A DNA stretch of 64,000 bases from Agromyces ramosus (GTDB lineage: Bacteria; Actinomycetota; Actinomycetes; Actinomycetales; Microbacteriaceae). Location: positions 2,232,001 through 2,296,000 of the forward strand of contig NZ_JAUSYY010000001.1 in assembly GCF_030817175.1 (NCBI RefSeq), given 5' to 3'. Within the stretch, counting starts at the first letter, position 1; the number at the start of each line of letters is the position of its first letter. Of the stretch, positions 1-64,000 are shown piece by piece. Below the pieces are notes generated by a model, which saw only the letters and a program-made list of their open reading frames with translations, was not told where the DNA came from and did no database searches. The translations under genes and the position numbers were made by a program.

Positions 1-1530
1 CCGCTCGCCGGCTCGGGCGGTGGCGCGGCGGGCCCGCTCGGCACCTACCTCTCGATGCGCACGAGCGGCGTCACCCCCGAGCCCATGCCCGGCTCCAGCT
101 GGGGCGAACCGGGCGAGGGCCCGCCGCGGTTCGTGATCCAGGAGCACCATGCGAGGCGCCTGCACTTCGACCTCCGGCTCGAGCGCGACGGCGTGCTGAA
201 GAGCTGGGCGGTGCCCAAGGGCGTGCCCGAGACATCCGGCGTCAACCACCTCGCCGTGCAGACCGAAGACCATCCGATGGAGTACGCGACGTTCGAGGGC
301 ACGATCCCGGCTGGGGAGTACGGTGCAGGGTCGATGACCATCTGGGACGACGGCACGTATGCGACCGAGAAGTGGCGCGACGACGAGATCATCATCGACG
401 TCGACGGGCGGCCCGGTGGGCCCCTCGGCGGCACCGTGCGCCTCGCGCTCATCCGCACCGACGGCCGCGGCGAGAAGAGCAGCTGGCTGCTGCACCGCAT
501 GAAGGACCAGCGGCCAGGGCACTGGAGCCCGAAGGCGCGGCGAGCGGCGAACGCAGAGGTGGAGCCGATCCGTGAACGTCCGATGCTCGCCACGACCGGC
601 ACGCTCGGCCTGCTCGCCGGGGAGGAGTGGGCGCTCGAGTGGAAGTGGGACGGCATCCGGGTGCTCGCGAGAGCCGGCGGCGGCGGCATCCGGCTGCTGA
701 GCCGCAACGGCATCGACATCACTGCCCGGTATCCCGAGTTCGCGGCGCTGCCCGCGGTGCTCGAGGCGGATGCCCTCGTCGACGGCGAGATCGTCGCGCT
801 CGACGATGCAGGGCGCCCGAGCTTCGGCCTGCTCCAGCAGCGCATGGGCCTCACGAAGCCTCGCGAGATCGAGCGGGTGGCGGCGACCGTGCCGGCACGG
901 CTCGTGCTGTTCGACGTGCTCGAGGTCGGCGGCGAGTCGGTCATCGAAGCGCCGTACCTCGAACGCCGGACCCGCCTCGAACGGCTCGTGCGGCGCACGG
1001 GCGGCGTGCCCATCGAGGTGCCGGGCCCCGCCGAGGGAACCCCGGCCGAAGCGCTCGCGGAGAGCCGGCTACTCGGCCTCGAGGGCATCGTCGCGAAGCG
1101 GCCCCACGCTCGCTACCGCCCGGGCGTGCGCTCCGACGACTGGGTGAAGCTGAAGGTCACCCGAACGCAGGAGGTCGTCATCGGGGGGTATCGCCGCGGT
1201 ACCGGAACCCGCGCGGGCCGCATCCGCTCGCTGCTGCTCGGAATCCCGGGAGCGCAGGGCCTCGAGTACGTGGGCCGGGTCGGCTCCGGATTCCGCGAGA
1301 TCGAGCTCGACCGCCTCCTCGCGGCGCTGCGCCCGCTCGAGCAGCCGGCGTCGGCGTTCGTGGAGGTGCCGCCGGCCGATGCCCCCGACGCCGTGTGGGT
1401 GAGGCCCGAACTGGTCGGCGAGATCGAGCTCAGCGACTGGACCACGACGGGCGTCGCCCGCCACCCGCGGTGGCGGGGCCTCCGCCCCGACAAATCGCCC
1501 GATGACGTGCAGCGCGAGGAGCCCGAATGA
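1..1530 (+). CDS. LigD-type 3'-phosphoesterase / ATP-dependent DNA ligase, 5' end outside window
   Basis: Probably a repair ligase acting with Ku in non-homologous end joining. The first part, to about nt 520, is a 3'-phosphoesterase domain with the family pattern HHARRLHFDLRLE. The ligase adenylation domain follows, with motif I EWKWDGIR (the lysine codon at nt 643-645 would be the AMP acceptor), then an OB-fold domain. The frame is open from base 1. Residues encoded before the ATG at 55 already fit the family opening (L..Y......TPEP), so that ATG is probably internal and the gene starts upstream. An N-terminal polymerase domain could lie outside the window. The stop overlaps the next start (ATGA), which suggests translational coupling. 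The domain call is firm; full length is unknown. Confidence 0.88.
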   Translation, partial: PLAGSGGGAAGPLGTYLSMRTSGVTPEPMPGSSWGEPGEGPPRFVIQEHHARRLHFDLRLERDGVLKSWAVPKGVPETSGVNHLAVQTEDHPMEYATFEGTIPAGEYGAGSMTIWDDGTYATEKWRDDEIIIDVDGRPGGPLGGTVRLALIRTDGRGEKSSWLLHRMKDQRPGHWSPKARRAANAEVEPIRERPMLATTGTLGLLAGEEWALEWKWDGIRVLARAGGGGIRLLSRNGIDITARYPEFAALPAVLEADALVDGEIVALDDAGRPSFGLLQQRMGLTKPREIERVAATVPARLVLFDVLEVGGESVIEAPYLERRTRLERLVRRTGGVPIEVPGPAEGTPAEALAESRLLGLEGIVAKRPHARYRPGVRSDDWVKLKVTRTQEVVIGGYRRGTGTRAGRIRSLLLGIPGAQGLEYVGRVGSGFREIELDRLLAALRPLEQPASAFVEVPPADAPDAVWVRPELVGEIELSDWTTTGVARHPRWRGLRPDKSPDDVQREEPE

Positions 1531-2906
1531 GCGATCCCGAGGTGAAAGACGAGGAGCACCGCGACGACCGCGATGCGGGGAGCGACACCGAGCGCGACGT
1601 CGAGGAGCGTCGACACGGTGTGAAGCGGGTCGTCGGCCTGCTCGGGCCCGGACTCATCACCGGCGCCTCCGACGACGATCCGTCGGGCATCGCGACGTAC
1701 GCGCAGGCGGGTGCGATCTACGGGTACGGCACGCTCTGGACGGTGCCCGTCGTGCTCCCGCTCATGATCGCCGTGCAGGAGATCTGCGACCGCACCGCCT
1801 CCGCCACCGGCAAGAGCCTCGGCGCGCTGGCGCGGGAGCGGTTCACGGGCGGCTGGCGCATCGTGATCCTGCTGCTCGTGGTCGCGCTGTTCGCCGCGAA
1901 CGGGCTGAACGCCGCCGCCGACCTGCTCGCCGTCGGCGAGGGCATGGAGCTGCTGCACGCCGGTCCAGCCCAGCTCTGGAGCGCGGTCGCCGGCCTCGGC
2001 ATCGGCGTGATGCTGTTCTTCGGCTCCTTCACCATCGTGGCCAAGATCATCCGCTGGCTCTGTCTCAGCCTGTTCGCCTACGTCGGTGTGCTCGTCGTGG
2101 CGAACGTCGACTGGGTCGACGTTCTGAAGGGGCTCGCCGGCTTCGGCTTCGAGCTGACACCCGCGTACCTTGCCATGATCGTGGCCATTCTCGGCACGAG
2201 CCTCTCTCCGTACCTGTTCTTCTGGCAGAGCGAGGACCGCATCGAGGAGATGCGGGTGGCCCCCGAGGGCGGCGACGAACCGGTGCCGCTCGTGCGGCGC
2301 GGACGCAAGCGGGCTCGACGGCAGCTGCTCGAGACCCGCATCGACGTGGTCATCGGCATGGCCTTCTCCGTACTCGTCATGTTCGCGATCATCGTCGCGA
2401 CCGCGGCGACGCTCGGCGCCGAGGGCGAGAAGGTCGAGACCGCAGCGGATGCCGCGAGGGCCCTCGAGCCGATCGCCGGCCCCGGGGCATCCGTGCTCTT
2501 CGCCCTCGGCTTCATCGGGTCGGGCCTGCTCGCCGTGCCCGTGCTCGTCACCGCGGGATCCGCCGCGCTCGCAGCCCTCCTCGGCAGGGACTGGAGCCTC
2601 GCCGCGAGCCCGCGCCGCGACCCGTTCTTCTACACGCTCGTGGGGGTCGGCACGGTCGGCGGCGTGGTCCTCAGCCTCGTGTCGGCGAACGCCGTGCAGC
2701 TGCTCGTGTTCAGCGCGCTGATCAATGGGATCGTGGCCGCGCCGTTCCTCATCCTCGTCATGATCATCGCCCGCGACCGGAAGGTGATGGGCGCATTCCG
2801 GGCGGGCCCGCTCGCGGCGTCCGTCGGGTGGCTCGCGGCGGGCGTGATGACCGTGGCGAGTGTGCTGGGCGTCGTGCTGACCATCGCCGCCATCTTCGGC
2901 GGGTGA
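1527..2906 (+). CDS. Nramp-related divalent metal transporter
   Basis: A 459-residue polytopic membrane protein of the Nramp (SLC11-like) fold. After a charged 35-residue N-terminus, the first helix region reads GPGLITGASDDDPSG. Classical Nramp proteins have DPGN there; this subgroup has DPSG. The second metal-binding segment, MPH in classical members, is replaced by LSPYLFFWQ around residue 230. The substrate may therefore not be Mn/Fe; Mg or another ion is possible (inference from known Nramp-related subgroups). The start overlaps the ligase stop, so the two are probably cotranscribed. The end faces the topoisomerase gene with only 4 nt between. Confidence 0.85.
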   Translation: MSDPEVKDEEHRDDRDAGSDTERDVEERRHGVKRVVGLLGPGLITGASDDDPSGIATYAQAGAIYGYGTLWTVPVVLPLMIAVQEICDRTASATGKSLGALARERFTGGWRIVILLLVVALFAANGLNAAADLLAVGEGMELLHAGPAQLWSAVAGLGIGVMLFFGSFTIVAKIIRWLCLSLFAYVGVLVVANVDWVDVLKGLAGFGFELTPAYLAMIVAILGTSLSPYLFFWQSEDRIEEMRVAPEGGDEPVPLVRRGRKRARRQLLETRIDVVIGMAFSVLVMFAIIVATAATLGAEGEKVETAADAARALEPIAGPGASVLFALGFIGSGLLAVPVLVTAGSAALAALLGRDWSLAASPRRDPFFYTLVGVGTVGGVVLSLVSANAVQLLVFSALINGIVAAPFLILVMIIARDRKVMGAFRAGPLAASVGWLAAGVMTVASVLGVVLTIAAIFGG

Positions 2907-2910
2907 GCCC

Positions 2911-3888
2911 TCAGGAATCCGCGTCGCCGGTGAGCAGGTCGAGCAGGCTGGCCTCGCGGTTGCCCAGGCGCGAGACGACTCGTCCCGCCTCGTAGGCCTC
3001 GATCACCCGAGGATCGACGTAGCTGCCGCGAGCGATCGCCGGCGTGTTGCCGAGCACCCGTGCGGCCTCCTCGATCGCCTCGCGGACGGCGCGGGACCGC
3101 GCGCGGGCGGTCGTCTCCACTCCGAGCGCGGCCAAATGGTCGGCCGCCACGATCGTGCCCCGCAGTGTGCGGAAGTCCTTCGCCGTGAAGTCGCCACCGG
3201 TTCTCGCCCGGATGTCCTCGTTCACATCGACCGGCCCGACCGCGCGCATCGCTCGCCCCGCCGACCAGGCGAAGAGCCGTGCAGCGGCCGAACGCTGAGC
3301 TGCACGCCCGACGAACGCCGCGAGCGCGGCATCCGAGACTCGCAGGTCCTGGGTGATGCCACCCTTCGCGCGGAATCGCAGCCGAACCGTCTCGGCGTCG
3401 TCGAGCGAGGCATTGCGCACGAGCAGCGTCGTGAGGCCGCGGCTCCGGAAGCCCGCGAGGGACTCCTCTGAGCCGATGCGGATCGCGCCGAGGTCGAGCG
3501 TGCGGAACGCGGCCGCGAGCACGCGCTCTCGAGGCAGCTCGTCGAGCGCGAGGTCGCGTCGCACCGTTCGGCGGGCGAGCGGGAGCGACGCGGCGAGCGC
3601 GGTCATGCGGAGGAACTTCTCTGCGTCCTGGCGCTCGCGCCACGCCGGGTGGTACAGGTACTGGCGACGGCCGGCCGCGTCGACGCCGACGGCGAGGATG
3701 TGCGCGTTCGCGGCATCCGCGATCCAGACGTCCTCCCACGCCGGTGGGATCGCGAGGTCGGCGATGCGGGCGCGCTCGGCGCGGCCGGCGACACCGCCGT
3801 CGCTGTGCACGTACGCGAAACCGCGCCCCCGTCTCACCCGTGCGAATCCGGGTGAGACGTAGGGCTCGACCCGTTTGAGGCGCGGCAT
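2911..3888 (-). CDS. DNA topoisomerase IB (poxvirus type)
   Basis: A 325-residue type IB topoisomerase, which relaxes supercoils by forming a 3'-phosphotyrosyl link. The N-terminal domain has the pattern PPAWEDVWIA and the segment GRRQYLYHPAWR. The catalytic domain includes FTAKDFRTLRGT and, near the C-terminus, SYVDPRV, whose tyrosine is the likely nucleophile. Bacterial members of this family are about this length. It is the last gene of a minus-strand run SDR - small Rho-N-like protein - TopIB with gaps of 6-15 nt, so it is probably driven by the stress-type promoter at 5085-5122. Confidence 0.9.
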   Translation of the reverse strand: MPRLKRVEPYVSPGFARVRRGRGFAYVHSDGGVAGRAERARIADLAIPPAWEDVWIADAANAHILAVGVDAAGRRQYLYHPAWRERQDAEKFLRMTALAASLPLARRTVRRDLALDELPRERVLAAAFRTLDLGAIRIGSEESLAGFRSRGLTTLLVRNASLDDAETVRLRFRAKGGITQDLRVSDAALAAFVGRAAQRSAAARLFAWSAGRAMRAVGPVDVNEDIRARTGGDFTAKDFRTLRGTIVAADHLAALGVETTARARSRAVREAIEEAARVLGNTPAIARGSYVDPRVIEAYEAGRVVSRLGNREASLLDLLTGDADS

Positions 3889-3894
3889 CCGGGG

Positions 3895-4161
3895 TCAGTG
3901 GTTGCGGAGGGCCGAGATGAGTTCGGACTTGCGCTTCCCGCTGTACCCGGTGATGCCGAGCTCCTTCGCGCGCTTCTTCAGTGCGTCGACGGTCCAGTCG
4001 TCGTAGTCGCCGTGCTTGCCGCCCTTGCGGCCGACGGCGCTCCGGCCCTGCTTGGCTGCGGCGTTCGAGATGCGAGCGGCCTTCTCCTTCGACGCTCCGT
4101 CATCGCGGAGCTCCTCGTAGAGCTTCGGATCCTTCAGCGACGAGTTCTTGCGTCCCGGCAT
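3895..4161 (-). CDS. small Rho N-terminal-like (SAP-type) protein
   Basis: An 88-residue basic protein. The C-terminal half (WTVDALKKRAKELGITGYSGKRKSELISALR) has the pattern of the Rho termination factor N-terminal/SAP-like fold, a small nucleic-acid-binding helix bundle. The N-terminal half (KDPKLYEELRDDGASKEKAARISNA) matches a short conserved bacterial family usually annotated as a DUF or Rho-like protein. It lies between the SDR and topoisomerase genes in one minus-strand operon. A ribosome binding site (AAGGAA) lies upstream of the ATG. Its precise role is unknown; nucleic-acid binding is inferred. Confidence 0.8.
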   Translation of the reverse strand: MPGRKNSSLKDPKLYEELRDDGASKEKAARISNAAAKQGRSAVGRKGGKHGDYDDWTVDALKKRAKELGITGYSGKRKSELISALRNH

Positions 4162-4176
4162 GGTGTGTTCCTTTCC

Positions 4177-5061
4177 TTACAGGGCGCGGCCGCCGGTGAC
4201 CGGCAGCACCGCGCCAGACACGTACGACGCGTCGTCGGACGCGAGGTACACGTAGGCGCCCGCGAGCTCGGCGGGCTGTCCCGCCCGGCCGAGCGGGGTG
4301 TTGCGACCGAACTCGGGCAGCTTGTCGGGCCAGCCCGTAGCCGGGATGAGCGGCGTCCAGATCGGACCTGGAGCGACCGCATTGACCCGGATGCCCCGTG
4401 GCCCGAGCTCTTCGGCGAGCGCCTTGGTGAACGCGACGAGCGCGGCCTTCGTCATCGCGTAGTCGACGAGTGTCGACGACGGGTCGAATCCCTGGATCGA
4501 CGTCGTCGTGATGATGCTGGAGCCCGCCTCCATCAGGGGCACCGCTGCGCGCGCGAGGAAGACCGGCGCGAAGAGGTTCACTCGCATCACGGCCTCGAAG
4601 TCGTCGGTCGGGATCTCGTCGATGCCGCTGCGGTTGCGCTGGTGCGCCGCGTTCAGCACGAGCAGGTCGACGCCGCCGAAGGCCTGGTCGGTGTGCTCCA
4701 CGAGTTCCTTGCAGTGCGCCTCGTCGCGCAGGTCGCCCGGCAGCAGCAGCGGATCGGCTCCGGCATCCCGGATCCAGTGCGCCGTCTCGTCGGCGTCGGC
4801 CTGCTCGCTCGGCAGGAAGGCGATCGCGACCTGCGCGCCCTCGCGCGCGAAGGCGATCGCGACGGCACGGCCGATGCCGGAGTCGCCGCCCGTGATGAGT
4901 GCCCTGCGTCCCTCGAGGCGTCGGCTCCCGCGATAGCTCTGCTCGCCGTGGTCGGGCAGTGGCGACATCCGTTCGGTGAGACCCGGCGGTTGCTGTTCTT
5001 GTCGAGGGAACGGGTCGGTGGTGTGCTTGGTTGTCGGATCGATCAACTGATCGTTGGTCAT
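4177..5061 (-). CDS. SDR family oxidoreductase (general-stress type)
   Basis: A 294-residue NAD(P)-dependent short-chain dehydrogenase. It has the 45-50 residue N-terminal extension seen in the YghA/YhdF-like stress group (DPFPRQEQQPPGLTERM). The nucleotide-binding motif is TGGDSGIGRA, NAA marks strand 4, and the active site has S(I)Q...Y-x-x-x-K (DYAMTKAAL). Substrate is unknown. I chose the ATG at 5061 because AGGAGG lies 6 nt upstream. A longer start at 5109 would lie upstream of the promoter's -10 box (5085-5090), which argues against it. It heads an operon with the Rho-like protein and topoisomerase IB. Confidence 0.88.
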   Translation of the reverse strand: MTNDQLIDPTTKHTTDPFPRQEQQPPGLTERMSPLPDHGEQSYRGSRRLEGRRALITGGDSGIGRAVAIAFAREGAQVAIAFLPSEQADADETAHWIRDAGADPLLLPGDLRDEAHCKELVEHTDQAFGGVDLLVLNAAHQRNRSGIDEIPTDDFEAVMRVNLFAPVFLARAAVPLMEAGSSIITTTSIQGFDPSSTLVDYAMTKAALVAFTKALAEELGPRGIRVNAVAPGPIWTPLIPATGWPDKLPEFGRNTPLGRAGQPAELAGAYVYLASDDASYVSGAVLPVTGGRAL

Positions 5062-5084
5062 GACGCCTCCTCGGATCGCGAGCC

Positions 5085-5122
5085 ACGGTACGCGGGGCCC
5101 GGCGGCCATGGCAGGGGTTGAC
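5085..5122 (-). promoter_or_regulatory. GTCAA-CCCC type promoter of the SDR operon
   Basis: Read on the minus strand: GTCAACCCCTGCC begins at 5122, and TACCGT (5090-5085) follows 27 nt after GTCAA. The start codon at 5061 then has a leader of roughly 17 nt with AGGAGG. This is one member of a family of similar promoters in the window. Its function is inferred from position and recurrence. Confidence 0.6.
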
Positions 5123-5192
5123 AGGGGCCTCCGGATGCCTCTCGATCGGCGCGGATTCGCGGTTCGGCGGGTAGCACGCGCCGAGAACGGCG

Positions 5193-5231
5193 GTCAACCC
5201 CTAGCCGCGCGGCTCAGCGCGGCCGTAACGT
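5193..5231 (+). promoter_or_regulatory. GTCAA-CCCC type promoter of the small membrane protein
   Basis: GTCAACCCCTAGCC starts at 5193, and TAACGT (5226-5231) lies 28 nt after GTCAA, the spacing seen for the other members. A leader of about 90 nt follows, containing an imperfect hairpin (GGTTCGGCC / GGCCGGAACC). This promoter and that of the SDR operon are divergent, 70 bp apart. Confidence 0.55.
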
Positions 5232-5330
5232 CGATGTCACGAGGCGCACCACGCCTCCAGGTTCGGCCGAACGGCCGGAACCGTCTATCCGCCTCACACT
5301 CACGAGCGCGGAACATGTGAAGGAGAGATC

Positions 5331-5495
5331 ATGAACATCCTCGTCGCCATCATCGCCATCGCCGCCGTTGTGCTGCTCATCACGGGTGGAGTCGTGCCCA
5401 CGTTGAACTTCCTGCTGTGGGTGGGGCTCGCACTGGCGATCATCGCGGTCATCGTGTTCCTCGTTCGTTACCTCGGCGGGAACCGAACCGTCTGA
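5331..5495 (+). CDS. small two-helix membrane protein
   Basis: A 54-residue hydrophobic protein with two predicted membrane helices, about residues 3-22 and 27-47, separated by a short VVPTLN turn. It ends in a basic tail (RYLGGNRTV). The start has a good ribosome binding site (AAGGAGA, 6 nt spacing). It is monocistronic: promoter upstream, strong terminator directly after. Small membrane proteins of this type are common stress-induced genes in Actinobacteria, but I cannot assign a function. Confidence 0.75.
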   Translation: MNILVAIIAIAAVVLLITGGVVPTLNFLLWVGLALAIIAVIVFLVRYLGGNRTV

Positions 5496-5507
5496 TCAGC
5501 GAAGCAG

Positions 5508-5539
5508 CGGAACGGGCGGCCTTCGGGCCGCCCGTTCCG
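5508..5539 (+). terminator. strong hairpin terminator
   Basis: A perfect 14-bp stem (CGGAACGGGCGGCC and its complement) is closed by a TTCG tetraloop, starting 12 nt after the small membrane gene. There is no long T-run, as is usual in high-GC Actinobacteria. Confidence 0.8.
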
Positions 5540-5637
5540 TATGTCCAGCCTGCTGCGGGGACCGACTGATCGGATGCCGGGTCGCCGTTCGTCCTCGGAA
5601 TGGGCCACCTCGACCGACACGCCGTATGCTGAGTGGC

Positions 5638-6030
5638 GTGGGAACCCTGTATTACGGCGATTCCGGCACCCCGATCGGCATCGAGGACCGAGCGCTCGCG
5701 CACCTGAAGATCGCCATCACAACGAAACTGCGCCGAGGAGAGAGCTTCACGCTCTCGTGGCGCCACGCCGAAGACCAGCCCCGCGGGCGCAGCACGCTCT
5801 GGCTGCACGCATCGATCCCCCTTCGTTTCGTCTTCGACGAGCCCGAGGCCCCCGAGCTCAGCCGGCAGTGGATCGAAGACCTCATGAGGTCGGCGAACAG
5901 CACGGGCGGAATCCAGCTCATTCCCGAGCAGCTCGACACCGACCCGATCCCGACGCTCCCCGAGCAGCCGGTACAGGTCGGCGTCGATGTGCAAGAGGTC
6001 GACGCCGCGAAGAACGCGCAGACCGCCTAG
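5638..6030 (+). CDS. DUF7882 family protein, copy 1
   Basis: A 130-residue protein of a small family common in Microbacteriaceae, sometimes mislabelled as an ATP-dependent DNA ligase. Conserved segments are LAHLKIAITTKLRRGESF, LWLHASIPLRFVF and a block with ANSTGG. It is paralogous to the minus-strand gene at 6936-7259. I chose the GTG at 5638: the protein then begins MGTLYY, aligning with MGKFIY of the paralogue. Also TATGCT (5625-5630) lies 7 nt upstream, as for a leaderless mRNA; the ATG at 5626 lies inside that box. The acidic tail beyond residue 100 is unique to this copy. Function unknown. Confidence 0.8.
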   Translation: MGTLYYGDSGTPIGIEDRALAHLKIAITTKLRRGESFTLSWRHAEDQPRGRSTLWLHASIPLRFVFDEPEAPELSRQWIEDLMRSANSTGGIQLIPEQLDTDPIPTLPEQPVQVGVDVQEVDAAKNAQTA

Positions 6031-6061
6031 GCGGCCTGCGCTCGACTTCGCTGAACGCTGC

Positions 6062-6556
6062 TTAGATCCGCAGGTCGGGGTCGGTGCCGGACGTGGTTTC
6101 GCCGCCGTGGATCTCACCGCGCCATGCGCCGCTCGAGCGTTCGCGGTCCTCGATGAAGTCCTTGAATCGCGCCAGGTCCTTCTTCACCTGCATGTCGTCG
6201 AGCTGCAGCGCGGCACCAGCCTGCTCGACGAATCCCTCGGGCTCCCATTCGATCTCGAGGTCGATGCGCGTGGAGTCGGGACTCAGCGGCGTGAAGCGGA
6301 CGCGGCCGTGGTGGACGACCTCGCCGATGCTGCGCCATGCCACGTGGTCGTCGGGCACCTGGTCGCCGATCTCGGCGTCGAACTCGCGCTTGACTCCGGC
6401 GATCGAGACGGTCCAGTGCGTCAACGTGTCGCCGATCTGCTCAACCGAGTCGACGCCGCCGAGGAACTCGGGGAACGACTCGAACTGGGTCCACTGGTTG
6501 TAGGCGACACGGACGGGCACATCCACATCGGTCGACGCGGTCACTGTCGTGCTCAT
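6062..6556 (-). CDS. SRPBCC family (polyketide cyclase/dehydrase-like) protein
   Basis: A 164-residue protein with the START/SRPBCC helix-grip fold, which binds a small hydrophobic ligand. The N-terminus has the typical pattern VDVPVRVAYNQWTQFESFPEFL, followed by strands and a long C-terminal helix (LQLDDMQVKKDLARFKDFIE). The ATG at 6556 is chosen because GGAGGAG lies 7 nt upstream. It has its own GTCAA-like promoter (6603-6642). No substrate can be inferred; relatives are often part of general stress regulons. Confidence 0.85.
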   Translation of the reverse strand: MSTTVTASTDVDVPVRVAYNQWTQFESFPEFLGGVDSVEQIGDTLTHWTVSIAGVKREFDAEIGDQVPDDHVAWRSIGEVVHHGRVRFTPLSPDSTRIDLEIEWEPEGFVEQAGAALQLDDMQVKKDLARFKDFIEDRERSSGAWRGEIHGGETTSGTDPDLRI

Positions 6557-6602
6557 GATGGTCTCCTCCTGTCCGGGGCAGCCGATCGGGGCCCCGTCAG
6601 CC

Positions 6603-6642
6603 ACGGTAGGCAGCATGGTCACCGTGCCGCGAGGGGCTTGTC
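6603..6642 (-). promoter_or_regulatory. GTCAA-CCCC type promoter of the SRPBCC gene
   Basis: On the minus strand GACAAGCCCCTCGC starts at 6642, and TACCGT (6608-6603) lies 29 nt after GACAA. The first element has one mismatch (T to A) to the common GTCAA. The leader is about 40 nt. Confidence 0.5.
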
Positions 6643-6699
6643 TCCCCGGGTGACGGCTGCTAGACGGGAGGTGGGGATGACGAGGGTAAGGAGTCGGCC

Positions 6700-6921
6700 A
6701 TGAGTGCCAACGAGGAACGAGCCAGCGACACCATGAGCGTCGAGCGCTGGTGGCCGCATCTGTCGATCGCGTCGAAGCACCGGTTGCTCGCCGATCTCGA
6801 CGGACCGATCGACGACGACACCGCGGCGGAGATCGAGGCGGTGCATGGCACCGCGCCGCCGGAGCGCCTCACCCGGGCCGCGCGGGACTTCATCCGCACG
6901 CAGATCGAGGCGGTCGACTGA
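6700..6921 (+). CDS. small hypothetical protein
   Basis: A 73-residue acidic soluble protein (SVERWWPHLSIASKHRLLADL...). It is predicted to be mostly helical, with no recognised domain. AAGGAG precedes the ATG by 8 nt, and TAGACG at 6661-6666 is a possible -10 box. It lies between the SRPBCC gene and the second DUF7882 gene. I do not recognise the family. Confidence 0.7.
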   Translation: MSANEERASDTMSVERWWPHLSIASKHRLLADLDGPIDDDTAAEIEAVHGTAPPERLTRAARDFIRTQIEAVD

Positions 6922-6935
6922 GTCGCGCGGCGGGG

Positions 6936-7259
6936 CTACTCGGCCTCGAACGGCTCGGTCTGCTCGGGCTCGGGCATGAAGTGGAGCCCGGCGGTGCTGT
7001 TGGCCGCGAGCAGCATCTGCTCGACCCAGAGGCGGTTGAGCGCGGGCGGTCGGTTGCCGCTGAACACGAACTGCAGGGGGATCGACTCGTGCAACCAGAT
7101 GGTCGTGCGTCCGCTGCCGTTCTCGACGCCGTGCTCCCACGTCATGGCGAAGCTCTCGGACCGGCGCAGCTTGTTGAGGATCGCGACTCGCAGGTGGGCA
7201 AGCGTGCGATCGTCGATCTCGATCTCACGCGATGACGAGTTGTAGATGAACTTGCCCAT
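6936..7259 (-). CDS. DUF7882 family protein, copy 2
   Basis: A 107-residue paralogue of the protein at 5638-6030. Shared blocks are LAHLRVAILNKLRRSESF, IWLHESIPLQFVF and LLAANSTAG; the N-terminus reads MGKFIYN. It lacks the C-terminal extension of copy 1, and its tail ends EPEQTEPFEAE. TAGAGT lies 6 nt before the ATG, consistent with a leaderless transcript. The two copies face each other across the SRPBCC and 73-residue genes, so this may be an old inverted duplication. Function unknown. Confidence 0.8.
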   Translation of the reverse strand: MGKFIYNSSSREIEIDDRTLAHLRVAILNKLRRSESFAMTWEHGVENGSGRTTIWLHESIPLQFVFSGNRPPALNRLWVEQMLLAANSTAGLHFMPEPEQTEPFEAE

Positions 7260-7319
7260 GTCGGCACTCTAGTCGGCAGGACGCCGCTCGCGCATGGCGT
7301 GTTCCACGCGTCCGGGGGT

Positions 7320-7358
7320 GTCAAGCCCCTGCCTGCGGGAGGGCCGCGCGAGTAGGAA
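7320..7358 (+). promoter_or_regulatory. GTCAA-CCCC type promoter of the alcohol dehydrogenase
   Basis: GTCAAGCCCCTGCC starts at 7320, and TAGGAA (7353-7358) lies 28 nt after GTCAA. The start codon is only 6 nt after the -10 box, so the transcript should be leaderless. Confidence 0.6.
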
Positions 7359-7364
7359 CAGACC

Positions 7365-8540
7365 ATGAGAGCAGTCACCTGGCACTCGGCGCGTTCCGTC
7401 GCCGTCGACGACGTCCCTGACCCCGTCCTGATCGAACCCACCGACGCCCTGATCAGGGTCACCGCGACCGCGATCTGCGGCTCGGACCTCCATCTCTACG
7501 ACGTGTTCGGCCCGTTCATGCACCGCGGCGACATCCTCGGCCATGAGGCGATGGGAGTGGTGGAATCAGTCGGCTCCGCCGTGCGGAAGGTCGCGGTCGA
7601 CGACCGGGTCATCGTTCCCTTCGTCATCGCCTGCGGCACCTGCTACATGTGTGCGAGGGGGCTGAGCACGCAATGCGAGCTCACCCAGAACACCGAGCAC
7701 CGCACGGGAGCGGCCCTCTACGGCTACACCGAGTTGTACGGCCGGGTCCCGGGCGGGCAGGCGGAGTACCTGCGGGTGCGACTCGCCGACGCCAATGCGC
7801 TCGTCGTCGGCCGTGACCTGCCGGACGAGCGCTACCTCTTCCTCACCGACGTGCTGCCGACGGCCTGGCAGGCCGTGCGCTACGCGAACGTCAGCCCGGG
7901 AGGCACCATGGCGGTGATCGGCCTCGGCCCGGTCGGGCAGATGGTCGTCCGCGTCGCCCGCCACGAGGGCGTGGCCGTGTTCGCGGTCGACCCCGTCGTC
8001 GAGCGCCGCCTCATGGCCGAGCGGTACGGGGCGACCACGTTCGATCTGGACGACGGTGTCGCCGAGTTGATCCGCGATGCCACGAACGGACGCGGCGCCG
8101 ACGCGGCGATCGACGCCGTCGGGCTCGAGGCCCACGGCAATCCGGGCACCGCGTTCGCGCAGAACGCCGTCGGTGCGCTGCCGAGCGGACTCGCCAAGCA
8201 GGTCATGACGCGTGCCGGCGTCGACCGTCTCGCCGCCCTGCACCTCGCCGTCGAGGTCGTGCGCCGTGGTGGCACCGTGTCGGTCGTCGGCGTCTACGCC
8301 GGCAACCTCGACCCGATGCCGATGATGACGATCTTCGACAAGCAACTCGCGATGCGGTTCGGCCAGGCGAACGTGCAGCACTGGCTCCCCGACCTCCTGC
8401 CGCTCGCCGAGGCGCCCGGCGACCCGCTCGGGCTCGAGGACCTCGCCACGCACCGCGTGCCGCTCGCCCGTGCACCGGAGATGTACGAGCTGTTCAAGCA
8501 GAAGTCGGCCGGCTGCATCAAGGTCGTACTCAAGCCGTGA
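7365..8540 (+). CDS. zinc-dependent alcohol dehydrogenase (MDR family)
   Basis: A 391-residue medium-chain dehydrogenase/reductase. The catalytic zinc site is C(38)GSDLH plus GHEAMG. The structural zinc loop has four cysteines, CGTCYMC and the C of STQC, around residues 90-105. The Rossmann motif is GLGPVG near residue 180. The segment after residue 230 (GLEAHG...) and the overall length resemble the glutathione-independent formaldehyde dehydrogenase-like subgroup; the substrate is not determined. It has its own promoter and is followed by the ABC importer operon. Confidence 0.88.
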   Translation: MRAVTWHSARSVAVDDVPDPVLIEPTDALIRVTATAICGSDLHLYDVFGPFMHRGDILGHEAMGVVESVGSAVRKVAVDDRVIVPFVIACGTCYMCARGLSTQCELTQNTEHRTGAALYGYTELYGRVPGGQAEYLRVRLADANALVVGRDLPDERYLFLTDVLPTAWQAVRYANVSPGGTMAVIGLGPVGQMVVRVARHEGVAVFAVDPVVERRLMAERYGATTFDLDDGVAELIRDATNGRGADAAIDAVGLEAHGNPGTAFAQNAVGALPSGLAKQVMTRAGVDRLAALHLAVEVVRRGGTVSVVGVYAGNLDPMPMMTIFDKQLAMRFGQANVQHWLPDLLPLAEAPGDPLGLEDLATHRVPLARAPEMYELFKQKSAGCIKVVLKP

Positions 8541-8567
8541 ACCGGCGCGTCGGGCCGACTCGCCGGG

Positions 8568-8579
8568 AGAAGCGCTTCT
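8568..8579. promoter_or_regulatory. LacI-type operator palindrome
   Basis: AGAAGCGCTTCT is a perfect 12-bp palindrome with the central CG typical of LacI-family operators. It ends one base before the GTCAA box of the importer promoter, i.e. at about -57 to -46. The core AGCGCT recurs in two sites in front of the amylopullulanase. Confidence 0.6.
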
Positions 8580-8618
8580 GTCAAGCCCTATCTGGTGGTG
8601 CGTCGAGCGACTTACCGT
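8580..8618 (+). promoter_or_regulatory. GTCAA-CCC type promoter of the first ABC importer
   Basis: GTCAAGCCC starts at 8580, and TACCGT (8613-8618) lies 28 nt after GTCAA, the same spacing as for the alcohol dehydrogenase. The -35 part (TATCTG) is less conserved. The leader to the ATG at 8669 is about 40 nt. Confidence 0.5.
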
Positions 8619-8668
8619 GACCGTGTCATCCGGTCACGAGCCGGGTCGATCGAGATGGAGGTTCGACC

Positions 8669-10057
8669 ATGTACCGACTCCGATGGGGCATCACCTGCGC
8701 GGGTGCCGCAGTCGTCGCGATCGCGCTCGGCGGGTGCGCCGTGGGCACCGGCGGCGGCGGAGCGGCCGACGATGCCGAGTACGATTCCGGAGCCGAGCTC
8801 GGCGGTGAGCTGTCGGTCATGGGCTTCTCGGGCGTCGATGAGGTGGCCACGTCGCGCGTCGAGTTCGCGGAGGCCGAGCTCGGCGATGTCGAGGTCGAGC
8901 TCATCGAGGGCGACCTCGACATCCAGCAGTTCCTCTCAGCCGTGGCATCCGGTGAGCCGCCGGAGCTGCTCTATGCCGATCGCGACCAGATCGGATCGCT
9001 CGCCGCTCGCGGCGCGATCATCCCGCTCGAACGTTGCATCGAGGGCGAGGAGATCGACATGGACCAGTTCCGGGAGTCGGCCGTCGAGCAGGTGACGCTC
9101 GACGGCCAGGTCTACGGCATCCCGGAGTTCAACCAGGTGCAGGTCACGATGGCCAACGCCGACCTCCTCGCCGCCGCCGGCGTGTCGATCGAGGACGTCA
9201 ACGGTTCCGACCGCGAGGCCATGACCCAGGCCAACCTCGCACTCACGAAGAGCGATGGGGGCTCGCTCTCGGTCATCGGCGTCGATTCCAAGCTGCCGGA
9301 GTTCCTCCCGCTGTGGGTGGCTGCGGCGGGCGGATCCATCCTGTCCGAAGACGGACGCACGGCGGCGCTCGATTCCCAGGAGGCCATCGACGCACTCACC
9401 TGGGCGGTCGGCATCTACGACGACCAGGGCGGCTTCAGCGCGGTGAAGGCGTTCCGCGACTCCGCCGACTTCTTCGGCGAGGGCAACCAGTTCGCCACGA
9501 GCACGCTCGGGGCCATGCCGATGGAGCAGTGGTACATCAATGTGCTCAACGAGGTCTCGCCCGACGCCCCGATGGCGTTCGACACCGTGCGCACCACGGA
9601 GGGCGAGCCGATCGCCTTCGCCGGCGGTTCGGCGTGGGCGATCCCGTCGGGGACCGAGAACTCCGAGGCCGCGTGCCGGTGGGCGAGGGCGATGACCTCG
9701 GTCGAGGCCTGGCAGGCCGCCGCCGACGCCCGGCTGGCCGTCCGCGAGGAGGAGGGGAAGCCCTTCACCGGCATCCTCACCGGCAACTCCGTCGCCGATG
9801 AGGAGATCCGCGGCATGGTGACCTCTGGCGGTGAACCCTGGGACTCCGGCATCGAGGCGATGTACGAGGCCAACGACAACACGGTCTCGCTTCCCGCGAA
9901 CCCCGCCGACGCCGAGTTCGAGCAGGCGATGCAGGATGCCGTGAACAGCGTGCTGAACGGGGAGGCGACGCCCGAGGAGGCGCTCGCCGAGGCCCAGGAG
10001 ACCGCCCAGCAGGCCCTCGACGAGGGCTGGGAGAAGCTCGAGAGCCGCGAGGAATGA
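8669..10057 (+). CDS. ABC transporter sugar-binding lipoprotein
   Basis: A 462-residue extracytoplasmic solute-binding protein of the MalE-like (family 1) group. The signal peptide ends in the lipobox LGGC (cysteine 23), so the mature protein is anchored to the membrane. A glycine-rich linker precedes the binding domain. Hinge and ligand regions include QVYGIPEFNQVQVTMANADLL and MPMEQWYINV. The sugar is unknown. It starts an operon with two permeases by overlapping stop and start codons. A LacI-type palindrome and a GTCAA promoter lie upstream. No ATPase gene is present in the window. Confidence 0.88.
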   Translation: MYRLRWGITCAGAAVVAIALGGCAVGTGGGGAADDAEYDSGAELGGELSVMGFSGVDEVATSRVEFAEAELGDVEVELIEGDLDIQQFLSAVASGEPPELLYADRDQIGSLAARGAIIPLERCIEGEEIDMDQFRESAVEQVTLDGQVYGIPEFNQVQVTMANADLLAAAGVSIEDVNGSDREAMTQANLALTKSDGGSLSVIGVDSKLPEFLPLWVAAAGGSILSEDGRTAALDSQEAIDALTWAVGIYDDQGGFSAVKAFRDSADFFGEGNQFATSTLGAMPMEQWYINVLNEVSPDAPMAFDTVRTTEGEPIAFAGGSAWAIPSGTENSEAACRWARAMTSVEAWQAAADARLAVREEEGKPFTGILTGNSVADEEIRGMVTSGGEPWDSGIEAMYEANDNTVSLPANPADAEFEQAMQDAVNSVLNGEATPEEALAEAQETAQQALDEGWEKLESREE

Positions 10058-11031
10058 CGAGCACCGCCGTCCGTGCGGGCGGTGGAGCGCAGCATGAGCG
10101 CTTCATCGCCCCGCAGGAGCGGGAACGGAACCGAAAGCGAGCCAGCCGGCGCAACCTGGGCTCCGCGCTCCTCTTCCTCAGTCCATGGATCGTCGGCTTC
10201 GTGGTGTTCACGGCATGGCCGATGATCTACAGCGCCTACCTCTCGCTCACCGACTACGACGTGATCAACGATCCCGAGTTCGTCGGCTTCGCGAACTACG
10301 CCGAGATGGCGTCCGACCCGAAGGTGCTCCTCGCGCTCGGCAACACGGCGTTCTTCACGTTCGTCCAGGTGCCGCTCTACGTCATCGTGTCGCTCGTCCT
10401 GGCGCTCCTGCTCGATCGGGCGGGGCGCGCCTCCGGGTTCTTCCGCACCGTCTTCTTCCTGCCGAAGATGACGCCACCGGTCGCCGTGGGCGTGCTCTTC
10501 CTCCTCCTCTTCAACGGGCAGAACGGACTCATCAACATGGTGCTCGGCTGGTTCGGCATCGACGGCCCCTCGTGGACGACCGACCCCGCGTGGGTGAAGC
10601 CGGGACTCATCATCATGTCGTTGTGGACGGTCGGGGCATCCGTCATCATCCTCCTCGCGGCACTGCGCAACGTGCCAGAGACGCTCTACGAGTCGGCGAA
10701 GCTCGACGGCGCCGGCTTCTGGCGCACCGCCGTCAGCGTGACGCTGCCGATGATCAGCCCCGCGCTGTTCTTCATCATCATCGTGAACACCATCGCGGGC
10801 CTGCAGACCTTCGACGAGGCGTACACCGCGTTCTTCGGCGCCGGGAACACGACGTACAGCAACGACGCCGCATTGTTCTACGTCATCTACCTGTTCCAGC
10901 AGGCGTTCGAGTTCCTGCACATGGGTTACGCCTCGGCACTGGCATGGGGGCTCTTCCTCGTGATCATGGTCGTCACCGCGATTCAGCTGGTCGTGTCGCG
11001 CCGGCTCGTCTACTACGAGGGGGAACGATGA
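10054..11031 (+). CDS. ABC sugar transporter permease (MalF type)
   Basis: A 325-residue inner-membrane permease with six predicted helices. The conserved cytoplasmic EAA loop reads YESAKLDGAGFWRTAVSVTLP and docks to the ATPase. The start overlaps the binding-protein stop by 4 nt (ATGA) and the end overlaps the next permease in the same way, so all three are translationally coupled. The N-terminal 40 residues are polar and cytoplasmic. Confidence 0.88.
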   Translation: MTSTAVRAGGGAQHERFIAPQERERNRKRASRRNLGSALLFLSPWIVGFVVFTAWPMIYSAYLSLTDYDVINDPEFVGFANYAEMASDPKVLLALGNTAFFTFVQVPLYVIVSLVLALLLDRAGRASGFFRTVFFLPKMTPPVAVGVLFLLLFNGQNGLINMVLGWFGIDGPSWTTDPAWVKPGLIIMSLWTVGASVIILLAALRNVPETLYESAKLDGAGFWRTAVSVTLPMISPALFFIIIVNTIAGLQTFDEAYTAFFGAGNTTYSNDAALFYVIYLFQQAFEFLHMGYASALAWGLFLVIMVVTAIQLVVSRRLVYYEGER

Positions 11032-11992
11032 CCGACCTCGACGTCGACCTGCCGGCCGGAGGAGTGGCTGCGCCCACCCCCAGGCGAGATGCGGCACTGC
11101 CCGCGGCGGTGACGGCGGTGCCGTCGACGAACATCGACGACCTGCGCAAGGGACGCCGACGCCCGGCGAAGGCGACGCGCGTGTTCGCCTGGATCGCGCT
11201 CGCGCTGCTCGGCGTCGTCTTCATCTACCCCTTCATCTGGCTCGTGAGCGCGTCGTTCAAGCCACGGAGCGAGGTGTTCGACAACCGGCTCATTCCCGAG
11301 ACGTTCACCTTCGACAACTATGTCGAGGTCTGGCAGGAGGCGCCGCTCGCACTGTGGCTCCTGAACACCGTCATCGTCACGGTGCTCGCCGCCGTCACCG
11401 TGACGCTCTCGAGCGCCATGGTCGCGTGGGGGTTCGCGTACTTCCGGTTCCGCGGCCGGAGCGCATTGTTCGCCCTCGTGCTCGCCACCATGATGCTGCC
11501 CCGGGCGCGGTGACGATGATCCCGGTCTTCCTGATCTGGAACGGGCTCGGCCAGGTGGGAACGCTCACACCCCTCTGGGCCGGCAACCTCTTCGGAAGCG
11601 CGTTCTACATCTTCCTGCTCCGCCAGTTCTTCATGACCCTCCCGCGCGACCTGTTCGAGGCCGCGCGGGTCGACGGGGCGAGCCAGTGGGGGGTCTTCTG
11701 GCGCATCGCGCTGCCGCTCTGCAAGCCCGCGCTCGCCGTGACCCTCGTGTTCGAGGTGCAGGCGGTGTGGACCGACCTGATGCGCGCCCTGATCTACCTG
11801 CGCGACTCCGACACGTTCACCGTGCCGAGGGGGCTCAAATCGCTCGTCGACGCGTTCGGCTTCGGCGGCGAGTGGCACTGGGAGATCATCGTCACGGCGA
11901 GCGTCATCACGACGATTCCGATGATCATCGTGTTCTTCCTCGCCCAGCGTCAGATCATCGACGGCGTCGCGTCGACGGGCTTGAAGGGCTGA
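11028..11992 (+). pseudogene. ABC sugar transporter permease (MalG type), frameshifted
   Basis: The frame starting at 11028 encodes a normal MalG-like N-terminus through LATMMLP, then hits TGA at 11511. From about 11501 the rest of the permease continues in another frame (PGAVTMIPVFLIW ... EAARVDGASQWGVFWRIALP, the EAA loop) to the stop at 11992. The break is in CCCCGGGCGCGG (11499-11510). One missing base in the C-run, or two extra C bases, would restore a protein of about 321 residues. It could be a real inactivating mutation or a sequencing error in a homopolymer; nothing else in the gene looks decayed. Confidence 0.8.
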
Positions 11993-11996
11993 CCGG

Positions 11997-12272
11997 TCAG
12001 TCCACGTGGCCGTCCGGGTCGAGCGGATCGTTCCGCGGCGGCCCCGGCTTGTGCTGGTCGAGCGGATCCTCACCGCGTCGGATCGCGGCATCCTGATCGC
12101 TCAGTGCCGTTCCCTCACCGCTCTGCGGTGGCAGGTCGCGCATGCGCCGCTGCTGTTCGGCTCGGCGCAGGTCCTCGATCTCGGAGCTCGGGTCGGCGCC
12201 GGCATCGGCGCCATCGGGTTGGTCGTCGGGATTCGTCAGGGTCTCGGGGCTTCGCCCGAGCGGGTGGCCCAT
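11997..12272 (-). CDS. small hydrophilic hypothetical protein
   Basis: A 91-residue, proline- and aspartate-rich protein with no predicted membrane segment. It is probably largely disordered (PDDQPDGADAGADPSSEIEDLRRAEQQRRM). The ATG at 12272 has AAAGGA upstream; the in-frame ATG at 12323 lies upstream of that site in the likely leader. It has a GTCAA-type promoter at 12322-12360. I do not recognise a family; the company of stress-type genes suggests an intrinsically disordered stress protein (inference). Confidence 0.65.
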   Translation of the reverse strand: MGHPLGRSPETLTNPDDQPDGADAGADPSSEIEDLRRAEQQRRMRDLPPQSGEGTALSDQDAAIRRGEDPLDQHKPGPPRNDPLDPDGHVD

Positions 12273-12321
12273 GATGTGTTCCTTTCGTGCAGTACGGAAT
12301 GCCTGGGCATCCGTTTCCCCC

Positions 12322-12360
12322 AAGCTAGGCCGGTCGGGAGGCGGCGGCGAGGGGATTGAC
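12322..12360 (-). promoter_or_regulatory. GTCAA-CCCC type promoter of the 91-residue protein
   Basis: On the minus strand GTCAATCCCCTCGCC starts at 12360, and TAGCTT (12327-12322) lies 28 nt after GTCAA. The leader is about 40 nt and ends with AAAGGA before the ATG. Confidence 0.55.
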
Positions 12361-12382
12361 GCGTGCGGCAGAAGTGCTCAAC

Positions 12383-13087
12383 TCAGGCGCCGGTCTCGTG
12401 GTGCGGTGTGGCCACGGGCTTGGATTCGGGTGAGCCGCGCTGCCTGAGGTAGACGGATGCCCCGACGATCGCCGCGACCGCGAGGAACTCGCTCTGCCAG
12501 TTCTGCATCGACTCGAACCAGAACTGCGAGGTGCCGAGGAACTCGATCGTGCTGACCGCCGGCAGCCCGTGCTCGAGCTGCTCCTCGGAGTACGCCTCGG
12601 CTCCGCCGACCGCGTGGAACCAGAACGAGAGCCCGAACAGCACGAAGAAGAAGATGGCGAGCGAGTTCTCGTAGAGCACGAGCACGAGGCCGCCCCGACG
12701 CACCGGCCATGGGGTGTCGGGCCCGACCTCCGCGTGGCGGGGATCGTCGTCCTGCTCGGTGTGCTTGCCGATCGGCTTCGACTCCGACGAGCCCTTCTGG
12801 AACAAGAAGACGGTGAGTACGACGTACGCGCCCATCTGGAGGAACTCCGACTCCCAGTTCTCGAAGGTCGCCTCGATGAAGTGCCCCGACGAGAGGTAGT
12901 CGCCGAACGGGATGGGAGCGGTGGCGTGCGAGGACTGTTCCTCGTTGTAGACCAGGAACCCGCTCACCGCCATGCCGGCCAGGCAGAGGAGGAAGATCGC
13001 CATGCAGACGAGGAAGAGCGCATGCTCATGAAGCCAACGCCCGAAGGCCGTTCGCGTTTCGGTGCGGTCTTCGTCGGTCTTGGTCAT
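12383..13087 (-). CDS. DUF6766 family membrane protein
   Basis: A 234-residue protein with four predicted membrane helices (about residues 24-46, 84-101, 138-160 and 197-212). It contains an internal duplication: the half starting NWESEFLQMGAYVV and ending KGSSESKP is repeated as NWQSEFLAVAAIVG ending RGSPESKP. Each half contributes two helices. The family is recognised as DUF6766, of unknown function. A weak variant of the GTCAA promoter (GTCAAGGGCTTGCC, from 13176) lies upstream. It is divergent from the LacI gene. Confidence 0.8.
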   Translation of the reverse strand: MTKTDEDRTETRTAFGRWLHEHALFLVCMAIFLLCLAGMAVSGFLVYNEEQSSHATAPIPFGDYLSSGHFIEATFENWESEFLQMGAYVVLTVFLFQKGSSESKPIGKHTEQDDDPRHAEVGPDTPWPVRRGGLVLVLYENSLAIFFFVLFGLSFWFHAVGGAEAYSEEQLEHGLPAVSTIEFLGTSQFWFESMQNWQSEFLAVAAIVGASVYLRQRGSPESKPVATPHHETGA

Positions 13088-13241
13088 CTCGCCTCCGGCT
13101 CAGTCGTTGTCGATGCAGGGCCGCCTGCTGATCTCGATATTCGACCGCGTCGTCGGGCGCAGGCAAGCCCTTGACACCGGGCCTCGAGGCGGTGTCCGTC
13201 CGCTGTCGAGTTCTTGCACCCAGTCCCGTAGCATTGCGGGC

Positions 13242-14249
13242 ATGTCGAGGAGACTGGCGGATGTCGCGCGCAAGGTCGGTGTCAGCGAGGCGACCGTCAG
13301 TCGCGTGCTGAACGGCAAGCCCGGGGTGTCGGCGTCGACGCGCGACGCGGTGCTCACGGCGCTCGACGTGCTGGGGTACGAGCGGCCCACCAAGCTGCGG
13401 GGCGAACGGGCGCGGCTCGTGGGCCTCGTGATGCCCGAGCTGCAGAATCCGATCTTCCCTGCCCTCGCCGAGGCGATCGGCGGCGGGCTCGCCCAGAACG
13501 GCTATACGCCGGTGCTGTGCATCCAGACGGCGGGCGGCATCTCCGAGGCCGACTACGTCGAGCTGCTCCTGCACCAGCAGGTGTCGGGAGTGATCTTCGC
13601 CGGCGGCGCCTACGCGCAGGCCGACGTGAACCACGATCACTACGCCCGGCTGGTCGAGCTGAAACTGCCGACCGTGCTCGTGAACGCACCGATCGACGAC
13701 CTCGGCTTCGCCACCGTGTCGTGCGACGACGCGGCTTCGGTCGAGCAGGCCTTCGGTCACCTCGTGCAGCTCGGTCATGAGCGCATCGGCATTCTCCTGG
13801 GGCCGAGCGACCACATGCCGTCGCGCCGCAAGCACGAGGCGGCCCTGCGAATGGCGGAGCGCCACGGCCTCGAGCTCGGCGACGACCGGGTCGTGCACTC
13901 GCTGTACTCGCTCGAGTCGGGCCAGACGGCGGCGACCAAGCTCCTCGCGGCGGGCGTCACGGGCATCGTCTGCGCGAGCGACCCGATGGCGCTCGGCGCC
14001 ATCCGCGCCGTTCGCCGGGCCGGGCTCCGCGTGCCCGACGACGTGTCGGTCATCGGGTACGACGACTCGGCCCTGATGAATTGCACGGAACCACCGCTCA
14101 CGACGGTGCGCCAGCCGATCGAGTCGATGGGCAAGATGATCATCGAGTTGCTGATGCGCCAGATGTCGAGTGAGCGCACGATCGGCGACGAGGTGTTCTT
14201 CGCTCCCGAGCTCGTGGTGCGGGCCTCGACGTCGCCCGTCCGACGCTGA
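13242..14249 (+). CDS. LacI family transcriptional regulator
   Basis: A 335-residue repressor. The N-terminal helix-turn-helix and hinge read LADVARKVGVSEATVSRVLN; the periplasmic-binding-like effector domain runs from about residue 60 (VGLVMPELQNPIF) to the end. The ATG at 13242 gives the canonical N-terminus MSRRLADVA, and TAGCAT lies 7 nt upstream, as in leaderless mRNAs. It sits immediately before the GH13 - binding protein - permease operon, so it is probably its regulator. The AGCGCT-core palindromes at 8568, 48978 and 49055 are candidate targets (inference). Confidence 0.9.
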   Translation: MSRRLADVARKVGVSEATVSRVLNGKPGVSASTRDAVLTALDVLGYERPTKLRGERARLVGLVMPELQNPIFPALAEAIGGGLAQNGYTPVLCIQTAGGISEADYVELLLHQQVSGVIFAGGAYAQADVNHDHYARLVELKLPTVLVNAPIDDLGFATVSCDDAASVEQAFGHLVQLGHERIGILLGPSDHMPSRRKHEAALRMAERHGLELGDDRVVHSLYSLESGQTAATKLLAAGVTGIVCASDPMALGAIRAVRRAGLRVPDDVSVIGYDDSALMNCTEPPLTTVRQPIESMGKMIIELLMRQMSSERTIGDEVFFAPELVVRASTSPVRR

Positions 14250-14300
14250 GCACGACGACGACCGATCCGCCGCAGTTGCATGAAATCTGCCAATCGCTGT

Positions 14301-14377
14301 CGCAAATTACTGCAAGCGAGCGCAAGTGACTGCTGGATTGTTGGATAGTTGCGTCATTCTGTTGCTCTCATTACGTT
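14301..14377 (+). promoter_or_regulatory. three 10-bp phased repeats and promoter of the GH13/importer operon
   Basis: GCAA recurs at 14302, 14312 and 14322, each preceded by C or T and followed by a similar sextet. This gives a direct repeat with exactly one-helical-turn phasing. The middle unit, TGCAAGCG, equals a half-site of the LacI-type site at 49055-49068. Downstream, TTGCGT (14349-14354), a 17-nt spacer and TACGTT (14372-14377) form a plausible vegetative promoter. The GTG start follows after a leader with GAGGAG. Confidence 0.5.
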
Positions 14378-14445
14378 GAGGGTCATGACGCCGCGGTCTC
14401 CACCCGACGCGGCGCGCCGCCCGTCGACACGAGGAGAAACGCAGC

Positions 14446-16131
14446 GTGACCATGCCACTCGCGGACCCAGCAACGGTGCCCCCGGCCCTCGTCGGTGATC
14501 CGCTCTGGTGGCGCAGCGCCGTCATCTACCAGGTGTACGTGCGCAGCTTCGCCGACTCCGACGGAGACGGCACCGGCGACCTCCGCGGGGTGCGCAGCCG
14601 TCTCGGCTACCTCAAGGAGCTCGGCGTCGACGCGCTCTGGTTCAACCCGTGGTACCCGTCCCCGCTCGCCGATGGCGGCTACGACGTCAGCGACTACCGC
14701 GACATCCACCCGAGCTTCGGCACGCTCGAAGACGCCGAACTGCTCATCAGCGAGGCGCTCGAGCTCGGCATCCGCACGATCATCGACATCGTCCCGAACC
14801 ACGTCTCGAGCGAGCACGCCTGGTTCCGGGCAGCGCTCGCGGCGGGCCCGGGCTCACCCGAGCGCGAGCGCTTCTGGTTCCACCCGGGCAAGGGGCCGAA
14901 CGGCGACGAGATGCCCACCGGCTGGGTCTCGAACTTCCAGGGCGACACGTGGACCCGTACCACGAACCCCGACGGCACGCCGGGGGAGTGGTACCTCCAC
15001 CTCTTCACCCCCGAGCAGCCCGACCTGAACTGGAACCACCCCGACGTGCGCCGTGAGCACGAGGAGATCCTGCGCTTCTGGTTCGATCGAGGCGTCGCCG
15101 GCGTGCGCATCGACTCGGCGGGCCTGCTCATCAAGGATCCGGCCCTGCCAGAGGTGCCCGAGGTCGTCGAACCGGGCGGCCACCCCACCGAAGACCGCGA
15201 CGAGGTGCACGAGGTGTACCGGGCATGGCGAGGCATCGCCGACTCCTACGCGGGAACCCGCGTGCTCGTCGGCGAGGTCTGGGTTCCGGATGCCGCCCGC
15301 TTCGCGGCGTACCTCCGCCCCGACGAGATGCACACGGCGTTCAACTTCGACTTCATGGCACGGCCGTGGGATGCCGCAGAGCTCCGTGCCTCGATCGACC
15401 TGATGCTCGCGGCACACGCACCCGTGGGCGCCCCGAGCACCTGGGTGCTCTCGAACCACGACGTCACCCGCCCGGTGACGCGCTACGGCCGCGAGGACTC
15501 CTCGTTCGCATTCGTGCGCAAGCGCTTCGGCACGCCGACCGACCTCGAGCTCGGCACTCGCCGGGCGCGCGCCGCGGCGCTGCTCACGGCGGCGCTGCCC
15601 GGCTCGCTCTACCTCTATCAGGGCGACGAACTCGGCCTCCCCGAGGCCGAGCTGCCGCGCGAGGTTCTTGAGGATCCGATGCATTTCCGCTCGGGCGGGG
15701 TCGACCCGGGCCGTGACGGATGCCGCGTGCCGCTGCCGTGGCGCGGAACGCGCGAGCCGTTCGGGTTCAGCCCCGACGGACCAGGTCCTGATGGCGACGC
15801 CGCAGCACCCTGGCTGCCGCAGCCCGCCGAGTGGGCGGCGCTCACCGTGCAGGCGCAGCAGGCCGACCCGGGTTCGATGCTCTGGCTCTACCGGCAGGCG
15901 CTGCGCATCCGCAAGCGCGAGGCGGCGCTCGGCGACGGGTCGCTCACCTGGCTCGAGAGCGAGCCGGACGCGCTCGTGTTCCAGCGCGGCGACGACATCG
16001 TGAACGTCACGAACCTCGGCGATCGCCCGATCGCACTGCCCGATCACGAGAGCATCCTGCTCTCGAGCACCCCGCTCGTCGGCGGGCTGCTCCCTCCCGA
16101 CTCCACGGCCTGGCTCCACCGATCCGCCTGA
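14446..16131 (+). CDS. GH13 alpha-glucosidase / alpha-amylase family enzyme
   Basis: A 561-residue cytoplasmic enzyme with no signal peptide, hydrolysing alpha-glucosidic bonds of imported malto-oligosaccharides or similar sugars. The (beta/alpha)8 barrel begins WWRSAVIYQVYVRSF. Conserved regions are DIVPNHVS, GVRIDSAG (nucleophile D223), LVGEVW (acid/base E277) and LSNHDV (D339). It resembles the oligo-1,6-glucosidase/alpha-glucosidase subgroups; exact linkage is uncertain. GTG at 14446 is chosen for its GAGGAG site. It lies between a LacI regulator and an importer operon. Confidence 0.88.
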   Translation: MTMPLADPATVPPALVGDPLWWRSAVIYQVYVRSFADSDGDGTGDLRGVRSRLGYLKELGVDALWFNPWYPSPLADGGYDVSDYRDIHPSFGTLEDAELLISEALELGIRTIIDIVPNHVSSEHAWFRAALAAGPGSPERERFWFHPGKGPNGDEMPTGWVSNFQGDTWTRTTNPDGTPGEWYLHLFTPEQPDLNWNHPDVRREHEEILRFWFDRGVAGVRIDSAGLLIKDPALPEVPEVVEPGGHPTEDRDEVHEVYRAWRGIADSYAGTRVLVGEVWVPDAARFAAYLRPDEMHTAFNFDFMARPWDAAELRASIDLMLAAHAPVGAPSTWVLSNHDVTRPVTRYGREDSSFAFVRKRFGTPTDLELGTRRARAAALLTAALPGSLYLYQGDELGLPEAELPREVLEDPMHFRSGGVDPGRDGCRVPLPWRGTREPFGFSPDGPGPDGDAAAPWLPQPAEWAALTVQAQQADPGSMLWLYRQALRIRKREAALGDGSLTWLESEPDALVFQRGDDIVNVTNLGDRPIALPDHESILLSSTPLVGGLLPPDSTAWLHRSA

Positions 16132-16213
16132 CCGTCGAGGCCGCGGGCTCGCCCGCTGCACGCACCCTCACCACCCTCACCACACCTGAACACAGCACCG
16201 AAAGGACTGGACA

Positions 16214-17572
16214 ATGAAGTCACCAAGAACAGTCGCGATCGCCGGCCTCGCCGCGGTCGCGATGGTGGGCGCTCTCGCCGCCTGCAGCTCGGGCGGCAGC
16301 GACAGCGGCAAGACGGAGCTTCGCGTCGCGACGTTCCCGCCCGGCGCCGACGCCGCCGCCTACGAGGCGTTCGAAGAGCAGGAGGCGCAGTTCGAGGAGG
16401 CCAACCCCGACATCGACGTCATCGGCGTCGAGTACGAGTGGGAAGGCCCGACGTTCGCCGTGCAGCTCGCCGGCGGCAGCCTCCCCGACGTCTTCACCGT
16501 GCCCTTCACCGACTCCAAGACCCTGCTCGAGAACGGCCAGCTCATGGACGTCACCGACGAGGTGAAGGAGCTCGGCTATGCCGACAAGTTCAACCCCGTG
16601 ATCCTCGAGGGCGTGACCGACTCCGACGGCCGCATCTTCGGCTTCCCGCGCCAGGCGTACGCCATGGGCCTGCACTACAACCGCACGCTCTTCGAGCAGG
16701 CCGGTCTCGACCCCGACAACCCGCCCGCGACGTGGGACGAGGTGCGCGAGGCCGCGAAGACGATCTCCGAGCAGACCGGCAAGGCGGGCTTCATGGAGAT
16801 GACGCAGAGCAACACCGGCGGCTGGCAGCTCACGGCGGCCACGGTCGCCCGCGGCGGCTCGATCCAGGAGGACCACGGCGACGGCACGTACACGTCGACG
16901 ATCGCGAACGACGCCACGAAGGCGGCGCTCGAGTTCCTCCAGGCCCTGCGCTGGGAGGACAACTCGCTCGGGTCCAACTTCCTGCTGGACTGGGGCACGA
17001 TCAACCAGGAGTTCGCGGCCGGCAACATCGGCATGTACTCCTCGGGCTCCGACGTGTACACGGCTCTCGTGCGTGACTTCTCGCTGAACCCCGACGACTA
17101 CGGCCTCACCGTCGTGCCCGTCGAGAATGGCGGCGGCACGCTCGGCGGCGGTGACATCGCGGTCGTGAGCCCCACGGTCGACGAGACCACGAAGGCCGCG
17201 GCGGTCACCTGGATCGACTGGTACTACATGCAGAAGCTCCTGAACGAGGATGCCGCCGTCAAGGACGCCGAGACCCTCGCCGCGAGCGACCAGGCCGTCG
17301 GCACTCCGCTCCTTCCGGTGCTGAACCGTGAGACGTACGAGGAATCGCTGACCTGGATCGAGCCGTACATCAACGTGCCGCGCGACCAGATGACGCCGTT
17401 CATCGACGGCGTCTGGGACCAGACTCCCGTGGGCGAGCCGAAGGGCAAGACGCAGGAGATCTACGCCCTGCTCGACGTCGTCGTGCAGGCCGTGCTCACC
17501 GACCAGAACGCCGACATCGACGCGCTCCTCGCGCAGGCCGACGCCGACGCGCAGGCCCTGCTCGACGAGTAA
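16214..17572 (+). CDS. ABC transporter sugar-binding lipoprotein, second importer
   Basis: A 452-residue MalE-like solute-binding protein. Signal peptide with lipobox LAAC (cysteine 24), then a Ser/Gly linker and the binding domain (TELRVATFPPGADAAAY...). Ligand-loop candidates include GFPRQAYAMGLHYNRTLFEQAG. AAAGGA precedes the ATG. It is only 82 nt after the GH13 gene and followed by two permeases, so malto-oligosaccharide or alpha-glucoside uptake is the likely role (context inference). Confidence 0.88.
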   Translation: MKSPRTVAIAGLAAVAMVGALAACSSGGSDSGKTELRVATFPPGADAAAYEAFEEQEAQFEEANPDIDVIGVEYEWEGPTFAVQLAGGSLPDVFTVPFTDSKTLLENGQLMDVTDEVKELGYADKFNPVILEGVTDSDGRIFGFPRQAYAMGLHYNRTLFEQAGLDPDNPPATWDEVREAAKTISEQTGKAGFMEMTQSNTGGWQLTAATVARGGSIQEDHGDGTYTSTIANDATKAALEFLQALRWEDNSLGSNFLLDWGTINQEFAAGNIGMYSSGSDVYTALVRDFSLNPDDYGLTVVPVENGGGTLGGGDIAVVSPTVDETTKAAAVTWIDWYYMQKLLNEDAAVKDAETLAASDQAVGTPLLPVLNRETYEESLTWIEPYINVPRDQMTPFIDGVWDQTPVGEPKGKTQEIYALLDVVVQAVLTDQNADIDALLAQADADAQALLDE

Positions 17573-17588
17573 GGCCCGTCAGAGTCCA

Positions 17589-17633
17589 GCGGATGCCGCA
17601 GCGCACGCCCTCACGTGGCGCTGCGGCATCCGC
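17589..17633 (+). promoter_or_regulatory. intercistronic hairpin between binding protein and permease genes
   Basis: A perfect 16-bp inverted repeat (GCGGATGCCGCAGCGC and its complement) with a 13-nt loop lies between the binding-protein stop and the permease start. No T-run follows and the operon continues. It is therefore more likely a 3'-stabilising or partial-termination structure that lets binding protein exceed permease, as known for malE-malF type operons. Confidence 0.65.
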
Positions 17634-17651
17634 CCCACCCGAAGGAACCCG

Positions 17652-18632
17652 ATGACCCTCACCGCGAAGCCGCCCGCCGCGGCACCGCCGGGCGACGAGC
17701 GCGGCCATGCCGTGGCATCCGTCAGCCCGAGACGCCCGAGGAACCTCCGCAGCTGGGTGCGCGGGGGCGGGCTCTCGACGCTCGCCTTCCTCGCGCCGAT
17801 GCTCCTCGTCTTCACGATCTTCAGCTGGTCGCCGATCGTGCAGTCGGTCATCATGAGCCTCCAGAAGACGAACCTCCTCGACCCGCCGACGTGGGTCGGC
17901 CTCGACAACTTCGTACACGTGCTGAACGATCCGCTGCTCGGCACGGCGGTCATGAACACCCTCTCCTTCGCGCTGCTCGCGCTCGTCTTCGGGTTCCCGC
18001 TGCCGATCCTCGTCGCCGTGCTCATGAGCGAGGTGCGCCGGGCGAAGGGTTTCTACAGCGCGCTCGCGTACCTGCCGGTCGTCGTTCCGCCCGTGGTGGC
18101 GGTGCTCCTCTGGAAGGTCTTCTACGACGCGAGCCCGACGGGCCTGTTCAACACGATCCTCGGATGGGTCGGCATCCCGCCGCAGCCGTGGCTGCAGTCG
18201 TCGGCGACCGCGATGCCCTCGCTCGTGCTCGAGGCGACCTGGGCCGGTGCCGGCGGGGCGATCATCATCTACCTCGCGGCGCTGCTCAGCGTGCCACCGG
18301 AGCTCTACGACGCGGCCGAGGTCGACGGCGCCTCGATCTGGAACAAGATCTGGCACGTCACGCTGCCGCAGATGCGGGGCATCCTCTTCATCATGCTGAT
18401 CCTGCAGGTCATCGCGACCGCACAGGTCTTCCTCGAGCCGTTCCTCTTCACGGGCGGAGGGCCGAACAACGCGACGGTCACGATCCTGCTGCTCATCTAT
18501 CGCTCTGCCTTCCAGAACAGTCTCGGCGGCGACTACGGGGAGGCGACCGCGCTCTCGGTCATGCTCGCGATCGTGCTCGCCCTCCTCAGCTGGCTGTACT
18601 TCAAGCTCACCGAACGCTGGAGCACCTCATGA
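17652..18632 (+). CDS. ABC sugar transporter permease (MalF type), second importer
   Basis: A 326-residue permease with six predicted helices and the EAA loop LYDAAEVDGASIWNKIWHVTLP. The N-terminal 38 residues are polar. GAAGGA lies 8 nt before the ATG. Its stop overlaps the next permease start (ATGA). It forms a heterodimeric channel with the following gene product. Confidence 0.9.
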   Translation: MTLTAKPPAAAPPGDERGHAVASVSPRRPRNLRSWVRGGGLSTLAFLAPMLLVFTIFSWSPIVQSVIMSLQKTNLLDPPTWVGLDNFVHVLNDPLLGTAVMNTLSFALLALVFGFPLPILVAVLMSEVRRAKGFYSALAYLPVVVPPVVAVLLWKVFYDASPTGLFNTILGWVGIPPQPWLQSSATAMPSLVLEATWAGAGGAIIIYLAALLSVPPELYDAAEVDGASIWNKIWHVTLPQMRGILFIMLILQVIATAQVFLEPFLFTGGGPNNATVTILLLIYRSAFQNSLGGDYGEATALSVMLAIVLALLSWLYFKLTERWSTS

Positions 18633-19609
18633 CCACCACGCAGACCCCGGTGTTCGAGGAGGTCGCGGCGCCACGGGGCGTTCGCGGTGTCGTCGCCCGA
18701 CGCCGCGCCGCGCGTCGTGAAGACGACCACGGCGATCGCGCGATCGTCTCCGGCTACGACCGCAAGAAGCCGAGCGTCAAGCTCGGCATGAGCGGGGTGC
18801 ACCTCTTCCTCTTCGTGGGGCTCGTGGTGGCCGGCCTCGGGCCGCTGCTCTGGCTCGCGAAGTCGGCGATCACCCCGACGCAGGACACGCTGCGCCAGCC
18901 GCTCGCGCTCTGGCCCAACGGCGTCGACTGGGCCAACATCCCCCAAGCGTGGAACGACGTGCACATCGACCAGTTCTTCTGGAACACGATCGTGATCGCG
19001 GCGGGCTCGTGGTTCTTCCAGCTGCTCATCGCGACCACCGCCGGCTACGCGCTCTCGGTGCTGCGGCCGAGGTACGCGCCGATCCTGAACGGCGCGATCC
19101 TCGCGACGCTCTTCATCCCGGCGGTCGTGCTGCTCGTGCCGCTCTACCTCACGATCGTGAACCCGCCGCTCCTCGGCGACGTCTCGCTGCTCAACAACTA
19201 CCTCGCGGTGTGGCTGCCGGCGGCGGCGAACGCGTTCAACATCCTGCTCGTGAAGCGCTTCTTCGACGCACTGCCGCGCGAGGTGTTCGAGGCGGCTCGC
19301 ACCGACGGGGCCGGGCCGTTCCGCCTCTTCTGGTCGATCGTGCTTCCGATGTCGAAGCCGATCCTCGGCGTCGTCTCGGTGTTCGCGATCATCGCCGCGT
19401 GGAAGGACTTCCTCTGGCCGATGCTCGTGCTGCCCGATCCGGCGGTGCAGCCGCTCTCGGTGCGGCTGCCCGCGGTGCAGCAGTCGATCGAGCTCGACGT
19501 GTTCCTCGCGGCGCTCGCCATCTCGTCGCTCATCCCGGTCGCGCTGTTCCTCGTGTTCCAGGGGGTGTTCCTGCGCTCGGCCGGCCTCGGCGGTGCGGTG
19601 AAGGGGTGA
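18629..19609 (+). CDS. ABC sugar transporter permease (MalG type), second importer
   Basis: A 326-residue permease. A long basic cytoplasmic N-terminus (about 60 residues) precedes six predicted helices. The EAA loop reads VFEAARTDGAGPFRLFWSIVLP. Unlike the equivalent gene of the first importer (11028-11992), this copy is intact. No ATPase gene follows; a multitasking MsiK-like ATPase elsewhere is presumed, as known for actinobacterial sugar importers. Confidence 0.9.
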   Translation: MTTTQTPVFEEVAAPRGVRGVVARRRAARREDDHGDRAIVSGYDRKKPSVKLGMSGVHLFLFVGLVVAGLGPLLWLAKSAITPTQDTLRQPLALWPNGVDWANIPQAWNDVHIDQFFWNTIVIAAGSWFFQLLIATTAGYALSVLRPRYAPILNGAILATLFIPAVVLLVPLYLTIVNPPLLGDVSLLNNYLAVWLPAAANAFNILLVKRFFDALPREVFEAARTDGAGPFRLFWSIVLPMSKPILGVVSVFAIIAAWKDFLWPMLVLPDPAVQPLSVRLPAVQQSIELDVFLAALAISSLIPVALFLVFQGVFLRSAGLGGAVKG

Positions 19610-19656
19610 GTGCAGGCTGGGCGACGGATGCCTCGCGCTTGCGTAAGCTGGCCGGC

Positions 19657-20130
19657 GTGGGTCATCCGCAGGTCGTCGATCCGGCGCATCCGCTCATCGA
19701 ACGCGTGCGCCGCATCTGCTTCGAGCTGCCCGAGGTGGTCGAGGTCGAGGCGTGGGGAAGACCCACGTTCCGCGCGGCGAAGCCGATCTTCGTCCATGTC
19801 GCCGCGACCGCCGAGAACCCGTTCTCGATCGTCGTGAAGACCGACCCCGACGAGCATCTCGCGCTCATCGAAGACGGCCGGTTCTTCGGCGTGCCGTACT
19901 ACGACCGCGCTCGCTGGCTCGGTACCGACCTCGACGCACCCGATGTCGACTGGCAGCTGCTCGCCGAGCTCATCGAGACCTCCTACCGGCAGGTGGCGAA
20001 CGTGCGCCAACGCCGGGCGCTCGACCTGCTGCGGCCTTCGCGCACCGGTGAGGAGACGTCCGTCCCGCCCGTCATTCCGGCCGCGCCACCCGTCGCCCGT
20101 CGATTGGCGAGATCGAGACACGTGCGTTAG
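19657..20130 (+). CDS. MmcQ/YjbR family protein
   Basis: A 157-residue protein of the MmcQ/YjbR (DUF419) double-wing fold, often called DNA-binding. Family segments are RRICFELPEVVEVEAWGRPTFR, PFSIVVKTDPDEHLAL and WLLAELIETSYRQVA-like C-terminal text. A frame-compatible GTG at 19606 overlaps the permease stop. I prefer GTG 19657 because TAAGCT (19644-19649) is 7 nt upstream and the protein then starts at the usual place for the family. Role unknown. Confidence 0.8.
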   Translation: MGHPQVVDPAHPLIERVRRICFELPEVVEVEAWGRPTFRAAKPIFVHVAATAENPFSIVVKTDPDEHLALIEDGRFFGVPYYDRARWLGTDLDAPDVDWQLLAELIETSYRQVANVRQRRALDLLRPSRTGEETSVPPVIPAAPPVARRLARSRHVR

Positions 20131-20177
20131 AGTTACGTGGTTGCCTGATCGCCGATGAAGCGCGGGCGACATCCCAT

Positions 20178-20250
20178 GCGCCCGTAGCTCAACGGATAGA
20201 GCATCTGACTACGGATCAGAAGGTTGGGGGTTCGAATCCCTCCGGGCGCA
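20178..20250 (+). tRNA. tRNA-Arg (anticodon ACG)
   Basis: A 73-nt cloverleaf. The acceptor stem is GCGCCCG paired with CGGGCGC, followed by discriminator A. The D-arm is GCTC...GAGC. The anticodon arm is TCTGA-CTACGGA-TCAGA with anticodon ACG, and the T-arm has GGTTCGAATCC. CCA is not encoded, as is common in Actinobacteria. The A of the anticodon would be deaminated to inosine by TadA, whose gene is at 25826. Confidence 0.97.
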
Positions 20251-20289
20251 CACTGGTTGAGACAGTAGCTCTGTTCATCAGAGGCGTGG

Positions 20290-20313
20290 CGGCTCGCGAA
20301 AGCGGGCCGTTTT
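20290..20313 (+). terminator. rho-independent terminator after tRNA-Arg
   Basis: Stem CGGCTCGC / GCGGGCCG (one G-U pair) with a GAAA tetraloop, followed by TTTTCGTTTTT. It begins 40 nt after the tRNA. Confidence 0.85.
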
Positions 20314-20473
20314 CGTTTTTCCGCCGTGCGTTCGCTCGACCGCGTGCACTGAGATTGTGCCGCGCATCTGCTCGTGCGAATCGGTCACACGGTGACGCGG
20401 GCGCTCGCGAGAGGGTAGGCTCGGCTCACATCTGATTCCCGTGATCGAGAGTTCGGATATGAGGGGTGCGCGC

Positions 20474-20576
20474 GTCGGGTTCGTCCCGACAACGCAGGAC
20501 CGGGTGGGCTCCCTGCGACAGCGCAGCAGGAAAGTTCCCGGTACCGCCGACCGTGGGGGGCACGTTCGGCCGTCGG
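20474..20576 (+). other. possible structured leader with alternative pairing
   Basis: Three hairpins can form in series upstream of the membrane-protein gene. They are GTCGGG/CCCGAC (20474-20490), CGCAGG/CCTGCG (20493-20517) and CCGAC/GTCGG (20547-20576). The 3' arm of the second can instead pair with GCAGG at 20526-20530, so two folds exclude each other. TAGGCT at 20416-20421 could be the promoter. I recognise no known riboswitch class. In GC-rich DNA such stems also arise by chance. Confidence 0.3.
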
Positions 20577-20602
20577 GCGCGCTCGAACGCGGGCGCTCCA
20601 CG

Positions 20603-21850
20603 ATGCGACGCGTCTACGCCTCGCTCATCGCGGTCGCCGTCACCATCGTGCTGTTCCGGGTCCTCGCACCGCAATCGGCGCTCGCCGGGGCGACGGTCAC
20701 GGTCGAGCTGCTCTGGGCGCTGCCGGCGGTGCTGGGCGGCGCGGCCGTCGGCATGACGCTCGTCGTGGCATCCGCCTCACGAGCAGGTCTGGCGGGCATG
20801 GCGCGCTTCGGGCTGCCCGACTTCGGCACATCCGGACGGGCGCTGTCGAACGCCCTCGCCTGGGCGACGATCGGCGTGCTCGCGGTGCACTTCACGGCAG
20901 CCGCCTTCGAGCTGCTGCCCGGCGGGCACCGCGCCGTTGCCGCGATCATCGGCGGCTCGCTCGGAGTCGGCACGTATCACCTGCATCGTCACGCCATCGA
21001 GCACGACGCGTACCGGACGTTCAACCTCGTGGCCATGCTCCTCGCCTCGGGGAGCCTTGCCAGCATGAGCATCACGCCGACCGGCGAATGGTGGACCCGG
21101 AACTTCAGCACGCTCGGCACCTCCGACGACATTGCTGCGGCCTGCTTCAACATCGCGATCATCGTGTCGGGCGCGGGCATGGCGCTCCTGTCCGGGGGAC
21201 TGACGCGGGCGCTCGTCTCCGACGCCTACCGCGTGCGGCGGGGGCGCCTCGTCACGATGCGCGCGCTCATCGTACTGATCGGGCTCGGTCTCGCGGGGGT
21301 CGGCATGGTACCGATCGACGGCGACACCGTGCTGCACAACGTGTTCGCCGCTTCGGCCGCAGGGGCGTTCGCGTTCCTCTGCCTCAGCATGGTGATCTGG
21401 GCGGCGAGGATGCCTCGCGCCCTCGTCGCCTTCTCGTACGGCGCATTGGGGCTCGAGCTGTTCGCATTGTTCGCGTACGACGTGCTGGGCCTGTTCAACC
21501 TGACGGTGTTCGAGATCATCGCCTTCACGCTCGTGTTCGCGTGGCTCATCGCACTCGTCGCGACGACCGCCGGCCATGCGCACGCGGTGGGGCTCCACCA
21601 CGACTTGGCGGCCCGCCGGCATGCCGTCACCGCAGGCCTCGGCACCCGACGCGGCCAGTCGGGGTCGAGCAGTCCCGACTCGCGCCCAGTGGAGCGAGCG
21701 CCGCATCGGCAGCGGCGCTCCGCTTGGACGAGCGCACGCGTGCGACGCGCGACGCGTCGCGTCCAGCAACCGCGCCACCAGCAACGCGTGAGGTGGCGAC
21801 GCGACGGTCACGCCGACGACCCTCCCGACGTCGTAGCCTTCGCGCAGTGA
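20603..21850 (+). CDS. multi-helix integral membrane protein (DUF998-like)
   Basis: About 415 residues. Eight or so predicted helices in the first 310 residues are followed by an Arg-rich cytoplasmic tail. The segment NFSTLGTSDDIAAACFNIAIIVSGAGM resembles the DUF998 family. I place the start at ATG 20603 because the 54 upstream in-frame residues are charged and lie in the possible leader; starts at 20441 or 20459 cannot be excluded. The final 90 residues are unusually rich in Arg and Gln and may be poorly conserved. Function unknown. Confidence 0.7.
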   Translation: MRRVYASLIAVAVTIVLFRVLAPQSALAGATVTVELLWALPAVLGGAAVGMTLVVASASRAGLAGMARFGLPDFGTSGRALSNALAWATIGVLAVHFTAAAFELLPGGHRAVAAIIGGSLGVGTYHLHRHAIEHDAYRTFNLVAMLLASGSLASMSITPTGEWWTRNFSTLGTSDDIAAACFNIAIIVSGAGMALLSGGLTRALVSDAYRVRRGRLVTMRALIVLIGLGLAGVGMVPIDGDTVLHNVFAASAAGAFAFLCLSMVIWAARMPRALVAFSYGALGLELFALFAYDVLGLFNLTVFEIIAFTLVFAWLIALVATTAGHAHAVGLHHDLAARRHAVTAGLGTRRGQSGSSSPDSRPVERAPHRQRRSAWTSARVRRATRRVQQPRHQQRVRWRRDGHADDPPDVVAFAQ

Positions 21851-21978
21851 TGCGTCGGACATCGGTCCGTTCGCTCGCGGCGCACATCGCGCCGGAATCG
21901 TGGACGGCGTGCCGCGTTACCTTCGGTATGGAGTCGAGTCGTCCGGGCTCGACATCTGCACACCAACAGGAGGACGCG

Positions 21979-22029
21979 ATGGCACGCGCATTCGAGCTGG
22001 TCGAGCTGATCGAGCTGGTCGAGCTGTGA
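21979..22029 (+). CDS. 16-residue leader ORF coupled to the GNAT gene
   Basis: A short ORF, MARAFELVELIELVEL, has a strong ribosome binding site (AGGAGG, 5 nt spacing). Its stop overlaps the GTG start of the acetyltransferase (GTGA). The body consists of a 9-bp repeat encoding Glu-Leu-Val/Ile. The GTG start has no ribosome binding site of its own in that position, so the leader probably delivers ribosomes to it. Whether the peptide has a function beyond coupling is unknown. Confidence 0.55.
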   Translation: MARAFELVELIELVEL

Positions 22030-22334
22030 CCGACGACACGACGACCCACGACACCGTCGACATCGTCCGCAACGATGCCGGCCGGCGGTACGAATTGACC
22101 GTCGACGGGGCGCTGGCCGGGTACGCGCAGTTCCGAACCGGCCCCGACACCATCGTCTTCACGCACACGGTGGTGAAGCCCGCATTCGAAGGCCGTGGCC
22201 TCGGCAGCCGACTCGCGAAGTTCGTGCTCGACGACGCGGTCGCGAAGGGCGAGACGATCGTGCCAGAGTGCCCGTTCATCGCCGCGTATCTGCGGCGGCA
22301 CACCGAGTACGAGGCATCCGTCGACTGGCCTTGA
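22026..22334 (+). CDS. GNAT-type N-acetyltransferase (small YjdJ-like)
   Basis: A 102-residue minimal acetyltransferase of the YjdJ/Gtn14 type. The acetyl-CoA-binding signature is VKPAFEGRGLGSRLAKFVLDDA, and the C-terminal core is VPECPFIAAYLRRHTEY. The GTG at 22026 is chosen because it overlaps the stop of the preceding leader ORF. The protein then begins shortly before the family's first strand (VDIVRNDAGRRYELTVDG). The substrate is unknown. Confidence 0.85.
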   Translation: MTDDTTTHDTVDIVRNDAGRRYELTVDGALAGYAQFRTGPDTIVFTHTVVKPAFEGRGLGSRLAKFVLDDAVAKGETIVPECPFIAAYLRRHTEYEASVDWP

Positions 22335-22767
22335 CGCGATGGGTCGGACGTGGGCGCGAACCCCCTGTTCGGGGCGGTGCGCATGTTCTGGCCGGCCGAT
22401 ACGATTCGAGCAAACCCGAGCCGGACCCGAACCGGCAGGCTTGTCGTGCGTCGACAAGCGAGGCGATCGGATGTCCCGCCGACCGCCCGGGCGCGTGCTC
22501 GCCGAGCTCAGTTCGGGTCGCTTGGCGGGAAAGGGGTCTCCTCGGAGGCCGCGATGGGGTGGGAGGTAGGGTTCCCGCCCCATCGTCATGCCTGCGACAC
22601 CTGGCGGCCCGCCTGTCAAGGGGTTTCTGCGCCCGGAGCCGGAGCGTAGAACTGAGAAACGGGATCGCTTGAACCCGAAGGCAGGCCGGGGCGATGTCTG
22701 CGTGAGATCGACACGCGCCCCCCAATGACATCGGCCTCGGCCTGCCGCACTCGATGAGGAGGCCAGG
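22335..22767 (+). other. 433-bp intergenic region with promoter-like elements
   Basis: No credible ORF. It contains a perfect 7-bp inverted repeat CTTGTCG/CGACAAG (22440-22458, 5-nt spacer). It also has a variant of the GTCAA promoter: GTCAAGGGGTTTCTG from 22615, with TAGAAC (22647-22652) 27 nt after GTCAA. That would leave a leader of about 110 nt before the 83-residue gene, ending in GAGGAGG. Confidence 0.45.
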
Positions 22768-23019
22768 GTGTCGACATCAACAGCTGGTTCCACGATCGAC
22801 GACATGGTCGAACTCGTGCCCCTCGATGCGATGAGCTGGCGCGTGTGCGATGCGCGGTACGCCGACGGCGGGCGCCGCACCATCCTCGGGTACCTCCGGG
22901 AGACCGGGGGCGAGTTCGAGATGATGTGGATGCGGCCGCGACCCGGTGTCTGCTACCGGTACGCCACCTTCGACGACGCGCTTCGCGCGGTTCGGCTGCG
23001 GGTGCATCACCTGCGGTGA
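22768..23019 (+). CDS. small hypothetical protein
   Basis: An 83-residue protein starting at GTG 22768 with GAGGAGG upstream. The sequence (SWRVCDARYADGGRRTILGYLRETGGEFEMMWMRP...YATFDDALRAVRLRVH) suggests a small beta-rich fold ending in a helix. No domain is recognised. It is convergent with the MarR gene. Its promoter may be the GTCAA variant at 22615-22652. Confidence 0.7.
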   Translation: MSTSTAGSTIDDMVELVPLDAMSWRVCDARYADGGRRTILGYLRETGGEFEMMWMRPRPGVCYRYATFDDALRAVRLRVHHLR

Positions 23020-23049
23020 CGCCGGCGGAGGGCGTCGGTCAGGCGTCGG

Positions 23050-23520
23050 TCAGTCGTCGCTGACGCCGGCGCTGTCGGGCGTTTCGCCGACCGAGACACG
23101 GAGCCGATTGCAGAGCTCGGTGAGCGTGCGGAGCTCGTCGTCGTCGAGGCCCTGCCCGACGTGTCGGTCGATGGCCTCCATGTGCGTGATCGCGACCCGG
23201 CGGAAGAGCGCGAACCCCTCGTTGGTGATGGCGACGACCGTGCCGCGGCCGTCGTTCGGGTCGTGCGTCTTCGCGACGAGTCCGCGCGCGACGAGGCGGT
23301 CGACGAGCCGGCTCACGCTCGGCTGGGTGATGAGCACGTTGCGGTTCAGGTCTTTCAGTCGCAGCCGACGACCCGGCGCACGTGTGATGTTGAAGAGCAC
23401 GTCGTACTCGTTCAGCGAGATGACCTCGCTCGGGAACTCGGCGGCGAGTGCTCGCATGATGGTGACCTGCGTGCGGAACAGCGACTCCCACGCGGCGACC
23501 GTGATCGCGCGATCGCTCAT
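23050..23520 (-). CDS. MarR family transcriptional regulator
   Basis: A 156-residue winged-helix regulator. The helix-turn-helix reads RLKDLNRNVLITQPSVSRLVDRLVARGLV, followed by the wing (DPNDGRGTVVAIT), with dimerisation helices at both ends. GGGAG lies upstream of the ATG. The target and ligand are unknown. The upstream region 23620-23740 is the AT-richest stretch nearby and is the probable promoter/operator area. Confidence 0.88.
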   Translation of the reverse strand: MSDRAITVAAWESLFRTQVTIMRALAAEFPSEVISLNEYDVLFNITRAPGRRLRLKDLNRNVLITQPSVSRLVDRLVARGLVAKTHDPNDGRGTVVAITNEGFALFRRVAITHMEAIDRHVGQGLDDDELRTLTELCNRLRVSVGETPDSAGVSDD

Positions 23521-23789
23521 GCCGGCTCCCTTCGATGATCGGACTCATCCAACAATAGGGAACCGCAGGTGGAATCGGTTGAGGGCCGGTCGTAGAGGCT
23601 GACGACCGGCCCTCTCCCTTGCACCAAGAGTGTCCTGCAATCACATTCCACACCGACCGCCACAGCAAACAGTCGGTGCACTTCCGAATATATAACGGAT
23701 CGGTAACGGGCGCTAGTTATCGTTCTGTGATTTTTCGAGATGTGTCGCTGTGGCTCGAGCGAGGCGGGCCGGAGCGCTCGCGCCGAGGC
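23521..23789 (-). other. intergenic region with two inverted repeats and an AT-rich segment
   Basis: It lies between the MarR gene and the end of the winged-helix gene, both on the minus strand. A perfect 13-bp inverted repeat with an 8-nt loop (23581-23614, GAGGGCCGGTCGT and complement) could terminate the upstream transcript or lie in the MarR leader. A 7-bp inverted repeat CACCGAC/GTCGGTG (23652-23678) and the AT-rich stretch 23680-23735 (AATATATAACGG, GGTAAC...GTTATC) look like a promoter/operator. Confidence 0.5.
23581..23614 (-). terminator. 13-bp hairpin, probable terminator of the winged-helix gene
   Basis: GAGGGCCGGTCGT pairs perfectly with ACGACCGGCCCTC around loop AGAGGCTG. It is symmetrical, so it would fold on either strand. 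It lies 176 nt beyond the stop of the minus-strand winged-helix gene and 61 nt upstream of the MarR start. Confidence 0.5.
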
Positions 23790-24587
23790 CTAGAAGACGT
23801 CGGGGCTCGGCGTCGAAGCCTGGCGGATCGAGACATCCGCGTGGCGGTCGAATCGGTATCCGACGCCGCGGACGGTGCGCACGATGTCCTGGTAGTGGGC
23901 GAGCTTCGAGCGCAGGCGGCGCACGTGCACGTCGATCGTGCGCTCGCTCGGTGCCTCGTCGTCGGCATCCCAGAGGCGCTCGATGAGTTCGTGGCGGTCG
24001 ATCGTGCGGCCCTCGCGCAGCACGAGGTACTGCAGCAGCTCGAACTCCTTGTAGGTGAGGCCGGCCGCCTCGCCGTCGAGCAGCACACGCTTGCGGGAGA
24101 TGTCGATGATCACACCATTGGGGTGACGGTCGGCGTCATCGCGGGTCCCCTGTCCCTCGCGCTGCTTGGCGAGCGCGGCTGGGTCCTGCAGGGCGAGACG
24201 CACGACGTCGACATCGCGTCCACCGGCCCCCTCCGGGGCGAGGGCGACCGCGGCGTAGGTCTCGGCCGAGGGCGCGACCTCGGCGGTGAGCGTGCGGAGC
24301 GCCTCCACGATGCGGTGCAGCGTCGTGCCGTCGGCCAGGGCCTTGGCTTCGTCGATGCCGACGTACAGCACGAAGCCGCGGGCTTCGGTGCCTTCGGGGA
24401 CCGCACGGACGCGCGGCGCCGCGGGAGCAGGGGTGGCCGGTGCCTCGATCGCCGGCGTGATGGCGTGCTGGGCGGGGACCGAGCGGAGCGGAGCCGGCGA
24501 CTGGGGTGCCGGGAGCGAGGGTGCCGTCCGGGCCTGGACGGGGCGGGCAGAGGTGGTGGTGCGAGCGGGTGCGAAAGCGAGAGACAT
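23790..24587 (-). CDS. winged-helix regulator with OmpR/PhoB DNA-binding domain, no receiver
   Basis: A 265-residue protein. A low-complexity Pro/Ala-rich N-terminus (residues 1-75) is followed by a middle domain without a response-regulator phosphorylation site (VLYVGIDEAKALADGTTLHRIVEALRTL). A clear OmpR/PhoB winged helix is at the C-terminus (LTYKEFELLQYLVLREGRTIDRHELIERLWD...VRTVRGVGYRFD). The ATG at 24587 has AAGGAA upstream. There is no kinase nearby. The leader (24588 to about 24850) is long and can form hairpins. The signal sensed is unknown. Confidence 0.85.
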   Translation of the reverse strand: MSLAFAPARTTTSARPVQARTAPSLPAPQSPAPLRSVPAQHAITPAIEAPATPAPAAPRVRAVPEGTEARGFVLYVGIDEAKALADGTTLHRIVEALRTLTAEVAPSAETYAAVALAPEGAGGRDVDVVRLALQDPAALAKQREGQGTRDDADRHPNGVIIDISRKRVLLDGEAAGLTYKEFELLQYLVLREGRTIDRHELIERLWDADDEAPSERTIDVHVRRLRSKLAHYQDIVRTVRGVGYRFDRHADVSIRQASTPSPDVF

Positions 24588-25005
24588 GACGAGGTTCCTT
24601 GCGTGAAGGGTGCAACAGCAGACCCCGATGGGAGGGTCTGGGCGAATGGCCGTGCGGCCTGGCGAACCCCCGAGATACGGCGGGTTCAAAGGAGTCAATG
24701 CCGATCGGGGTGCGGATCGGCAGCGGGACTCGGCGGTCGGGTCGCGGTCAGCGGCACATTCGACAACACATCGACGCACGCGCCGGCATCATCATGCCGG
24801 TCGTCCTGAGGGCCTCGGGGGCGATCAGGGAGCGTGCGCTGTCAGTCATGGGCGCCAGTCAAACCCATACCCGAGCGTGTGTCAATTCATGACCGTCTGA
24901 TGACGGGGTGTGACATCGCACGCGGTGCGCGGCGCCTCGAGGCATCCGGCAGGATCAGGCATCCCGATGGCCAAGTTGAAAGAATCTGCGACACAACGTA
25001 GTTCT
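24588..25005 (-). other. long leader/promoter region of the winged-helix gene
   Basis: About 400 nt without a credible gene. On the minus strand TTGACA (24885-24880) could be a -35 element, but I see no convincing -10 at 16-18 nt. The leader contains a 7-bp perfect hairpin CAGACCC/GGGTCTG (24619-24640) and GGCCG/CGGCC-type pairing just upstream. No known riboswitch is recognised. Confidence 0.35.
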
Positions 25006-25032
25006 AAAAAATCTTCCGCAGTCATCCTGCGG
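25006..25032 (-). terminator. rho-independent terminator of upp
   Basis: Minus-strand stem CCGCAG / CTGCGG (25032-25016) with loop GATGA, followed by AAGA and six T. This is a classical terminator 54 nt after the upp stop. The stem-loop begins CCGCAGGATGA, the same core as the convergent-junction repeats described elsewhere. Confidence 0.85.
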
Positions 25033-25085
25033 CACTGCGGGGCCCGGTCCGAAGATCCTTCGGTGATGGGTGCTCCGGCCGGCGC

Positions 25086-25718
25086 TTATACCGTGCCGTA
25101 GAGGCGATCGCCGGCGTCGCCGAGCCCGGGAACGATGTAGCCCAGCTCGTTGAGTCGCTCGTCGAGCGCCCCGAGCACGATCGTCACGTCACGCCCGTGC
25201 AGGGCGCGCTCGACCGCGGCGAGGCCCTCGGGCGCCGCGAGAATGCAGATCGCCGTGACATCCGTCGCACCGCGATCGAAGAGGTACTGGATGGCGGCCG
25301 TGAGCGACCCGCCGGTGGCGAGCATCGGGTCGAGCACGAAGCACTGGCGGTCGGAGAGGTCGTCGGGAAGGCGCTCGGCGTAGGTGGTGGGCTCGAGCGT
25401 CTCTTCATTGCGGGCCATGCCGAGGAAGCCGACCTCGGCGGTCGGCACGAGCTTCACCATGCCCTCGAGCATTCCGAGGCCGGCGCGCAGGATCGGCACG
25501 ATGAGCGGCTTCGGATCGGCGATGCGCACGCCGGTGGTGGGTGCGACGGGGGTGACGATGTCGACCGGCTCGACCCGCACGCCGCGGGTGCCCTCGTAGG
25601 CGAGGAGCGTCATCAGCTCTTCGACGAGCGAGCGGAACACCGGGGACGGCGTCTTCACGTCGCGGAGCACCGTCAGCTTGTGCGTGATGAGCGGGTGGTC
25701 GGCAACGTGGACTCGCAT
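25086..25718 (-). CDS. upp: uracil phosphoribosyltransferase
   Basis: A 210-residue enzyme converting uracil and PRPP to UMP in pyrimidine salvage. The PRPP-binding loop is [14 protein letters not shown], the dimer/allosteric region is [13 protein letters not shown], and the uracil-binding C-terminus is [17 protein letters not shown]. Length matches the family. ATG 25718 gives the usual N-terminus [11 protein letters not shown], and TAGACT lies 7 nt upstream, so the mRNA is probably leaderless. It is divergent from tadA. Confidence 0.95.
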
Positions 25719-25735
25719 GGCCTCGAGTCTACTGA

Positions 25736-26311
<576 letters not shown>

Positions 26312-26334
26312 CCGCACGAACTCACGGCCGCGTC

Positions 26335-26392
26335 TGCAGGATGAGCGCGACCATCATCCGCCCAGCGCACGCATGCGGCGTCTCATCCTGCA
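26335..26392. repeat. convergent-junction hairpin repeat, copy A
   Basis: A 58-bp element with perfect 11-bp outer arms TGCAGGATGAG / CTCATCCTGCA, extended inward by CGC/GCG with one bulge. It lies between the convergent genes tadA and the glutamine amidotransferase. The core GCAGGATGAGC is shared with copies at 38389 and 55236. It is likely a bidirectional terminator or REP-like element. Confidence 0.75.
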
Positions 26393-26420
26393 TTCGAGCG
26401 CGTGGCCGTATTCGACCCGG

Positions 26421-27203
26421 TCAAGCGGAGCGACGCGCGGCTCCGCGGGCGGCGAGCCCCTCGAGGTACTCGCCGAGCAGGGCCGCGGATGCCGCGTTGG
26501 CGGCCGGCCCGAAGGCGACGCGCTCGTCGCGCAGCCGTTCGCGCGAGAGGCCGTACTCGGGCAGTTCGTCGCCCCACGCGCGCAGCCACTCCTCGTGGAT
26601 CTCGTCGGTGACCTCGGGGTGGAACTGCACCGCGAGGAGCCACTCGCCGATGCCGAACGCCTGGTTCTCGTACTGCGGCGAGGTCGCGAGGCGTTCGACG
26701 CCGTCGGGAAGCTCGAACGAGTCACCGTGCCACTGCACGGTGGGCACGCCCGCGAAGTGCCGCACGGGCGAGACCGCGCCCGCCTCGGTCGGCTCGACCT
26801 CGAGCCAGCCGACCTCTTTACGCGGGCCCTGGTAGACCCGGGCGCCGAGGGTCTTCGCCAGCAGCTGCGCGCCGAGGCAGACGCCGAAGATCGGCGCCTC
26901 GGCGGCGACGCGCATCTCGAGCAGCCGGATCTCGTCGGCGAGGTACGGGTAGCGGTCGGTCTCGTAGGCGGCCTCGTCGCCGCCGAGCACCACGACGAGG
27001 TCGGGGGCGAGGGCATCGAGCGCCGAGACATCCGTCGACGGAGCATCGACCGTGACGACCTCGTAGCCATGCGCCTCGAGCGTGGGCCCGAGGTTGCCGA
27101 GGCCGATCGCCGAGTCGTGCCGGAGCACGAGCGCGGTGAGGCCGGCGCCGCCGGTAGTGCCGGTGCCGCCGGTGCCGCCGGCGCCGCTGAGGCCGCGCGT
27201 CAC
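26421..27203 (-). CDS. type 1 glutamine amidotransferase
   Basis: A 260-residue class I glutamine amidotransferase of the GMP-synthase-like, stand-alone type. The nucleophile elbow is FGVCLGAQLLA, the His-Glu pair is VQFHPEV, and the oxyanion region is VVLGGDEAAYE. The acceptor of the ammonia is not known. GTG 27203 overlaps the stop of the upstream CDF gene. The first 20 residues are a Gly/Thr-rich run (GAGGTGGTGTTGGAG) from a short tandem repeat, probably unstructured. Confidence 0.85.
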   Translation of the reverse strand: MTRGLSGAGGTGGTGTTGGAGLTALVLRHDSAIGLGNLGPTLEAHGYEVVTVDAPSTDVSALDALAPDLVVVLGGDEAAYETDRYPYLADEIRLLEMRVAAEAPIFGVCLGAQLLAKTLGARVYQGPRKEVGWLEVEPTEAGAVSPVRHFAGVPTVQWHGDSFELPDGVERLATSPQYENQAFGIGEWLLAVQFHPEVTDEIHEEWLRAWGDELPEYGLSRERLRDERVAFGPAANAASAALLGEYLEGLAARGAARRSA

Positions 27204-28162
27204 TCGAGTCCCTTGATGACGATCGCGTCGGTGGCGGGCGCCACCTGGTTGGGCTCGACGTAGACGTCGGGCTCGACGTAGATGACGCGCGCCGCAGGGA
27301 CGGCGTGGCGGATGCGGGTCTCGATCGCGTTCGTCGCGGCCGACACCTCGAGCAGCTTCTGGTCGGCGTGGAAGCCGACCTTCGCGGCGACCATCAGCTC
27401 GTCGGGACCGAGGTAGAGGGTCTTCATGTGGATGATGCGGTCGGCCTCGGGACCGGCGAGGATCGCCTGCTCGATCTTGGCGTGGTCGGCATCGGTCGCG
27501 CCCTCGCCCACGAGGAGGCTCTTCGTCTCGAGGCCCAGGATGACGGCGACGACGATGAGCAGCGCGCCGATGAAGAGGGTGCCGATCGCGTCGAAGAGCG
27601 GATCGCCGGTGATGATCGTGAGCCCGACGCCGATGAACGCGAACACGAGGCCGAGGAGCGCCGCGATGTCTTCGAGCAGCACGACCGGCAGCTCGGGAGC
27701 CTTCGCGTGACGCACGAACTGCACCCAGCTCTGGCGGCCGCGCACGTGGTTCGACTCCTTCACGGCGGTGCGGAGCGAGAACGACTCGAGCACGATCGCG
27801 ATCGAGAGCACGAGGATCGGAAGCCACGGCACGTCGAGCTCGTGCGGGTGCTGCAGCTTGTCGATGCCCTCGTAGATGGAGAACACGCCACCGACCGAGA
27901 AGAGCACGATCGACACCACGAAGGCGTACACGTAGCGCTCGCGGCCGTAGCCGAAGGGGTGCTCCTTGTCGGCCGCCCGTTTCGCCTGGCGACCACCGAA
28001 GATGAGGAGCAGCTGGTTTCCCGCGTCGGCCACCGAGTGCACGGCCTCGGCGAGCATCGAGGAGGACCCCGAGAAGAACCAGGCGATGAACTTGGTGATC
28101 GCGATGCCGGTATTGGCGAGGAATGCCGCGATGATTGCCTTGGTTCCGCCTGATGCGCTCAT
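27200..28162 (-). CDS. cation diffusion facilitator family transporter
   Basis: A 320-residue CDF efflux protein with six predicted helices and a C-terminal cytoplasmic domain. Motifs are the helix 2 segment AEAVHSVADAGNQ (metal ligands H and D) and helix 5 LLEDIAALLG. The subgroup with KEHPFGYGRERY after helix 2 is usually predicted to export Zn, Fe or other divalent metals. TAGGAT lies 7 nt before the ATG (leaderless). It is followed by the overlapping amidotransferase gene. Confidence 0.9.
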   Translation of the reverse strand: MSASGGTKAIIAAFLANTGIAITKFIAWFFSGSSSMLAEAVHSVADAGNQLLLIFGGRQAKRAADKEHPFGYGRERYVYAFVVSIVLFSVGGVFSIYEGIDKLQHPHELDVPWLPILVLSIAIVLESFSLRTAVKESNHVRGRQSWVQFVRHAKAPELPVVLLEDIAALLGLVFAFIGVGLTIITGDPLFDAIGTLFIGALLIVVAVILGLETKSLLVGEGATDADHAKIEQAILAGPEADRIIHMKTLYLGPDELMVAAKVGFHADQKLLEVSAATNAIETRIRHAVPAARVIYVEPDVYVEPNQVAPATDAIVIKGLE

Positions 28163-28240
28163 AGCAGCAATCCTAAGGCGGCCATCGGGCGCGTTGCAGC
28201 GCCCCATCGGGTCTGTGGAGGCCGATCCTAGGATGGTCGC

Positions 28241-29092
28241 ATGAGTGCCGACACCCCCGTGAAACTGCCCCCGATCGCCTTCCTCGGCGCCGGCTCGATG
28301 GCCCGCGCGATCATCTCCGGGCTGCTCACGCCGACGGTCACCGTCGAGGGCGGCATCCGCACGACGAACCGCACGACCTCGAAGGCGGCCGAGCTCGCCG
28401 GGCTCGACGGCGTCACGGCCTTCGCCACCGAGACCGATGCCGCGGCGAACGTCGCGGCGGTCGCCGGTGCGAAGCTCGTCGTCGTCGCGGTGAAGCCCGC
28501 GATGGTCCCCGAGCTGCTGCGCGAGATCGCCCCGTCGCTCGAGCCCGGCACCGTCGTGGTGTCGGTCGCCGCGGGCGTCACGGTCGAGACGTTCGAGCGC
28601 CTGCTGCCCGAGCACGTCTCCGTCATCCGCTCGATGCCGAACACCCCGGCTCTCGTCGGCCGGGCGATCACGGGCGTCTCCGCGGGCACGCGTTCGAGCC
28701 ATGACGACCTCGCGCTCGCGGTGGCGCTCTTCGAGACGGTCGGCGAGGTGCTCGTCGTGCCCGAGTCCCAGCTCGACGCGCTGTCGACGATCTCGGGCTC
28801 GGGGCCGGCGTACGTCTTCTACCTGATCGAGCAGCTCACGGCCGCGGCCGTCGACAAGGGGTTCACACCCGAGCAGGCCGCCGTGATGGTGCAGGGCACG
28901 TTCCGCGGAGCGAGCGAGCTGCTCGCGGCATCCGACGACGACCCGGCCGAGCTCCGCCGCCGGGTCACGAGCCCGAAGGGAACGACCGAGCGCGCGATCG
29001 TCGTGCTCGAGGAGGCGGACCTCAAGCAGACCTTCGACCGCGCGACCGACGCCGCGCTGGCTCGCGCACGAGAGCTGGCGGCGGGCGCGTGA
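28241..29092 (+). CDS. proC: pyrroline-5-carboxylate reductase
   Basis: A 283-residue NAD(P)H-dependent enzyme for the last step of proline synthesis. The Rossmann motif is FLGAGSMARAI, and VAVKPAMV and RSMPNTPALVG line the cofactor site. The C-terminal dimer domain contains STISGSGPAYVFYLIE and SPKGTTERAI. TAGGAT lies 6 nt before the ATG (leaderless). Its stop overlaps the GTG of the hexosaminidase gene. Confidence 0.95.
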   Translation: MSADTPVKLPPIAFLGAGSMARAIISGLLTPTVTVEGGIRTTNRTTSKAAELAGLDGVTAFATETDAAANVAAVAGAKLVVVAVKPAMVPELLREIAPSLEPGTVVVSVAAGVTVETFERLLPEHVSVIRSMPNTPALVGRAITGVSAGTRSSHDDLALAVALFETVGEVLVVPESQLDALSTISGSGPAYVFYLIEQLTAAAVDKGFTPEQAAVMVQGTFRGASELLAASDDDPAELRRRVTSPKGTTERAIVVLEEADLKQTFDRATDAALARARELAAGA

Positions 29093-30726
29093 TCCCGCGC
29101 CCGCTGGAGGTCCGCCGAGGCGCAGGGCACTTCGCGCTCACCGCCGACACGGGCATCCAGGCGGTCGCGGATGCCGCGGCATCCGTCGCCCGTCGGCTGC
29201 AGGCCGAGCTGCGCGAGGCGACGGGGTTCGCGCTGCCGCTGGCAGCCGGCGACCCGGCCGGCGGCGATGCCGATGACCGTGGCGCGATCCGCCTCACGCT
29301 CGATGAGCGGATGCCGCGCGAGGGCTTCCGGCTCGAGGTGACGCCGGCGGGCGTCGCGATCACCGGTGGCGGCGAGGCCGGGCTGTTCTACGGCGGGCAG
29401 GCGTTCCGGCAGCTGCTCGGGCCCGACGCGTTCCGGCGCGCGCCGGTGGCCGGCCGCGAATGGGCGGTCGAGGCATCCGTCATCGACGACGCGCCGCGCT
29501 TCGGCTGGCGCGGCTTCATGCTCGACGTCGCCCGCAGCTTCCGGCCGAAGCACGAGGTGCTGCGGCTCATCGACCTGCTCGCGCTGCACCGGGTGAACGT
29601 GCTGCAGCTGCACCTCACCGACGACCAGGGCTGGCGCATGGAGATCCGCCGCTTCCCGCGGCTCGCCGAGGTCGGCGGATGGCGGCCCGAGTCGCAGCTC
29701 GGGCACGGCCCGGAGTCGACGCTCGACGGGCGCCCGCACGGCGGCTTCTACACGCACGACGACCTGCGCGAGATCGTGGCATACGCCGCCGAGCGCATGA
29801 TCACGGTCGTGCCCGAGATCGAGACGCCCGGCCACGTGCGGGCCGCGCTCGCCGCCTACCCCTCGCTCGGCGTCAGCGGCGAGCCCGTCGAGGTGTGGAC
29901 GCGCTACGGCATCACCGACGACGTGCTCAACGTCGAGGAGTCGACCGTCGACTTCTTCCGCGGCGTGCTCGACGAGGTCATGCACGTCTTCCCGTCGACC
30001 TACATCGGCGTCGGCGGCGACGAGGCCCGCAAGACGCAGTGGGCGGCGGATGCCCGCACCCGCGAACTCATGGCCGAGCGCGGACTGGCGACGCCGAACG
30101 AGCTCCAGGCCTGGTTCATCCGTCAGCTCGACGACCACCTGACCGCGGCGGGGCGTCGCCTCTACGGCTGGGACGAGGTGCTCGAAGGTCCCCTCGCGCC
30201 CGGCGCGACGATCGCCTCGTGGCGGGGCCTTCGGGGTGCGCAGGTCGCGGTCGCCCGAGGTCACGATGTGGTGCTCTGCCCCGACGACTTCGCCTACCTC
30301 GACTACCGGCAGTCGGATGCCGCCGACGAGCCGATCCCCGTCGGCACCGTGCTGAGCCTCCGCGACGTCTACGACTTCGAGCCGCTGCCCGGCGACGCCG
30401 ACGAGGCGATGCGCCGGCACGTGCTCGGCGTGCAGGCGAACGCGTGGACCGAGCACCTCGACACCGCAGCGCGGCTCGACTACGCGGTGTTCCCGCGGCT
30501 CGCGGCGTTCGCCGAGGTCGCGTGGAGCGCCCCCGGCAAGGACTGGGACGACTTCTCGTCGCGGCTCGACGAGCAGCTCGCGATCTACGACGCGATCGGC
30601 GTGGGGTACCGGCCGCTCGACGGCCCGCATCCGTGGCAGCAGCGGCCCGGCGTGCCCGGCGCGCCGCGGTCGAAGGCGGCCCGGCAGGCCGAGCTCGCGG
30701 CGCTGACCGCCGACCTGCTCGAGTAG
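29089..30726 (+). CDS. beta-N-acetylhexosaminidase, GH20
   Basis: A 545-residue glycoside hydrolase family 20 enzyme removing terminal GlcNAc/GalNAc. An N-terminal alpha/beta domain (to about residue 125) precedes the barrel, which starts RFGWRGFMLDVARSF. The catalytic pair is in GVGGDEA (D311, E312). No signal peptide is seen, so it is probably cytoplasmic. GTG 29089 overlaps the proC stop (GTGA). Confidence 0.92.
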   Translation: MIPRPLEVRRGAGHFALTADTGIQAVADAAASVARRLQAELREATGFALPLAAGDPAGGDADDRGAIRLTLDERMPREGFRLEVTPAGVAITGGGEAGLFYGGQAFRQLLGPDAFRRAPVAGREWAVEASVIDDAPRFGWRGFMLDVARSFRPKHEVLRLIDLLALHRVNVLQLHLTDDQGWRMEIRRFPRLAEVGGWRPESQLGHGPESTLDGRPHGGFYTHDDLREIVAYAAERMITVVPEIETPGHVRAALAAYPSLGVSGEPVEVWTRYGITDDVLNVEESTVDFFRGVLDEVMHVFPSTYIGVGGDEARKTQWAADARTRELMAERGLATPNELQAWFIRQLDDHLTAAGRRLYGWDEVLEGPLAPGATIASWRGLRGAQVAVARGHDVVLCPDDFAYLDYRQSDAADEPIPVGTVLSLRDVYDFEPLPGDADEAMRRHVLGVQANAWTEHLDTAARLDYAVFPRLAAFAEVAWSAPGKDWDDFSSRLDEQLAIYDAIGVGYRPLDGPHPWQQRPGVPGAPRSKAARQAELAALTADLLE

Positions 30727-30866
30727 CGCGCGCCGGCCGCTCCCACCCGCCCCCATACCCATCCCCCATCCCTCATCCCCTCGCACCCCCCTCGACGTCG
30801 CGTCGAGAGTGCGCTTGCCGTCGGTATCCGTGACGCGTGGACGGGGTGGAGGGGGTGCCGCGCGCG

Positions 30867-31991
30867 TCAGGCGCGCTCGAGGAGCACCATGACCTCGGCG
30901 TGGGTCGTCTGCGGGAACATGTCGAACACGCGGCCGCGCACGGGGCGCAGCGACGGCATCGCGTCGAGGTCGCGCGCGAGCGACGCGGCGTTGCAGCTCG
31001 AGTAGAGCACGTGCCGGGCGTCGGATGCCTCGAGCCAGCCCGCGAGCGTTGCGCCGATGCCGCGGCGAGGGGGGTTCACGATCACGAGTTCGGGCGAACG
31101 CGTCGCCGCGAGCGCGAACGCCGTGGCATCGCCGGCGGCGAAGCGCAGACGGGGGAGCGAGGCATCCGCCCGGCTCTGTTCGGCGCTCGCGACGGCCTCG
31201 ACGCTCGTCTCGATGCCGACCACCTCGCCCGCGTCGCCCGCGATGTGCAGGGCGAAGCCGCCGACGCCGGAGTAGAGGTCCCAGGCGCTCGCCGGGGCGA
31301 GTTCGCGCACCCACTCGCGCGCCTCGCGGTACAGCGCCGACGCGATCTCGGTGTTCGTCTGGAAGAAGCCCTGCGGGCGCAGGTGCAGGGTCACGTCGTT
31401 CACGCGCATCGGGAGGGTGTCGGCGTCGGTGAGCACGACCTCGTGCGCGCCCTCGAGCACGGCCTTGTGCTCGGGCAGCACGTTCGCCGTGACGACGAGC
31501 GCCTGCGGCAGCGCCTCGAGGAGCGACGCCAGGTGCTTGCGGATGCGCGGGAGCGCCTCGGTCGAGCGCAGCACGAACCGGATCATGAGCTCGCCGGCAG
31601 GGGACTCCGTGATGATGAGGTGCTTCAGCTCGCCGGTTCGCGCCGGCACGTCGTACGGGGTCAGCCGGGCGCGGAAGATGAATGCCGAGATCGCCGGGAA
31701 CGCCGCGCGAAGGCCGGGGGAGCAGATGCCGCACGCCTGGAGGTCGACGCCGTAGCCGTCGGCGTCGAGGATGCCGATGGTCGGGGCGTCGACGGTGCCC
31801 CCGACCACCATCTTCGCCTTGTTGCGGTAGCCCGCCTCGGTGCTCGCGACGGGCGGGAGCCAGCTGAGCCCGCGGTGCCGCTCGAGCAGCGCCGCGACGA
31901 GCCGCTGCTTCTCGTCGAGCTGCGCGGCATACGGCTGACCCATGAGCGTGCACGAGGTGCATCGCAGGTCGTCGAAGTAGGCGCAGTCCAC
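30867..31991 (-). CDS. rlmC: 23S rRNA (uracil-C5)-methyltransferase, RlmC type
   Basis: A 374-residue SAM-dependent RNA m5U methyltransferase. The 4Fe-4S cysteines are C3, C11, C14 and the C of QACGIC. The SAM motif is DLYSGVGGFALH, with NPPRRG and the catalytic cysteine region LYSSCNAA. There is no TRAM domain, which fits RlmC rather than RlmD. GTG 31991 is chosen because TACGCT lies 7 nt upstream (leaderless) and the iron-sulfur cysteines start at residue 3. It is divergent from the small membrane gene. Confidence 0.88.
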   Translation of the reverse strand: MDCAYFDDLRCTSCTLMGQPYAAQLDEKQRLVAALLERHRGLSWLPPVASTEAGYRNKAKMVVGGTVDAPTIGILDADGYGVDLQACGICSPGLRAAFPAISAFIFRARLTPYDVPARTGELKHLIITESPAGELMIRFVLRSTEALPRIRKHLASLLEALPQALVVTANVLPEHKAVLEGAHEVVLTDADTLPMRVNDVTLHLRPQGFFQTNTEIASALYREAREWVRELAPASAWDLYSGVGGFALHIAGDAGEVVGIETSVEAVASAEQSRADASLPRLRFAAGDATAFALAATRSPELVIVNPPRRGIGATLAGWLEASDARHVLYSSCNAASLARDLDAMPSLRPVRGRVFDMFPQTTHAEVMVLLERA

Positions 31992-32079
31992 CAGCCCAAG
32001 CGTAGGCGGCGGTGCCGAGAGCTCCCTGACCCGCGCAGCTGCGTTCGAGCACGCGTCGCCGCGACGGTACCGTAGGCGC

Positions 32080-32475
32080 ATGGGTGCAGCAGAGGTCGTC
32101 TCGGTCGTCACCGAGGTGATCAGCTGGATCGCACTCGGCGGCGGCATCGCGTGCCTCCTGCTGGCGCTCCTCATCCGCATGGCCGACGGGCGGTGGCTGC
32201 GCACCGAGGCCGTCGTCATCGACGGCGAGGAGGGCAGCGTCGTGCGGTGGTTCGCCGAGGGTGCGTTCCACTCCCGGCATCTCAGCGCCGAGGAGCGCGC
32301 GCACGTGCAGCACCCCGAGGAGGAGCCCGCCTTCTACAAGCAGCGCGAGCCCGACCGGTTGCGGCTGCATGAGCCGCCCGTCGGTCGCCGGGTCATCCGC
32401 ACGCTCGGCCTCGTGCTGCTCGGCATCGCGTTCGTCGCGGCACTCGCCGGGCTCATCGCCACGCTCGTCGCCTGA
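32080..32475 (+). CDS. two-helix membrane protein, hypothetical
   Basis: A 131-residue protein with a helix at each end (about residues 11-34 and 107-129). Between them is a soluble acidic domain (WLRTEAVVIDGEEGSVVRWFAEGAFHSRHLSAEERAHV). TACCGT lies 6 nt before the ATG (leaderless). It is convergent with the TrkA gene. The family is not recognised beyond similar actinobacterial hypotheticals. Confidence 0.75.
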   Translation: MGAAEVVSVVTEVISWIALGGGIACLLLALLIRMADGRWLRTEAVVIDGEEGSVVRWFAEGAFHSRHLSAEERAHVQHPEEEPAFYKQREPDRLRLHEPPVGRRVIRTLGLVLLGIAFVAALAGLIATLVA

Positions 32476-32520
32476 GGCCGCCGGCGCGGGCCGGCACCTT
32501 GCGGCATCCGACCTCGTTCG

Positions 32521-33189
32521 CTACTCGAGCGCCGCGAACTTCTCGATGTCGCCCTCGGTGCCCGACACGATGATGAGATCGTGGTTCGAGACCACGGTCT
32601 TCTCGGTCGCATACGTGAACGGCTTGCCCGGGCTCTTCACGCCGACCACGGTGACGCGGTGCCGGGAGCGCACGCCCGACTCGGTGAGGGTCTTGCCGCG
32701 AATCGGCTTCGGCGGGTACATCTTCACGAGGGCGAAGTCGTCGTCGAACTCGATGAAGTCGAGCATGCGGCCGCTCACGAGGTGCGCGGTGCGCTCGCCG
32801 GCCTCGCGCTCGGGGTAGATGACGTGGTTCGCGCCGATGCGCTGCAGGATCTTGCCGTGCGATGCCGAGATCGCCTTCGCCCAGATCTGCGGGACCTTCA
32901 GGTCGACGAGGTTCGCCGTGATGAGCACGGATGCCTCGATCGAGGAGCCCACCGCGCAGACCGCGATCGAGAAGTCCTGTGCGCCGATCTGGCGGAGCGC
33001 GTCGATGTTGCGTGCGTCGGCGACGACCGCGTGCGTGACGCGCTCCGCCCACTTCTGCACGAGGGCCTCGTCGCCGTCGACCGCGAGCACCTCGCGACCG
33101 AGGCGGTCGAGTTGGCCTGCCGTCGCGGCGCCGAATCGGCCGAGACCGATCACGAGCACCGGGGCATCGTGCTTGATGCGATCAACCAA
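32521..33189 (-). CDS. potassium uptake regulatory protein, TrkA/KtrA (RCK)
   Basis: A 222-residue cytoplasmic gating subunit. The RCK-N domain has the nucleotide motif VIGLGRFGAATA with a distal acidic residue (VDGD), and an RCK-C domain follows (LVKMYPPKPIRGKTLTESG). It assembles as a ring on the TrkH/KtrB channel encoded just upstream. TTG 33189 overlaps the TrkH stop and gives the N-terminus VDRIKHDAPVLVIG usual in the family. Confidence 0.92.
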   Translation of the reverse strand: MVDRIKHDAPVLVIGLGRFGAATAGQLDRLGREVLAVDGDEALVQKWAERVTHAVVADARNIDALRQIGAQDFSIAVCAVGSSIEASVLITANLVDLKVPQIWAKAISASHGKILQRIGANHVIYPEREAGERTAHLVSGRMLDFIEFDDDFALVKMYPPKPIRGKTLTESGVRSRHRVTVVGVKSPGKPFTYATEKTVVSNHDLIIVSGTEGDIEKFAALE

Positions 33190-34627
33190 CGATGGGCCTC
33201 TCTTCCGGACGCCTGAACAACTGTCGGCGCTGGCTGGCCGCCAGAGCCGCGGCGAGTGTCACTGTACCAACCCGCCCCATGAACATGGTGGCGGCCATGA
33301 CGTACTTGCCCTCGGGGGGCAGCTCGGCGGTCAGGCCCGTCGAGAGGCCGCACGTGGCGAAGCCCGAGATCACGTCGAAGAGCACGAAGTCGAGCGGTTC
33401 CTTCGTGATCTGGGCGATGGCGATCGTCGACACGGCGACGATGGTCGCTCCCCACAGCACGACGCTCACCGCGAGCCGCAGGATGTCGCGGGGGATTCGC
33501 CGTCCGAACGCCTCCATCGCGGGCGCACCGCGCGCCTCGGCGAACGCCGCGAGGAACAGCACGGCGAGCGTCGTCACCTTGATGCCGCCGGCGGTCGACG
33601 CCGAGCCGCCGCCGACGAACATGAGCATGTCCGAGACGAGCATGCTCGAGCTGTTCAGGTCGTGCATGTTGATCGTCGCGAAGCCACCCGAGCGCGTCAT
33701 CGCCGACATGAAGAACGACTGGAAGACCGTGGGCGACGCGTCGAGCTGGCCGTAGGTGCGCGGGTTGTTGTACTCGAGGAGCAGGAACATCGCCGCGCCC
33801 GCGACGAAGAGGATGACCGTCGTCGCGATCGTGAGCTTGACGTGCACGCTCCACCGGCGCGGCTTGCGCCAGGTGCGCAGCAGCGCGAAGATCACCGGGA
33901 ACCCGAGGCTGCCGAGGAACACGTCGAGCATCAGGAGTGACTGGAACCAGTAGTCGTCGACGAACTCGACGGGACCCGCTGGGTTGGGGCTGAACCCCGT
34001 GTTCGTGAAGGCACTCACCGAGTAGTAGCTCGAGTACCAGGCGCTCGTGCCGAAGTCGTAGCCGGCGGCGAACATGCTCGGCATCATGGCGATCGCGATG
34101 ACGGCCTCGATGACGAGCAGGCTCGCCGCCACGGTGACCAGCAGCCCGCCGACCTCGCCGAGCCGCACCGCCTGTCGTTCGGCGACGGGTCCGACGTGGA
34201 TGCGCGACGGGTTGGTGTCGCTCGCCGCGATGAGCTTCGCGCGCAGTCCGAGCCGGCGCGAGATGACGAGACCGAGGATCGACGCGAGCGTCAGCACGCC
34301 GACGCCGCCGACGTTCATGCCGATGAAGATGACCGCGTTGCCGAACGGCGACCAGTAGGTCGCCATGTCGACGGTCGCCAGGCCCGTGACGCAGATCGTC
34401 GACACCGCCGTGAACACCGCGTCGGCGAGCGGCGTGACACTGCTCTCGCCTGCCCGTGCGATCGGCAGTGACAGCAGCAAGGTGGTGACGAGGATGAGGG
34501 TCGTGAAGATGAGGATCGCGAAGCGCGACGGCGAGTGCTTGACGAGCCCGTCGATGGCGTCGCGCACCTGCCCGAACCATGACCGCCCATCGACTCGACC
34601 CAGGCGGGCCAACGGCTGTGCGCGCAT
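33182..34627 (-). CDS. potassium channel subunit, TrkH/KtrB family
   Basis: A 481-residue potassium transporter made of four pore repeats. Selectivity-filter regions are STICVTGLAT, FTNTGFSP, TRSGGFATI and FATCGLSTG; all four carry the central glycine. A Ser/Gly-rich hinge (GGGSASTAGGIK) lies in the third repeat. GGAGGGGGC is the ribosome binding site. It is cotranscribed with the TrkA subunit (8-nt overlap) and divergent from the ArsR-type regulator. Confidence 0.93.
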   Translation of the reverse strand: MRAQPLARLGRVDGRSWFGQVRDAIDGLVKHSPSRFAILIFTTLILVTTLLLSLPIARAGESSVTPLADAVFTAVSTICVTGLATVDMATYWSPFGNAVIFIGMNVGGVGVLTLASILGLVISRRLGLRAKLIAASDTNPSRIHVGPVAERQAVRLGEVGGLLVTVAASLLVIEAVIAIAMMPSMFAAGYDFGTSAWYSSYYSVSAFTNTGFSPNPAGPVEFVDDYWFQSLLMLDVFLGSLGFPVIFALLRTWRKPRRWSVHVKLTIATTVILFVAGAAMFLLLEYNNPRTYGQLDASPTVFQSFFMSAMTRSGGFATINMHDLNSSSMLVSDMLMFVGGGSASTAGGIKVTTLAVLFLAAFAEARGAPAMEAFGRRIPRDILRLAVSVVLWGATIVAVSTIAIAQITKEPLDFVLFDVISGFATCGLSTGLTAELPPEGKYVMAATMFMGRVGTVTLAAALAASQRRQLFRRPEERPIVG

Positions 34628-34699
34628 CGAGCCCCCTCCGTGCCATCAGCGAATGCGTGAGTCATGGTACTCCCCGCCGGGAGTGACTACCCTTGGGGC

Positions 34700-35137
34700 A
34701 TGGCGGACATCTTCGATGTGGTGGCGGACTCGACGCGGCGCGACATCCTCGCGGTGCTGCTCGAACGAGAGGGCGTTCCGCATTCGGGTGGGGAGATCAG
34801 CGTCTCAGAGATCGTGACGGCGCTCGGGGCGAGCCAGCCGACGGTGTCCAAGCACTTGAAGGTGCTGCGCGAGTCCGGACTCGTCGTCGTGCGCGAAGAG
34901 GGCCAGCACCGCTACTACAAGCTCGACCGCACCCCGCTCGAGACGCTCGAAGACTGGCTGATCCCGTTCGTGTCATCGGATGCCGCGGCCGACGCCGCCA
35001 CGCTGGCCGGCGCCGAATTCGGCGACGAGACCGCGCTCAACCACGAGCAGCGGGCGTTCGCGTCGGCGATCGGCAAGGCGTTCGCCGAGACCGCCCACCA
35101 GGTCACTGCGGTCGTCGCGCCGAAGAAGCGTCGTTAG
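34700..35137 (+). CDS. ArsR-type winged-helix regulator
   Basis: A 145-residue regulator beginning MADIFDVVADSTRRDILAVLLE. The recognition helix region is ISVSEIVTALGASQPTVSKHLKVLRESGLV, and the wing is REEGQHRYYKLD. No metal-binding cysteines are present. The C-terminal 50 residues are Ala-rich. TACCCT lies 6 nt before ATG 34700 (leaderless), which argues against the in-frame start at 34664. It is divergent from trkH, which it may control (inference). Confidence 0.88.
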   Translation: MADIFDVVADSTRRDILAVLLEREGVPHSGGEISVSEIVTALGASQPTVSKHLKVLRESGLVVVREEGQHRYYKLDRTPLETLEDWLIPFVSSDAAADAATLAGAEFGDETALNHEQRAFASAIGKAFAETAHQVTAVVAPKKRR

Positions 35138-35153
35138 CGCCTGGCCTGCGCAC

Positions 35154-35633
35154 TCAGCTCACGAGGGCGACCACGAGGCACACGCACGCCACCGCCGATG
35201 TGAGCGAGCGCACGTGGTTCCACGCCTGCCAGCCCGGCCGGAACTCTCCCCAGGCGGCGGCGAGCGCCGCGTCGTCGCTCGCCGACGCCGCTGCGAGCCG
35301 GTTGTTGCGCGGCACGTTCGCACCGCCCGTGACGCCGACCACCCCGACGAGGTAGACGACGGCCCCGGCGATGGCCCACCAGGGCGCCGCCAGCTGACCG
35401 GCGATGGCGAGCACGACGAGGGCGAGCGCGACGAGGGCGGTGCCGAAGATGGCGAGCATGAGCGGCGCACGCACGGCCGTGACGTTGATCTCGCGCATGG
35501 CCCGTGCCGCATCGGCGGCCGGCAGCCGATGCAGCCCTTGGATGACGAACCCCGAGAAGGCGTAGAAGACCCCGGAGACGACCCCCGTGCCGAGGATCGC
35601 GACGACGAGCAGCACATCGATGAACACGGTCAT
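35154..35633 (-). CDS. DUF1772 (anthrone oxygenase-like) membrane protein
   Basis: A 159-residue protein with four predicted helices and the DUF1772 pattern: VVSGVFYAFSGFVIQGLHRLP and GGANVPRNNRL in the loop before the last helix. CAGACT lies 6 nt upstream of the ATG. Members are often called anthrone oxygenases, but the role in bacteria is not established. Confidence 0.85.
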   Translation of the reverse strand: MTVFIDVLLVVAILGTGVVSGVFYAFSGFVIQGLHRLPAADAARAMREINVTAVRAPLMLAIFGTALVALALVVLAIAGQLAAPWWAIAGAVVYLVGVVGVTGGANVPRNNRLAAASASDDAALAAAWGEFRPGWQAWNHVRSLTSAVACVCLVVALVS

Positions 35634-35658
35634 GTGGCAAGTCTGGCGTGCGCCACCG

Positions 35659-36168
35659 TCAGCGGAGGGGCTTGATCATCTCGAGCTCGAGGCCGCCGGG
35701 CTCGAGCTCGTACTCGCGACTGCGACCGGTGAGCGTGAACCCGAGCTTCTCGTAGAACCGGATCGCGCGGGGGTTGTCCTCGTGCACCTCGAGCCGGAGG
35801 GTGTCGCCGAACCCGCGCGCCCACTGCTCCACGGCGTCGAGCAGCAAGCGGGAGACGCCGGCCGCGTCGCCGCGGTAGTCGGGCGCGACGTACACGCCGA
35901 CGAGCAGCGGGCCCGTCGCGGCATCCGGGATGTAGCCGCCCATCTGCCCGACCCAGCGCTCGCCGTCGATCGCGACGATCGACGTCTGGCCGTGGGTTGT
36001 GCCGCGAGCTGCGCGCATGCGCCATACCGGCTCCTCGACGTCGAGCGCGTGCGCGAGCGTCTCGGCGTAGGCGATCGGGTAGTCGCGGAGCATCTCGAGC
36101 CGCAGCGCCCGCACCGCCTGCCAGTCGGCTTCCGAGGTCGTGCGGATGAGGATGTCGTGGCGCGGCAT
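35659..36168 (-). CDS. GNAT family N-acetyltransferase
   Basis: A 169-residue acetyltransferase. The acetyl-CoA-binding region is VGVYVAPDYRGDAAGVSRLLLDAVEQWA, and the last strand is LEVHEDNPRAIRFYEKLGF. TAGCGT lies 6 nt before the ATG (leaderless). The acceptor (amine or protein) is unknown. It is downstream of the divergent bS22 promoter region. Confidence 0.9.
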   Translation of the reverse strand: MPRHDILIRTTSEADWQAVRALRLEMLRDYPIAYAETLAHALDVEEPVWRMRAARGTTHGQTSIVAIDGERWVGQMGGYIPDAATGPLLVGVYVAPDYRGDAAGVSRLLLDAVEQWARGFGDTLRLEVHEDNPRAIRFYEKLGFTLTGRSREYELEPGGLELEMIKPLR

Positions 36169-36285
36169 CCTTCGACGCTAACCCATGGGCAGGGGGCCGG
36201 CGCGCGATCCGGTAGACTACCCCGAGGCTTTCAAGCCAACGGCCGCGGCACGCGCGGCCGACTCGATCTTTTCTGTGAGGTTCTG

Positions 36286-36384
36286 ATGGGTTCCGTCATC
36301 AAGAAGCGCCGCAAGCGCATGGCGAAGAAGAAGCACCGCAAGCTGCTGCGCAAGACGCGTCACCAGCGTCGCAACAAGAAGTAG
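36286..36384 (+). CDS. ribosomal protein bS22 (AURKAIP1/COX24-like)
   Basis: A 32-residue, extremely basic peptide, MGSVIKKRRKRMAKKKHRKL... It matches the actinobacterial small-subunit protein bS22 (related to mitochondrial mS38). It sits in the decoding-centre region of the 30S subunit in mycobacteria (known from the family). TAGACT at 36212-36217 is a likely promoter. The leader carries a 7-bp hairpin GGCCGCG/CGCGGCC (36241-36259). GAGG precedes the ATG and a terminator follows. Confidence 0.93.
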   Translation: MGSVIKKRRKRMAKKKHRKLLRKTRHQRRNKK

Positions 36385-36403
36385 GCTTCCGCTTCACCGG
36401 CTG

Positions 36404-36434
36404 AGCGTCAGGCCCCTGCGGCCTGGCGCTTTTC
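36404..36434 (+). terminator. terminator of bS22
   Basis: Hairpin with arms GCGTCAGGCC and GGCCTGGCGC (one bulge), loop CCTGC, followed by TTTT. It begins 20 nt after the bS22 stop. Confidence 0.75.
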
Positions 36435-36463
36435 GCTGTACCCGGGCGGCGTACCCTGAGAAG

Positions 36464-36736
36464 GTGCCCCCACGCGACATCCGCCTCACGCTCATCGGCA
36501 AGCCCGGCTGCCACCTCTGCGACGACGCACGCGAGGTCGTGCTCGGCGTCGTCGCGGAGATCGAGGCGACGGATACCTCGCGCCGCCCGCTGCTCGACGA
36601 GGTGTCGATCCTCGACGACGACGAGCTGCGCGCGCGCTATGCCGAGGAGATCCCGGTGCTCCTCATCGACGGCGAGGTGCACAACTACTGGCGCATCGAC
36701 CCGGTGCGCCTGAAGACGGCACTGCTCGCGCGCTGA
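36464..36736 (+). CDS. glutaredoxin-like protein
   Basis: A 90-residue thioredoxin-fold protein (DUF836/glutaredoxin type) with redox motif C16-H-L-C19, the cis-proline segment EEIPVLLIDG and a short C-terminal helix. TACCCT lies 6 nt before the GTG start (leaderless). Probably a cytoplasmic thiol reductase; the partner is unknown. Confidence 0.88.
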   Translation: MPPRDIRLTLIGKPGCHLCDDAREVVLGVVAEIEATDTSRRPLLDEVSILDDDELRARYAEEIPVLLIDGEVHNYWRIDPVRLKTALLAR

Positions 36737-36773
36737 CCGGCGTGCGCGGGTCGTAGCCGCCTGGCCTCGACCG

Positions 36774-36811
36774 GTCAACCCGTTGCCGCCCGGTGAGCGG
36801 CCGCGTTGACT
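36774..36811 (+). promoter_or_regulatory. GTCAA-CCC type promoter of the FAD-Rieske gene
   Basis: GTCAACCCGTTGCC starts at 36774, and TTGACT (36806-36811) lies 27 nt after GTCAA. The ATG follows 6 nt later, so the mRNA is leaderless, as for the alcohol dehydrogenase. The -35 part (TTGCCG) is well formed. Confidence 0.55.
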
Positions 36812-36817
36812 GGCACC

Positions 36818-38368
36818 ATGACGTCGATCTGGAGAGCAGCCGCGCCCGCGTCATCCGCCGACGGCACCTCCGAGCCGAGCTTCACGCCCAGCGACCTCCG
36901 CCGCGACCGGTTCGACGTCGCGGTCGTCGGCGCCGGCATCACGGGCCTGTCGACCGCACTCATGCTCGCGCAGGCCGGCCGGAGTGTCGTGGTCGTCGAG
37001 GCACGCGAGGTGGCGGCGCTCGCGAGCGGCGGCAACACCGGCAAGGCGAGCGTGCTCCAGGGTGCCAGGCTGCAGCGCATCCGTCGCTCCCACTCGGCCA
37101 AGGTCGTGCAGGCCTATGTCGATGCGAACCTCGACGGCCAGGCGTGGATCGCCGAGTTCGCCGCCGAGCACGGCGTCCCCGTCGAGCGCGAGACGGCGTA
37201 CAGCCACGCCCAGTCCGACTCCGGGCTCGAGACCGTTCGCGCCGAGTACGAGGCGGCCCGCGAGGCCGGCCTCCCGGTCGAGCTGGTCGAGCAGATGCCG
37301 GTCACCTTCCCGTTCGCGGGCGCCGTCGCCCTCGAGGGCCAGCTCGCGCTCGACCCGTATCGGCTCGTCGTCGCCCTCGCCCGCGCGTTCGTCACCGAGG
37401 GCGGCGTGCTCCTCGCGGGGGTGCGGGTGCACGGCGTGCACGCCACCGATCCGGCCAACGTCGAGACCGAGCACGGCCCGATTCGTGCGGGGGCGGTGGT
37501 GATCGCCACGGCGGCGCCCATCCTCGGGCGTGGCCTGTACTTCGCGAAGACCCGCCATTCGCGCTCGTACCTCGCATCGTTCCGCCTCGACGACCCGCCG
37601 CCGCCCGGACTGTTCCTCTCCGTCGACCAGCCCACCCGGTCGGTGCGCACGGCACCCGACGACCGCGCACCGGGGGCGCCGCGCCAGCTCATCGTCGGCG
37701 GCAGCGAGCATCCCGTCGGGCGCGTCGACTCGACCGCCGCCCGTGCCGACGAACTCGTCGACTGGACCCGTCGATACTTCGCCGGCGCGGAGCTCACGCA
37801 CCGGTGGTCGGCGCAGGACTACGAATCGCTGAACCTGGTTCCGTTCGCCGGGCGGATGCCGCGCGGGCGAGGCCGCGTCTGGTTCGCGACGGGCTACGCG
37901 AAATGGGGGCTCACGAACGGTGTGGCAGCCGCGCTGCGGATCACGGCCGAGGTACTCGGCGAGCCGTGGCCCGAGCACCGCGCGTGGATCCGCACCCTGG
38001 GCACCCGAACGACGAAGCCGTCAGACCTCGGCCGTGGAGTCGCGGAGAACGCGACCGTCGCGAAGCTCCTCGTGACCGGCTGGGTCCGTGCCGAGACGAA
38101 CCGGGCGCCCGCGCCCCGCCCCGCCGAGGGCGAAGGGGTCGTCCTGTCGCGAGGCGGCGTTCCCGTCGGAGTCTCGACGGTCGAGGGGCGCACCTGCGCG
38201 GTACGCGCGGTGTGCACGCACCTCGGGGGAGTGCTCACGTGGAACGACGCCGAGTCGACCTGGGACTGTCCGTTGCACGGCTCGCGCTTCGAGGCATCCG
38301 GCCGGCTCATCGAAGGGCCCGCGACGCGCGACCTGCGCGCGACCGTGGAGCCCGACGGCGCGCTCTGA
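36818..38368 (+). CDS. FAD-dependent oxidoreductase with C-terminal Rieske domain
   Basis: A 516-residue protein. The N-terminal D-amino-acid-oxidase-type domain (DVAVVGAGITGLSTALMLA for FAD; GYAKWGLTNG near residue 370) is fused to a Rieske 2Fe-2S domain, CTHLGG...CPLHGSRF (residues about 467-490). The same fusion is known in the YhfW-like group. The substrate is unknown. ATG 36818 is preferred to TTG 36806, which is part of the -10 box. It ends just before the hairpin repeat copy B and is convergent with the FGE gene. Confidence 0.9.
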   Translation: MTSIWRAAAPASSADGTSEPSFTPSDLRRDRFDVAVVGAGITGLSTALMLAQAGRSVVVVEAREVAALASGGNTGKASVLQGARLQRIRRSHSAKVVQAYVDANLDGQAWIAEFAAEHGVPVERETAYSHAQSDSGLETVRAEYEAAREAGLPVELVEQMPVTFPFAGAVALEGQLALDPYRLVVALARAFVTEGGVLLAGVRVHGVHATDPANVETEHGPIRAGAVVIATAAPILGRGLYFAKTRHSRSYLASFRLDDPPPPGLFLSVDQPTRSVRTAPDDRAPGAPRQLIVGGSEHPVGRVDSTAARADELVDWTRRYFAGAELTHRWSAQDYESLNLVPFAGRMPRGRGRVWFATGYAKWGLTNGVAAALRITAEVLGEPWPEHRAWIRTLGTRTTKPSDLGRGVAENATVAKLLVTGWVRAETNRAPAPRPAEGEGVVLSRGGVPVGVSTVEGRTCAVRAVCTHLGGVLTWNDAESTWDCPLHGSRFEASGRLIEGPATRDLRATVEPDGAL

Positions 38369-38388
38369 GCGCGGGTGACGCATTGTTC

Positions 38389-38446
38389 CGCAGGATGAGC
38401 GCGCCGATGATCGCTCCGCAGGGTCAGGTTGCGGCTCGTCCTGTGC
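38389..38446. repeat. convergent-junction hairpin repeat, copy B
   Basis: Arms GCAGGATGAGC (38390-38400) and GCTCGTCCTGT (38434-38444). They differ from perfect complementarity by two changes that keep G-U pairs on one strand. It lies between the convergent FAD-Rieske and FGE genes. The core is the same as in copies A and C. Confidence 0.65.
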
Positions 38447-38454
38447 AGCAGCAC

Positions 38455-39381
38455 TCAGGCGTCGCGCGCGCAGCGGAACCCGATGTGCGTCATGGCGGTG
38501 TCTTCAGCCTGCGGCGAGCGGGCCGACGGGCGGTAACGCAGGCAGTACTCGGGCGAGCAGAGGTGCGAGCCGCCCTTCAGTACCCGGCGGGGAATGCGGG
38601 AGCCGGGCTCGGCGGATGCCGCGGCGAGCAGGTTCGGGCGCGCTTCGGCGTCGACCGCCTCGACGCCCGGCACGACGTGCCGCGGCGTGTAGAACTCGGT
38701 GGTCCACTCCCACACGTTGCCCGTGACGTCGAAGAGGCCGTATCCGTTCGCCGGGAACGTCATGACGGGCGAGGTGCCGACCCAGCCCCCGGCGCCGGTG
38801 TTGCGGTACGGGAACGAGCCCTGCCACTGGTTCGTCATGAGTCGCCCGCCGGGTCGCTCCTCGTCTCCCCAGGCGAAGCGTGCGCCGTCGAGCCCGCCAC
38901 GGGCGGCGAACTCGAACTCGGCTTCGGTGGGCAGCCGCTTGCCGGCCCACGCCGCGTAGGCCGAGGCATCCTCGAAGCTCACCTGCACGACCGGGTGAGT
39001 GGGCTTGTCGTCGACGGATGACTCGGGGCCGAACGGATGCGCCCAGCTCGCCCCCGCCTGCCAACGCCACCACTGGCGCCAGTCGCGAAGGTCGACGGGT
39101 CCCGCGGTCGGCGTGAACACCATGCCGCCGGGCATGAGCTCGGCGGGGTCGACCCCGGGAAAGTCCACGGGGTCGAGCGGCCGCTCGGCGACCGTCACGT
39201 AGCCGGTATCGGCGACGAACGCGGCGAACTGCTCATTGGTGACCGGGTGCACGTCGAGCTCGAACGAGTCGACCCGCCGCTCGTGCACGGGCGCCTCGTC
39301 GGGGTAGAACTCGGCCGAGCCCATGCGGAACGTGCCGCCGTCGAGGCGGATCATGCTCGTGGTGTCGGTTGCGGAGGTCAC
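38455..39381 (-). CDS. formylglycine-generating enzyme
   Basis: A 308-residue FGE-sulfatase fold enzyme, which oxidises the active-site cysteine of type I sulfatases to formylglycine using copper and O2. The C-terminal signature GGSHLCSPEYCLRYRPSAR has both catalytic cysteines spaced as in true FGEs. GNVWEW and GKRLPTEAEFEFAARGG are conserved. GTG 39381 has TAGGCT 6 nt upstream (leaderless). No sulfatase gene is in the window. Confidence 0.92.
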   Translation of the reverse strand: MTSATDTTSMIRLDGGTFRMGSAEFYPDEAPVHERRVDSFELDVHPVTNEQFAAFVADTGYVTVAERPLDPVDFPGVDPAELMPGGMVFTPTAGPVDLRDWRQWWRWQAGASWAHPFGPESSVDDKPTHPVVQVSFEDASAYAAWAGKRLPTEAEFEFAARGGLDGARFAWGDEERPGGRLMTNQWQGSFPYRNTGAGGWVGTSPVMTFPANGYGLFDVTGNVWEWTTEFYTPRHVVPGVEAVDAEARPNLLAAASAEPGSRIPRRVLKGGSHLCSPEYCLRYRPSARSPQAEDTAMTHIGFRCARDA

Positions 39382-39433
39382 CGTTCGAGCCTACGCGCCG
39401 CCGCGCCATGCGCCGCCGGACCGTGCAGCGCAG

Positions 39434-40777
39434 CTAGGGAAGCAGGCGCGTCGGGCCGCGGAAGAGGTAGGTCGTCTCGCGGATCGACTGCTCGCCGAGC
39501 ATGAGCATCAGCACGCGAGCAAGCCCCATGCCGAAACCGCCGTGCGGCGGCACGCCGTAGCGGAAGAAGTCGAGGTAGAACTCGAGCTCTTCAGGGTCCA
39601 TGCCCTTGTCGCGAGCCTGCTCGACGAGCACGTCGATGCGGTGCTCGCGCTGCGCGCCGGTCGAGATCTCGACGCCGTTGTAGATGAGGTCGTAGGAGTT
39701 CGTGAGGCTCGGGTCGCCCTCGTGGCGCATGTGGTAGAACGGCCGGATGCTCGATGCGTAGTCGACGAGGAACACGAAGTCGTGCCCGTACGTCTCCTTG
39801 ACGTGGGCCGAGATCTGGCGCTCGCCCTCGGGGTCCATGTCGTCGTCGGCGCGGGGGATCACGTAGCCGCGGTCGGCGACGATCTGCTTCGCCTCGGCGA
39901 GCGGGATGCGCGGGAACGGCGTCGCCGGCACCTCGAGCTCGACGCCGAAGAGCTCGGCGATCTCGGCGCCGTGCTTCTCCTTCACCGCGGTGAAGCCCGC
40001 GACCATGAGCTCTTCGTGCAGCGCCATGACGTCGTCGTGCGAGTCGACCCAGCTGATCTCGGTGTCGATCGAGGTGAACTCGGTCGCGTGCCGCGACGTG
40101 AACGACGGGTCGGCGCGGAACGCCGGGCCGACCTCGAAGACGCCGCCGAAGCCGGCCGCCTGCGCCATCTGCTTGAAGAACTGCGGGCTCTGCGCGAGGT
40201 ACGCCTTGCCCTCGAAGTAGTCGACCTCGAAGAGCTCTGCACGCGACTCGGATGCCGAGGCCATGAGCTTCGGCGTGTGGATCTCGATGAGCCCCTTCTC
40301 GACCCACACGCCGCGAAGCGCGTGGAGGAAGGTGGTCTGGATGCGGAAGATGAGCGCCTGCTTCGGGTGGCGCAGGTCGAGGAAGCGCCAGTCCATGCGC
40401 TTGTCGAGGCTCGAGTCGGCCGCGATGGGCGTCTCGGGGTTGGCCTCGGTGACGACGTCGAGCGTGCCGATCTTCACCTCGAGGCCGCCGAGCTTCACGC
40501 GCTCGTCGTGCTTCAGCTCACCCGACACGGTGATGAACGAACCATGCGAGAGGGCCGAGATCGCCTCGGTCGTCGCCAGGCGAGCGGATGCCGCGGCGTC
40601 GGCGCCTTCCTCGAGCTCCCGCGTCGCGGGGTTCACGAGCTGCACCGCACCCGACTCGTCGCGGAGGATGACGAACTGCACCTTCTTCTGATCGCGCACG
40701 GTCTCGACCCATCCGGACACGGTGACGGGGCCGTCGGGGAGCGCGGCGAGGTTCTTGACGAGGGTGCGGTTGATCAC
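39434..40777 (-). CDS. aspS: aspartate--tRNA ligase, archaeal-type (probably non-discriminating)
   Basis: A 447-residue class II synthetase. The N-terminal OB-fold binds the anticodon (VTVSGWVETVRDQKKVQFVILRD). Motif 2 is FEVGPAFRADPSFTSRHATEF and motif 3 is GFGMGLARVLMLML. It lacks the large GAD insertion of bacterial AspRS. Such archaeal-type enzymes in bacteria often also charge tRNA-Asn, with Asn formed by GatCAB (known for the family; not tested here). GTG 40777 lies 8 nt after TAGGAT. It is divergent from the phosphatase gene. Confidence 0.92.
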   Translation of the reverse strand: MINRTLVKNLAALPDGPVTVSGWVETVRDQKKVQFVILRDESGAVQLVNPATRELEEGADAAASARLATTEAISALSHGSFITVSGELKHDERVKLGGLEVKIGTLDVVTEANPETPIAADSSLDKRMDWRFLDLRHPKQALIFRIQTTFLHALRGVWVEKGLIEIHTPKLMASASESRAELFEVDYFEGKAYLAQSPQFFKQMAQAAGFGGVFEVGPAFRADPSFTSRHATEFTSIDTEISWVDSHDDVMALHEELMVAGFTAVKEKHGAEIAELFGVELEVPATPFPRIPLAEAKQIVADRGYVIPRADDDMDPEGERQISAHVKETYGHDFVFLVDYASSIRPFYHMRHEGDPSLTNSYDLIYNGVEISTGAQREHRIDVLVEQARDKGMDPEELEFYLDFFRYGVPPHGGFGMGLARVLMLMLGEQSIRETTYLFRGPTRLLP

Positions 40778-40857
40778 GATCGACCATCCTACCTGTGGGG
40801 GTTTCACGGCCCGGCGCACGGCGGATTCAAAGGGAACGCCTCTCTAGACTGGAAGCC

Positions 40858-41508
40858 GTGCCGGCCGACCAGATCCATCTCGTGCGCCACGGCGAGGTGT
40901 TCAACCCGCAGGGCGTGCTCTACGGGCGACTTCCGGGCTACGGGCTCTCCGACCTGGGCCGGCGCATGGCGCAGGCCGCGGCCGACGACCTCCTCGCCCG
41001 CGACCGCCACGTTCGGTCGCTCGTCGTCTCGCCGCTGCAGCGCACCCGGCAGTCGGCCGAGCCGGTCGCCGCGGCGTTCGGGCTCGACGCGGTGCTCGAC
41101 GACCGGGTGATCGAACCCGAGAACCGCTTCGAGGGCAAGCGCATGCGCGGCCGTGCGGGTGCCCTGCGCGACCTGCGCAACTGGCCGCTCCTCGTGAACC
41201 CGTGGGAGCCCAGCTGGGGCGAGCCGTTCCGGTCGATCTCGGCTCGCATGCTGCGCGCGATCACCGAGGCGTGGCAGTCCACCGACGACGGCGACGTCGT
41301 GATCGTCAGCCACCAGCTTCCGATCTGGATGGTGCACCGCAGCGTCGGTGGCCTGTCGCTCTCGCACGACCCGCGACGACGCCGCTGCGCGCTGTCGAGC
41401 ATCACGACGCTCGAGCGTCGTGGCGACGGCAACGGCTTCGTCGAGGTCGGCTACGCCGATCCCGCTGCGGGGCTCGCCGCCGAGGCGACCGATGTGGGTG
41501 GCGGTGTG
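40858..41508 (+). CDS. histidine phosphatase family protein (frame continues into TlpA)
   Basis: About 217 residues of a phosphoglycerate-mutase-like phosphatase. The phospho-histidine motif is LVRHGEVFNPQ, and the second catalytic histidine is in IVSHQLP. TAGACT lies 7 nt before the GTG (leaderless). There is no in-frame stop: the frame runs through GTG-ATG at 41506-41511 into the lipoprotein thioredoxin and ends at 42102. I split it at 41509 because a lipoprotein signal peptide starts there. A TGA at 41507 in another frame would overlap that ATG in the common TGATG manner, so a one- or two-base indel upstream is possible. Confidence 0.8.
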
Positions 41509-42102
41509 ATGGGCAGGCGCTGGTCGACGTTGGCGCTCGTCGCGGCATCCGTCGTCGTGCTCACCGGATGCACGAGCGACCCGCTCGCCGACCAGTTCCG
41601 CGAGGGCAGCGGCAAGAACTACATCGCGGGCGACGGCACCATCACCGAGTACGCGCTCGAGAGCCGCGGCGATCCGATCGAGTTTTCCGGCGAGACCGTT
41701 GAAGGCGAGAGCTACGATTCCGCGGATGCCGCGGGCCGGGTGCAGGTCGTGAACTTCTGGTACGCCGGCTGCGCGCCGTGCCGCGTCGAGGCGCCGATCC
41801 TGCAGGAGGTGCACGAGGGCGTCGACCCCGACGACGTGAGCTTCGTCGGCGTGAACGTGCGCGACCAGGCCGCGAACGCGGCATCCTTCGAGCAGAGCTA
41901 CGGCATCACCTACCCGTCGATCCTCGACGTCGAGAGCGGCGAGGCGCAGCTCGCGTTCGCGGGCCCAGTGCCGCCGGCGGCCGTGCCGACGACGATCGTG
42001 CTCGACCGCGAGGGCCGCGTCGCCGCACGGGTGCTCGGCCAGCTGAAGGACGCCTCCATCCTCGAGTCGATCATCGACGACCTCCTCGCCGAGCAGGCGT
42101 AG
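41509..42102 (+). CDS. TlpA/ResA-like thioredoxin lipoprotein
   Basis: A 197-residue membrane-anchored thioredoxin. The signal peptide is MGRRWSTLALVAASVVV, with lipobox LTGC. The redox motif CAPC sits in NFWYAGCAPCRVEAP, with cis-Pro region PPAAVPTTIV. It probably reduces apocytochrome c thiols for haem attachment, receiving electrons from CcdA, whose gene starts 2 nt after this stop. The upstream phosphatase frame is open into this gene. Confidence 0.9.
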   Translation: MGRRWSTLALVAASVVVLTGCTSDPLADQFREGSGKNYIAGDGTITEYALESRGDPIEFSGETVEGESYDSADAAGRVQVVNFWYAGCAPCRVEAPILQEVHEGVDPDDVSFVGVNVRDQAANAASFEQSYGITYPSILDVESGEAQLAFAGPVPPAAVPTTIVLDREGRVAARVLGQLKDASILESIIDDLLAEQA

Positions 42103-42104
42103 CC

Positions 42105-42857
42105 ATGGGCGTCGGGGAGGTCGTGCTGAACGGGCAGCTGCTCGCCGCCGTGCCGATCGCGCTCGCCGCGGGCCTCGTCTCGTTCCTCTCCCCGTGCGTG
42201 CTGCCGCTCGTGCCCGGCTACCTCGGCTACCTCGGCGGGTTCACGGATGCCTCGGCAGACGCCGCGGTCGAGCAGCGCAACCGCCGGCGACTCCTGCTGG
42301 GCGTGCTGCTGTTCATCGCCGGGTTCACGCTCGTGTTCGTGACGTTCAACCTCGTCGCGGGCGTCGCGGGTTCGTGGCTGCTGCGATACTCCGACGTCAT
42401 CGTGCGCATCGCGGGCGCGCTGCTCATCGTGATGGGCCTCGTCTTCATCGGACAGTTCGGCTTCCTGCAGCGCACGATCAAGGCGTCCTGGCGGCCGGCC
42501 ACCGGGCTCGCCGGCGCGCCGCTGCTCGGCATCGTCTTCGGCATCGGCTGGACGCCGTGCATCGGCCCGACCCTCGCGGTCGTGCTCGCCCTGAGCGCCG
42601 ACTCCGCCTCCGCCGGCCGCGGCGTGCTCCTCGGCCTCGTCTACTGCATCGGCCTCGGCATCCCCTTCCTCCTCGTCGCCGCGGGGTTCAGCTGGGTCAC
42701 CGGGTCGCTCGCGTTCCTGCGTCGACACATCCGTGCGATCAACATCGCCGGCGGCGTGCTGCTCATCGCGATCGGCGTGCTCATGGTGTCGGGCATCTGG
42801 TCGATCTGGATGTACGGGCTGCAGGCGGTGATCACCGGTTTTGTCCCCGCAATCTGA
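42105..42857 (+). CDS. ccdA: cytochrome c biogenesis protein CcdA
   Basis: A 250-residue membrane thiol-electron carrier with six predicted helices. One reactive cysteine is in each half: SFLSPCVLPLVPG and GIGWTPCIGPT. It passes electrons from cytoplasmic thioredoxin to the TlpA/ResA lipoprotein. It starts 2 nt after that gene's stop and overlaps the ResB gene by 17 nt. Confidence 0.93.
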   Translation: MGVGEVVLNGQLLAAVPIALAAGLVSFLSPCVLPLVPGYLGYLGGFTDASADAAVEQRNRRRLLLGVLLFIAGFTLVFVTFNLVAGVAGSWLLRYSDVIVRIAGALLIVMGLVFIGQFGFLQRTIKASWRPATGLAGAPLLGIVFGIGWTPCIGPTLAVVLALSADSASAGRGVLLGLVYCIGLGIPFLLVAAGFSWVTGSLAFLRRHIRAINIAGGVLLIAIGVLMVSGIWSIWMYGLQAVITGFVPAI

Positions 42858-44598
42858 CCCGGGCGCGCCCTCGCGCCCCGCCGACCACATCGACTCGGTC
42901 GAGAACGATGCCGGCGAGGCATCCGTCACCCAACCGAAGCTCGGCTTCGTCGGCTGGGTGCGCTTCGCGTGGCGGCAGCTCACGAGCATGCGCACGGCGC
43001 TGCTGCTGTTGCTGCTGCTCGCGATCGCCGCGGTGCCCGGGTCGCTCGTGCCGCAGCGGTCGAGCGACCCCAACGGCGTCACGCAGTACTTCAACGACAA
43101 CCCGCGGCTGGCGCCGATCCTCGACGGCTTCCAGATGTTCGACGTCTACACCTCGGCGTGGTTCTCGGCGGTGTACCTGCTGCTCTTCGTGTCGCTCATC
43201 GGGTGCATCATCCCGCGCACGAAGCACCACCTCGAGGCGCTGCGCGCGCGGCCCCCGCGCACGCCGGCGCGGCTCTCGCGGCTCGCGGGGTACACCGAGC
43301 GTCCGCTGGTGAGCAGGACCGACGCGACCGGGGCGACCGCCGCCGGGGCCGACGCCGGGGCCGACGCCGATGCCGCGATCGATGCCGCCGCGAAGCAGCT
43401 GCGCCAGGCGGGCTACCGCGTCGAGCGGTACGAGCTGCGCGGCGAGGCATCCGTCTCCGCCGAGCGCGGCTACCTGCGGGAGACCGGCAACCTGGTGTTC
43501 CACACGGCGCTGCTGGGCGTGCTCGTCGCGGTCGGCTTCGGCGGCGGCTTCGGGTTCTCGGGCCAGCGCGTGGTCGTCGAGGGCCAGGCCTTCGTGAACA
43601 CCCTCGCGGCCTACGACTCGTTCAACCCGGGCCGGTTCTTCAGCGACACCTCGCTGACGCCCTACCGCCTCTCCCTCGAGGAGCTCGACGCCGTCTACGA
43701 GACGCAGAACCGCGACGCCATCGGTCAGCCCATCGACTTCACGGCTCACGTGACCGTCGAGGGGCAGGGCGAGCAGCCCGAGGAGCGCACCGTCAAGGTG
43801 AACGAGCCGCTCTACACGCACGGCACCGACGTGTACCTGCTCGGCAACGGCTACGCCCCGACGATCACGGTGCGCAACGCCGACGGCGACGTCGTCTTCA
43901 CCGATTCGGTCCCCTTCCTGCCGCAGGACGCGAACCTCACCTCGATCGGCGTCGTGAAGGTGCCCGACGGGCTGCCCGAGCAGGTCGGCATGGTCGGGTT
44001 CTTCTACCCCACGCAGAGCGAGCTGGCCTCGGGTGCCTACACCTCGAGCTACCCCGACCTGATCCTGCCGGTGCTCACGCTGAACGTGTACCAGGGCGAC
44101 CTCGGCATCGACGGCGGCGAGCCCACGTCGGTCTACACGCTCGACCCCTCGTCGATGGAGCAGCTCACCGGCGGAACGACGGGCGTCGACTCGGTGGAGC
44201 TGAAGCCCGGCGAGACCGCCGAGCTGCCGAACGGGCTCGGCACGGTCACGTTCGAGGATGCGTCGCCCGATGCCGGCGATGCGGATGCCCCGGCCGACTA
44301 CTCGCAGAGCGTGCCGCGGTTCGCGAGCTTCGACATCCACCACGACCCCACGCAACTCTGGGTGCTCGTGTTCGCCGCCCTCATCCTCGGCGGCCTGCTC
44401 GTGTCGCTCTTCGTGCCGCGCCGCCGCATGTGGGTGAAAGCCGTCACGCGCCCCGACGGACGCGTGGTGCTCGAGTACGCGGCGCTCGCGCGCGGCGAGG
44501 ACCCGGGCCTCGAAACCGCCGTGACGGCCTTCGCCGACAAGCACGCCGGGCCCGCTGCCGCGGCATCCTCCGATGGCCCCGCGAAGTCTTCGACGTAA
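42841..44598 (+). CDS. resB: cytochrome c biogenesis protein ResB
   Basis: A 585-residue System II haem-lyase subunit. Predicted helices lie near residues 47-66, 103-123, 220-240 and 510-530, with a large extracytoplasmic domain between. Family segments are MRTALLLLLLLAIAAVPGSLVPQ and FHTALLGVLVAVGFGG. The TTG at 42841 overlaps the CcdA gene and gives a hydrophilic 30-residue N-terminus. It works with CcsB to attach haem to apocytochromes. Confidence 0.92.
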   Translation: MSPQSDPGAPSRPADHIDSVENDAGEASVTQPKLGFVGWVRFAWRQLTSMRTALLLLLLLAIAAVPGSLVPQRSSDPNGVTQYFNDNPRLAPILDGFQMFDVYTSAWFSAVYLLLFVSLIGCIIPRTKHHLEALRARPPRTPARLSRLAGYTERPLVSRTDATGATAAGADAGADADAAIDAAAKQLRQAGYRVERYELRGEASVSAERGYLRETGNLVFHTALLGVLVAVGFGGGFGFSGQRVVVEGQAFVNTLAAYDSFNPGRFFSDTSLTPYRLSLEELDAVYETQNRDAIGQPIDFTAHVTVEGQGEQPEERTVKVNEPLYTHGTDVYLLGNGYAPTITVRNADGDVVFTDSVPFLPQDANLTSIGVVKVPDGLPEQVGMVGFFYPTQSELASGAYTSSYPDLILPVLTLNVYQGDLGIDGGEPTSVYTLDPSSMEQLTGGTTGVDSVELKPGETAELPNGLGTVTFEDASPDAGDADAPADYSQSVPRFASFDIHHDPTQLWVLVFAALILGGLLVSLFVPRRRMWVKAVTRPDGRVVLEYAALARGEDPGLETAVTAFADKHAGPAAAASSDGPAKSST

Positions 44599-44607
44599 GG
44601 TAGAAAC

Positions 44608-45666
44608 ATGTCGCTCGACGAGATCTCCGTGTTGCTCGTGTACTCGGCCATGGCCGTCTACGCGCTCGCGTTCATCGCCTACGCGATCGACCTGTCGAAG
44701 CGGTCGGTCGCGGGTGCGAATGCGGCGTCGGCGGATGCCGCGGCGCGCGTCTCGTCCGTCGCAGCGCCGGTCGGGGCGGCCGCGGGCGCCGGCGGTGCCG
44801 GCAGCGCACGTCCCGGCGCAACGGGGGCCACGAACGCGCCGGCCACGGTCTCGCCGCGACCGGCGGGCAGGTTCGCGGCGGGAGCATCCGTCGCCTACGG
44901 CCGTTCGCCGGCACTACGCGTCGGCGTCGCACTCACCGTCGTCGCGTGGGCCCTGCACCTCACCGCCGACGTGCTGCGCGGTGTCGCGGCGGGCCGGGTG
45001 CCGTGGGCGAACATGTACGAGTTCGCGCTCACCGGCACGCTCATCATCACCACCGTCTTCCTGGCGGTCGTCGTCATCGCGAAGCACGACCTCCGCTTCC
45101 TCGGCACCTTCGTCGTGGGCCTCGTGCTCGTGCTGCTCGGCGTCGCGAGCGTCAACTTCTACGTGAGCCCGATTCCGCTGCCGCCGGCGCTGCAGTCGGT
45201 GTGGCTCGTCATCCACGTGTTCGTCGCCAGTGCGTCGGTCGGGTTCTTCGCGCTCGGGTTCGCGCTCTCGGTGGTGCAGCTCATGCAGTCGCGGCGCGAG
45301 GCGCTCGCCGCGACGGCCAAGGCCGCGAAGCTCACGTTCCTCGCGACCCTGCCCGACTCGATCACGCTCGAGAACCTGGCGTACCGCGTCAACATCATCG
45401 GGTTCATCCTCTGGACCTTCACGCTCATGGCCGGGTCGATCTGGGCCGAGAAGGCGTGGGGCCGCTACTGGGGCTGGGACACCAAGGAGGTGTGGACCTT
45501 CATCGTGTGGGTGGTCTACGCCGGCTACATCCACGCGCGGGCGACGCGGGGCTGGCGCGGCTCCCGCTCGGCGTGGCTCGCGATCATCGGCTTCTCGACC
45601 GTGCTCTTCAACTTCACGATCGTCAACCTCTTCTTCAAGGGCCTGCACGCGTACTCGGGCCTCTGA
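44608..45666 (+). CDS. ccsB: cytochrome c biogenesis protein CcsB/ResC
   Basis: A 352-residue System II haem-handling protein. The haem-binding WWD-like motif is WGRYWGWDTKEVWTFIVW, with conserved histidines in helices on both sides (WALHLTADV, VWLVIHVFVA). A 70-residue Ala/Gly-rich linker (residues 35-95) separates the first helix from the rest. It is last of the TlpA-CcdA-ResB-CcsB cluster and followed by a hairpin repeat. Confidence 0.93.
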   Translation: MSLDEISVLLVYSAMAVYALAFIAYAIDLSKRSVAGANAASADAAARVSSVAAPVGAAAGAGGAGSARPGATGATNAPATVSPRPAGRFAAGASVAYGRSPALRVGVALTVVAWALHLTADVLRGVAAGRVPWANMYEFALTGTLIITTVFLAVVVIAKHDLRFLGTFVVGLVLVLLGVASVNFYVSPIPLPPALQSVWLVIHVFVASASVGFFALGFALSVVQLMQSRREALAATAKAAKLTFLATLPDSITLENLAYRVNIIGFILWTFTLMAGSIWAEKAWGRYWGWDTKEVWTFIVWVVYAGYIHARATRGWRGSRSAWLAIIGFSTVLFNFTIVNLFFKGLHAYSGL

Positions 45667-45674
45667 GCTTCGCG

Positions 45675-45740
45675 CTCGGCGCACGTTCGTCGCGCCGGCG
45701 CATCGAGGTCGGTGCGCCCGCGCGACAAACCTGCGCCGAG
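45675..45740. repeat. two-tier hairpin element, copy 1
   Basis: Outer arms of 21 bp (45675-45695 and 45720-45740, two mismatches) begin with CTCGGCGCACGTTCGTC. Inner arms GGCGCA/TGCGCC lie inside the loop. It sits between ccsB and the LuxR-type regulator. Two related elements lie at 48808 and 48873, beyond the same gene. A terminator role for the ccsB operon is plausible. Confidence 0.65.
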
Positions 45741-45792
45741 CCGACCGTGAGCCGCCGTTGCGCTCGCGGTCGGGAGCGAGCACCATCGCTCT

Positions 45793-48363
45793 ATGACGCT
45801 GCTCGAGCGCGAGCGTGAACTGGCCGAACTCGGCGATGCCGTGCACGCCGCGATCGAGGGCAGCGGCTGCGTGCTGCTGGTGCACGGCGAGGCGGGCATC
45901 GGCAAGTCCAGCCTCGTCGGCGCGCTGCGCGATCGGCCTCCATCAGGGAGTCGCGTGCTCATCGGTGCCTGCGATGCGCTGTCGACTCCGCGCACCCTCG
46001 GGCCCCTGCGCGATCTCACGCCGTACGTCGGAGCGCGTCTCGGCGATGCCCTGCGTGCGGGCGACCGTGAGGAGGTGCTCACGGCCCTTCACGAGGAACT
46101 CACCTCGACGCCGGGCACCGTGCTCGTCGTGGAGGACGTGCACTGGTCCGACGAGGCGACCCTCGATGTGCTGCGCTTCCTCGGCCGACGCATCGACGAA
46201 CTGCGGACCGTGCTCGTGCTCACCTACCGCGACGACGAGCTCGACCGCGACCACCCGCTCGCGCGACTGCTCGGCGATCTCCGCGTGAACGTGCGCCACC
46301 TCCCGCTGCGGCGGTTGTCGGCGGCCGCCGTCAGCGAGCTCGTCAGCGACAGCAGCGTCGACGCCGAGCGGGTGTACGCCCTGACGGACGGCAACCCGTA
46401 CTTCGTGAGCGAGATCATCGCATCGGCGGATGCCGCACAGGTGCCACGCACGGTCGTCGACGCAGTGACGGCCCGACTGCGCCGCCTCGACCACACGACG
46501 CAGGCTCACGTGGAGCAGCTCGCCGTCGTCCCCTCGGTCGTCGGTGTCTCGGAGCTCGCGCATCTCGTGCCAGGCGGATCCGGCGCGCTCGCCGCGGCCG
46601 AGGAGGCGGGACTCATCACGGTGCGACCCGAGGGGGTGCAGTTCCGCCACGAGTTGACGCGACGGGCCATCGTCGACGCGCTGCCCGCGTCGCGACGCAT
46701 CGAACTGAACGCCCAGGTGCTCACGATGCTGCTCGAGGTCGGCGGCGATCCCGGCCGGATCGTCTCCCATGCGGTGGAGGCCGGCGACGTCGACGCCATC
46801 GTGCACTGGGCACCGCGGGCCGCCCGCGACGCAACGGTCAGCGGAGCGCGTCGGCAGGCGGTCGAGCACTATCGGGCCGCCCTCGCCCACCCCGAGCGCT
46901 TCGGCGCGGCCGAGCGCACCGAGCTGCTCGAGGACTTCGCGATCGAGCTCCACATGCTCGGCCGGGGATTCGACGCCGTCGATGCTCAGATGGAGGTCAT
47001 CCGCATGCGGCGGGAGCAGGGTGAGCCCGCTGCGCTCGGCGCAAGCCTGCGCTGGCTTTCTCGCTTCCACTGGCTCGCGGGCGATCGTTCCGCTGCCGAG
47101 GCGGCGGCGGGCGAGGCGTCGACCGTGGCCGCGGGGGCGGATGATCGCGGACTGCTGGCCATCGCGCTGAGCAACGAGGCGCAGCTCGCCATGCTCGCCC
47201 ACGACATCCCGAGAACCATCGATCTCGCCACCCGCGCCATCTCACTCGCACAGGACGCGGACGAGCCGGGTGCGCTCTCGCACGCGCTCAACAACCTCGG
47301 CACCGCGCACATGCTGCAGAACAACGACGACGGGATCGACGAGCTCCTCGAGGCCGCAGACATCGCGATCGCATCGAACCACATGTATGACGCAGCACGC
47401 GCCCACGTGAACCTCGTCTGGAGCCTGCTCGAGCAGTACCGACTCGACCTCGCGGAGCGCTACCTGCAGCCCGCCCTCGAACTGTCGGAGCGCACGGAGG
47501 TCGTCGCGCTCTGGGCCTACCAGCGGGTCGAGCAGGCGCGGTTGCACCTCGCGCGGGCTCAATGGGACGAAGCGGTGGCAGCCGCCGGGCACACCGGCGA
47601 GTCCCTGCCGCAGCCGCATTGCGTGGCGCTCATGGTGATCGGCCTTGCCCGAATCCGCCGAGGTGACCCTGCCGGAGAGGCGACGCTCGAGGAGGCGAGC
47701 CGGCTGGCCGAGCGCCTCGGCGAGTTGCAGCGCACCGGCCCCGCCGCTGCCGCCCGCGCGGAGGCGGCACTCCTGCGCGGCGACCTCCGCGCTGCACGGT
47801 CGATCGCCCGGCCTGCGTACGACGAGGTGGTGCGCCTGCAGAACGGGAACCTGCAGGCCGAGCTCGCGTCGCTGCTTCGCAGGGCAGGTGAGGTCGTCGA
47901 GGTGCCCGAGGGTGATTTCCCCTTCGCCGTCCAGGCGCGGGGGGACTGGAAGCGGGCGGCAGAACTGTGGCGGGCGAACGGATGCCCCTACCACGAGGCC
48001 TCGGCACTCGCCGAGAGCCCACATGAGTCGGACCTCCTCGCGGCGCTCGCGATCCTCGACCGCATCGAAGCCCTGCCGCTCGCCCGGCGTGTGCGGGCCA
48101 TCCTGCGGGAACGCGGGGCGCGAAGCATCCCGCGGGGACCCTCATCACTGACACGTGGGAACCCGGCCGGCCTCACGGCGCGGCAGGTGGAGGTGCTGCG
48201 GCTGGTGGCCGAAGGACGCACGAACGCCGAAATCGCTGACCGGCTGGTGCTGTCGGTCCGCACGGTCGACACGCATGTCGCCGCAGTGCTCGCGAAGCTC
48301 GGCGTCGCGACGCGTGCCGAGGCGACGCGGCTCGCGCCCGACGTGCTCGAGCCGGCCGGCTGA
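45793..48363 (+). CDS. large LuxR-family ATP-binding regulator (LAL/MalT-like)
   Basis: An 856-residue STAND-type regulator. The N-terminal AAA domain has Walker [10 protein letters not shown] and Walker [13 protein letters not shown] long helical (TPR-like) sensor region of about 500 residues follows, and the C-terminal LuxR helix-turn-helix is [44 protein letters not shown]. Such proteins activate when ligand and ATP bind. The amylopullulanase gene lies 780 bp downstream, so a MalT-like role in starch use is possible but unproven. It is flanked by the two-tier hairpin elements. Confidence 0.9.
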
Positions 48364-48560
48364 GTCGGGGCGATCCGCCGCACTCGGTAGACGGCACCCG
48401 CGGATGTCGGTAGCGCGGTCGCCCGATCTCGGTAGTCATCGCCGATGAGCCGCCCCACCCCCTCGCCGTAGAACAGAGGTGAGCCCGGAATCGGGCGGAA
48501 ATCCACTGATCCACTCACACCACAATCCACCCCACATGGTCATTGCACTCAGGAGTCATC

Positions 48561-48791
48561 ATGAACACCGCACTCGTCGCAACCGGGGCTGTGCCCAGCC
48601 GGCCCGGGACCCGACCCTCGACGCTCGCCGAGCGTCTCGTTCTCCGCGCAGGACTCGCGTTCGGATGGAGCCGCACGACGCGGCACTCCCTCAGCCGCGA
48701 AGAACTCGTCGTCCTCCACGAGCGTCGGCGCGAGGCCGAGCACCTTCGTGAAGCCAACTTCCGCGACGTCACCTTCGCCCGCCTGTTCTGA
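48561..48791 (+). CDS. small hypothetical protein
   Basis: A 76-residue protein. The Arg-rich central part (LAERLVLRAGLAFGWSRTTR) looks like an amphipathic helix, followed by a helix HSLSREELVVLHERRREAEHLRE and ending FRDVTFARLF. AGGAGT precedes the ATG by 5 nt. It lies between the LuxR-type regulator and the amylopullulanase. The family is not recognised. Confidence 0.7.
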   Translation: MNTALVATGAVPSRPGTRPSTLAERLVLRAGLAFGWSRTTRHSLSREELVVLHERRREAEHLREANFRDVTFARLF

Positions 48792-48807
48792 TGTCGGGTT
48801 CGGGCAT

Positions 48808-48871
48808 CCGGCGCACGTTCCTCACTTCGGCGCACAGACGAACATGCGCCGATGCGAGGAACGTGCGCCGG
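48808..48871. repeat. two-tier hairpin element, copy 2
   Basis: Perfect 16-bp outer arms (48808-48823 CCGGCGCACGTTCCTC; complement 48856-48871) and perfect 7-bp inner arms CGGCGCA/TGCGCCG (48828-48851). It starts 17 nt after the stop of the 76-residue gene. It shares GGCGCACGTTC and the nested inner repeat with copy 1. Confidence 0.8.
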
Positions 48872-48872
48872 C

Positions 48873-48930
48873 GTGCGGGTTGCTCGTTCCAGTGCGTGGA
48901 GTTCCTCGCACGCGAGCGACGAACCCGCAC
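48873..48930. repeat. two-tier hairpin element, copy 3 (diverged)
   Basis: Outer arms of 17 bp (48873-48889 and 48914-48930, three mismatches) start with GTGCGGGTT. Inner arms are GTGCG/CGCAC. It has the same nested layout as copies 1 and 2 and lies one base after copy 2. Confidence 0.5.
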
Positions 48931-48977
48931 CGGCACGGCACGAGTGTGGCCGGGCCCCAGCGAACGAGGGGCGGTTC

Positions 48978-49093
48978 TGAGAGCGCTTCCAGCGGGCGCG
49001 GCGGCGCGGGGCACTGTGCTGATGGGACATCCGTCGATCTCGGGACATCTGGTCTGTAAGCGCTTGCATTAACGCAAGGCCCGCTGCTAGCGT
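48978..49093 (+). promoter_or_regulatory. promoter of the amylopullulanase with two LacI-type operators
   Basis: TGAGAGCGCTTCCA (48978-48991) and TGTAAGCGCTTGCA (49055-49068) share the AGCGCTT core and the central CG of LacI-family sites. Their centres are 77 bp apart. TTGCAT (49064-49069), an 18-nt spacer and TAGCGT (49088-49093) form a promoter whose -35 box overlaps the second operator. Repression by a LacI protein, perhaps with DNA looping, is inferred. Confidence 0.6.
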
Positions 49094-49143
49094 CGCCTCC
49101 AGTGTCGGTGGCACGGAGTCGTGCCGGAAATCGGGAGTCAAGG

Positions 49144-55176
<6,033 letters not shown>

Positions 55177-55235
55177 TGCGCGGAGGCGGAGACCGCGCCT
55201 GATTGCCGGTCTCCGTCGCCGTCGGGCACGGAATT

Positions 55236-55289
55236 CAGGATGAGCGCCCGCAGCGCCGCTCTCAGCGTGGTCTGTCGGCGCTCATCCTG
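55236..55289. repeat. convergent-junction hairpin repeat, copy C
   Basis: Perfect 13-bp arms CAGGATGAGCGCC (55236-55248) and GGCGCTCATCCTG (55277-55289). It lies between the convergent amylopullulanase and menC genes. The menC stop codon (TGA, 55284-55282) is supplied by the GGATGAG of the repeat arm itself. Confidence 0.75.
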
Positions 55290-56286
55290 CGGAAGTCCGG
55301 GCGGCAGCCTCGGCGAGCACCGCGTACGCCCGCCCGAGTCGCTCGAGCCACCATTCGGTGCGCTCGGGCGACGCCGCGTAGCGGTCGAGCAGCGCGGGGT
55401 CGGGCAGCACCCGCCGCACGGGGATCGAGCCGTCTTCGGGCAGGAGCGGAGCGCGCGTGACATCCGCGGCCAGCAGTGAAGCCGTGCCGAGCCCGCAGTC
55501 GAACTCGAGCGAGGGCACGGATGCCGCGAGCGCCGCGCCCATCGCGAGCCCGACGCTCGTGTCGAGTGCACTCGAGACGACGACCGGGAGCCCCGCCTGC
55601 GCCACGATGTCGAGCGCGCGGCGGATGCCGCCGAGCGGCGCGGCCTTGATCACGAGGAGGTCGGCGGCGCCCGCCGCGGCGACCGCCAGCGGGTCATCCG
55701 CTCGCCTGACGCTCTCGTCGGCGGCGATGGGGATGCCCATGTACTTCGTGCGCCGTCGGATCTCGGCGAGCTCGTCGACGGTGGCGCACGGCTGCTCGAC
55801 GTACTCGAGGTCGAACGGTGCGAGCGCGTGGATCGCGTGCTCGGCCTCGTCGACGTTCCAGCCGCCGTTCGCGTCGATGCGGATGCGACCCTCGGCGCCG
55901 AGCGCCTCGCGCACGGCGCGTACGCGCGCGACGTCCGCCGACAGCGGCTCGTCGCCGCCGGCGACCTTCACCTTCGCCGTACGGCATCCGGGGAATCGGG
56001 CGAGCACCGCTCGCACACTGTCGGGGTCGACGGCCGGCACGGTCGCGTTCACGGGGATGCGGTCGCGCATCGCAGCCGGGGTCGCGTTCCAGCCGTAGTC
56101 GATCGCGGCGGCGAGCCACGCGGATGCCTCGTGGTCGTCGTACTCGACGAACGGCGAGAACTCGGTCCAGCCCGCGGGACCCTCGAGGAGCACGGCCTCG
56201 CGGACGTCGATGCCGCGGAACCGCGTCACGAGGGGGAGCGCGACCACTCGGGCGGTGGCGAGCAGTTCATTCGGCTCGGGCAGCAT
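55282..56286 (-). CDS. menC: o-succinylbenzoate synthase
   Basis: A 334-residue enolase-superfamily enzyme dehydrating SHCHC to o-succinylbenzoate in menaquinone synthesis. The KxK acid/base motif is TAKVKVAG. Metal ligands are in IRIDANGGW, EYVEQP and IAADES, and the second lysine is in LLVIKAAPLGG. ATG 56286 gives MLPEPNELL; AAGACT lies 6 nt upstream, a possible leaderless promoter. Its 3' end overlaps a hairpin repeat. menB and menE lie divergently nearby. Confidence 0.92.
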   Translation of the reverse strand: MLPEPNELLATARVVALPLVTRFRGIDVREAVLLEGPAGWTEFSPFVEYDDHEASAWLAAAIDYGWNATPAAMRDRIPVNATVPAVDPDSVRAVLARFPGCRTAKVKVAGGDEPLSADVARVRAVREALGAEGRIRIDANGGWNVDEAEHAIHALAPFDLEYVEQPCATVDELAEIRRRTKYMGIPIAADESVRRADDPLAVAAAGAADLLVIKAAPLGGIRRALDIVAQAGLPVVVSSALDTSVGLAMGAALAASVPSLEFDCGLGTASLLAADVTRAPLLPEDGSIPVRRVLPDPALLDRYAASPERTEWWLERLGRAYAVLAEAAARTSAG

Positions 56287-56354
56287 GCGCCCAGTCTTGC
56301 ACCCCCGGCGCCCGCAGGGGGGTCTGCTAATCTGACGGCTCCGAGGGAGGCGAC

Positions 56355-56600
56355 ATGATGCAGGCGGAACGCGCGGTCGGCACGGAGCACACGGTCGCCG
56401 CCGATGACGAGCTCGCCGAGGCGCTCGCACCCGATGAGGTCGAGCCCGAGTCGACGCCGAAGAACATCGTCATCGCGGTCGTCGGCATCCTCGTGGTGAT
56501 CGCGGCCCTCATCCCCATCACCTACGCCGCGCTCACGATCGGTTCCGTGGTGTTCGCGAGCCTCTCGTCGTTCCTGAGCGGTGGCGCCGCGGGCGTCTGA
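56355..56600 (+). CDS. small single-helix membrane protein
   Basis: An 81-residue protein with an acidic N-terminal half (DDELAEALAPDEVEPEST), one long membrane segment (about residues 37-62) and a Ser/Gly tail. TAATCT (56328-56333) is a likely -10, and GGGAGG precedes the ATG. It lies between menC and menB; a link to menaquinone synthesis is not shown. Confidence 0.75.
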   Translation: MMQAERAVGTEHTVAADDELAEALAPDEVEPESTPKNIVIAVVGILVVIAALIPITYAALTIGSVVFASLSSFLSGGAAGV

Positions 56601-56647
56601 CCGGCACCGCTCGCACCCCAGCGGGTCCACGGCAATAGGCTGGTCGC

Positions 56648-57583
56648 ATGGCAGCCGAGGTGTCCGAACTGTTCGACGCGAGCGAGTGGGCGGATGCCGC
56701 AGCGGGTGTGGCCGGGTCATCCGGCCCCTTCACCGACATCACCTACCACCACTCGCTCGACGGGCGCATCGCCCGCATCGCGTTCCACCGGCCCGAGGTG
56801 CGCAACGCGTTCCGGCCGCACACGGTCGACGAGCTCTACCGGGCGCTCGAAGACGCGCGCATCAACCCGCGCATCGGCGTGGTGCTGCTGACGGGCAACG
56901 GCCCGAGCGCGAAAGACGGCGGCTGGGCATTCTGCTCCGGCGGCGACCAGCGCATCCGCGGACGCGACGGCTACAAGTACTCCGACGCCGAGACGGCGAT
57001 CGTCGAGGGCGGCGGTGGCCACGCCGCGGTCGGCCGCCTGCACATCCTCGAGGTGCAGCGGCTCATCCGGTTCATGCCGAAGGTCGTCATCGCCGTCGTG
57101 CCCGGCTGGGCGGCCGGCGGCGGCCATTCGCTGCACGTCGTCTGCGACCTCACGATCGCGAGCCGCGAGCACGGGCGGTTCAAGCAGACCGACGCCGAGG
57201 TCGGCAGCTTCGACGCCGGCTACGGCAGCGCCTACTTCGCGCGGCAGATCGGCCAGAAGTTCGCCCGCGAGGTGTTCTTCCTCGCCGAGGAGTACTCGGC
57301 CGAGCGCGCCCATGAGATGGGTGCCGTGAACCGGGTCGTGCCGCACGCCGAGCTCGAGCGCGAGGCCATCTCGATGGCGCGCACGATCCTCACGAAGTCG
57401 CCCACCGCGATCCGCATGCTGAAGTTCGCATTCAACGCGGTCGACGACGGCATGGTCGGGCAGCAGGTCTTCGCGGGCGAGGCGACGCGCCTGGCATACG
57501 GCACCGATGAGGCGGTCGAGGGCCGCGACGCCTTCCTCGAGAAGCGCGACCCCGACTGGGGTCCGTACCCGTGGCACTTCTAG
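56648..57583 (+). CDS. menB: 1,4-dihydroxy-2-naphthoyl-CoA synthase
   Basis: A 311-residue crotonase-fold enzyme that cyclises o-succinylbenzoyl-CoA. Conserved segments are RPEVRNAFRPHTVDELYRAL, WAFCSGGDQRIRGRDGY, GWAAGGGHSLHVVCDLTIAS (oxyanion hole) and FDAGYGSAYFARQIGQKFARE. The C-terminus ends DPDWGPYPWHF, as usual for MenB. TAGGCT lies 6 nt before the ATG (leaderless). menE follows after 16 nt. Confidence 0.96.
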   Translation: MAAEVSELFDASEWADAAAGVAGSSGPFTDITYHHSLDGRIARIAFHRPEVRNAFRPHTVDELYRALEDARINPRIGVVLLTGNGPSAKDGGWAFCSGGDQRIRGRDGYKYSDAETAIVEGGGGHAAVGRLHILEVQRLIRFMPKVVIAVVPGWAAGGGHSLHVVCDLTIASREHGRFKQTDAEVGSFDAGYGSAYFARQIGQKFAREVFFLAEEYSAERAHEMGAVNRVVPHAELEREAISMARTILTKSPTAIRMLKFAFNAVDDGMVGQQVFAGEATRLAYGTDEAVEGRDAFLEKRDPDWGPYPWHF

Positions 57584-57599
57584 GTCGACGGACGCCGCG

Positions 57600-58760
57600 A
57601 TGAAACCACTCGAGCGGGTTACCGCGACGGATCTCTCTCGAGTGACGCACGCGCTCCGTGCGGCCCTGTCGGGCGGCGCGGCCGTCTGGTCGGTCGCGGG
57701 CGATCCCGCCGCGCCGACCGATGCCCCACGCGAGGTCGACGACGACATCGCCCTCGTCGTCGAGACGAGCGGATCGACGGATGCCCCGAAGCGCGTCGCC
57801 CTCTCGGCCGACGCGCTGCTCGCCGCTGCCGACGCCACGCACGACGCCCTCGGCGGGCCGGGCCAGTGGCTGCTCGCGCTGCCCGCCCACTACATCGCGG
57901 GCGCCCAGGTGATCGTGCGGGGCATCCACGCGGGCACCCAGGCGGTCGTGCTCGACGGCGAGCACTTCGACGCGGGGGCATTCGCCGCGGCATCCGCTCG
58001 GCTCGCTCCGAACCGGCCGCACTACACGTCGCTCGTGCCCCTGCAGCTCGCCCGCCTCGTCGACGGCGCCGATCGCGACGCCTTCATCGCGGCCGCGCTC
58101 CGCTCGTACGATGCCGTGCTCGTGGGCGGTCAGGCGCTCGCGCCCGGGCTCGCGGAGCGCGCGGCGCACCTCGGCGCGAACGTCGTGCGCACCTACGGAT
58201 CGAGCGAGACCGCCGGCGGCTGCGTCTACGACGGCCGCGCGCTCGAGGGCGTCGGCGTGCGCATCGTCGACGGCATGGTCGAGCTCTCGGGTCCGATGCT
58301 CGCCGACGGCTACCTCGGCGACGCCGGCCGCACGGCTGCGGCGTTCACGACCGATGCCCGCGGCACGCGCTGGTACCGCACGGGCGATCTGGGGGACCTC
58401 GGCGATGACGGGCGACTCCGCGTCCGCGGGCGAGGCGACGACGTCATCATCTCGGGCGGCGTCAAGGTCGTGCTCGGCGAGGTCGAGCGGGCGGTGCGCG
58501 CGGTCCCCGGTTTCGGCGAGGCCGTCGTCGTGGCCGTCGGCGACGCCGCGTGGGGCGAGCGGGCGGCCGTCGTCGCAGCGCGAACGGATGCCGCCGCGAC
58601 ATCCGCTGCCCTCACGAGCCTGGTCGCAGCGACCGACGCCGCGGGGCTCACGCCCGCCGCGCGCCCCGTGCGCCTGCTCCTCGTCGACGCCATGCCCCTG
58701 CTCCCGTCGGGCAAGCCCGACCGGCGTGCGCTCGCCGTGCTCGCCGGCGGCCTGTCGTAA
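57600..58760 (+). CDS. menE: o-succinylbenzoate--CoA ligase
   Basis: A 386-residue ANL-superfamily adenylating enzyme, of the short form usual in Actinobacteria. The P-loop is VVETSGSTDAPKRVALS, motif A5 is TYGSSETAGG, the hinge region YRTGDLGDLGDDGRLRVRGRGDD and the catalytic lysine is in LLPSGKPDRRAL. ATG 57600 is the first start after the menB stop. It activates o-succinylbenzoate for MenB. Confidence 0.94.
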   Translation: MKPLERVTATDLSRVTHALRAALSGGAAVWSVAGDPAAPTDAPREVDDDIALVVETSGSTDAPKRVALSADALLAAADATHDALGGPGQWLLALPAHYIAGAQVIVRGIHAGTQAVVLDGEHFDAGAFAAASARLAPNRPHYTSLVPLQLARLVDGADRDAFIAAALRSYDAVLVGGQALAPGLAERAAHLGANVVRTYGSSETAGGCVYDGRALEGVGVRIVDGMVELSGPMLADGYLGDAGRTAAAFTTDARGTRWYRTGDLGDLGDDGRLRVRGRGDDVIISGGVKVVLGEVERAVRAVPGFGEAVVVAVGDAAWGERAAVVAARTDAAATSAALTSLVAATDAAGLTPAARPVRLLLVDAMPLLPSGKPDRRALAVLAGGLS

Positions 58761-58764
58761 CGGG

Positions 58765-60258
58765 TCAGGCCACCGGCGCGGGCTGCTGCGCGGCATCCGC
58801 CGCAGCCGCTTCCGCGTCGGCCTCGGCGAGCCGGCGCGCCTCCTCGAGATGTGCCTGCACGCTCGCGCGGCCCGGGAGCAGCAGGCTTGCGAGTGCGGCG
58901 ACCGCGAGGCCCGCGACCGAGACCCAGACCGACGCCTGCAGCGCCTCGAGCACGTGCTCTCGGCTCCAGTCGTCGCCGATGATCGTGAAGAAGACGGTCG
59001 TCGAGACGGCGACGCCCACCGCGGCGCCGAGCTGCTGGAAGGTGCTGTACGCCCCGGAGGCCGCACCGGCGTCGGCGACCGGCACGGTTGCGAGCGCGAC
59101 ATCCACGAGCGGGATGATGATCAGCGCGAGGCCCACGCCCGCGAGGGCCATCGGCCACACGGCGGCCCACCCCGTGAAGGACGCGCCCGCCTCGCTGACG
59201 ATCGCGAAGACCCAGAGCACGCCGGCGGCGAGGACCACCGAGCCGCCGGTCACGAGCACCTTGCCCAAGCGGGCGACGAGCGGGATGACCAGGCCCGTGC
59301 CGAGCATCGCGCCGAGGCTGAACGCGAGGAGGTTGAGTCCGGCGGTCAGGGCATCGAAGCCGAGGCCGACCTGCAGGTAGATGATGAACGGCAACGTGAA
59401 CGCGTTGAGCGCACCCTGGAAGGCGGCCTGGGTGACGATGCCCGCCGAGAAGCCGCGATCGGCGAAGAGGGGCATCGGCAGGAGCGCCGAGCCGTCGCGG
59501 CGCATGCGGCGGCGCGAGTACACGACGAACACGGCCAGGAGCACCGCGCCGACGGCGACGGGGATCCAGAGCCAGGCCGGCCAGCCGAGCGCCCGGCCCT
59601 CGACGAGCGGAACCATGAACGCGAGCACCACCGCGCTGAGCAGCAGCACTCCCGGGAGGTCGAGGCGCATCGGGCGAGGCGAGCGGGTCTCGGGCACGAA
59701 CCGCGCCGCCAGGGCGAAGATCGCGATGCCCACGGGGATGTTGATGAGGAATACCGTCCGCCAGCCGAGGCCCCACAGGTCGGCGTCGATGAGCCAGCCG
59801 CCGAGCACGGGACCGGCGACTGCGGCGAGGCCGCTCACGCCGCCGATCAGGCCGTACATCGGCGCGCGTTCGCGCGGGCTGTAGAACGCCTGCACGCAGG
59901 CGAGCAACTGGGGCACCATGAGCGCGGCGAAGAGGCCCTGAGCGATGCGGGTGGCCACGAGCACCTCGCCCGACCACGCGGCGGCGGCGGCTGCCGATGC
60001 GAGGGTGAAGCCGGCGATGCCGACGAGGAAGATGCGCCGGCGGCCGTACAGGTCGCCGAGCCGGCCGCCGGTGATGAGCGCGACGGCGAAGGCGAGCATG
60101 TAGCCACCCACGATCCATTCGAGCTGCGCTTCGGATGCCCCGAGGTCGGCGTCGATCGACGGCAGCGCGACCTGCACGATCGTGACGTCGAGCAGGTCCA
60201 TGAACGAGGCGAACAAGAGGATGCCGATGGCGAGTCCACGGTGCGGGATGGTGGTCAT
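58765..60258 (-). CDS. MFS multidrug efflux transporter (DHA2-like)
   Basis: A 497-residue major facilitator transporter with about 14 predicted helices. Motifs are MDLLDVTIVQVALPSI in helix 1, GRLGDLYGRRRIF (motif A) and GPVLGGWLID (motif C of drug antiporters). The C-terminal tail is an acidic/Ala-rich coil. AAAGGA precedes ATG 60258. It is divergent from a MarR gene, with a perfect operator palindrome between, the usual layout for regulated drug efflux. Confidence 0.9.
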   Translation of the reverse strand: MTTIPHRGLAIGILLFASFMDLLDVTIVQVALPSIDADLGASEAQLEWIVGGYMLAFAVALITGGRLGDLYGRRRIFLVGIAGFTLASAAAAAAWSGEVLVATRIAQGLFAALMVPQLLACVQAFYSPRERAPMYGLIGGVSGLAAVAGPVLGGWLIDADLWGLGWRTVFLINIPVGIAIFALAARFVPETRSPRPMRLDLPGVLLLSAVVLAFMVPLVEGRALGWPAWLWIPVAVGAVLLAVFVVYSRRRMRRDGSALLPMPLFADRGFSAGIVTQAAFQGALNAFTLPFIIYLQVGLGFDALTAGLNLLAFSLGAMLGTGLVIPLVARLGKVLVTGGSVVLAAGVLWVFAIVSEAGASFTGWAAVWPMALAGVGLALIIIPLVDVALATVPVADAGAASGAYSTFQQLGAAVGVAVSTTVFFTIIGDDWSREHVLEALQASVWVSVAGLAVAALASLLLPGRASVQAHLEEARRLAEADAEAAAADAAQQPAPVA

Positions 60259-60307
60259 GCCCGTCGTCCTTTCGTATGCTGAAGTTGTTTCCGAGGTGGA
60301 ATAGTTG

Positions 60308-60330
60308 CATTGTGGGATAATCCCACAATG
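60308..60330. promoter_or_regulatory. MarR-type operator palindrome
   Basis: CATTGTGGGAT-A-ATCCCACAATG is a perfect inverted repeat with 11-bp arms and a 1-bp centre, in the divergent promoter region of the MFS and MarR genes. GATAAT (60316-60321) inside it resembles a -10 box. It is probably the binding site of the neighbouring MarR protein. Confidence 0.75.
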
Positions 60331-60355
60331 GGAAGAATAGGGAGTCGGATCGCGG

Positions 60356-60802
60356 ATGTCAAGCAAGGCCGAGCTCACCGAGCGCATCGTCGGGCTCCTC
60401 CAGCTCGTCATCGCCTCGTCGGTGATGACCAACGAGCGCATCGCCCGATCGCTCGGGCTCAACGTCGTCGACCTGCAGGCACTCGGCTTCATCGCCCGCC
60501 ACGGCGAGGGGATGACGGCGGGCGAGGTGAGTCAGCAGACGGAGCTGCCCACCAGCACGACGACGCGGGTCCTCGACCGGCTCGAGAAGCACGGCTTCAT
60601 CGAGCGATCGACCGATCCCCACGACCGACGGCGCGTCGTCGTGCGGTCACGACCCGAGGCGCTGCCCACCGCCGGTCGGGGCGGCGATGACGACCCCTAC
60701 AGCGGAATCCTGACCGGCATGCAGCGCGTGCACGAGCGGTTCACCGCCGACGAGCTCGAGATCGTCGCGCGCTACCTCGACGCCGTGAAGGACGTGCGCT
60801 GA
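60356..60802 (+). CDS. MarR family transcriptional regulator
   Basis: A 148-residue winged-helix regulator. The recognition region is MTAGEVSQQTELPTSTTTRVLDRLEKHGFI with wing DPHDRRRVVV; dimer helices are at both ends. A loop after the wing (PEALPTAGRGGDDDPYSG) is longer than usual. It likely represses the divergent MFS gene and itself through the palindrome at 60308-60330. Confidence 0.9.
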   Translation: MSSKAELTERIVGLLQLVIASSVMTNERIARSLGLNVVDLQALGFIARHGEGMTAGEVSQQTELPTSTTTRVLDRLEKHGFIERSTDPHDRRRVVVRSRPEALPTAGRGGDDDPYSGILTGMQRVHERFTADELEIVARYLDAVKDVR

Positions 60803-60861
60803 CCCCCGACGGCGGCCGGCTCGCACGGCGCAGCCGTCCGGCCACGAACTAGCATTGCCCT

Positions 60862-61857
60862 GTGGCACGCCCGAAACCCCAGCGCATGAATCCCGACGAC
60901 CTCTCGAAGCGCGGCACTGCCGGCCGCCGTGCGGGGAATCCCGCGAAGAAGCCCGTTCCACCCGCGGGGGCGCCTCGACCCGCGACCGCCGCCGACTGGG
61001 TCGCCGGCGCGCGCCTCCGCACGCTGCCGCTCGCGATCGCCCCGGTCGCGCTCGGAACGGGTGCCGGCATCGTCGCGATCCCCGACGGCTCGTGGCATCC
61101 GGCCCGCGCCGCCCTTGCGCTCGTCGTGGCACTCGCGCTGCAGATCGGCGTGAACTACGCGAACGACTACTCCGACGGCGTGCGCGGCACCGACGACCAC
61201 CGCGTCGGCCCGGCTCGGCTCACCGGCTCGGGGGCCGCGAAGCCGCGTCACGTGCTGGCCGTCGCCGCGAGCTTCTTCGCGCTCGCGGCGCTCGCGGGCC
61301 TCGCGCTCACCCTCGCCACCGGCCAGTGGTGGCTGCTCGCCGTCGGCGCGGTCGCGATCGTCGCGGCGTGGTTCTACACCGGCGGCAAGCGGCCGTACGG
61401 CTACTACGGCCTCGGCGAGCTGTTCGTGTTCGTGTTCTTCGGCCTCGTCGCGACGGCCGGCTCGGCGTTCGTGCAGGCGCTGACCGTGAACCTCGAGGCC
61501 TGGCTCGGCGGCGTCGGTGCCGGACTCCTCGCGTGCGCCGTGCTGATGGCGAACAACCTGCGCGACGTGGCGCAAGACAAGATCGCGCGCAAGCGCACGC
61601 TCGCGGTGCTCGTCGGCCCGCTCGCCGGCCGCGTCCTGTTCGTCGTCTTCATGCTGGTGCCGTTCGCGCTCGCCGGGTTCTGGGCGCTGCTGTACCCCTT
61701 GGCCCTGCTCGTGCAGTTCGCGTTGCTCGCGGCGTTGCCCGCATGCGTCATCGTGCTCACCGCCAAGACGCCGCGCGAGTTCATCATCGCGCTGCAGCTC
61801 GCGAGCCTCACGGCGCTCGCCTACGGCGTCGGCCTCGGACTCGCCTTCGCACTGTAG
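60862..61857 (+). CDS. menA: 1,4-dihydroxy-2-naphthoate polyprenyltransferase
   Basis: A 331-residue UbiA-superfamily membrane enzyme that adds the isoprenoid tail to form demethylmenaquinone. Asp-rich motifs are NYANDYSDGVRGTDD and NNLRDVAQDKIARKRTLAV. About eight to nine helices are predicted. The first 40 residues are basic and cytoplasmic. TAGCAT lies 6 nt before the GTG (leaderless). Confidence 0.94.
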   Translation: MARPKPQRMNPDDLSKRGTAGRRAGNPAKKPVPPAGAPRPATAADWVAGARLRTLPLAIAPVALGTGAGIVAIPDGSWHPARAALALVVALALQIGVNYANDYSDGVRGTDDHRVGPARLTGSGAAKPRHVLAVAASFFALAALAGLALTLATGQWWLLAVGAVAIVAAWFYTGGKRPYGYYGLGELFVFVFFGLVATAGSAFVQALTVNLEAWLGGVGAGLLACAVLMANNLRDVAQDKIARKRTLAVLVGPLAGRVLFVVFMLVPFALAGFWALLYPLALLVQFALLAALPACVIVLTAKTPREFIIALQLASLTALAYGVGLGLAFAL

Positions 61858-61925
61858 AACCCTGACCGCGCAGGACCCGCTCTCCCGGCGGGCGCAGCGA
61901 GGACGTTCTCGCCCGCTCGTACGGG

Positions 61926-62219
61926 CTACTCGGCGGCGTCGGTCGGCCGGTGCGCGGTGCGCTGCTCGACGGCGGCATCCTCTTCCTGGTCGTCGCTGCG
62001 CACGACCGGCTTCTCGCGGTGGCGCGCGGCGTAGAGATCGCTGGACATCGCCTCGCGAGGACGCCGCAGGAAGATGAGCGACGCGCTCAGGCCGAAGAGC
62101 GCTGCGACAGCCGCGGAGACCCACGGGTCGACGCCCGCGGCGAGCAGCACGGCGAGCGGTACGGCGAAGAGCACGACCCGCAACGCGGTGTACCAGATCC
62201 AGACGGGCACGGATTTCAC
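61926..62219 (-). CDS. DUF4229 family membrane protein
   Basis: A 97-residue protein with two predicted helices (about residues 7-27 and 33-50). The DUF4229 pattern SLIFLRRPREAMSSDLYAARHR follows, then an acidic tail. GTG 62219 lies 7 nt after TACACT (leaderless). This family commonly neighbours menaquinone genes in Microbacteriaceae; its function is unknown. Confidence 0.85.
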   Translation of the reverse strand: MKSVPVWIWYTALRVVLFAVPLAVLLAAGVDPWVSAAVAALFGLSASLIFLRRPREAMSSDLYAARHREKPVVRSDDQEEDAAVEQRTAHRPTDAAE

Positions 62220-62294
62220 AGGTGCCAGTGTAGGCGGCAGATCTGGGGGGTGGCTCCCAGCCCGCCGTGACCTCCGCACGCCTAGACTTGGGGG

Positions 62295-62783
62295 ATGATC
62301 CGCCTCGCGATTCCCGTCGTGGTTGCGGCAGTGGTGTTCACGATCTACGCCGTCGTCGATTGTGCACTGTTCGACCGCATGCGCATCCGAGGGCTGCCCC
62401 GGGGCTGGTGGATCGTGGTGATCCTCCTCGTTCCCCTCATCGGTGCGACGCTGTGGTTCGTGATCGGCCGCGGTCGCGCGAACCGATCGTCGGGCCGCGG
62501 CTATTCCGTGGCTCCCGACGACGACGCCGACTTCCTGCGCCAGCTGAACAGCGACGCAGCCCAAGACGAGCGCATCCGCCGGCTCGAGCAAGAGCTCGCC
62601 GAGCTCGACGGCGAGCCCGAGGCGACCGACCCGGGCGACGCACGAGACGGCGACGGTCGCGGCGCCGACGGCCGCGGCGCCCCCGACGACGCCCCCGACG
62701 GTCCCCGAACCGAACGAACCCAGCACCCCGACACCCCCGAAACGCCGGGTGAGGCCGGCCCGTCCGGCCGCCCGAATGGCTGA
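62295..62783 (+). CDS. PLD nuclease N-terminal domain membrane protein
   Basis: A 162-residue protein. The N-terminal 60 residues match the PLDc_N domain: two helices with the loop [19 protein letters not shown] and the ending [10 protein letters not shown] 100-residue acidic, Pro/Asp-rich tail follows with a short coiled coil ([16 protein letters not shown]). No phospholipase catalytic motif is present. TAGACT lies 6 nt before the ATG (leaderless). Its end overlaps the menD start. Confidence 0.88.
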
Positions 62784-64000
62784 GCCGGCATCCGGCCGGC
62801 CGCATCGTTCGCCGAGTCCGGCGAGCGATGTCGCGATGTCGCTGCTGCAGTCGTTCATCCGGGCCGGAGTCAGTGACGTCGTCGTCGCGCCCGGTTCCCG
62901 CTCGCAGGCGCTCGCGCTCGCCGCCGCCGAGCTCGAGCGCATCGGCGCCGTGCGCCTGCATGTGCGCATCGACGAGCGGGGCGCCGCGTTCCTCGCCCTC
63001 GGGCTCGCGGTCGAGTCCGGCCGTCCCGCACTCGTGATCACGACCTCGGGCACGGCGGTCGCGAACCTGCATCCGGGGGTGCTCGAGGCGCACCATGCCG
63101 GGGTGCCGCTGATCGTGCTCTCGGCCGACCGGCCCGCCGAGCTCCGGGGCATCCGCTCGAACCAGACGACCATGCAGCCCGGCATCTTCGCCGGTGCTGT
63201 GCGGCTCGAACGTGACGTCACCGCGCCCGAAGGGGCGACCGGCGAGACGGATGCCGCGGCGCGCCTCGCTCGCGAGGCCCTCGCCGCGTCGCTCGGCCGC
63301 GTCGCTTCGGGCGCGTTCGTGGCGCATCCCGGTCCGGGGCCGGTGCACCTCAACCTGCAACTGCGCGAGCCGCTGTCGGCGCCGATCGCGCTCGACCCGT
63401 CGGCGGCGGCAGCAACGGCTGCGCCTGCGCCCGCCGAGCCTGCGACTGTTCCCGGGCCCGCGCTCATCGCGGCCGGCCCGCGCACCGTCGTCGTAGCCGG
63501 GGCCGGTGCCGGACCCGCCGCCGAGGAGTTCGCCCGCGACGGCGGCTGGCCGCTCATCGCCGAGGTGACGAGCGGTGCCCACTTCGGCCCGAACCTCGTG
63601 GTCGCCTACCGCGAGCTCCTGCGCGAAGCCGGTTTCGGCGACCAGGTCGAGCGTGTCGTGGTGTTCGGCCACCCCACCCTCTCCCGCGAGGTGCCTGCAC
63701 TGGTGCAGCGCGACGGCGTCGAGGCCATCGCCGTGGCGCCGTGGGGCATCGAGTGGTTCAATCCCGGCCGCCGGATCCACCGGTTCGAGCGTTCGGTGCG
63801 CACCGAGCCGCACCCGCCGTCGGCCGACGAACGCGCCTGGCTCGGCCGCTGGGTGCACGCGAGCCGCATGCTCGTCGAGGCCGGACTGCCCGAGGTCGCT
63901 CCCGTCGCGAGTGGCGTCGACGAGACCGGTCACGTCAGCGACTTCGCCGCGCAACGTGAGTACATGCGGGTCCAGCTCGCCGCCATGCGCGCGCCGGTCA
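62776..64000 (+). CDS. menD: SEPHCHC synthase, 3' end outside window
   Basis: The first 408 residues of the thiamine-diphosphate enzyme that joins isochorismate and 2-oxoglutarate in menaquinone synthesis. Features are [27 protein letters not shown], the [13 protein letters not shown] glutamate region, [19 protein letters not shown] and [11 protein letters not shown]. The cofactor-binding C-terminal domain lies beyond the window. The ATG at 62776 overlaps the preceding gene by 8 nt. Confidence 0.93.

Follow-up and report, generated by a model that had tools for sequence, protein, structure and literature searches.

A GTCAA-N-CCCC element at a fixed distance from the -10 box in Agromyces ramosus and other Microbacteriaceae: candidate primary-sigma promoters of a general stress regulon

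Genes of stress-protein families in Agromyces ramosus are preceded by a composite element, GTCAA-N-CCCC, which lies in intergenic sequence at a fixed spacing from the -10 box and is conserved in front of orthologous genes in other Microbacteriaceae. The best reading, to which we give a probability of about 0.7, is that these are primary-sigma promoters whose -35 region is poor and which are activated by a protein bound in the stretch from about -46 to -33.

Promoter elements in the window

The window, a stretch of 64,000 nt of the A. ramosus genome, had been described in an earlier note as holding seven near-identical elements, and all seven were found at their coordinates, with the -10 hexamer following the end of GTCAA after 27, 28, 29, 28, 28, 28 and 27 nt (Table 1). 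The consensus drawn from them proved somewhat looser: GTCAA is exact in six of the seven sites (GACAA at 6642), the S position is occupied by T at 12360, and the TAnnnT hexamer is strict in five sites, with TAGGAA at 7320 and TTGACT at 36774. A weight matrix derived exclusively from 64 sites outside this genome, all selected for GTCAANCCC plus TAnnnT at 27–29 nt and some of them orthologous to promoters 1 and 2, recovered at a score of at least 8 exactly these seven sites and none else on both strands of the window, the lowest scores belonging to the two sites without TAnnnT: 14.4 (7320) and 12.4 (36774). The background in 40 random sequences was 0.5, 0.2 and 0.075 matches per window at scores of at least 10, 12 and 14, respectively, with a maximum of 22.8 in a single sequence. 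The 64-site matrix was free of sites from the own genome, while another model, R1, was built partly from them (13 of 77).

The 9-mer GTCAANCCC occurred six times in the window versus means of 0.6 and 1.3 in random sequences of Markov order 3 and 1, respectively, and five of its 74 genome copies were located inside 7.2 kb (0.13 expected). Promoters 1 and 2 are arranged back to back. The three genes of target unit 1 probably form one operon, since the gaps between them are short. Judged by position, promoters 4 and 7 would be leaderless, with the ATG 6 nt past the -10 position. The genes were called with a codon-usage script, which was unsuccessful on some loci; an NCBIfam search with the small polar protein of target 6 produced no match.

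Table 1. Promoter elements, -10 positions and target genes in the window (element positions are those of the first five letters)
Feature	Position	Strand	Spacing (nt)	Matrix score	Remark
Promoter 1 element, GTCAA then CCCCTGCC	5118..5122	-		30.9	
Promoter 1 -10 box TACCGT	5085..5090	-	27		
Target unit 1: SDR, DUF7218/Rho_N protein, DNA topoisomerase IB genes	2911..5061	-			
SDR oxidoreductase	ATG at 5061	-			target unit 1; start picked from orthologue starts
DUF7218/Rho_N protein	3895-4161	-			target unit 1
DNA topoisomerase IB	2911-3888	-			target unit 1
Promoter 2 element, GTCAA then CCCCTAGCC	5193..5197	+		30.4	
Promoter 2 -10 box TAACGT	5226..5231	+	28		
Target 2: membrane protein, 54 residues	5331..5495	+			
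Promoter 3 element, GACAA then GCCCCTCGC	6638..6642	-		20.1	
Promoter 3 -10 box TACCGT	6603..6608	-	29		
Target 3: SRPBCC / polyketide cyclase-like protein	6062..6556	-			
Promoter 4 element, GTCAA then GCCCCTGCC	7320..7324	+		14.4	
Promoter 4 -10 position TAGGAA	7353..7358	+	28		not TAnnnT
Target 4: zinc-dependent alcohol dehydrogenase family protein	7365..8540	+			
Promoter 5 element, GTCAA then GCCCTATCT	8580..8584	+		25.8	
Promoter 5 -10 box TACCGT	8613..8618	+	28		
Target unit 5: ABC importer	8669..11992	+			includes ORFs after permease
Solute-binding protein of ABC importer	8669-10057	+			target unit 5
Permease of ABC importer	10054-11031	+			target unit 5
Promoter 6 element, GTCAA then TCCCCTCGCC	12356..12360	-		27.2	
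Promoter 6 -10 box TAGCTT	12322..12327	-	28		
Target 6: small polar protein	11997..12272	-			disorder judged by eye
Promoter 7 element, GTCAA then CCCGTTGCC	36774..36778	+		12.4	weakest score
Promoter 7 -10 position TTGACT	36806..36811	+	27		not TAnnnT
Target 7: FAD-dependent oxidoreductase with Rieske domain	36818..38368	+			

Genome-wide placement and spacing

The placement of the motif upstream of genes rather than inside them, and its fixed spacing, both anticipated in the earlier note, were borne out in the whole genome: 35 of the 74 copies of GTCAANCCC were intergenic and 39 coding, while intergenic sequence makes up about 11% (p 4e-15), and TAnnnT followed at 27–29 nt in 14 of the 35 intergenic copies versus a single one of the 39 coding copies. 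Spacings of 27, 28 and 29 nt were represented by four, eight and two of the intergenic copies, respectively, and none was present elsewhere between 10 and 37 nt. In an 844-kb sample of the same genome, 9 of 13 intergenic copies had TAnnnT at 27–29 nt compared to 9 of 571 for 200 permuted patterns. Matrix matches scoring at least 13 in 951 kb (the window, 39 sampled 20-kb stretches and the Wbl and sigma loci) numbered 13, six of them in the window; all were intergenic with a same-strand gene downstream.

The bare motif is not informative by its frequency: GTCAANCCC had 74 copies versus 84 for its reversed control, GTCAASCCCCT had 5 copies versus 7 for reversed controls, and the class is therefore marked only by placement and spacing. 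This low frequency would fit sites that resemble each other by chance, or copies of a dispersed repeat, in place of a regulatory class, and some permuted patterns were also fully intergenic at small counts (5/5 and 10/10), one of them having 10 copies at 27–29 nt in the loci of relatives. Such an origin is nevertheless hardly credible, being contradicted by the spacing histograms, as well as by the intergenic placement, the permuted-pattern controls as a whole and the conservation of the element next to divergent spacers.

A second spacing of 38 nt, seen at three sites of the own genome (trxB, sodA and an ABC permease), was rejected, as it was absent from the loci of relatives, where a single site had 39 nt. 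The trxB copy overlaps GGAAT-N18-GTT, which we read as a SigR-like promoter.

Conservation in the Microbacteriaceae

The same arrangement was found in 44 SDR loci of Microbacteriaceae (the named loci were assigned to the family by record titles), where 107 of 119 copies of GTCAANCCC were intergenic and TAnnnT followed at 27, 28 and 29 nt in 16, 47 and 15 of the 107, respectively, with one other site within 10–38 nt. GTCAANCCC plus TAnnnT at 27–29 nt preceded the SDR gene itself in 34 of the 44 loci, and GTCAANCCC alone in four more, while the upstream regions of this gene in 36 loci from other groups held neither. The element was also found in most orthologue rows of promoters 2 to 5, so that the conservation expected in the earlier note was confirmed: GTCAANCCC was present in 20/20 rows of the small membrane protein, CAA-N-CCC in 21/22 rows of the SRPBCC protein (with GGCAA, GACAA or CGCAA in most relatives), the element at 45–46 nt before the start codon in 8/9 tblastn rows of the alcohol dehydrogenase, and the element in 4/4 rows of the solute-binding protein. 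The ninth alcohol dehydrogenase row, where the element was not kept, is merely 31% identical. For promoter 6, GTCAANCCC was found in one of two rows, and for promoter 7 the element was seen in a single relative (L132), at a distance of 44 nt from the start. In the orthologous promoters the element was retained, while the spacer sequence drifted.

No match at E 0.02 was obtained in 88 of 150 Microbacteriaceae genomes, and 11 of 20 larger genomes among them still had none at E 0.1, a threshold at which four of five genomes outside the family also matched. Of 14 of the 16 matches outside the family, eight were intergenic, two of these having GTCAA-N-CCC with TAnnnT, and six coding; the remaining two (G153 and G163) included one intergenic without GTCAA and one coding. 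A wider AA-N-CCCC variant was rejected for the stress loci of other groups, its spacings forming no peak in loci of Micrococcaceae (5), the Cellulomonad group (6, of which L179 bears the title Sphaerisporangium), the Actinoplanes group (10) and others (2).

Target genes

The resemblance of the targets to a stress regulon, proposed in the earlier note, is supported by the stress-protein families among them: CsbD, Dps-like ferritin, Mn-catalase, DJ-1/PfpI, CBS-domain and SDR proteins are also families of SigB regulons. Going by these gene families, the targets would respond to stress, and together they resemble a general stress regulon that Agromyces would share with many further members of the family. 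General stress genes prevailed, with DNA-repair genes in the minority, and DUF7882, DUF7218 and the 54-residue membrane protein have no known function. No regulator gene was found as a common target, only single cases: Lrp-type (L038), GntR-type (L054, with a copy lacking TAnnnT), XRE (L368) and an ECF sigma (L355). Among the neighbours across 29 stress loci, inspected by eye, a LacI-type gene was present in seven, a MarR-like in three and a MerR-like in three.

Promoter anatomy and mode of recognition

In the composite element, [T]GTCAA-N-CCC-[C/T]-[T]-[G]-[C], which spans about -46 to -33, GTCAA lies 27–29 nt from the -10 box, itself of the form C-S-T-A-S-C-G-T. The conserved part has its middle near -41 and keeps a constant distance to the -10 box, an arrangement shared with class II sigma-70 promoters (MarA/SoxS, Spo0A), where the activator site overlaps or abuts the -35. 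The assignment of T-n-GCC to the -35 position in the earlier note found weak support: these columns were conserved in 50–58% of 92 promoters, at least four matches to TTGACA were present in 11/92 (7.7 expected, no excess) and at least three in 61/92 (45.1 expected, some excess), in a set that, like the 152 promoters below, contains orthologues and is not independent. The weakly conserved T-G-C columns tracked GTCAA and not the -10 box as the spacing changed. There is apparently no clear TTGACA hexamer, and a weak -35 remnant may persist. In 152 promoters the start codon followed the hexamer at 6 nt in 15 and at 7 nt in four, as in leaderless genes; other close start codons were one at 3 and one at 13 nt, with none else below 18.

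Two options had been put forward earlier, an activator site abutting the -35 and an alternative sigma factor with an extended -35, and the evidence favors the first. The second, with an ECF or SigB/F-type sigma reading GTCAA-N-CCCC together with the -10 box, is unlikely, because the invariant letters occupy about -45 to -37 and the gap of 27–29 nt is about one helical turn too long for one sigma: spacers between -35 and -10, ECF sigmas included, are about 15–19 nt, and no sigma factor is known to read elements 27–29 nt apart. The targets are indeed akin to those of the SigB-type regulons of Bacillus and Streptomyces, CGT is common in ECF -10 boxes, and the ECF sigma gene of L355 is located downstream of a strong copy. 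However, the elements and their spacing are unlike the SigB consensus, and the own genome encodes one primary sigma (RpoD) plus ECF sigmas, its search for a SigB/F-type giving RpoD-level scores only. In the family such sigmas were present in 18/150 genomes by a 160-bit line and in 1/150 above the curated cut-off. Across the order, a search at E 1e-45 gave such sigmas in 49/149 genomes, of which 48 lie outside the family. Motif matches were commoner in genomes with a SigB/F-type sigma (12/18 versus 50/132, p 0.02), but this association faded after exclusion of genomes below 2.4 Mb (12/18 versus 49/101, p 0.2), and of the 62 Microbacteriaceae genomes with a match, 50, including G025 with 10 matches, had no such sigma by the 160-bit line.

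The preferred reading, an activator acting on primary-sigma promoters, has relatives among known systems. WhiB7 reads an AT-rich stretch upstream of the -35, and WhiB7/WblC promoters of Mycobacterium and Streptomyces share with those proposed here the primary sigma, an extra element directly above the -35 and a stress regulon (PMC3905903). This position, and the two Wbl genes of the own genome, would suit WhiB1 or WhiB2 reading the element on region 4 of the primary sigma in the manner of WhiB7. Such a role is rather improbable: the WhiB7/WblC element is AT-rich over a SigA-like -35, in contrast to GTCAA-N-CCCC without a clear -35, the two Wbl sequences inspected had no recognisable AT-hook, and no Wbl gene followed the motif by gene count (two in 14/14 reduced motif-less genomes and in 14/16 motif-bearing ones, three in G298 and G338).

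Sigma adaptation at these promoters by a WYL-domain relative of PafBC, acting on the primary sigma factor, is in our view similarly doubtful. The TAnnnT -10 box is common to both, but the PafBC motif lies nearer to the -10 box, where column preferences here were weak (in the stretch that follows the composite element, up to the CS preceding the -10 box) and gave no motif at the PafBC position. DNA repair is a minor part of the present targets. PafBC (RecA-NDp) wedges itself between sigma domain 4 and the promoter DNA at a non-palindromic site, with the primary sigma and an activator in place of the -35 contact (PMC11804915, PMC6789036), the arrangement proposed here for an element that is likewise non-palindromic. 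WYL matches were present in 16/16 motif-bearing genomes, but also in 13/14 reduced motif-less ones, mostly two each, and four motif-bearing genomes had just two; thus, neither Wbl nor WYL gene counts tracked the motif in this set of 16 and 14 genomes.

With the activator on primary-sigma promoters as the preferred reading, RNA polymerase with its primary sigma factor would read the -10 box, while a sequence-specific activator would bind at, or just upstream of, the usual seat of sigma region 4 and supply the missing -35 contact under stress, by class II activation or "sigma adaptation". From the fixed spacing we infer activation rather than repression.

Significance

Among the literature matches listed, no account of the control of general stress genes in Microbacteriaceae was found. 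We suggest, tentatively and from sequence comparison, that many members of the family may possess a general stress response without a SigB-type sigma, in which a single lineage-specific activator would remodel the primary-sigma polymerase, GTCAA-N-CCCC at -45 replacing the -35; this would be a form of sigma adaptation that governs the general stress regulon as a whole. The element offers a defined bait for the missing regulator, together with a list of its targets, and, if this regulator does replace the -35 contact, it would represent a further case of sigma adaptation in actinobacteria.

Promoter-like elements of the window

The earlier note had described a set of seven promoter-like elements, near-identical to one another, from 5085 to 36811, and each was present at its coordinates and with its distance between the end of GTCAA and the -10 hexamer (the spacing). 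Near-identity was exact for GTCAA in six of them, but the site at 6642 carried GACAA; likewise, the TAnnnT -10 box held in five of the seven, while TAGGAA was present at 7320 and TTGACT at 36774.

Elements and neighboring features in the window
Feature	Position (strand)	Spacing (nt)	Gene or remark
Promoter 1	5122-5085 (-)	27	SDR unit
Promoter 2	5193-5231 (+)	28	54-residue membrane protein
DUF7882 gene	5626-6030 (+)		PF25355; Pfam match confirmed for this copy
Promoter 3	6642-6603 (-)	29	SRPBCC protein
Promoter 4	7320-7358 (+)	28	alcohol dehydrogenase
Promoter 5	8580-8618 (+)	28	ABC importer
Promoter 6	12360-12322 (-)	28	disordered protein
LacI-type regulator gene	13305-14249 (+)		assigned by sequence reading
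GTCAAACCC copy	24858 (+)		intergenic
Promoter 7	36774-36811 (+)	27	FAD-Rieske enzyme

The window was scanned on both strands with a two-block weight matrix from 64 sites of other genomes only, this genome's sites being excluded; the 64 were preselected for GTCAANCCC, the bare 9-mer core of the element, with TAnnnT at 27–29 nt, and included orthologues of promoters 1 and 2. Matches scoring at least 8 were exactly the seven (30.9, 30.4, 27.2, 25.8, 20.1, 14.4 and 12.4), the lowest scores belonging to the two sites without TAnnnT. In forty second-order Markov random sequences the mean number of matches was 0.5 at 10 or above, 0.2 at 12 or above and 0.075 at 14 or above, with a single one at 22.8. 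In eight of nine orthologue rows from tblastn, the site at 7320 was retained 45–46 nt upstream of the start codon; the ninth row was a protein of 31% identity.

Promoters 1 and 2 are divergent, with approximately 70 bp between them, and a similar back-to-back pair was seen in many Agromyces loci. The GTCAAACCC copy was rejected as a member of the class, having no TAnnnT at 27–29 nt and a distance of 968 nt to the next gene call on its strand.

Placement and spacing in the genome

The genome around the window is a single contig of 4.01 Mb, and the SDR protein of the window is 94% identical to that of A. subbeticus. As a bare 9-mer, GTCAANCCC was not enriched, since its 74 copies compare with 84 of the reversed control; five of the 74 fell within a 7.2 kb part of the window against 0.13 expected. 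According to our own gene calls, 35 copies were intergenic and 39 coding, with approximately 11% of the sequence being intergenic (p 4e-15). TAnnnT was found at 27–29 nt in 14 of the 35 intergenic copies (4, 8 and 2 at 27, 28 and 29 nt), at no other spacing between 10 and 37 nt and three times at 38 nt; a single coding copy of 39 had it at 27–29 nt. In an 844 kb sample of the genome the proportion was 9/13 intergenic copies compared to 9/571 for 200 permuted patterns, and in the loci of relatives 78/107 compared to 15/811, one permuted pattern accounting for 10; a few permuted patterns were also fully intergenic, with small counts (5/5, 10/10).

The upstream placement anticipated for a genome-wide matrix search was confirmed over 951 kb, where all 13 matches scoring at least 13, six of them in the window, were intergenic and ahead of a same-strand gene. 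A sequence-only model built from 77 sites, of which this genome supplied 13, gave 43 matches here at E ≤10 and 16 at E <0.1; of these 16, 15 were intergenic, and one (L198), ahead of a DJ-1/PfpI gene, lay within one of our gene calls.

Anatomy of the element

In 92 promoters the upstream block read T(52%)-GTCAA-N-CCC-C/T-T(57%)-G(58%)-C(58%), followed by about 15–18 weakly conserved bases and a -10 block of C(84%)-S-TA-S-C(80%)-G(82%)-T-S-G/A, the 100% values of GTCAA, CCC, TA and the last T resulting from their use as selection criteria. With no selection on the -10 box, TA was present at 27–29 nt in 72% of 142 intergenic copies. The T, G and C columns moved together with GTCAA upon a change of spacing, so flexibility resides in the spacer below them. 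A strong TTGACA-like -35 was not apparent in the 92 promoters: at least four matching bases were counted in 11 (7.7 expected) and at least three in 61 (45.1 expected), the latter excess making a weak -35 remnant possible. In the SRPBCC rows the GTCAA position was taken by GGCAA, GACAA or CGCAA, with GTCAA and TTCAA once each, while CAA-N-CCC was present in 21/22; given these variable first bases, the core there is CAA-N-CCC.

In a set of 152 promoters that includes orthologues, the start codon followed the hexamer by 6 nt in 15 and by 7 nt in 4; one each was at 3 and 13 nt and the remainder at 18 nt or more. Leaderless transcripts would produce such a 6–7 nt group, transcription then presumably starting where expected. 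In the window, promoters 4 and 7 were of this leaderless type by start-codon position, yet had no TAnnnT.

Distribution among relatives

The named genomes were scanned once with the SDR protein, and 80 loci were kept from 412 candidates, 44 taken from their titles as Microbacteriaceae and 36 as other groups. In the former, 107 of 119 GTCAANCCC copies were intergenic, with spacings of 27, 28 and 29 nt in 16, 47 and 15 cases and a single TAnnnT at any other spacing between 10 and 38 nt; in the latter, 0 of 18 copies had TAnnnT at 27–29 nt. The element proved to be retained at orthologous promoters: ahead of the SDR gene, GTCAANCCC with TAnnnT at 27–29 nt was present in 34 of the 44 Microbacteriaceae loci, GTCAANCCC alone in four further (L148, L154, L155, L156), a partial element in four (L129, L136, L145, L152) and nothing countable as the element in two (L144, L151), compared to GTCAANCCC in 0/36 loci of other groups. 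Across 1121 upstream regions the spacing from GTCAA to TAnnnT was 27, 28 or 29 nt in 20, 58 and 16 cases and at most two at any other value from 8 to 44 nt.

Matches at E ≤0.02 were obtained in 62 of 150 Microbacteriaceae genomes. A survey of 248 genomes of the order gave matches at E ≤0.01 in 31 (15 of Microbacteriaceae, 16 outside), and all 11 genomes with at least two matches were Microbacteriaceae; 14 of the 16 outside matches were inspected, of which 8 were intergenic, 6 coding and 2 had the full element. A laxer search (E 0.1, 39 chosen genomes) gave no match in 14/14 reduced genomes (<2 Mb), weak matches, several of them coding, in 9/20 larger genomes without earlier matches, and matches in 4/5 genomes outside Microbacteriaceae, which makes this threshold non-discriminating. 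The promoter class belongs to Microbacteriaceae and was not found in every member genome.

Variant copies with GAAA or CAAA ahead of CCCC and TAGCGT at the right distance preceded genes in three genomes, one of Microbacteriaceae and two from elsewhere (L353, L357, L365), the gene behind L357 reading as SRPBCC-like.

Sigma factors and candidate regulators

An alternative sigma factor reading the element is unlikely. The sigma search in this genome found a single RpoD together with ECF-type sigmas, eleven of which were inspected, and no SigB/F-type sigma. At our own 160-bit line the latter type was called in 18/150 Microbacteriaceae genomes, one above the curated cut-off. Of 149 genomes of the order, 49 had one at E 1e-45, all but one of these 49 lying outside Microbacteriaceae. 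Genomes bearing it did match the element more often (12/18 versus 50/132, p 0.02), an association that weakened once genomes <2.4 Mb were excluded (p 0.2), but 50 of the 62 matching genomes were without it, including G025 with 10 matches.

RNA polymerase with the primary sigma factor would instead act with an activator occupying the place of the -35. Precedents are WhiB7, which binds to SigA region 4 and to an AT-rich motif immediately above the -35 (PMC3905903), and PafBC, which is placed between sigma domain 4 and promoter DNA, with AfsR similar in action (PMC11804915). Two WhiB-like (Wbl) genes were present in 14/14 reduced motif-less genomes and in 14/16 motif-bearing ones (three in the remaining two), and WYL-domain matches occurred in 13/14 and 16/16, respectively. 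Neither count tracked the motif in these genomes. The earlier note had matched the motif to no known actinobacterial regulator, and none of the regulators considered or tested here fitted.

Target genes

Targets in this genome included the SDR gene with a DUF7218 protein and topoisomerase IB, the 54-residue membrane protein, SRPBCC, alcohol dehydrogenase, the ABC importer, small acidic proteins, the FAD-Rieske enzyme, glycogen debranching enzyme, a haem-oxygenase-like enzyme, an epimerase and DJ-1/PfpI; ChaB was a weaker match (E 0.2), and dodecin and FMN reductase had copies without TAnnnT. The targets found in relatives were CsbD, Mn-catalase, a ferritin-like (Dps-type) protein, a CBS-domain protein, a TPP enzyme and topoisomerase IB, together with DUF7882, glucose-6-phosphate dehydrogenase, CinA/PncC, LigD and maltokinase as identified by reading their sequences.

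The DUF7882 protein of the window belongs to the gene cluster that came second after SDR in recurrence in the stress loci (38 copies in 18/29), and in L315 and L320 the element precedes relatives of this protein. The LacI-type gene recurred in 7/29 stress loci, probably accompanying the adjoining sugar ABC genes. Upstream of a thioredoxin reductase gene (L034), GTCAACCCC was located 38 nt ahead of TAGACT, overlapping what reads as a GGAAT-N18-GTT promoter of SigR/SigH type. In one relative (L355) a strong copy of the element (score 29.5) preceded an ECF sigma gene resembling SigK in its sequence, a possible link from the stress regulon to an ECF sigma.

General stress regulons elsewhere include gene families of these kinds, and the proposal of a stress regulon was borne out as far as gene families show. 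The element is a real, conserved promoter class of fixed spacing, serving an apparent stress regulon.
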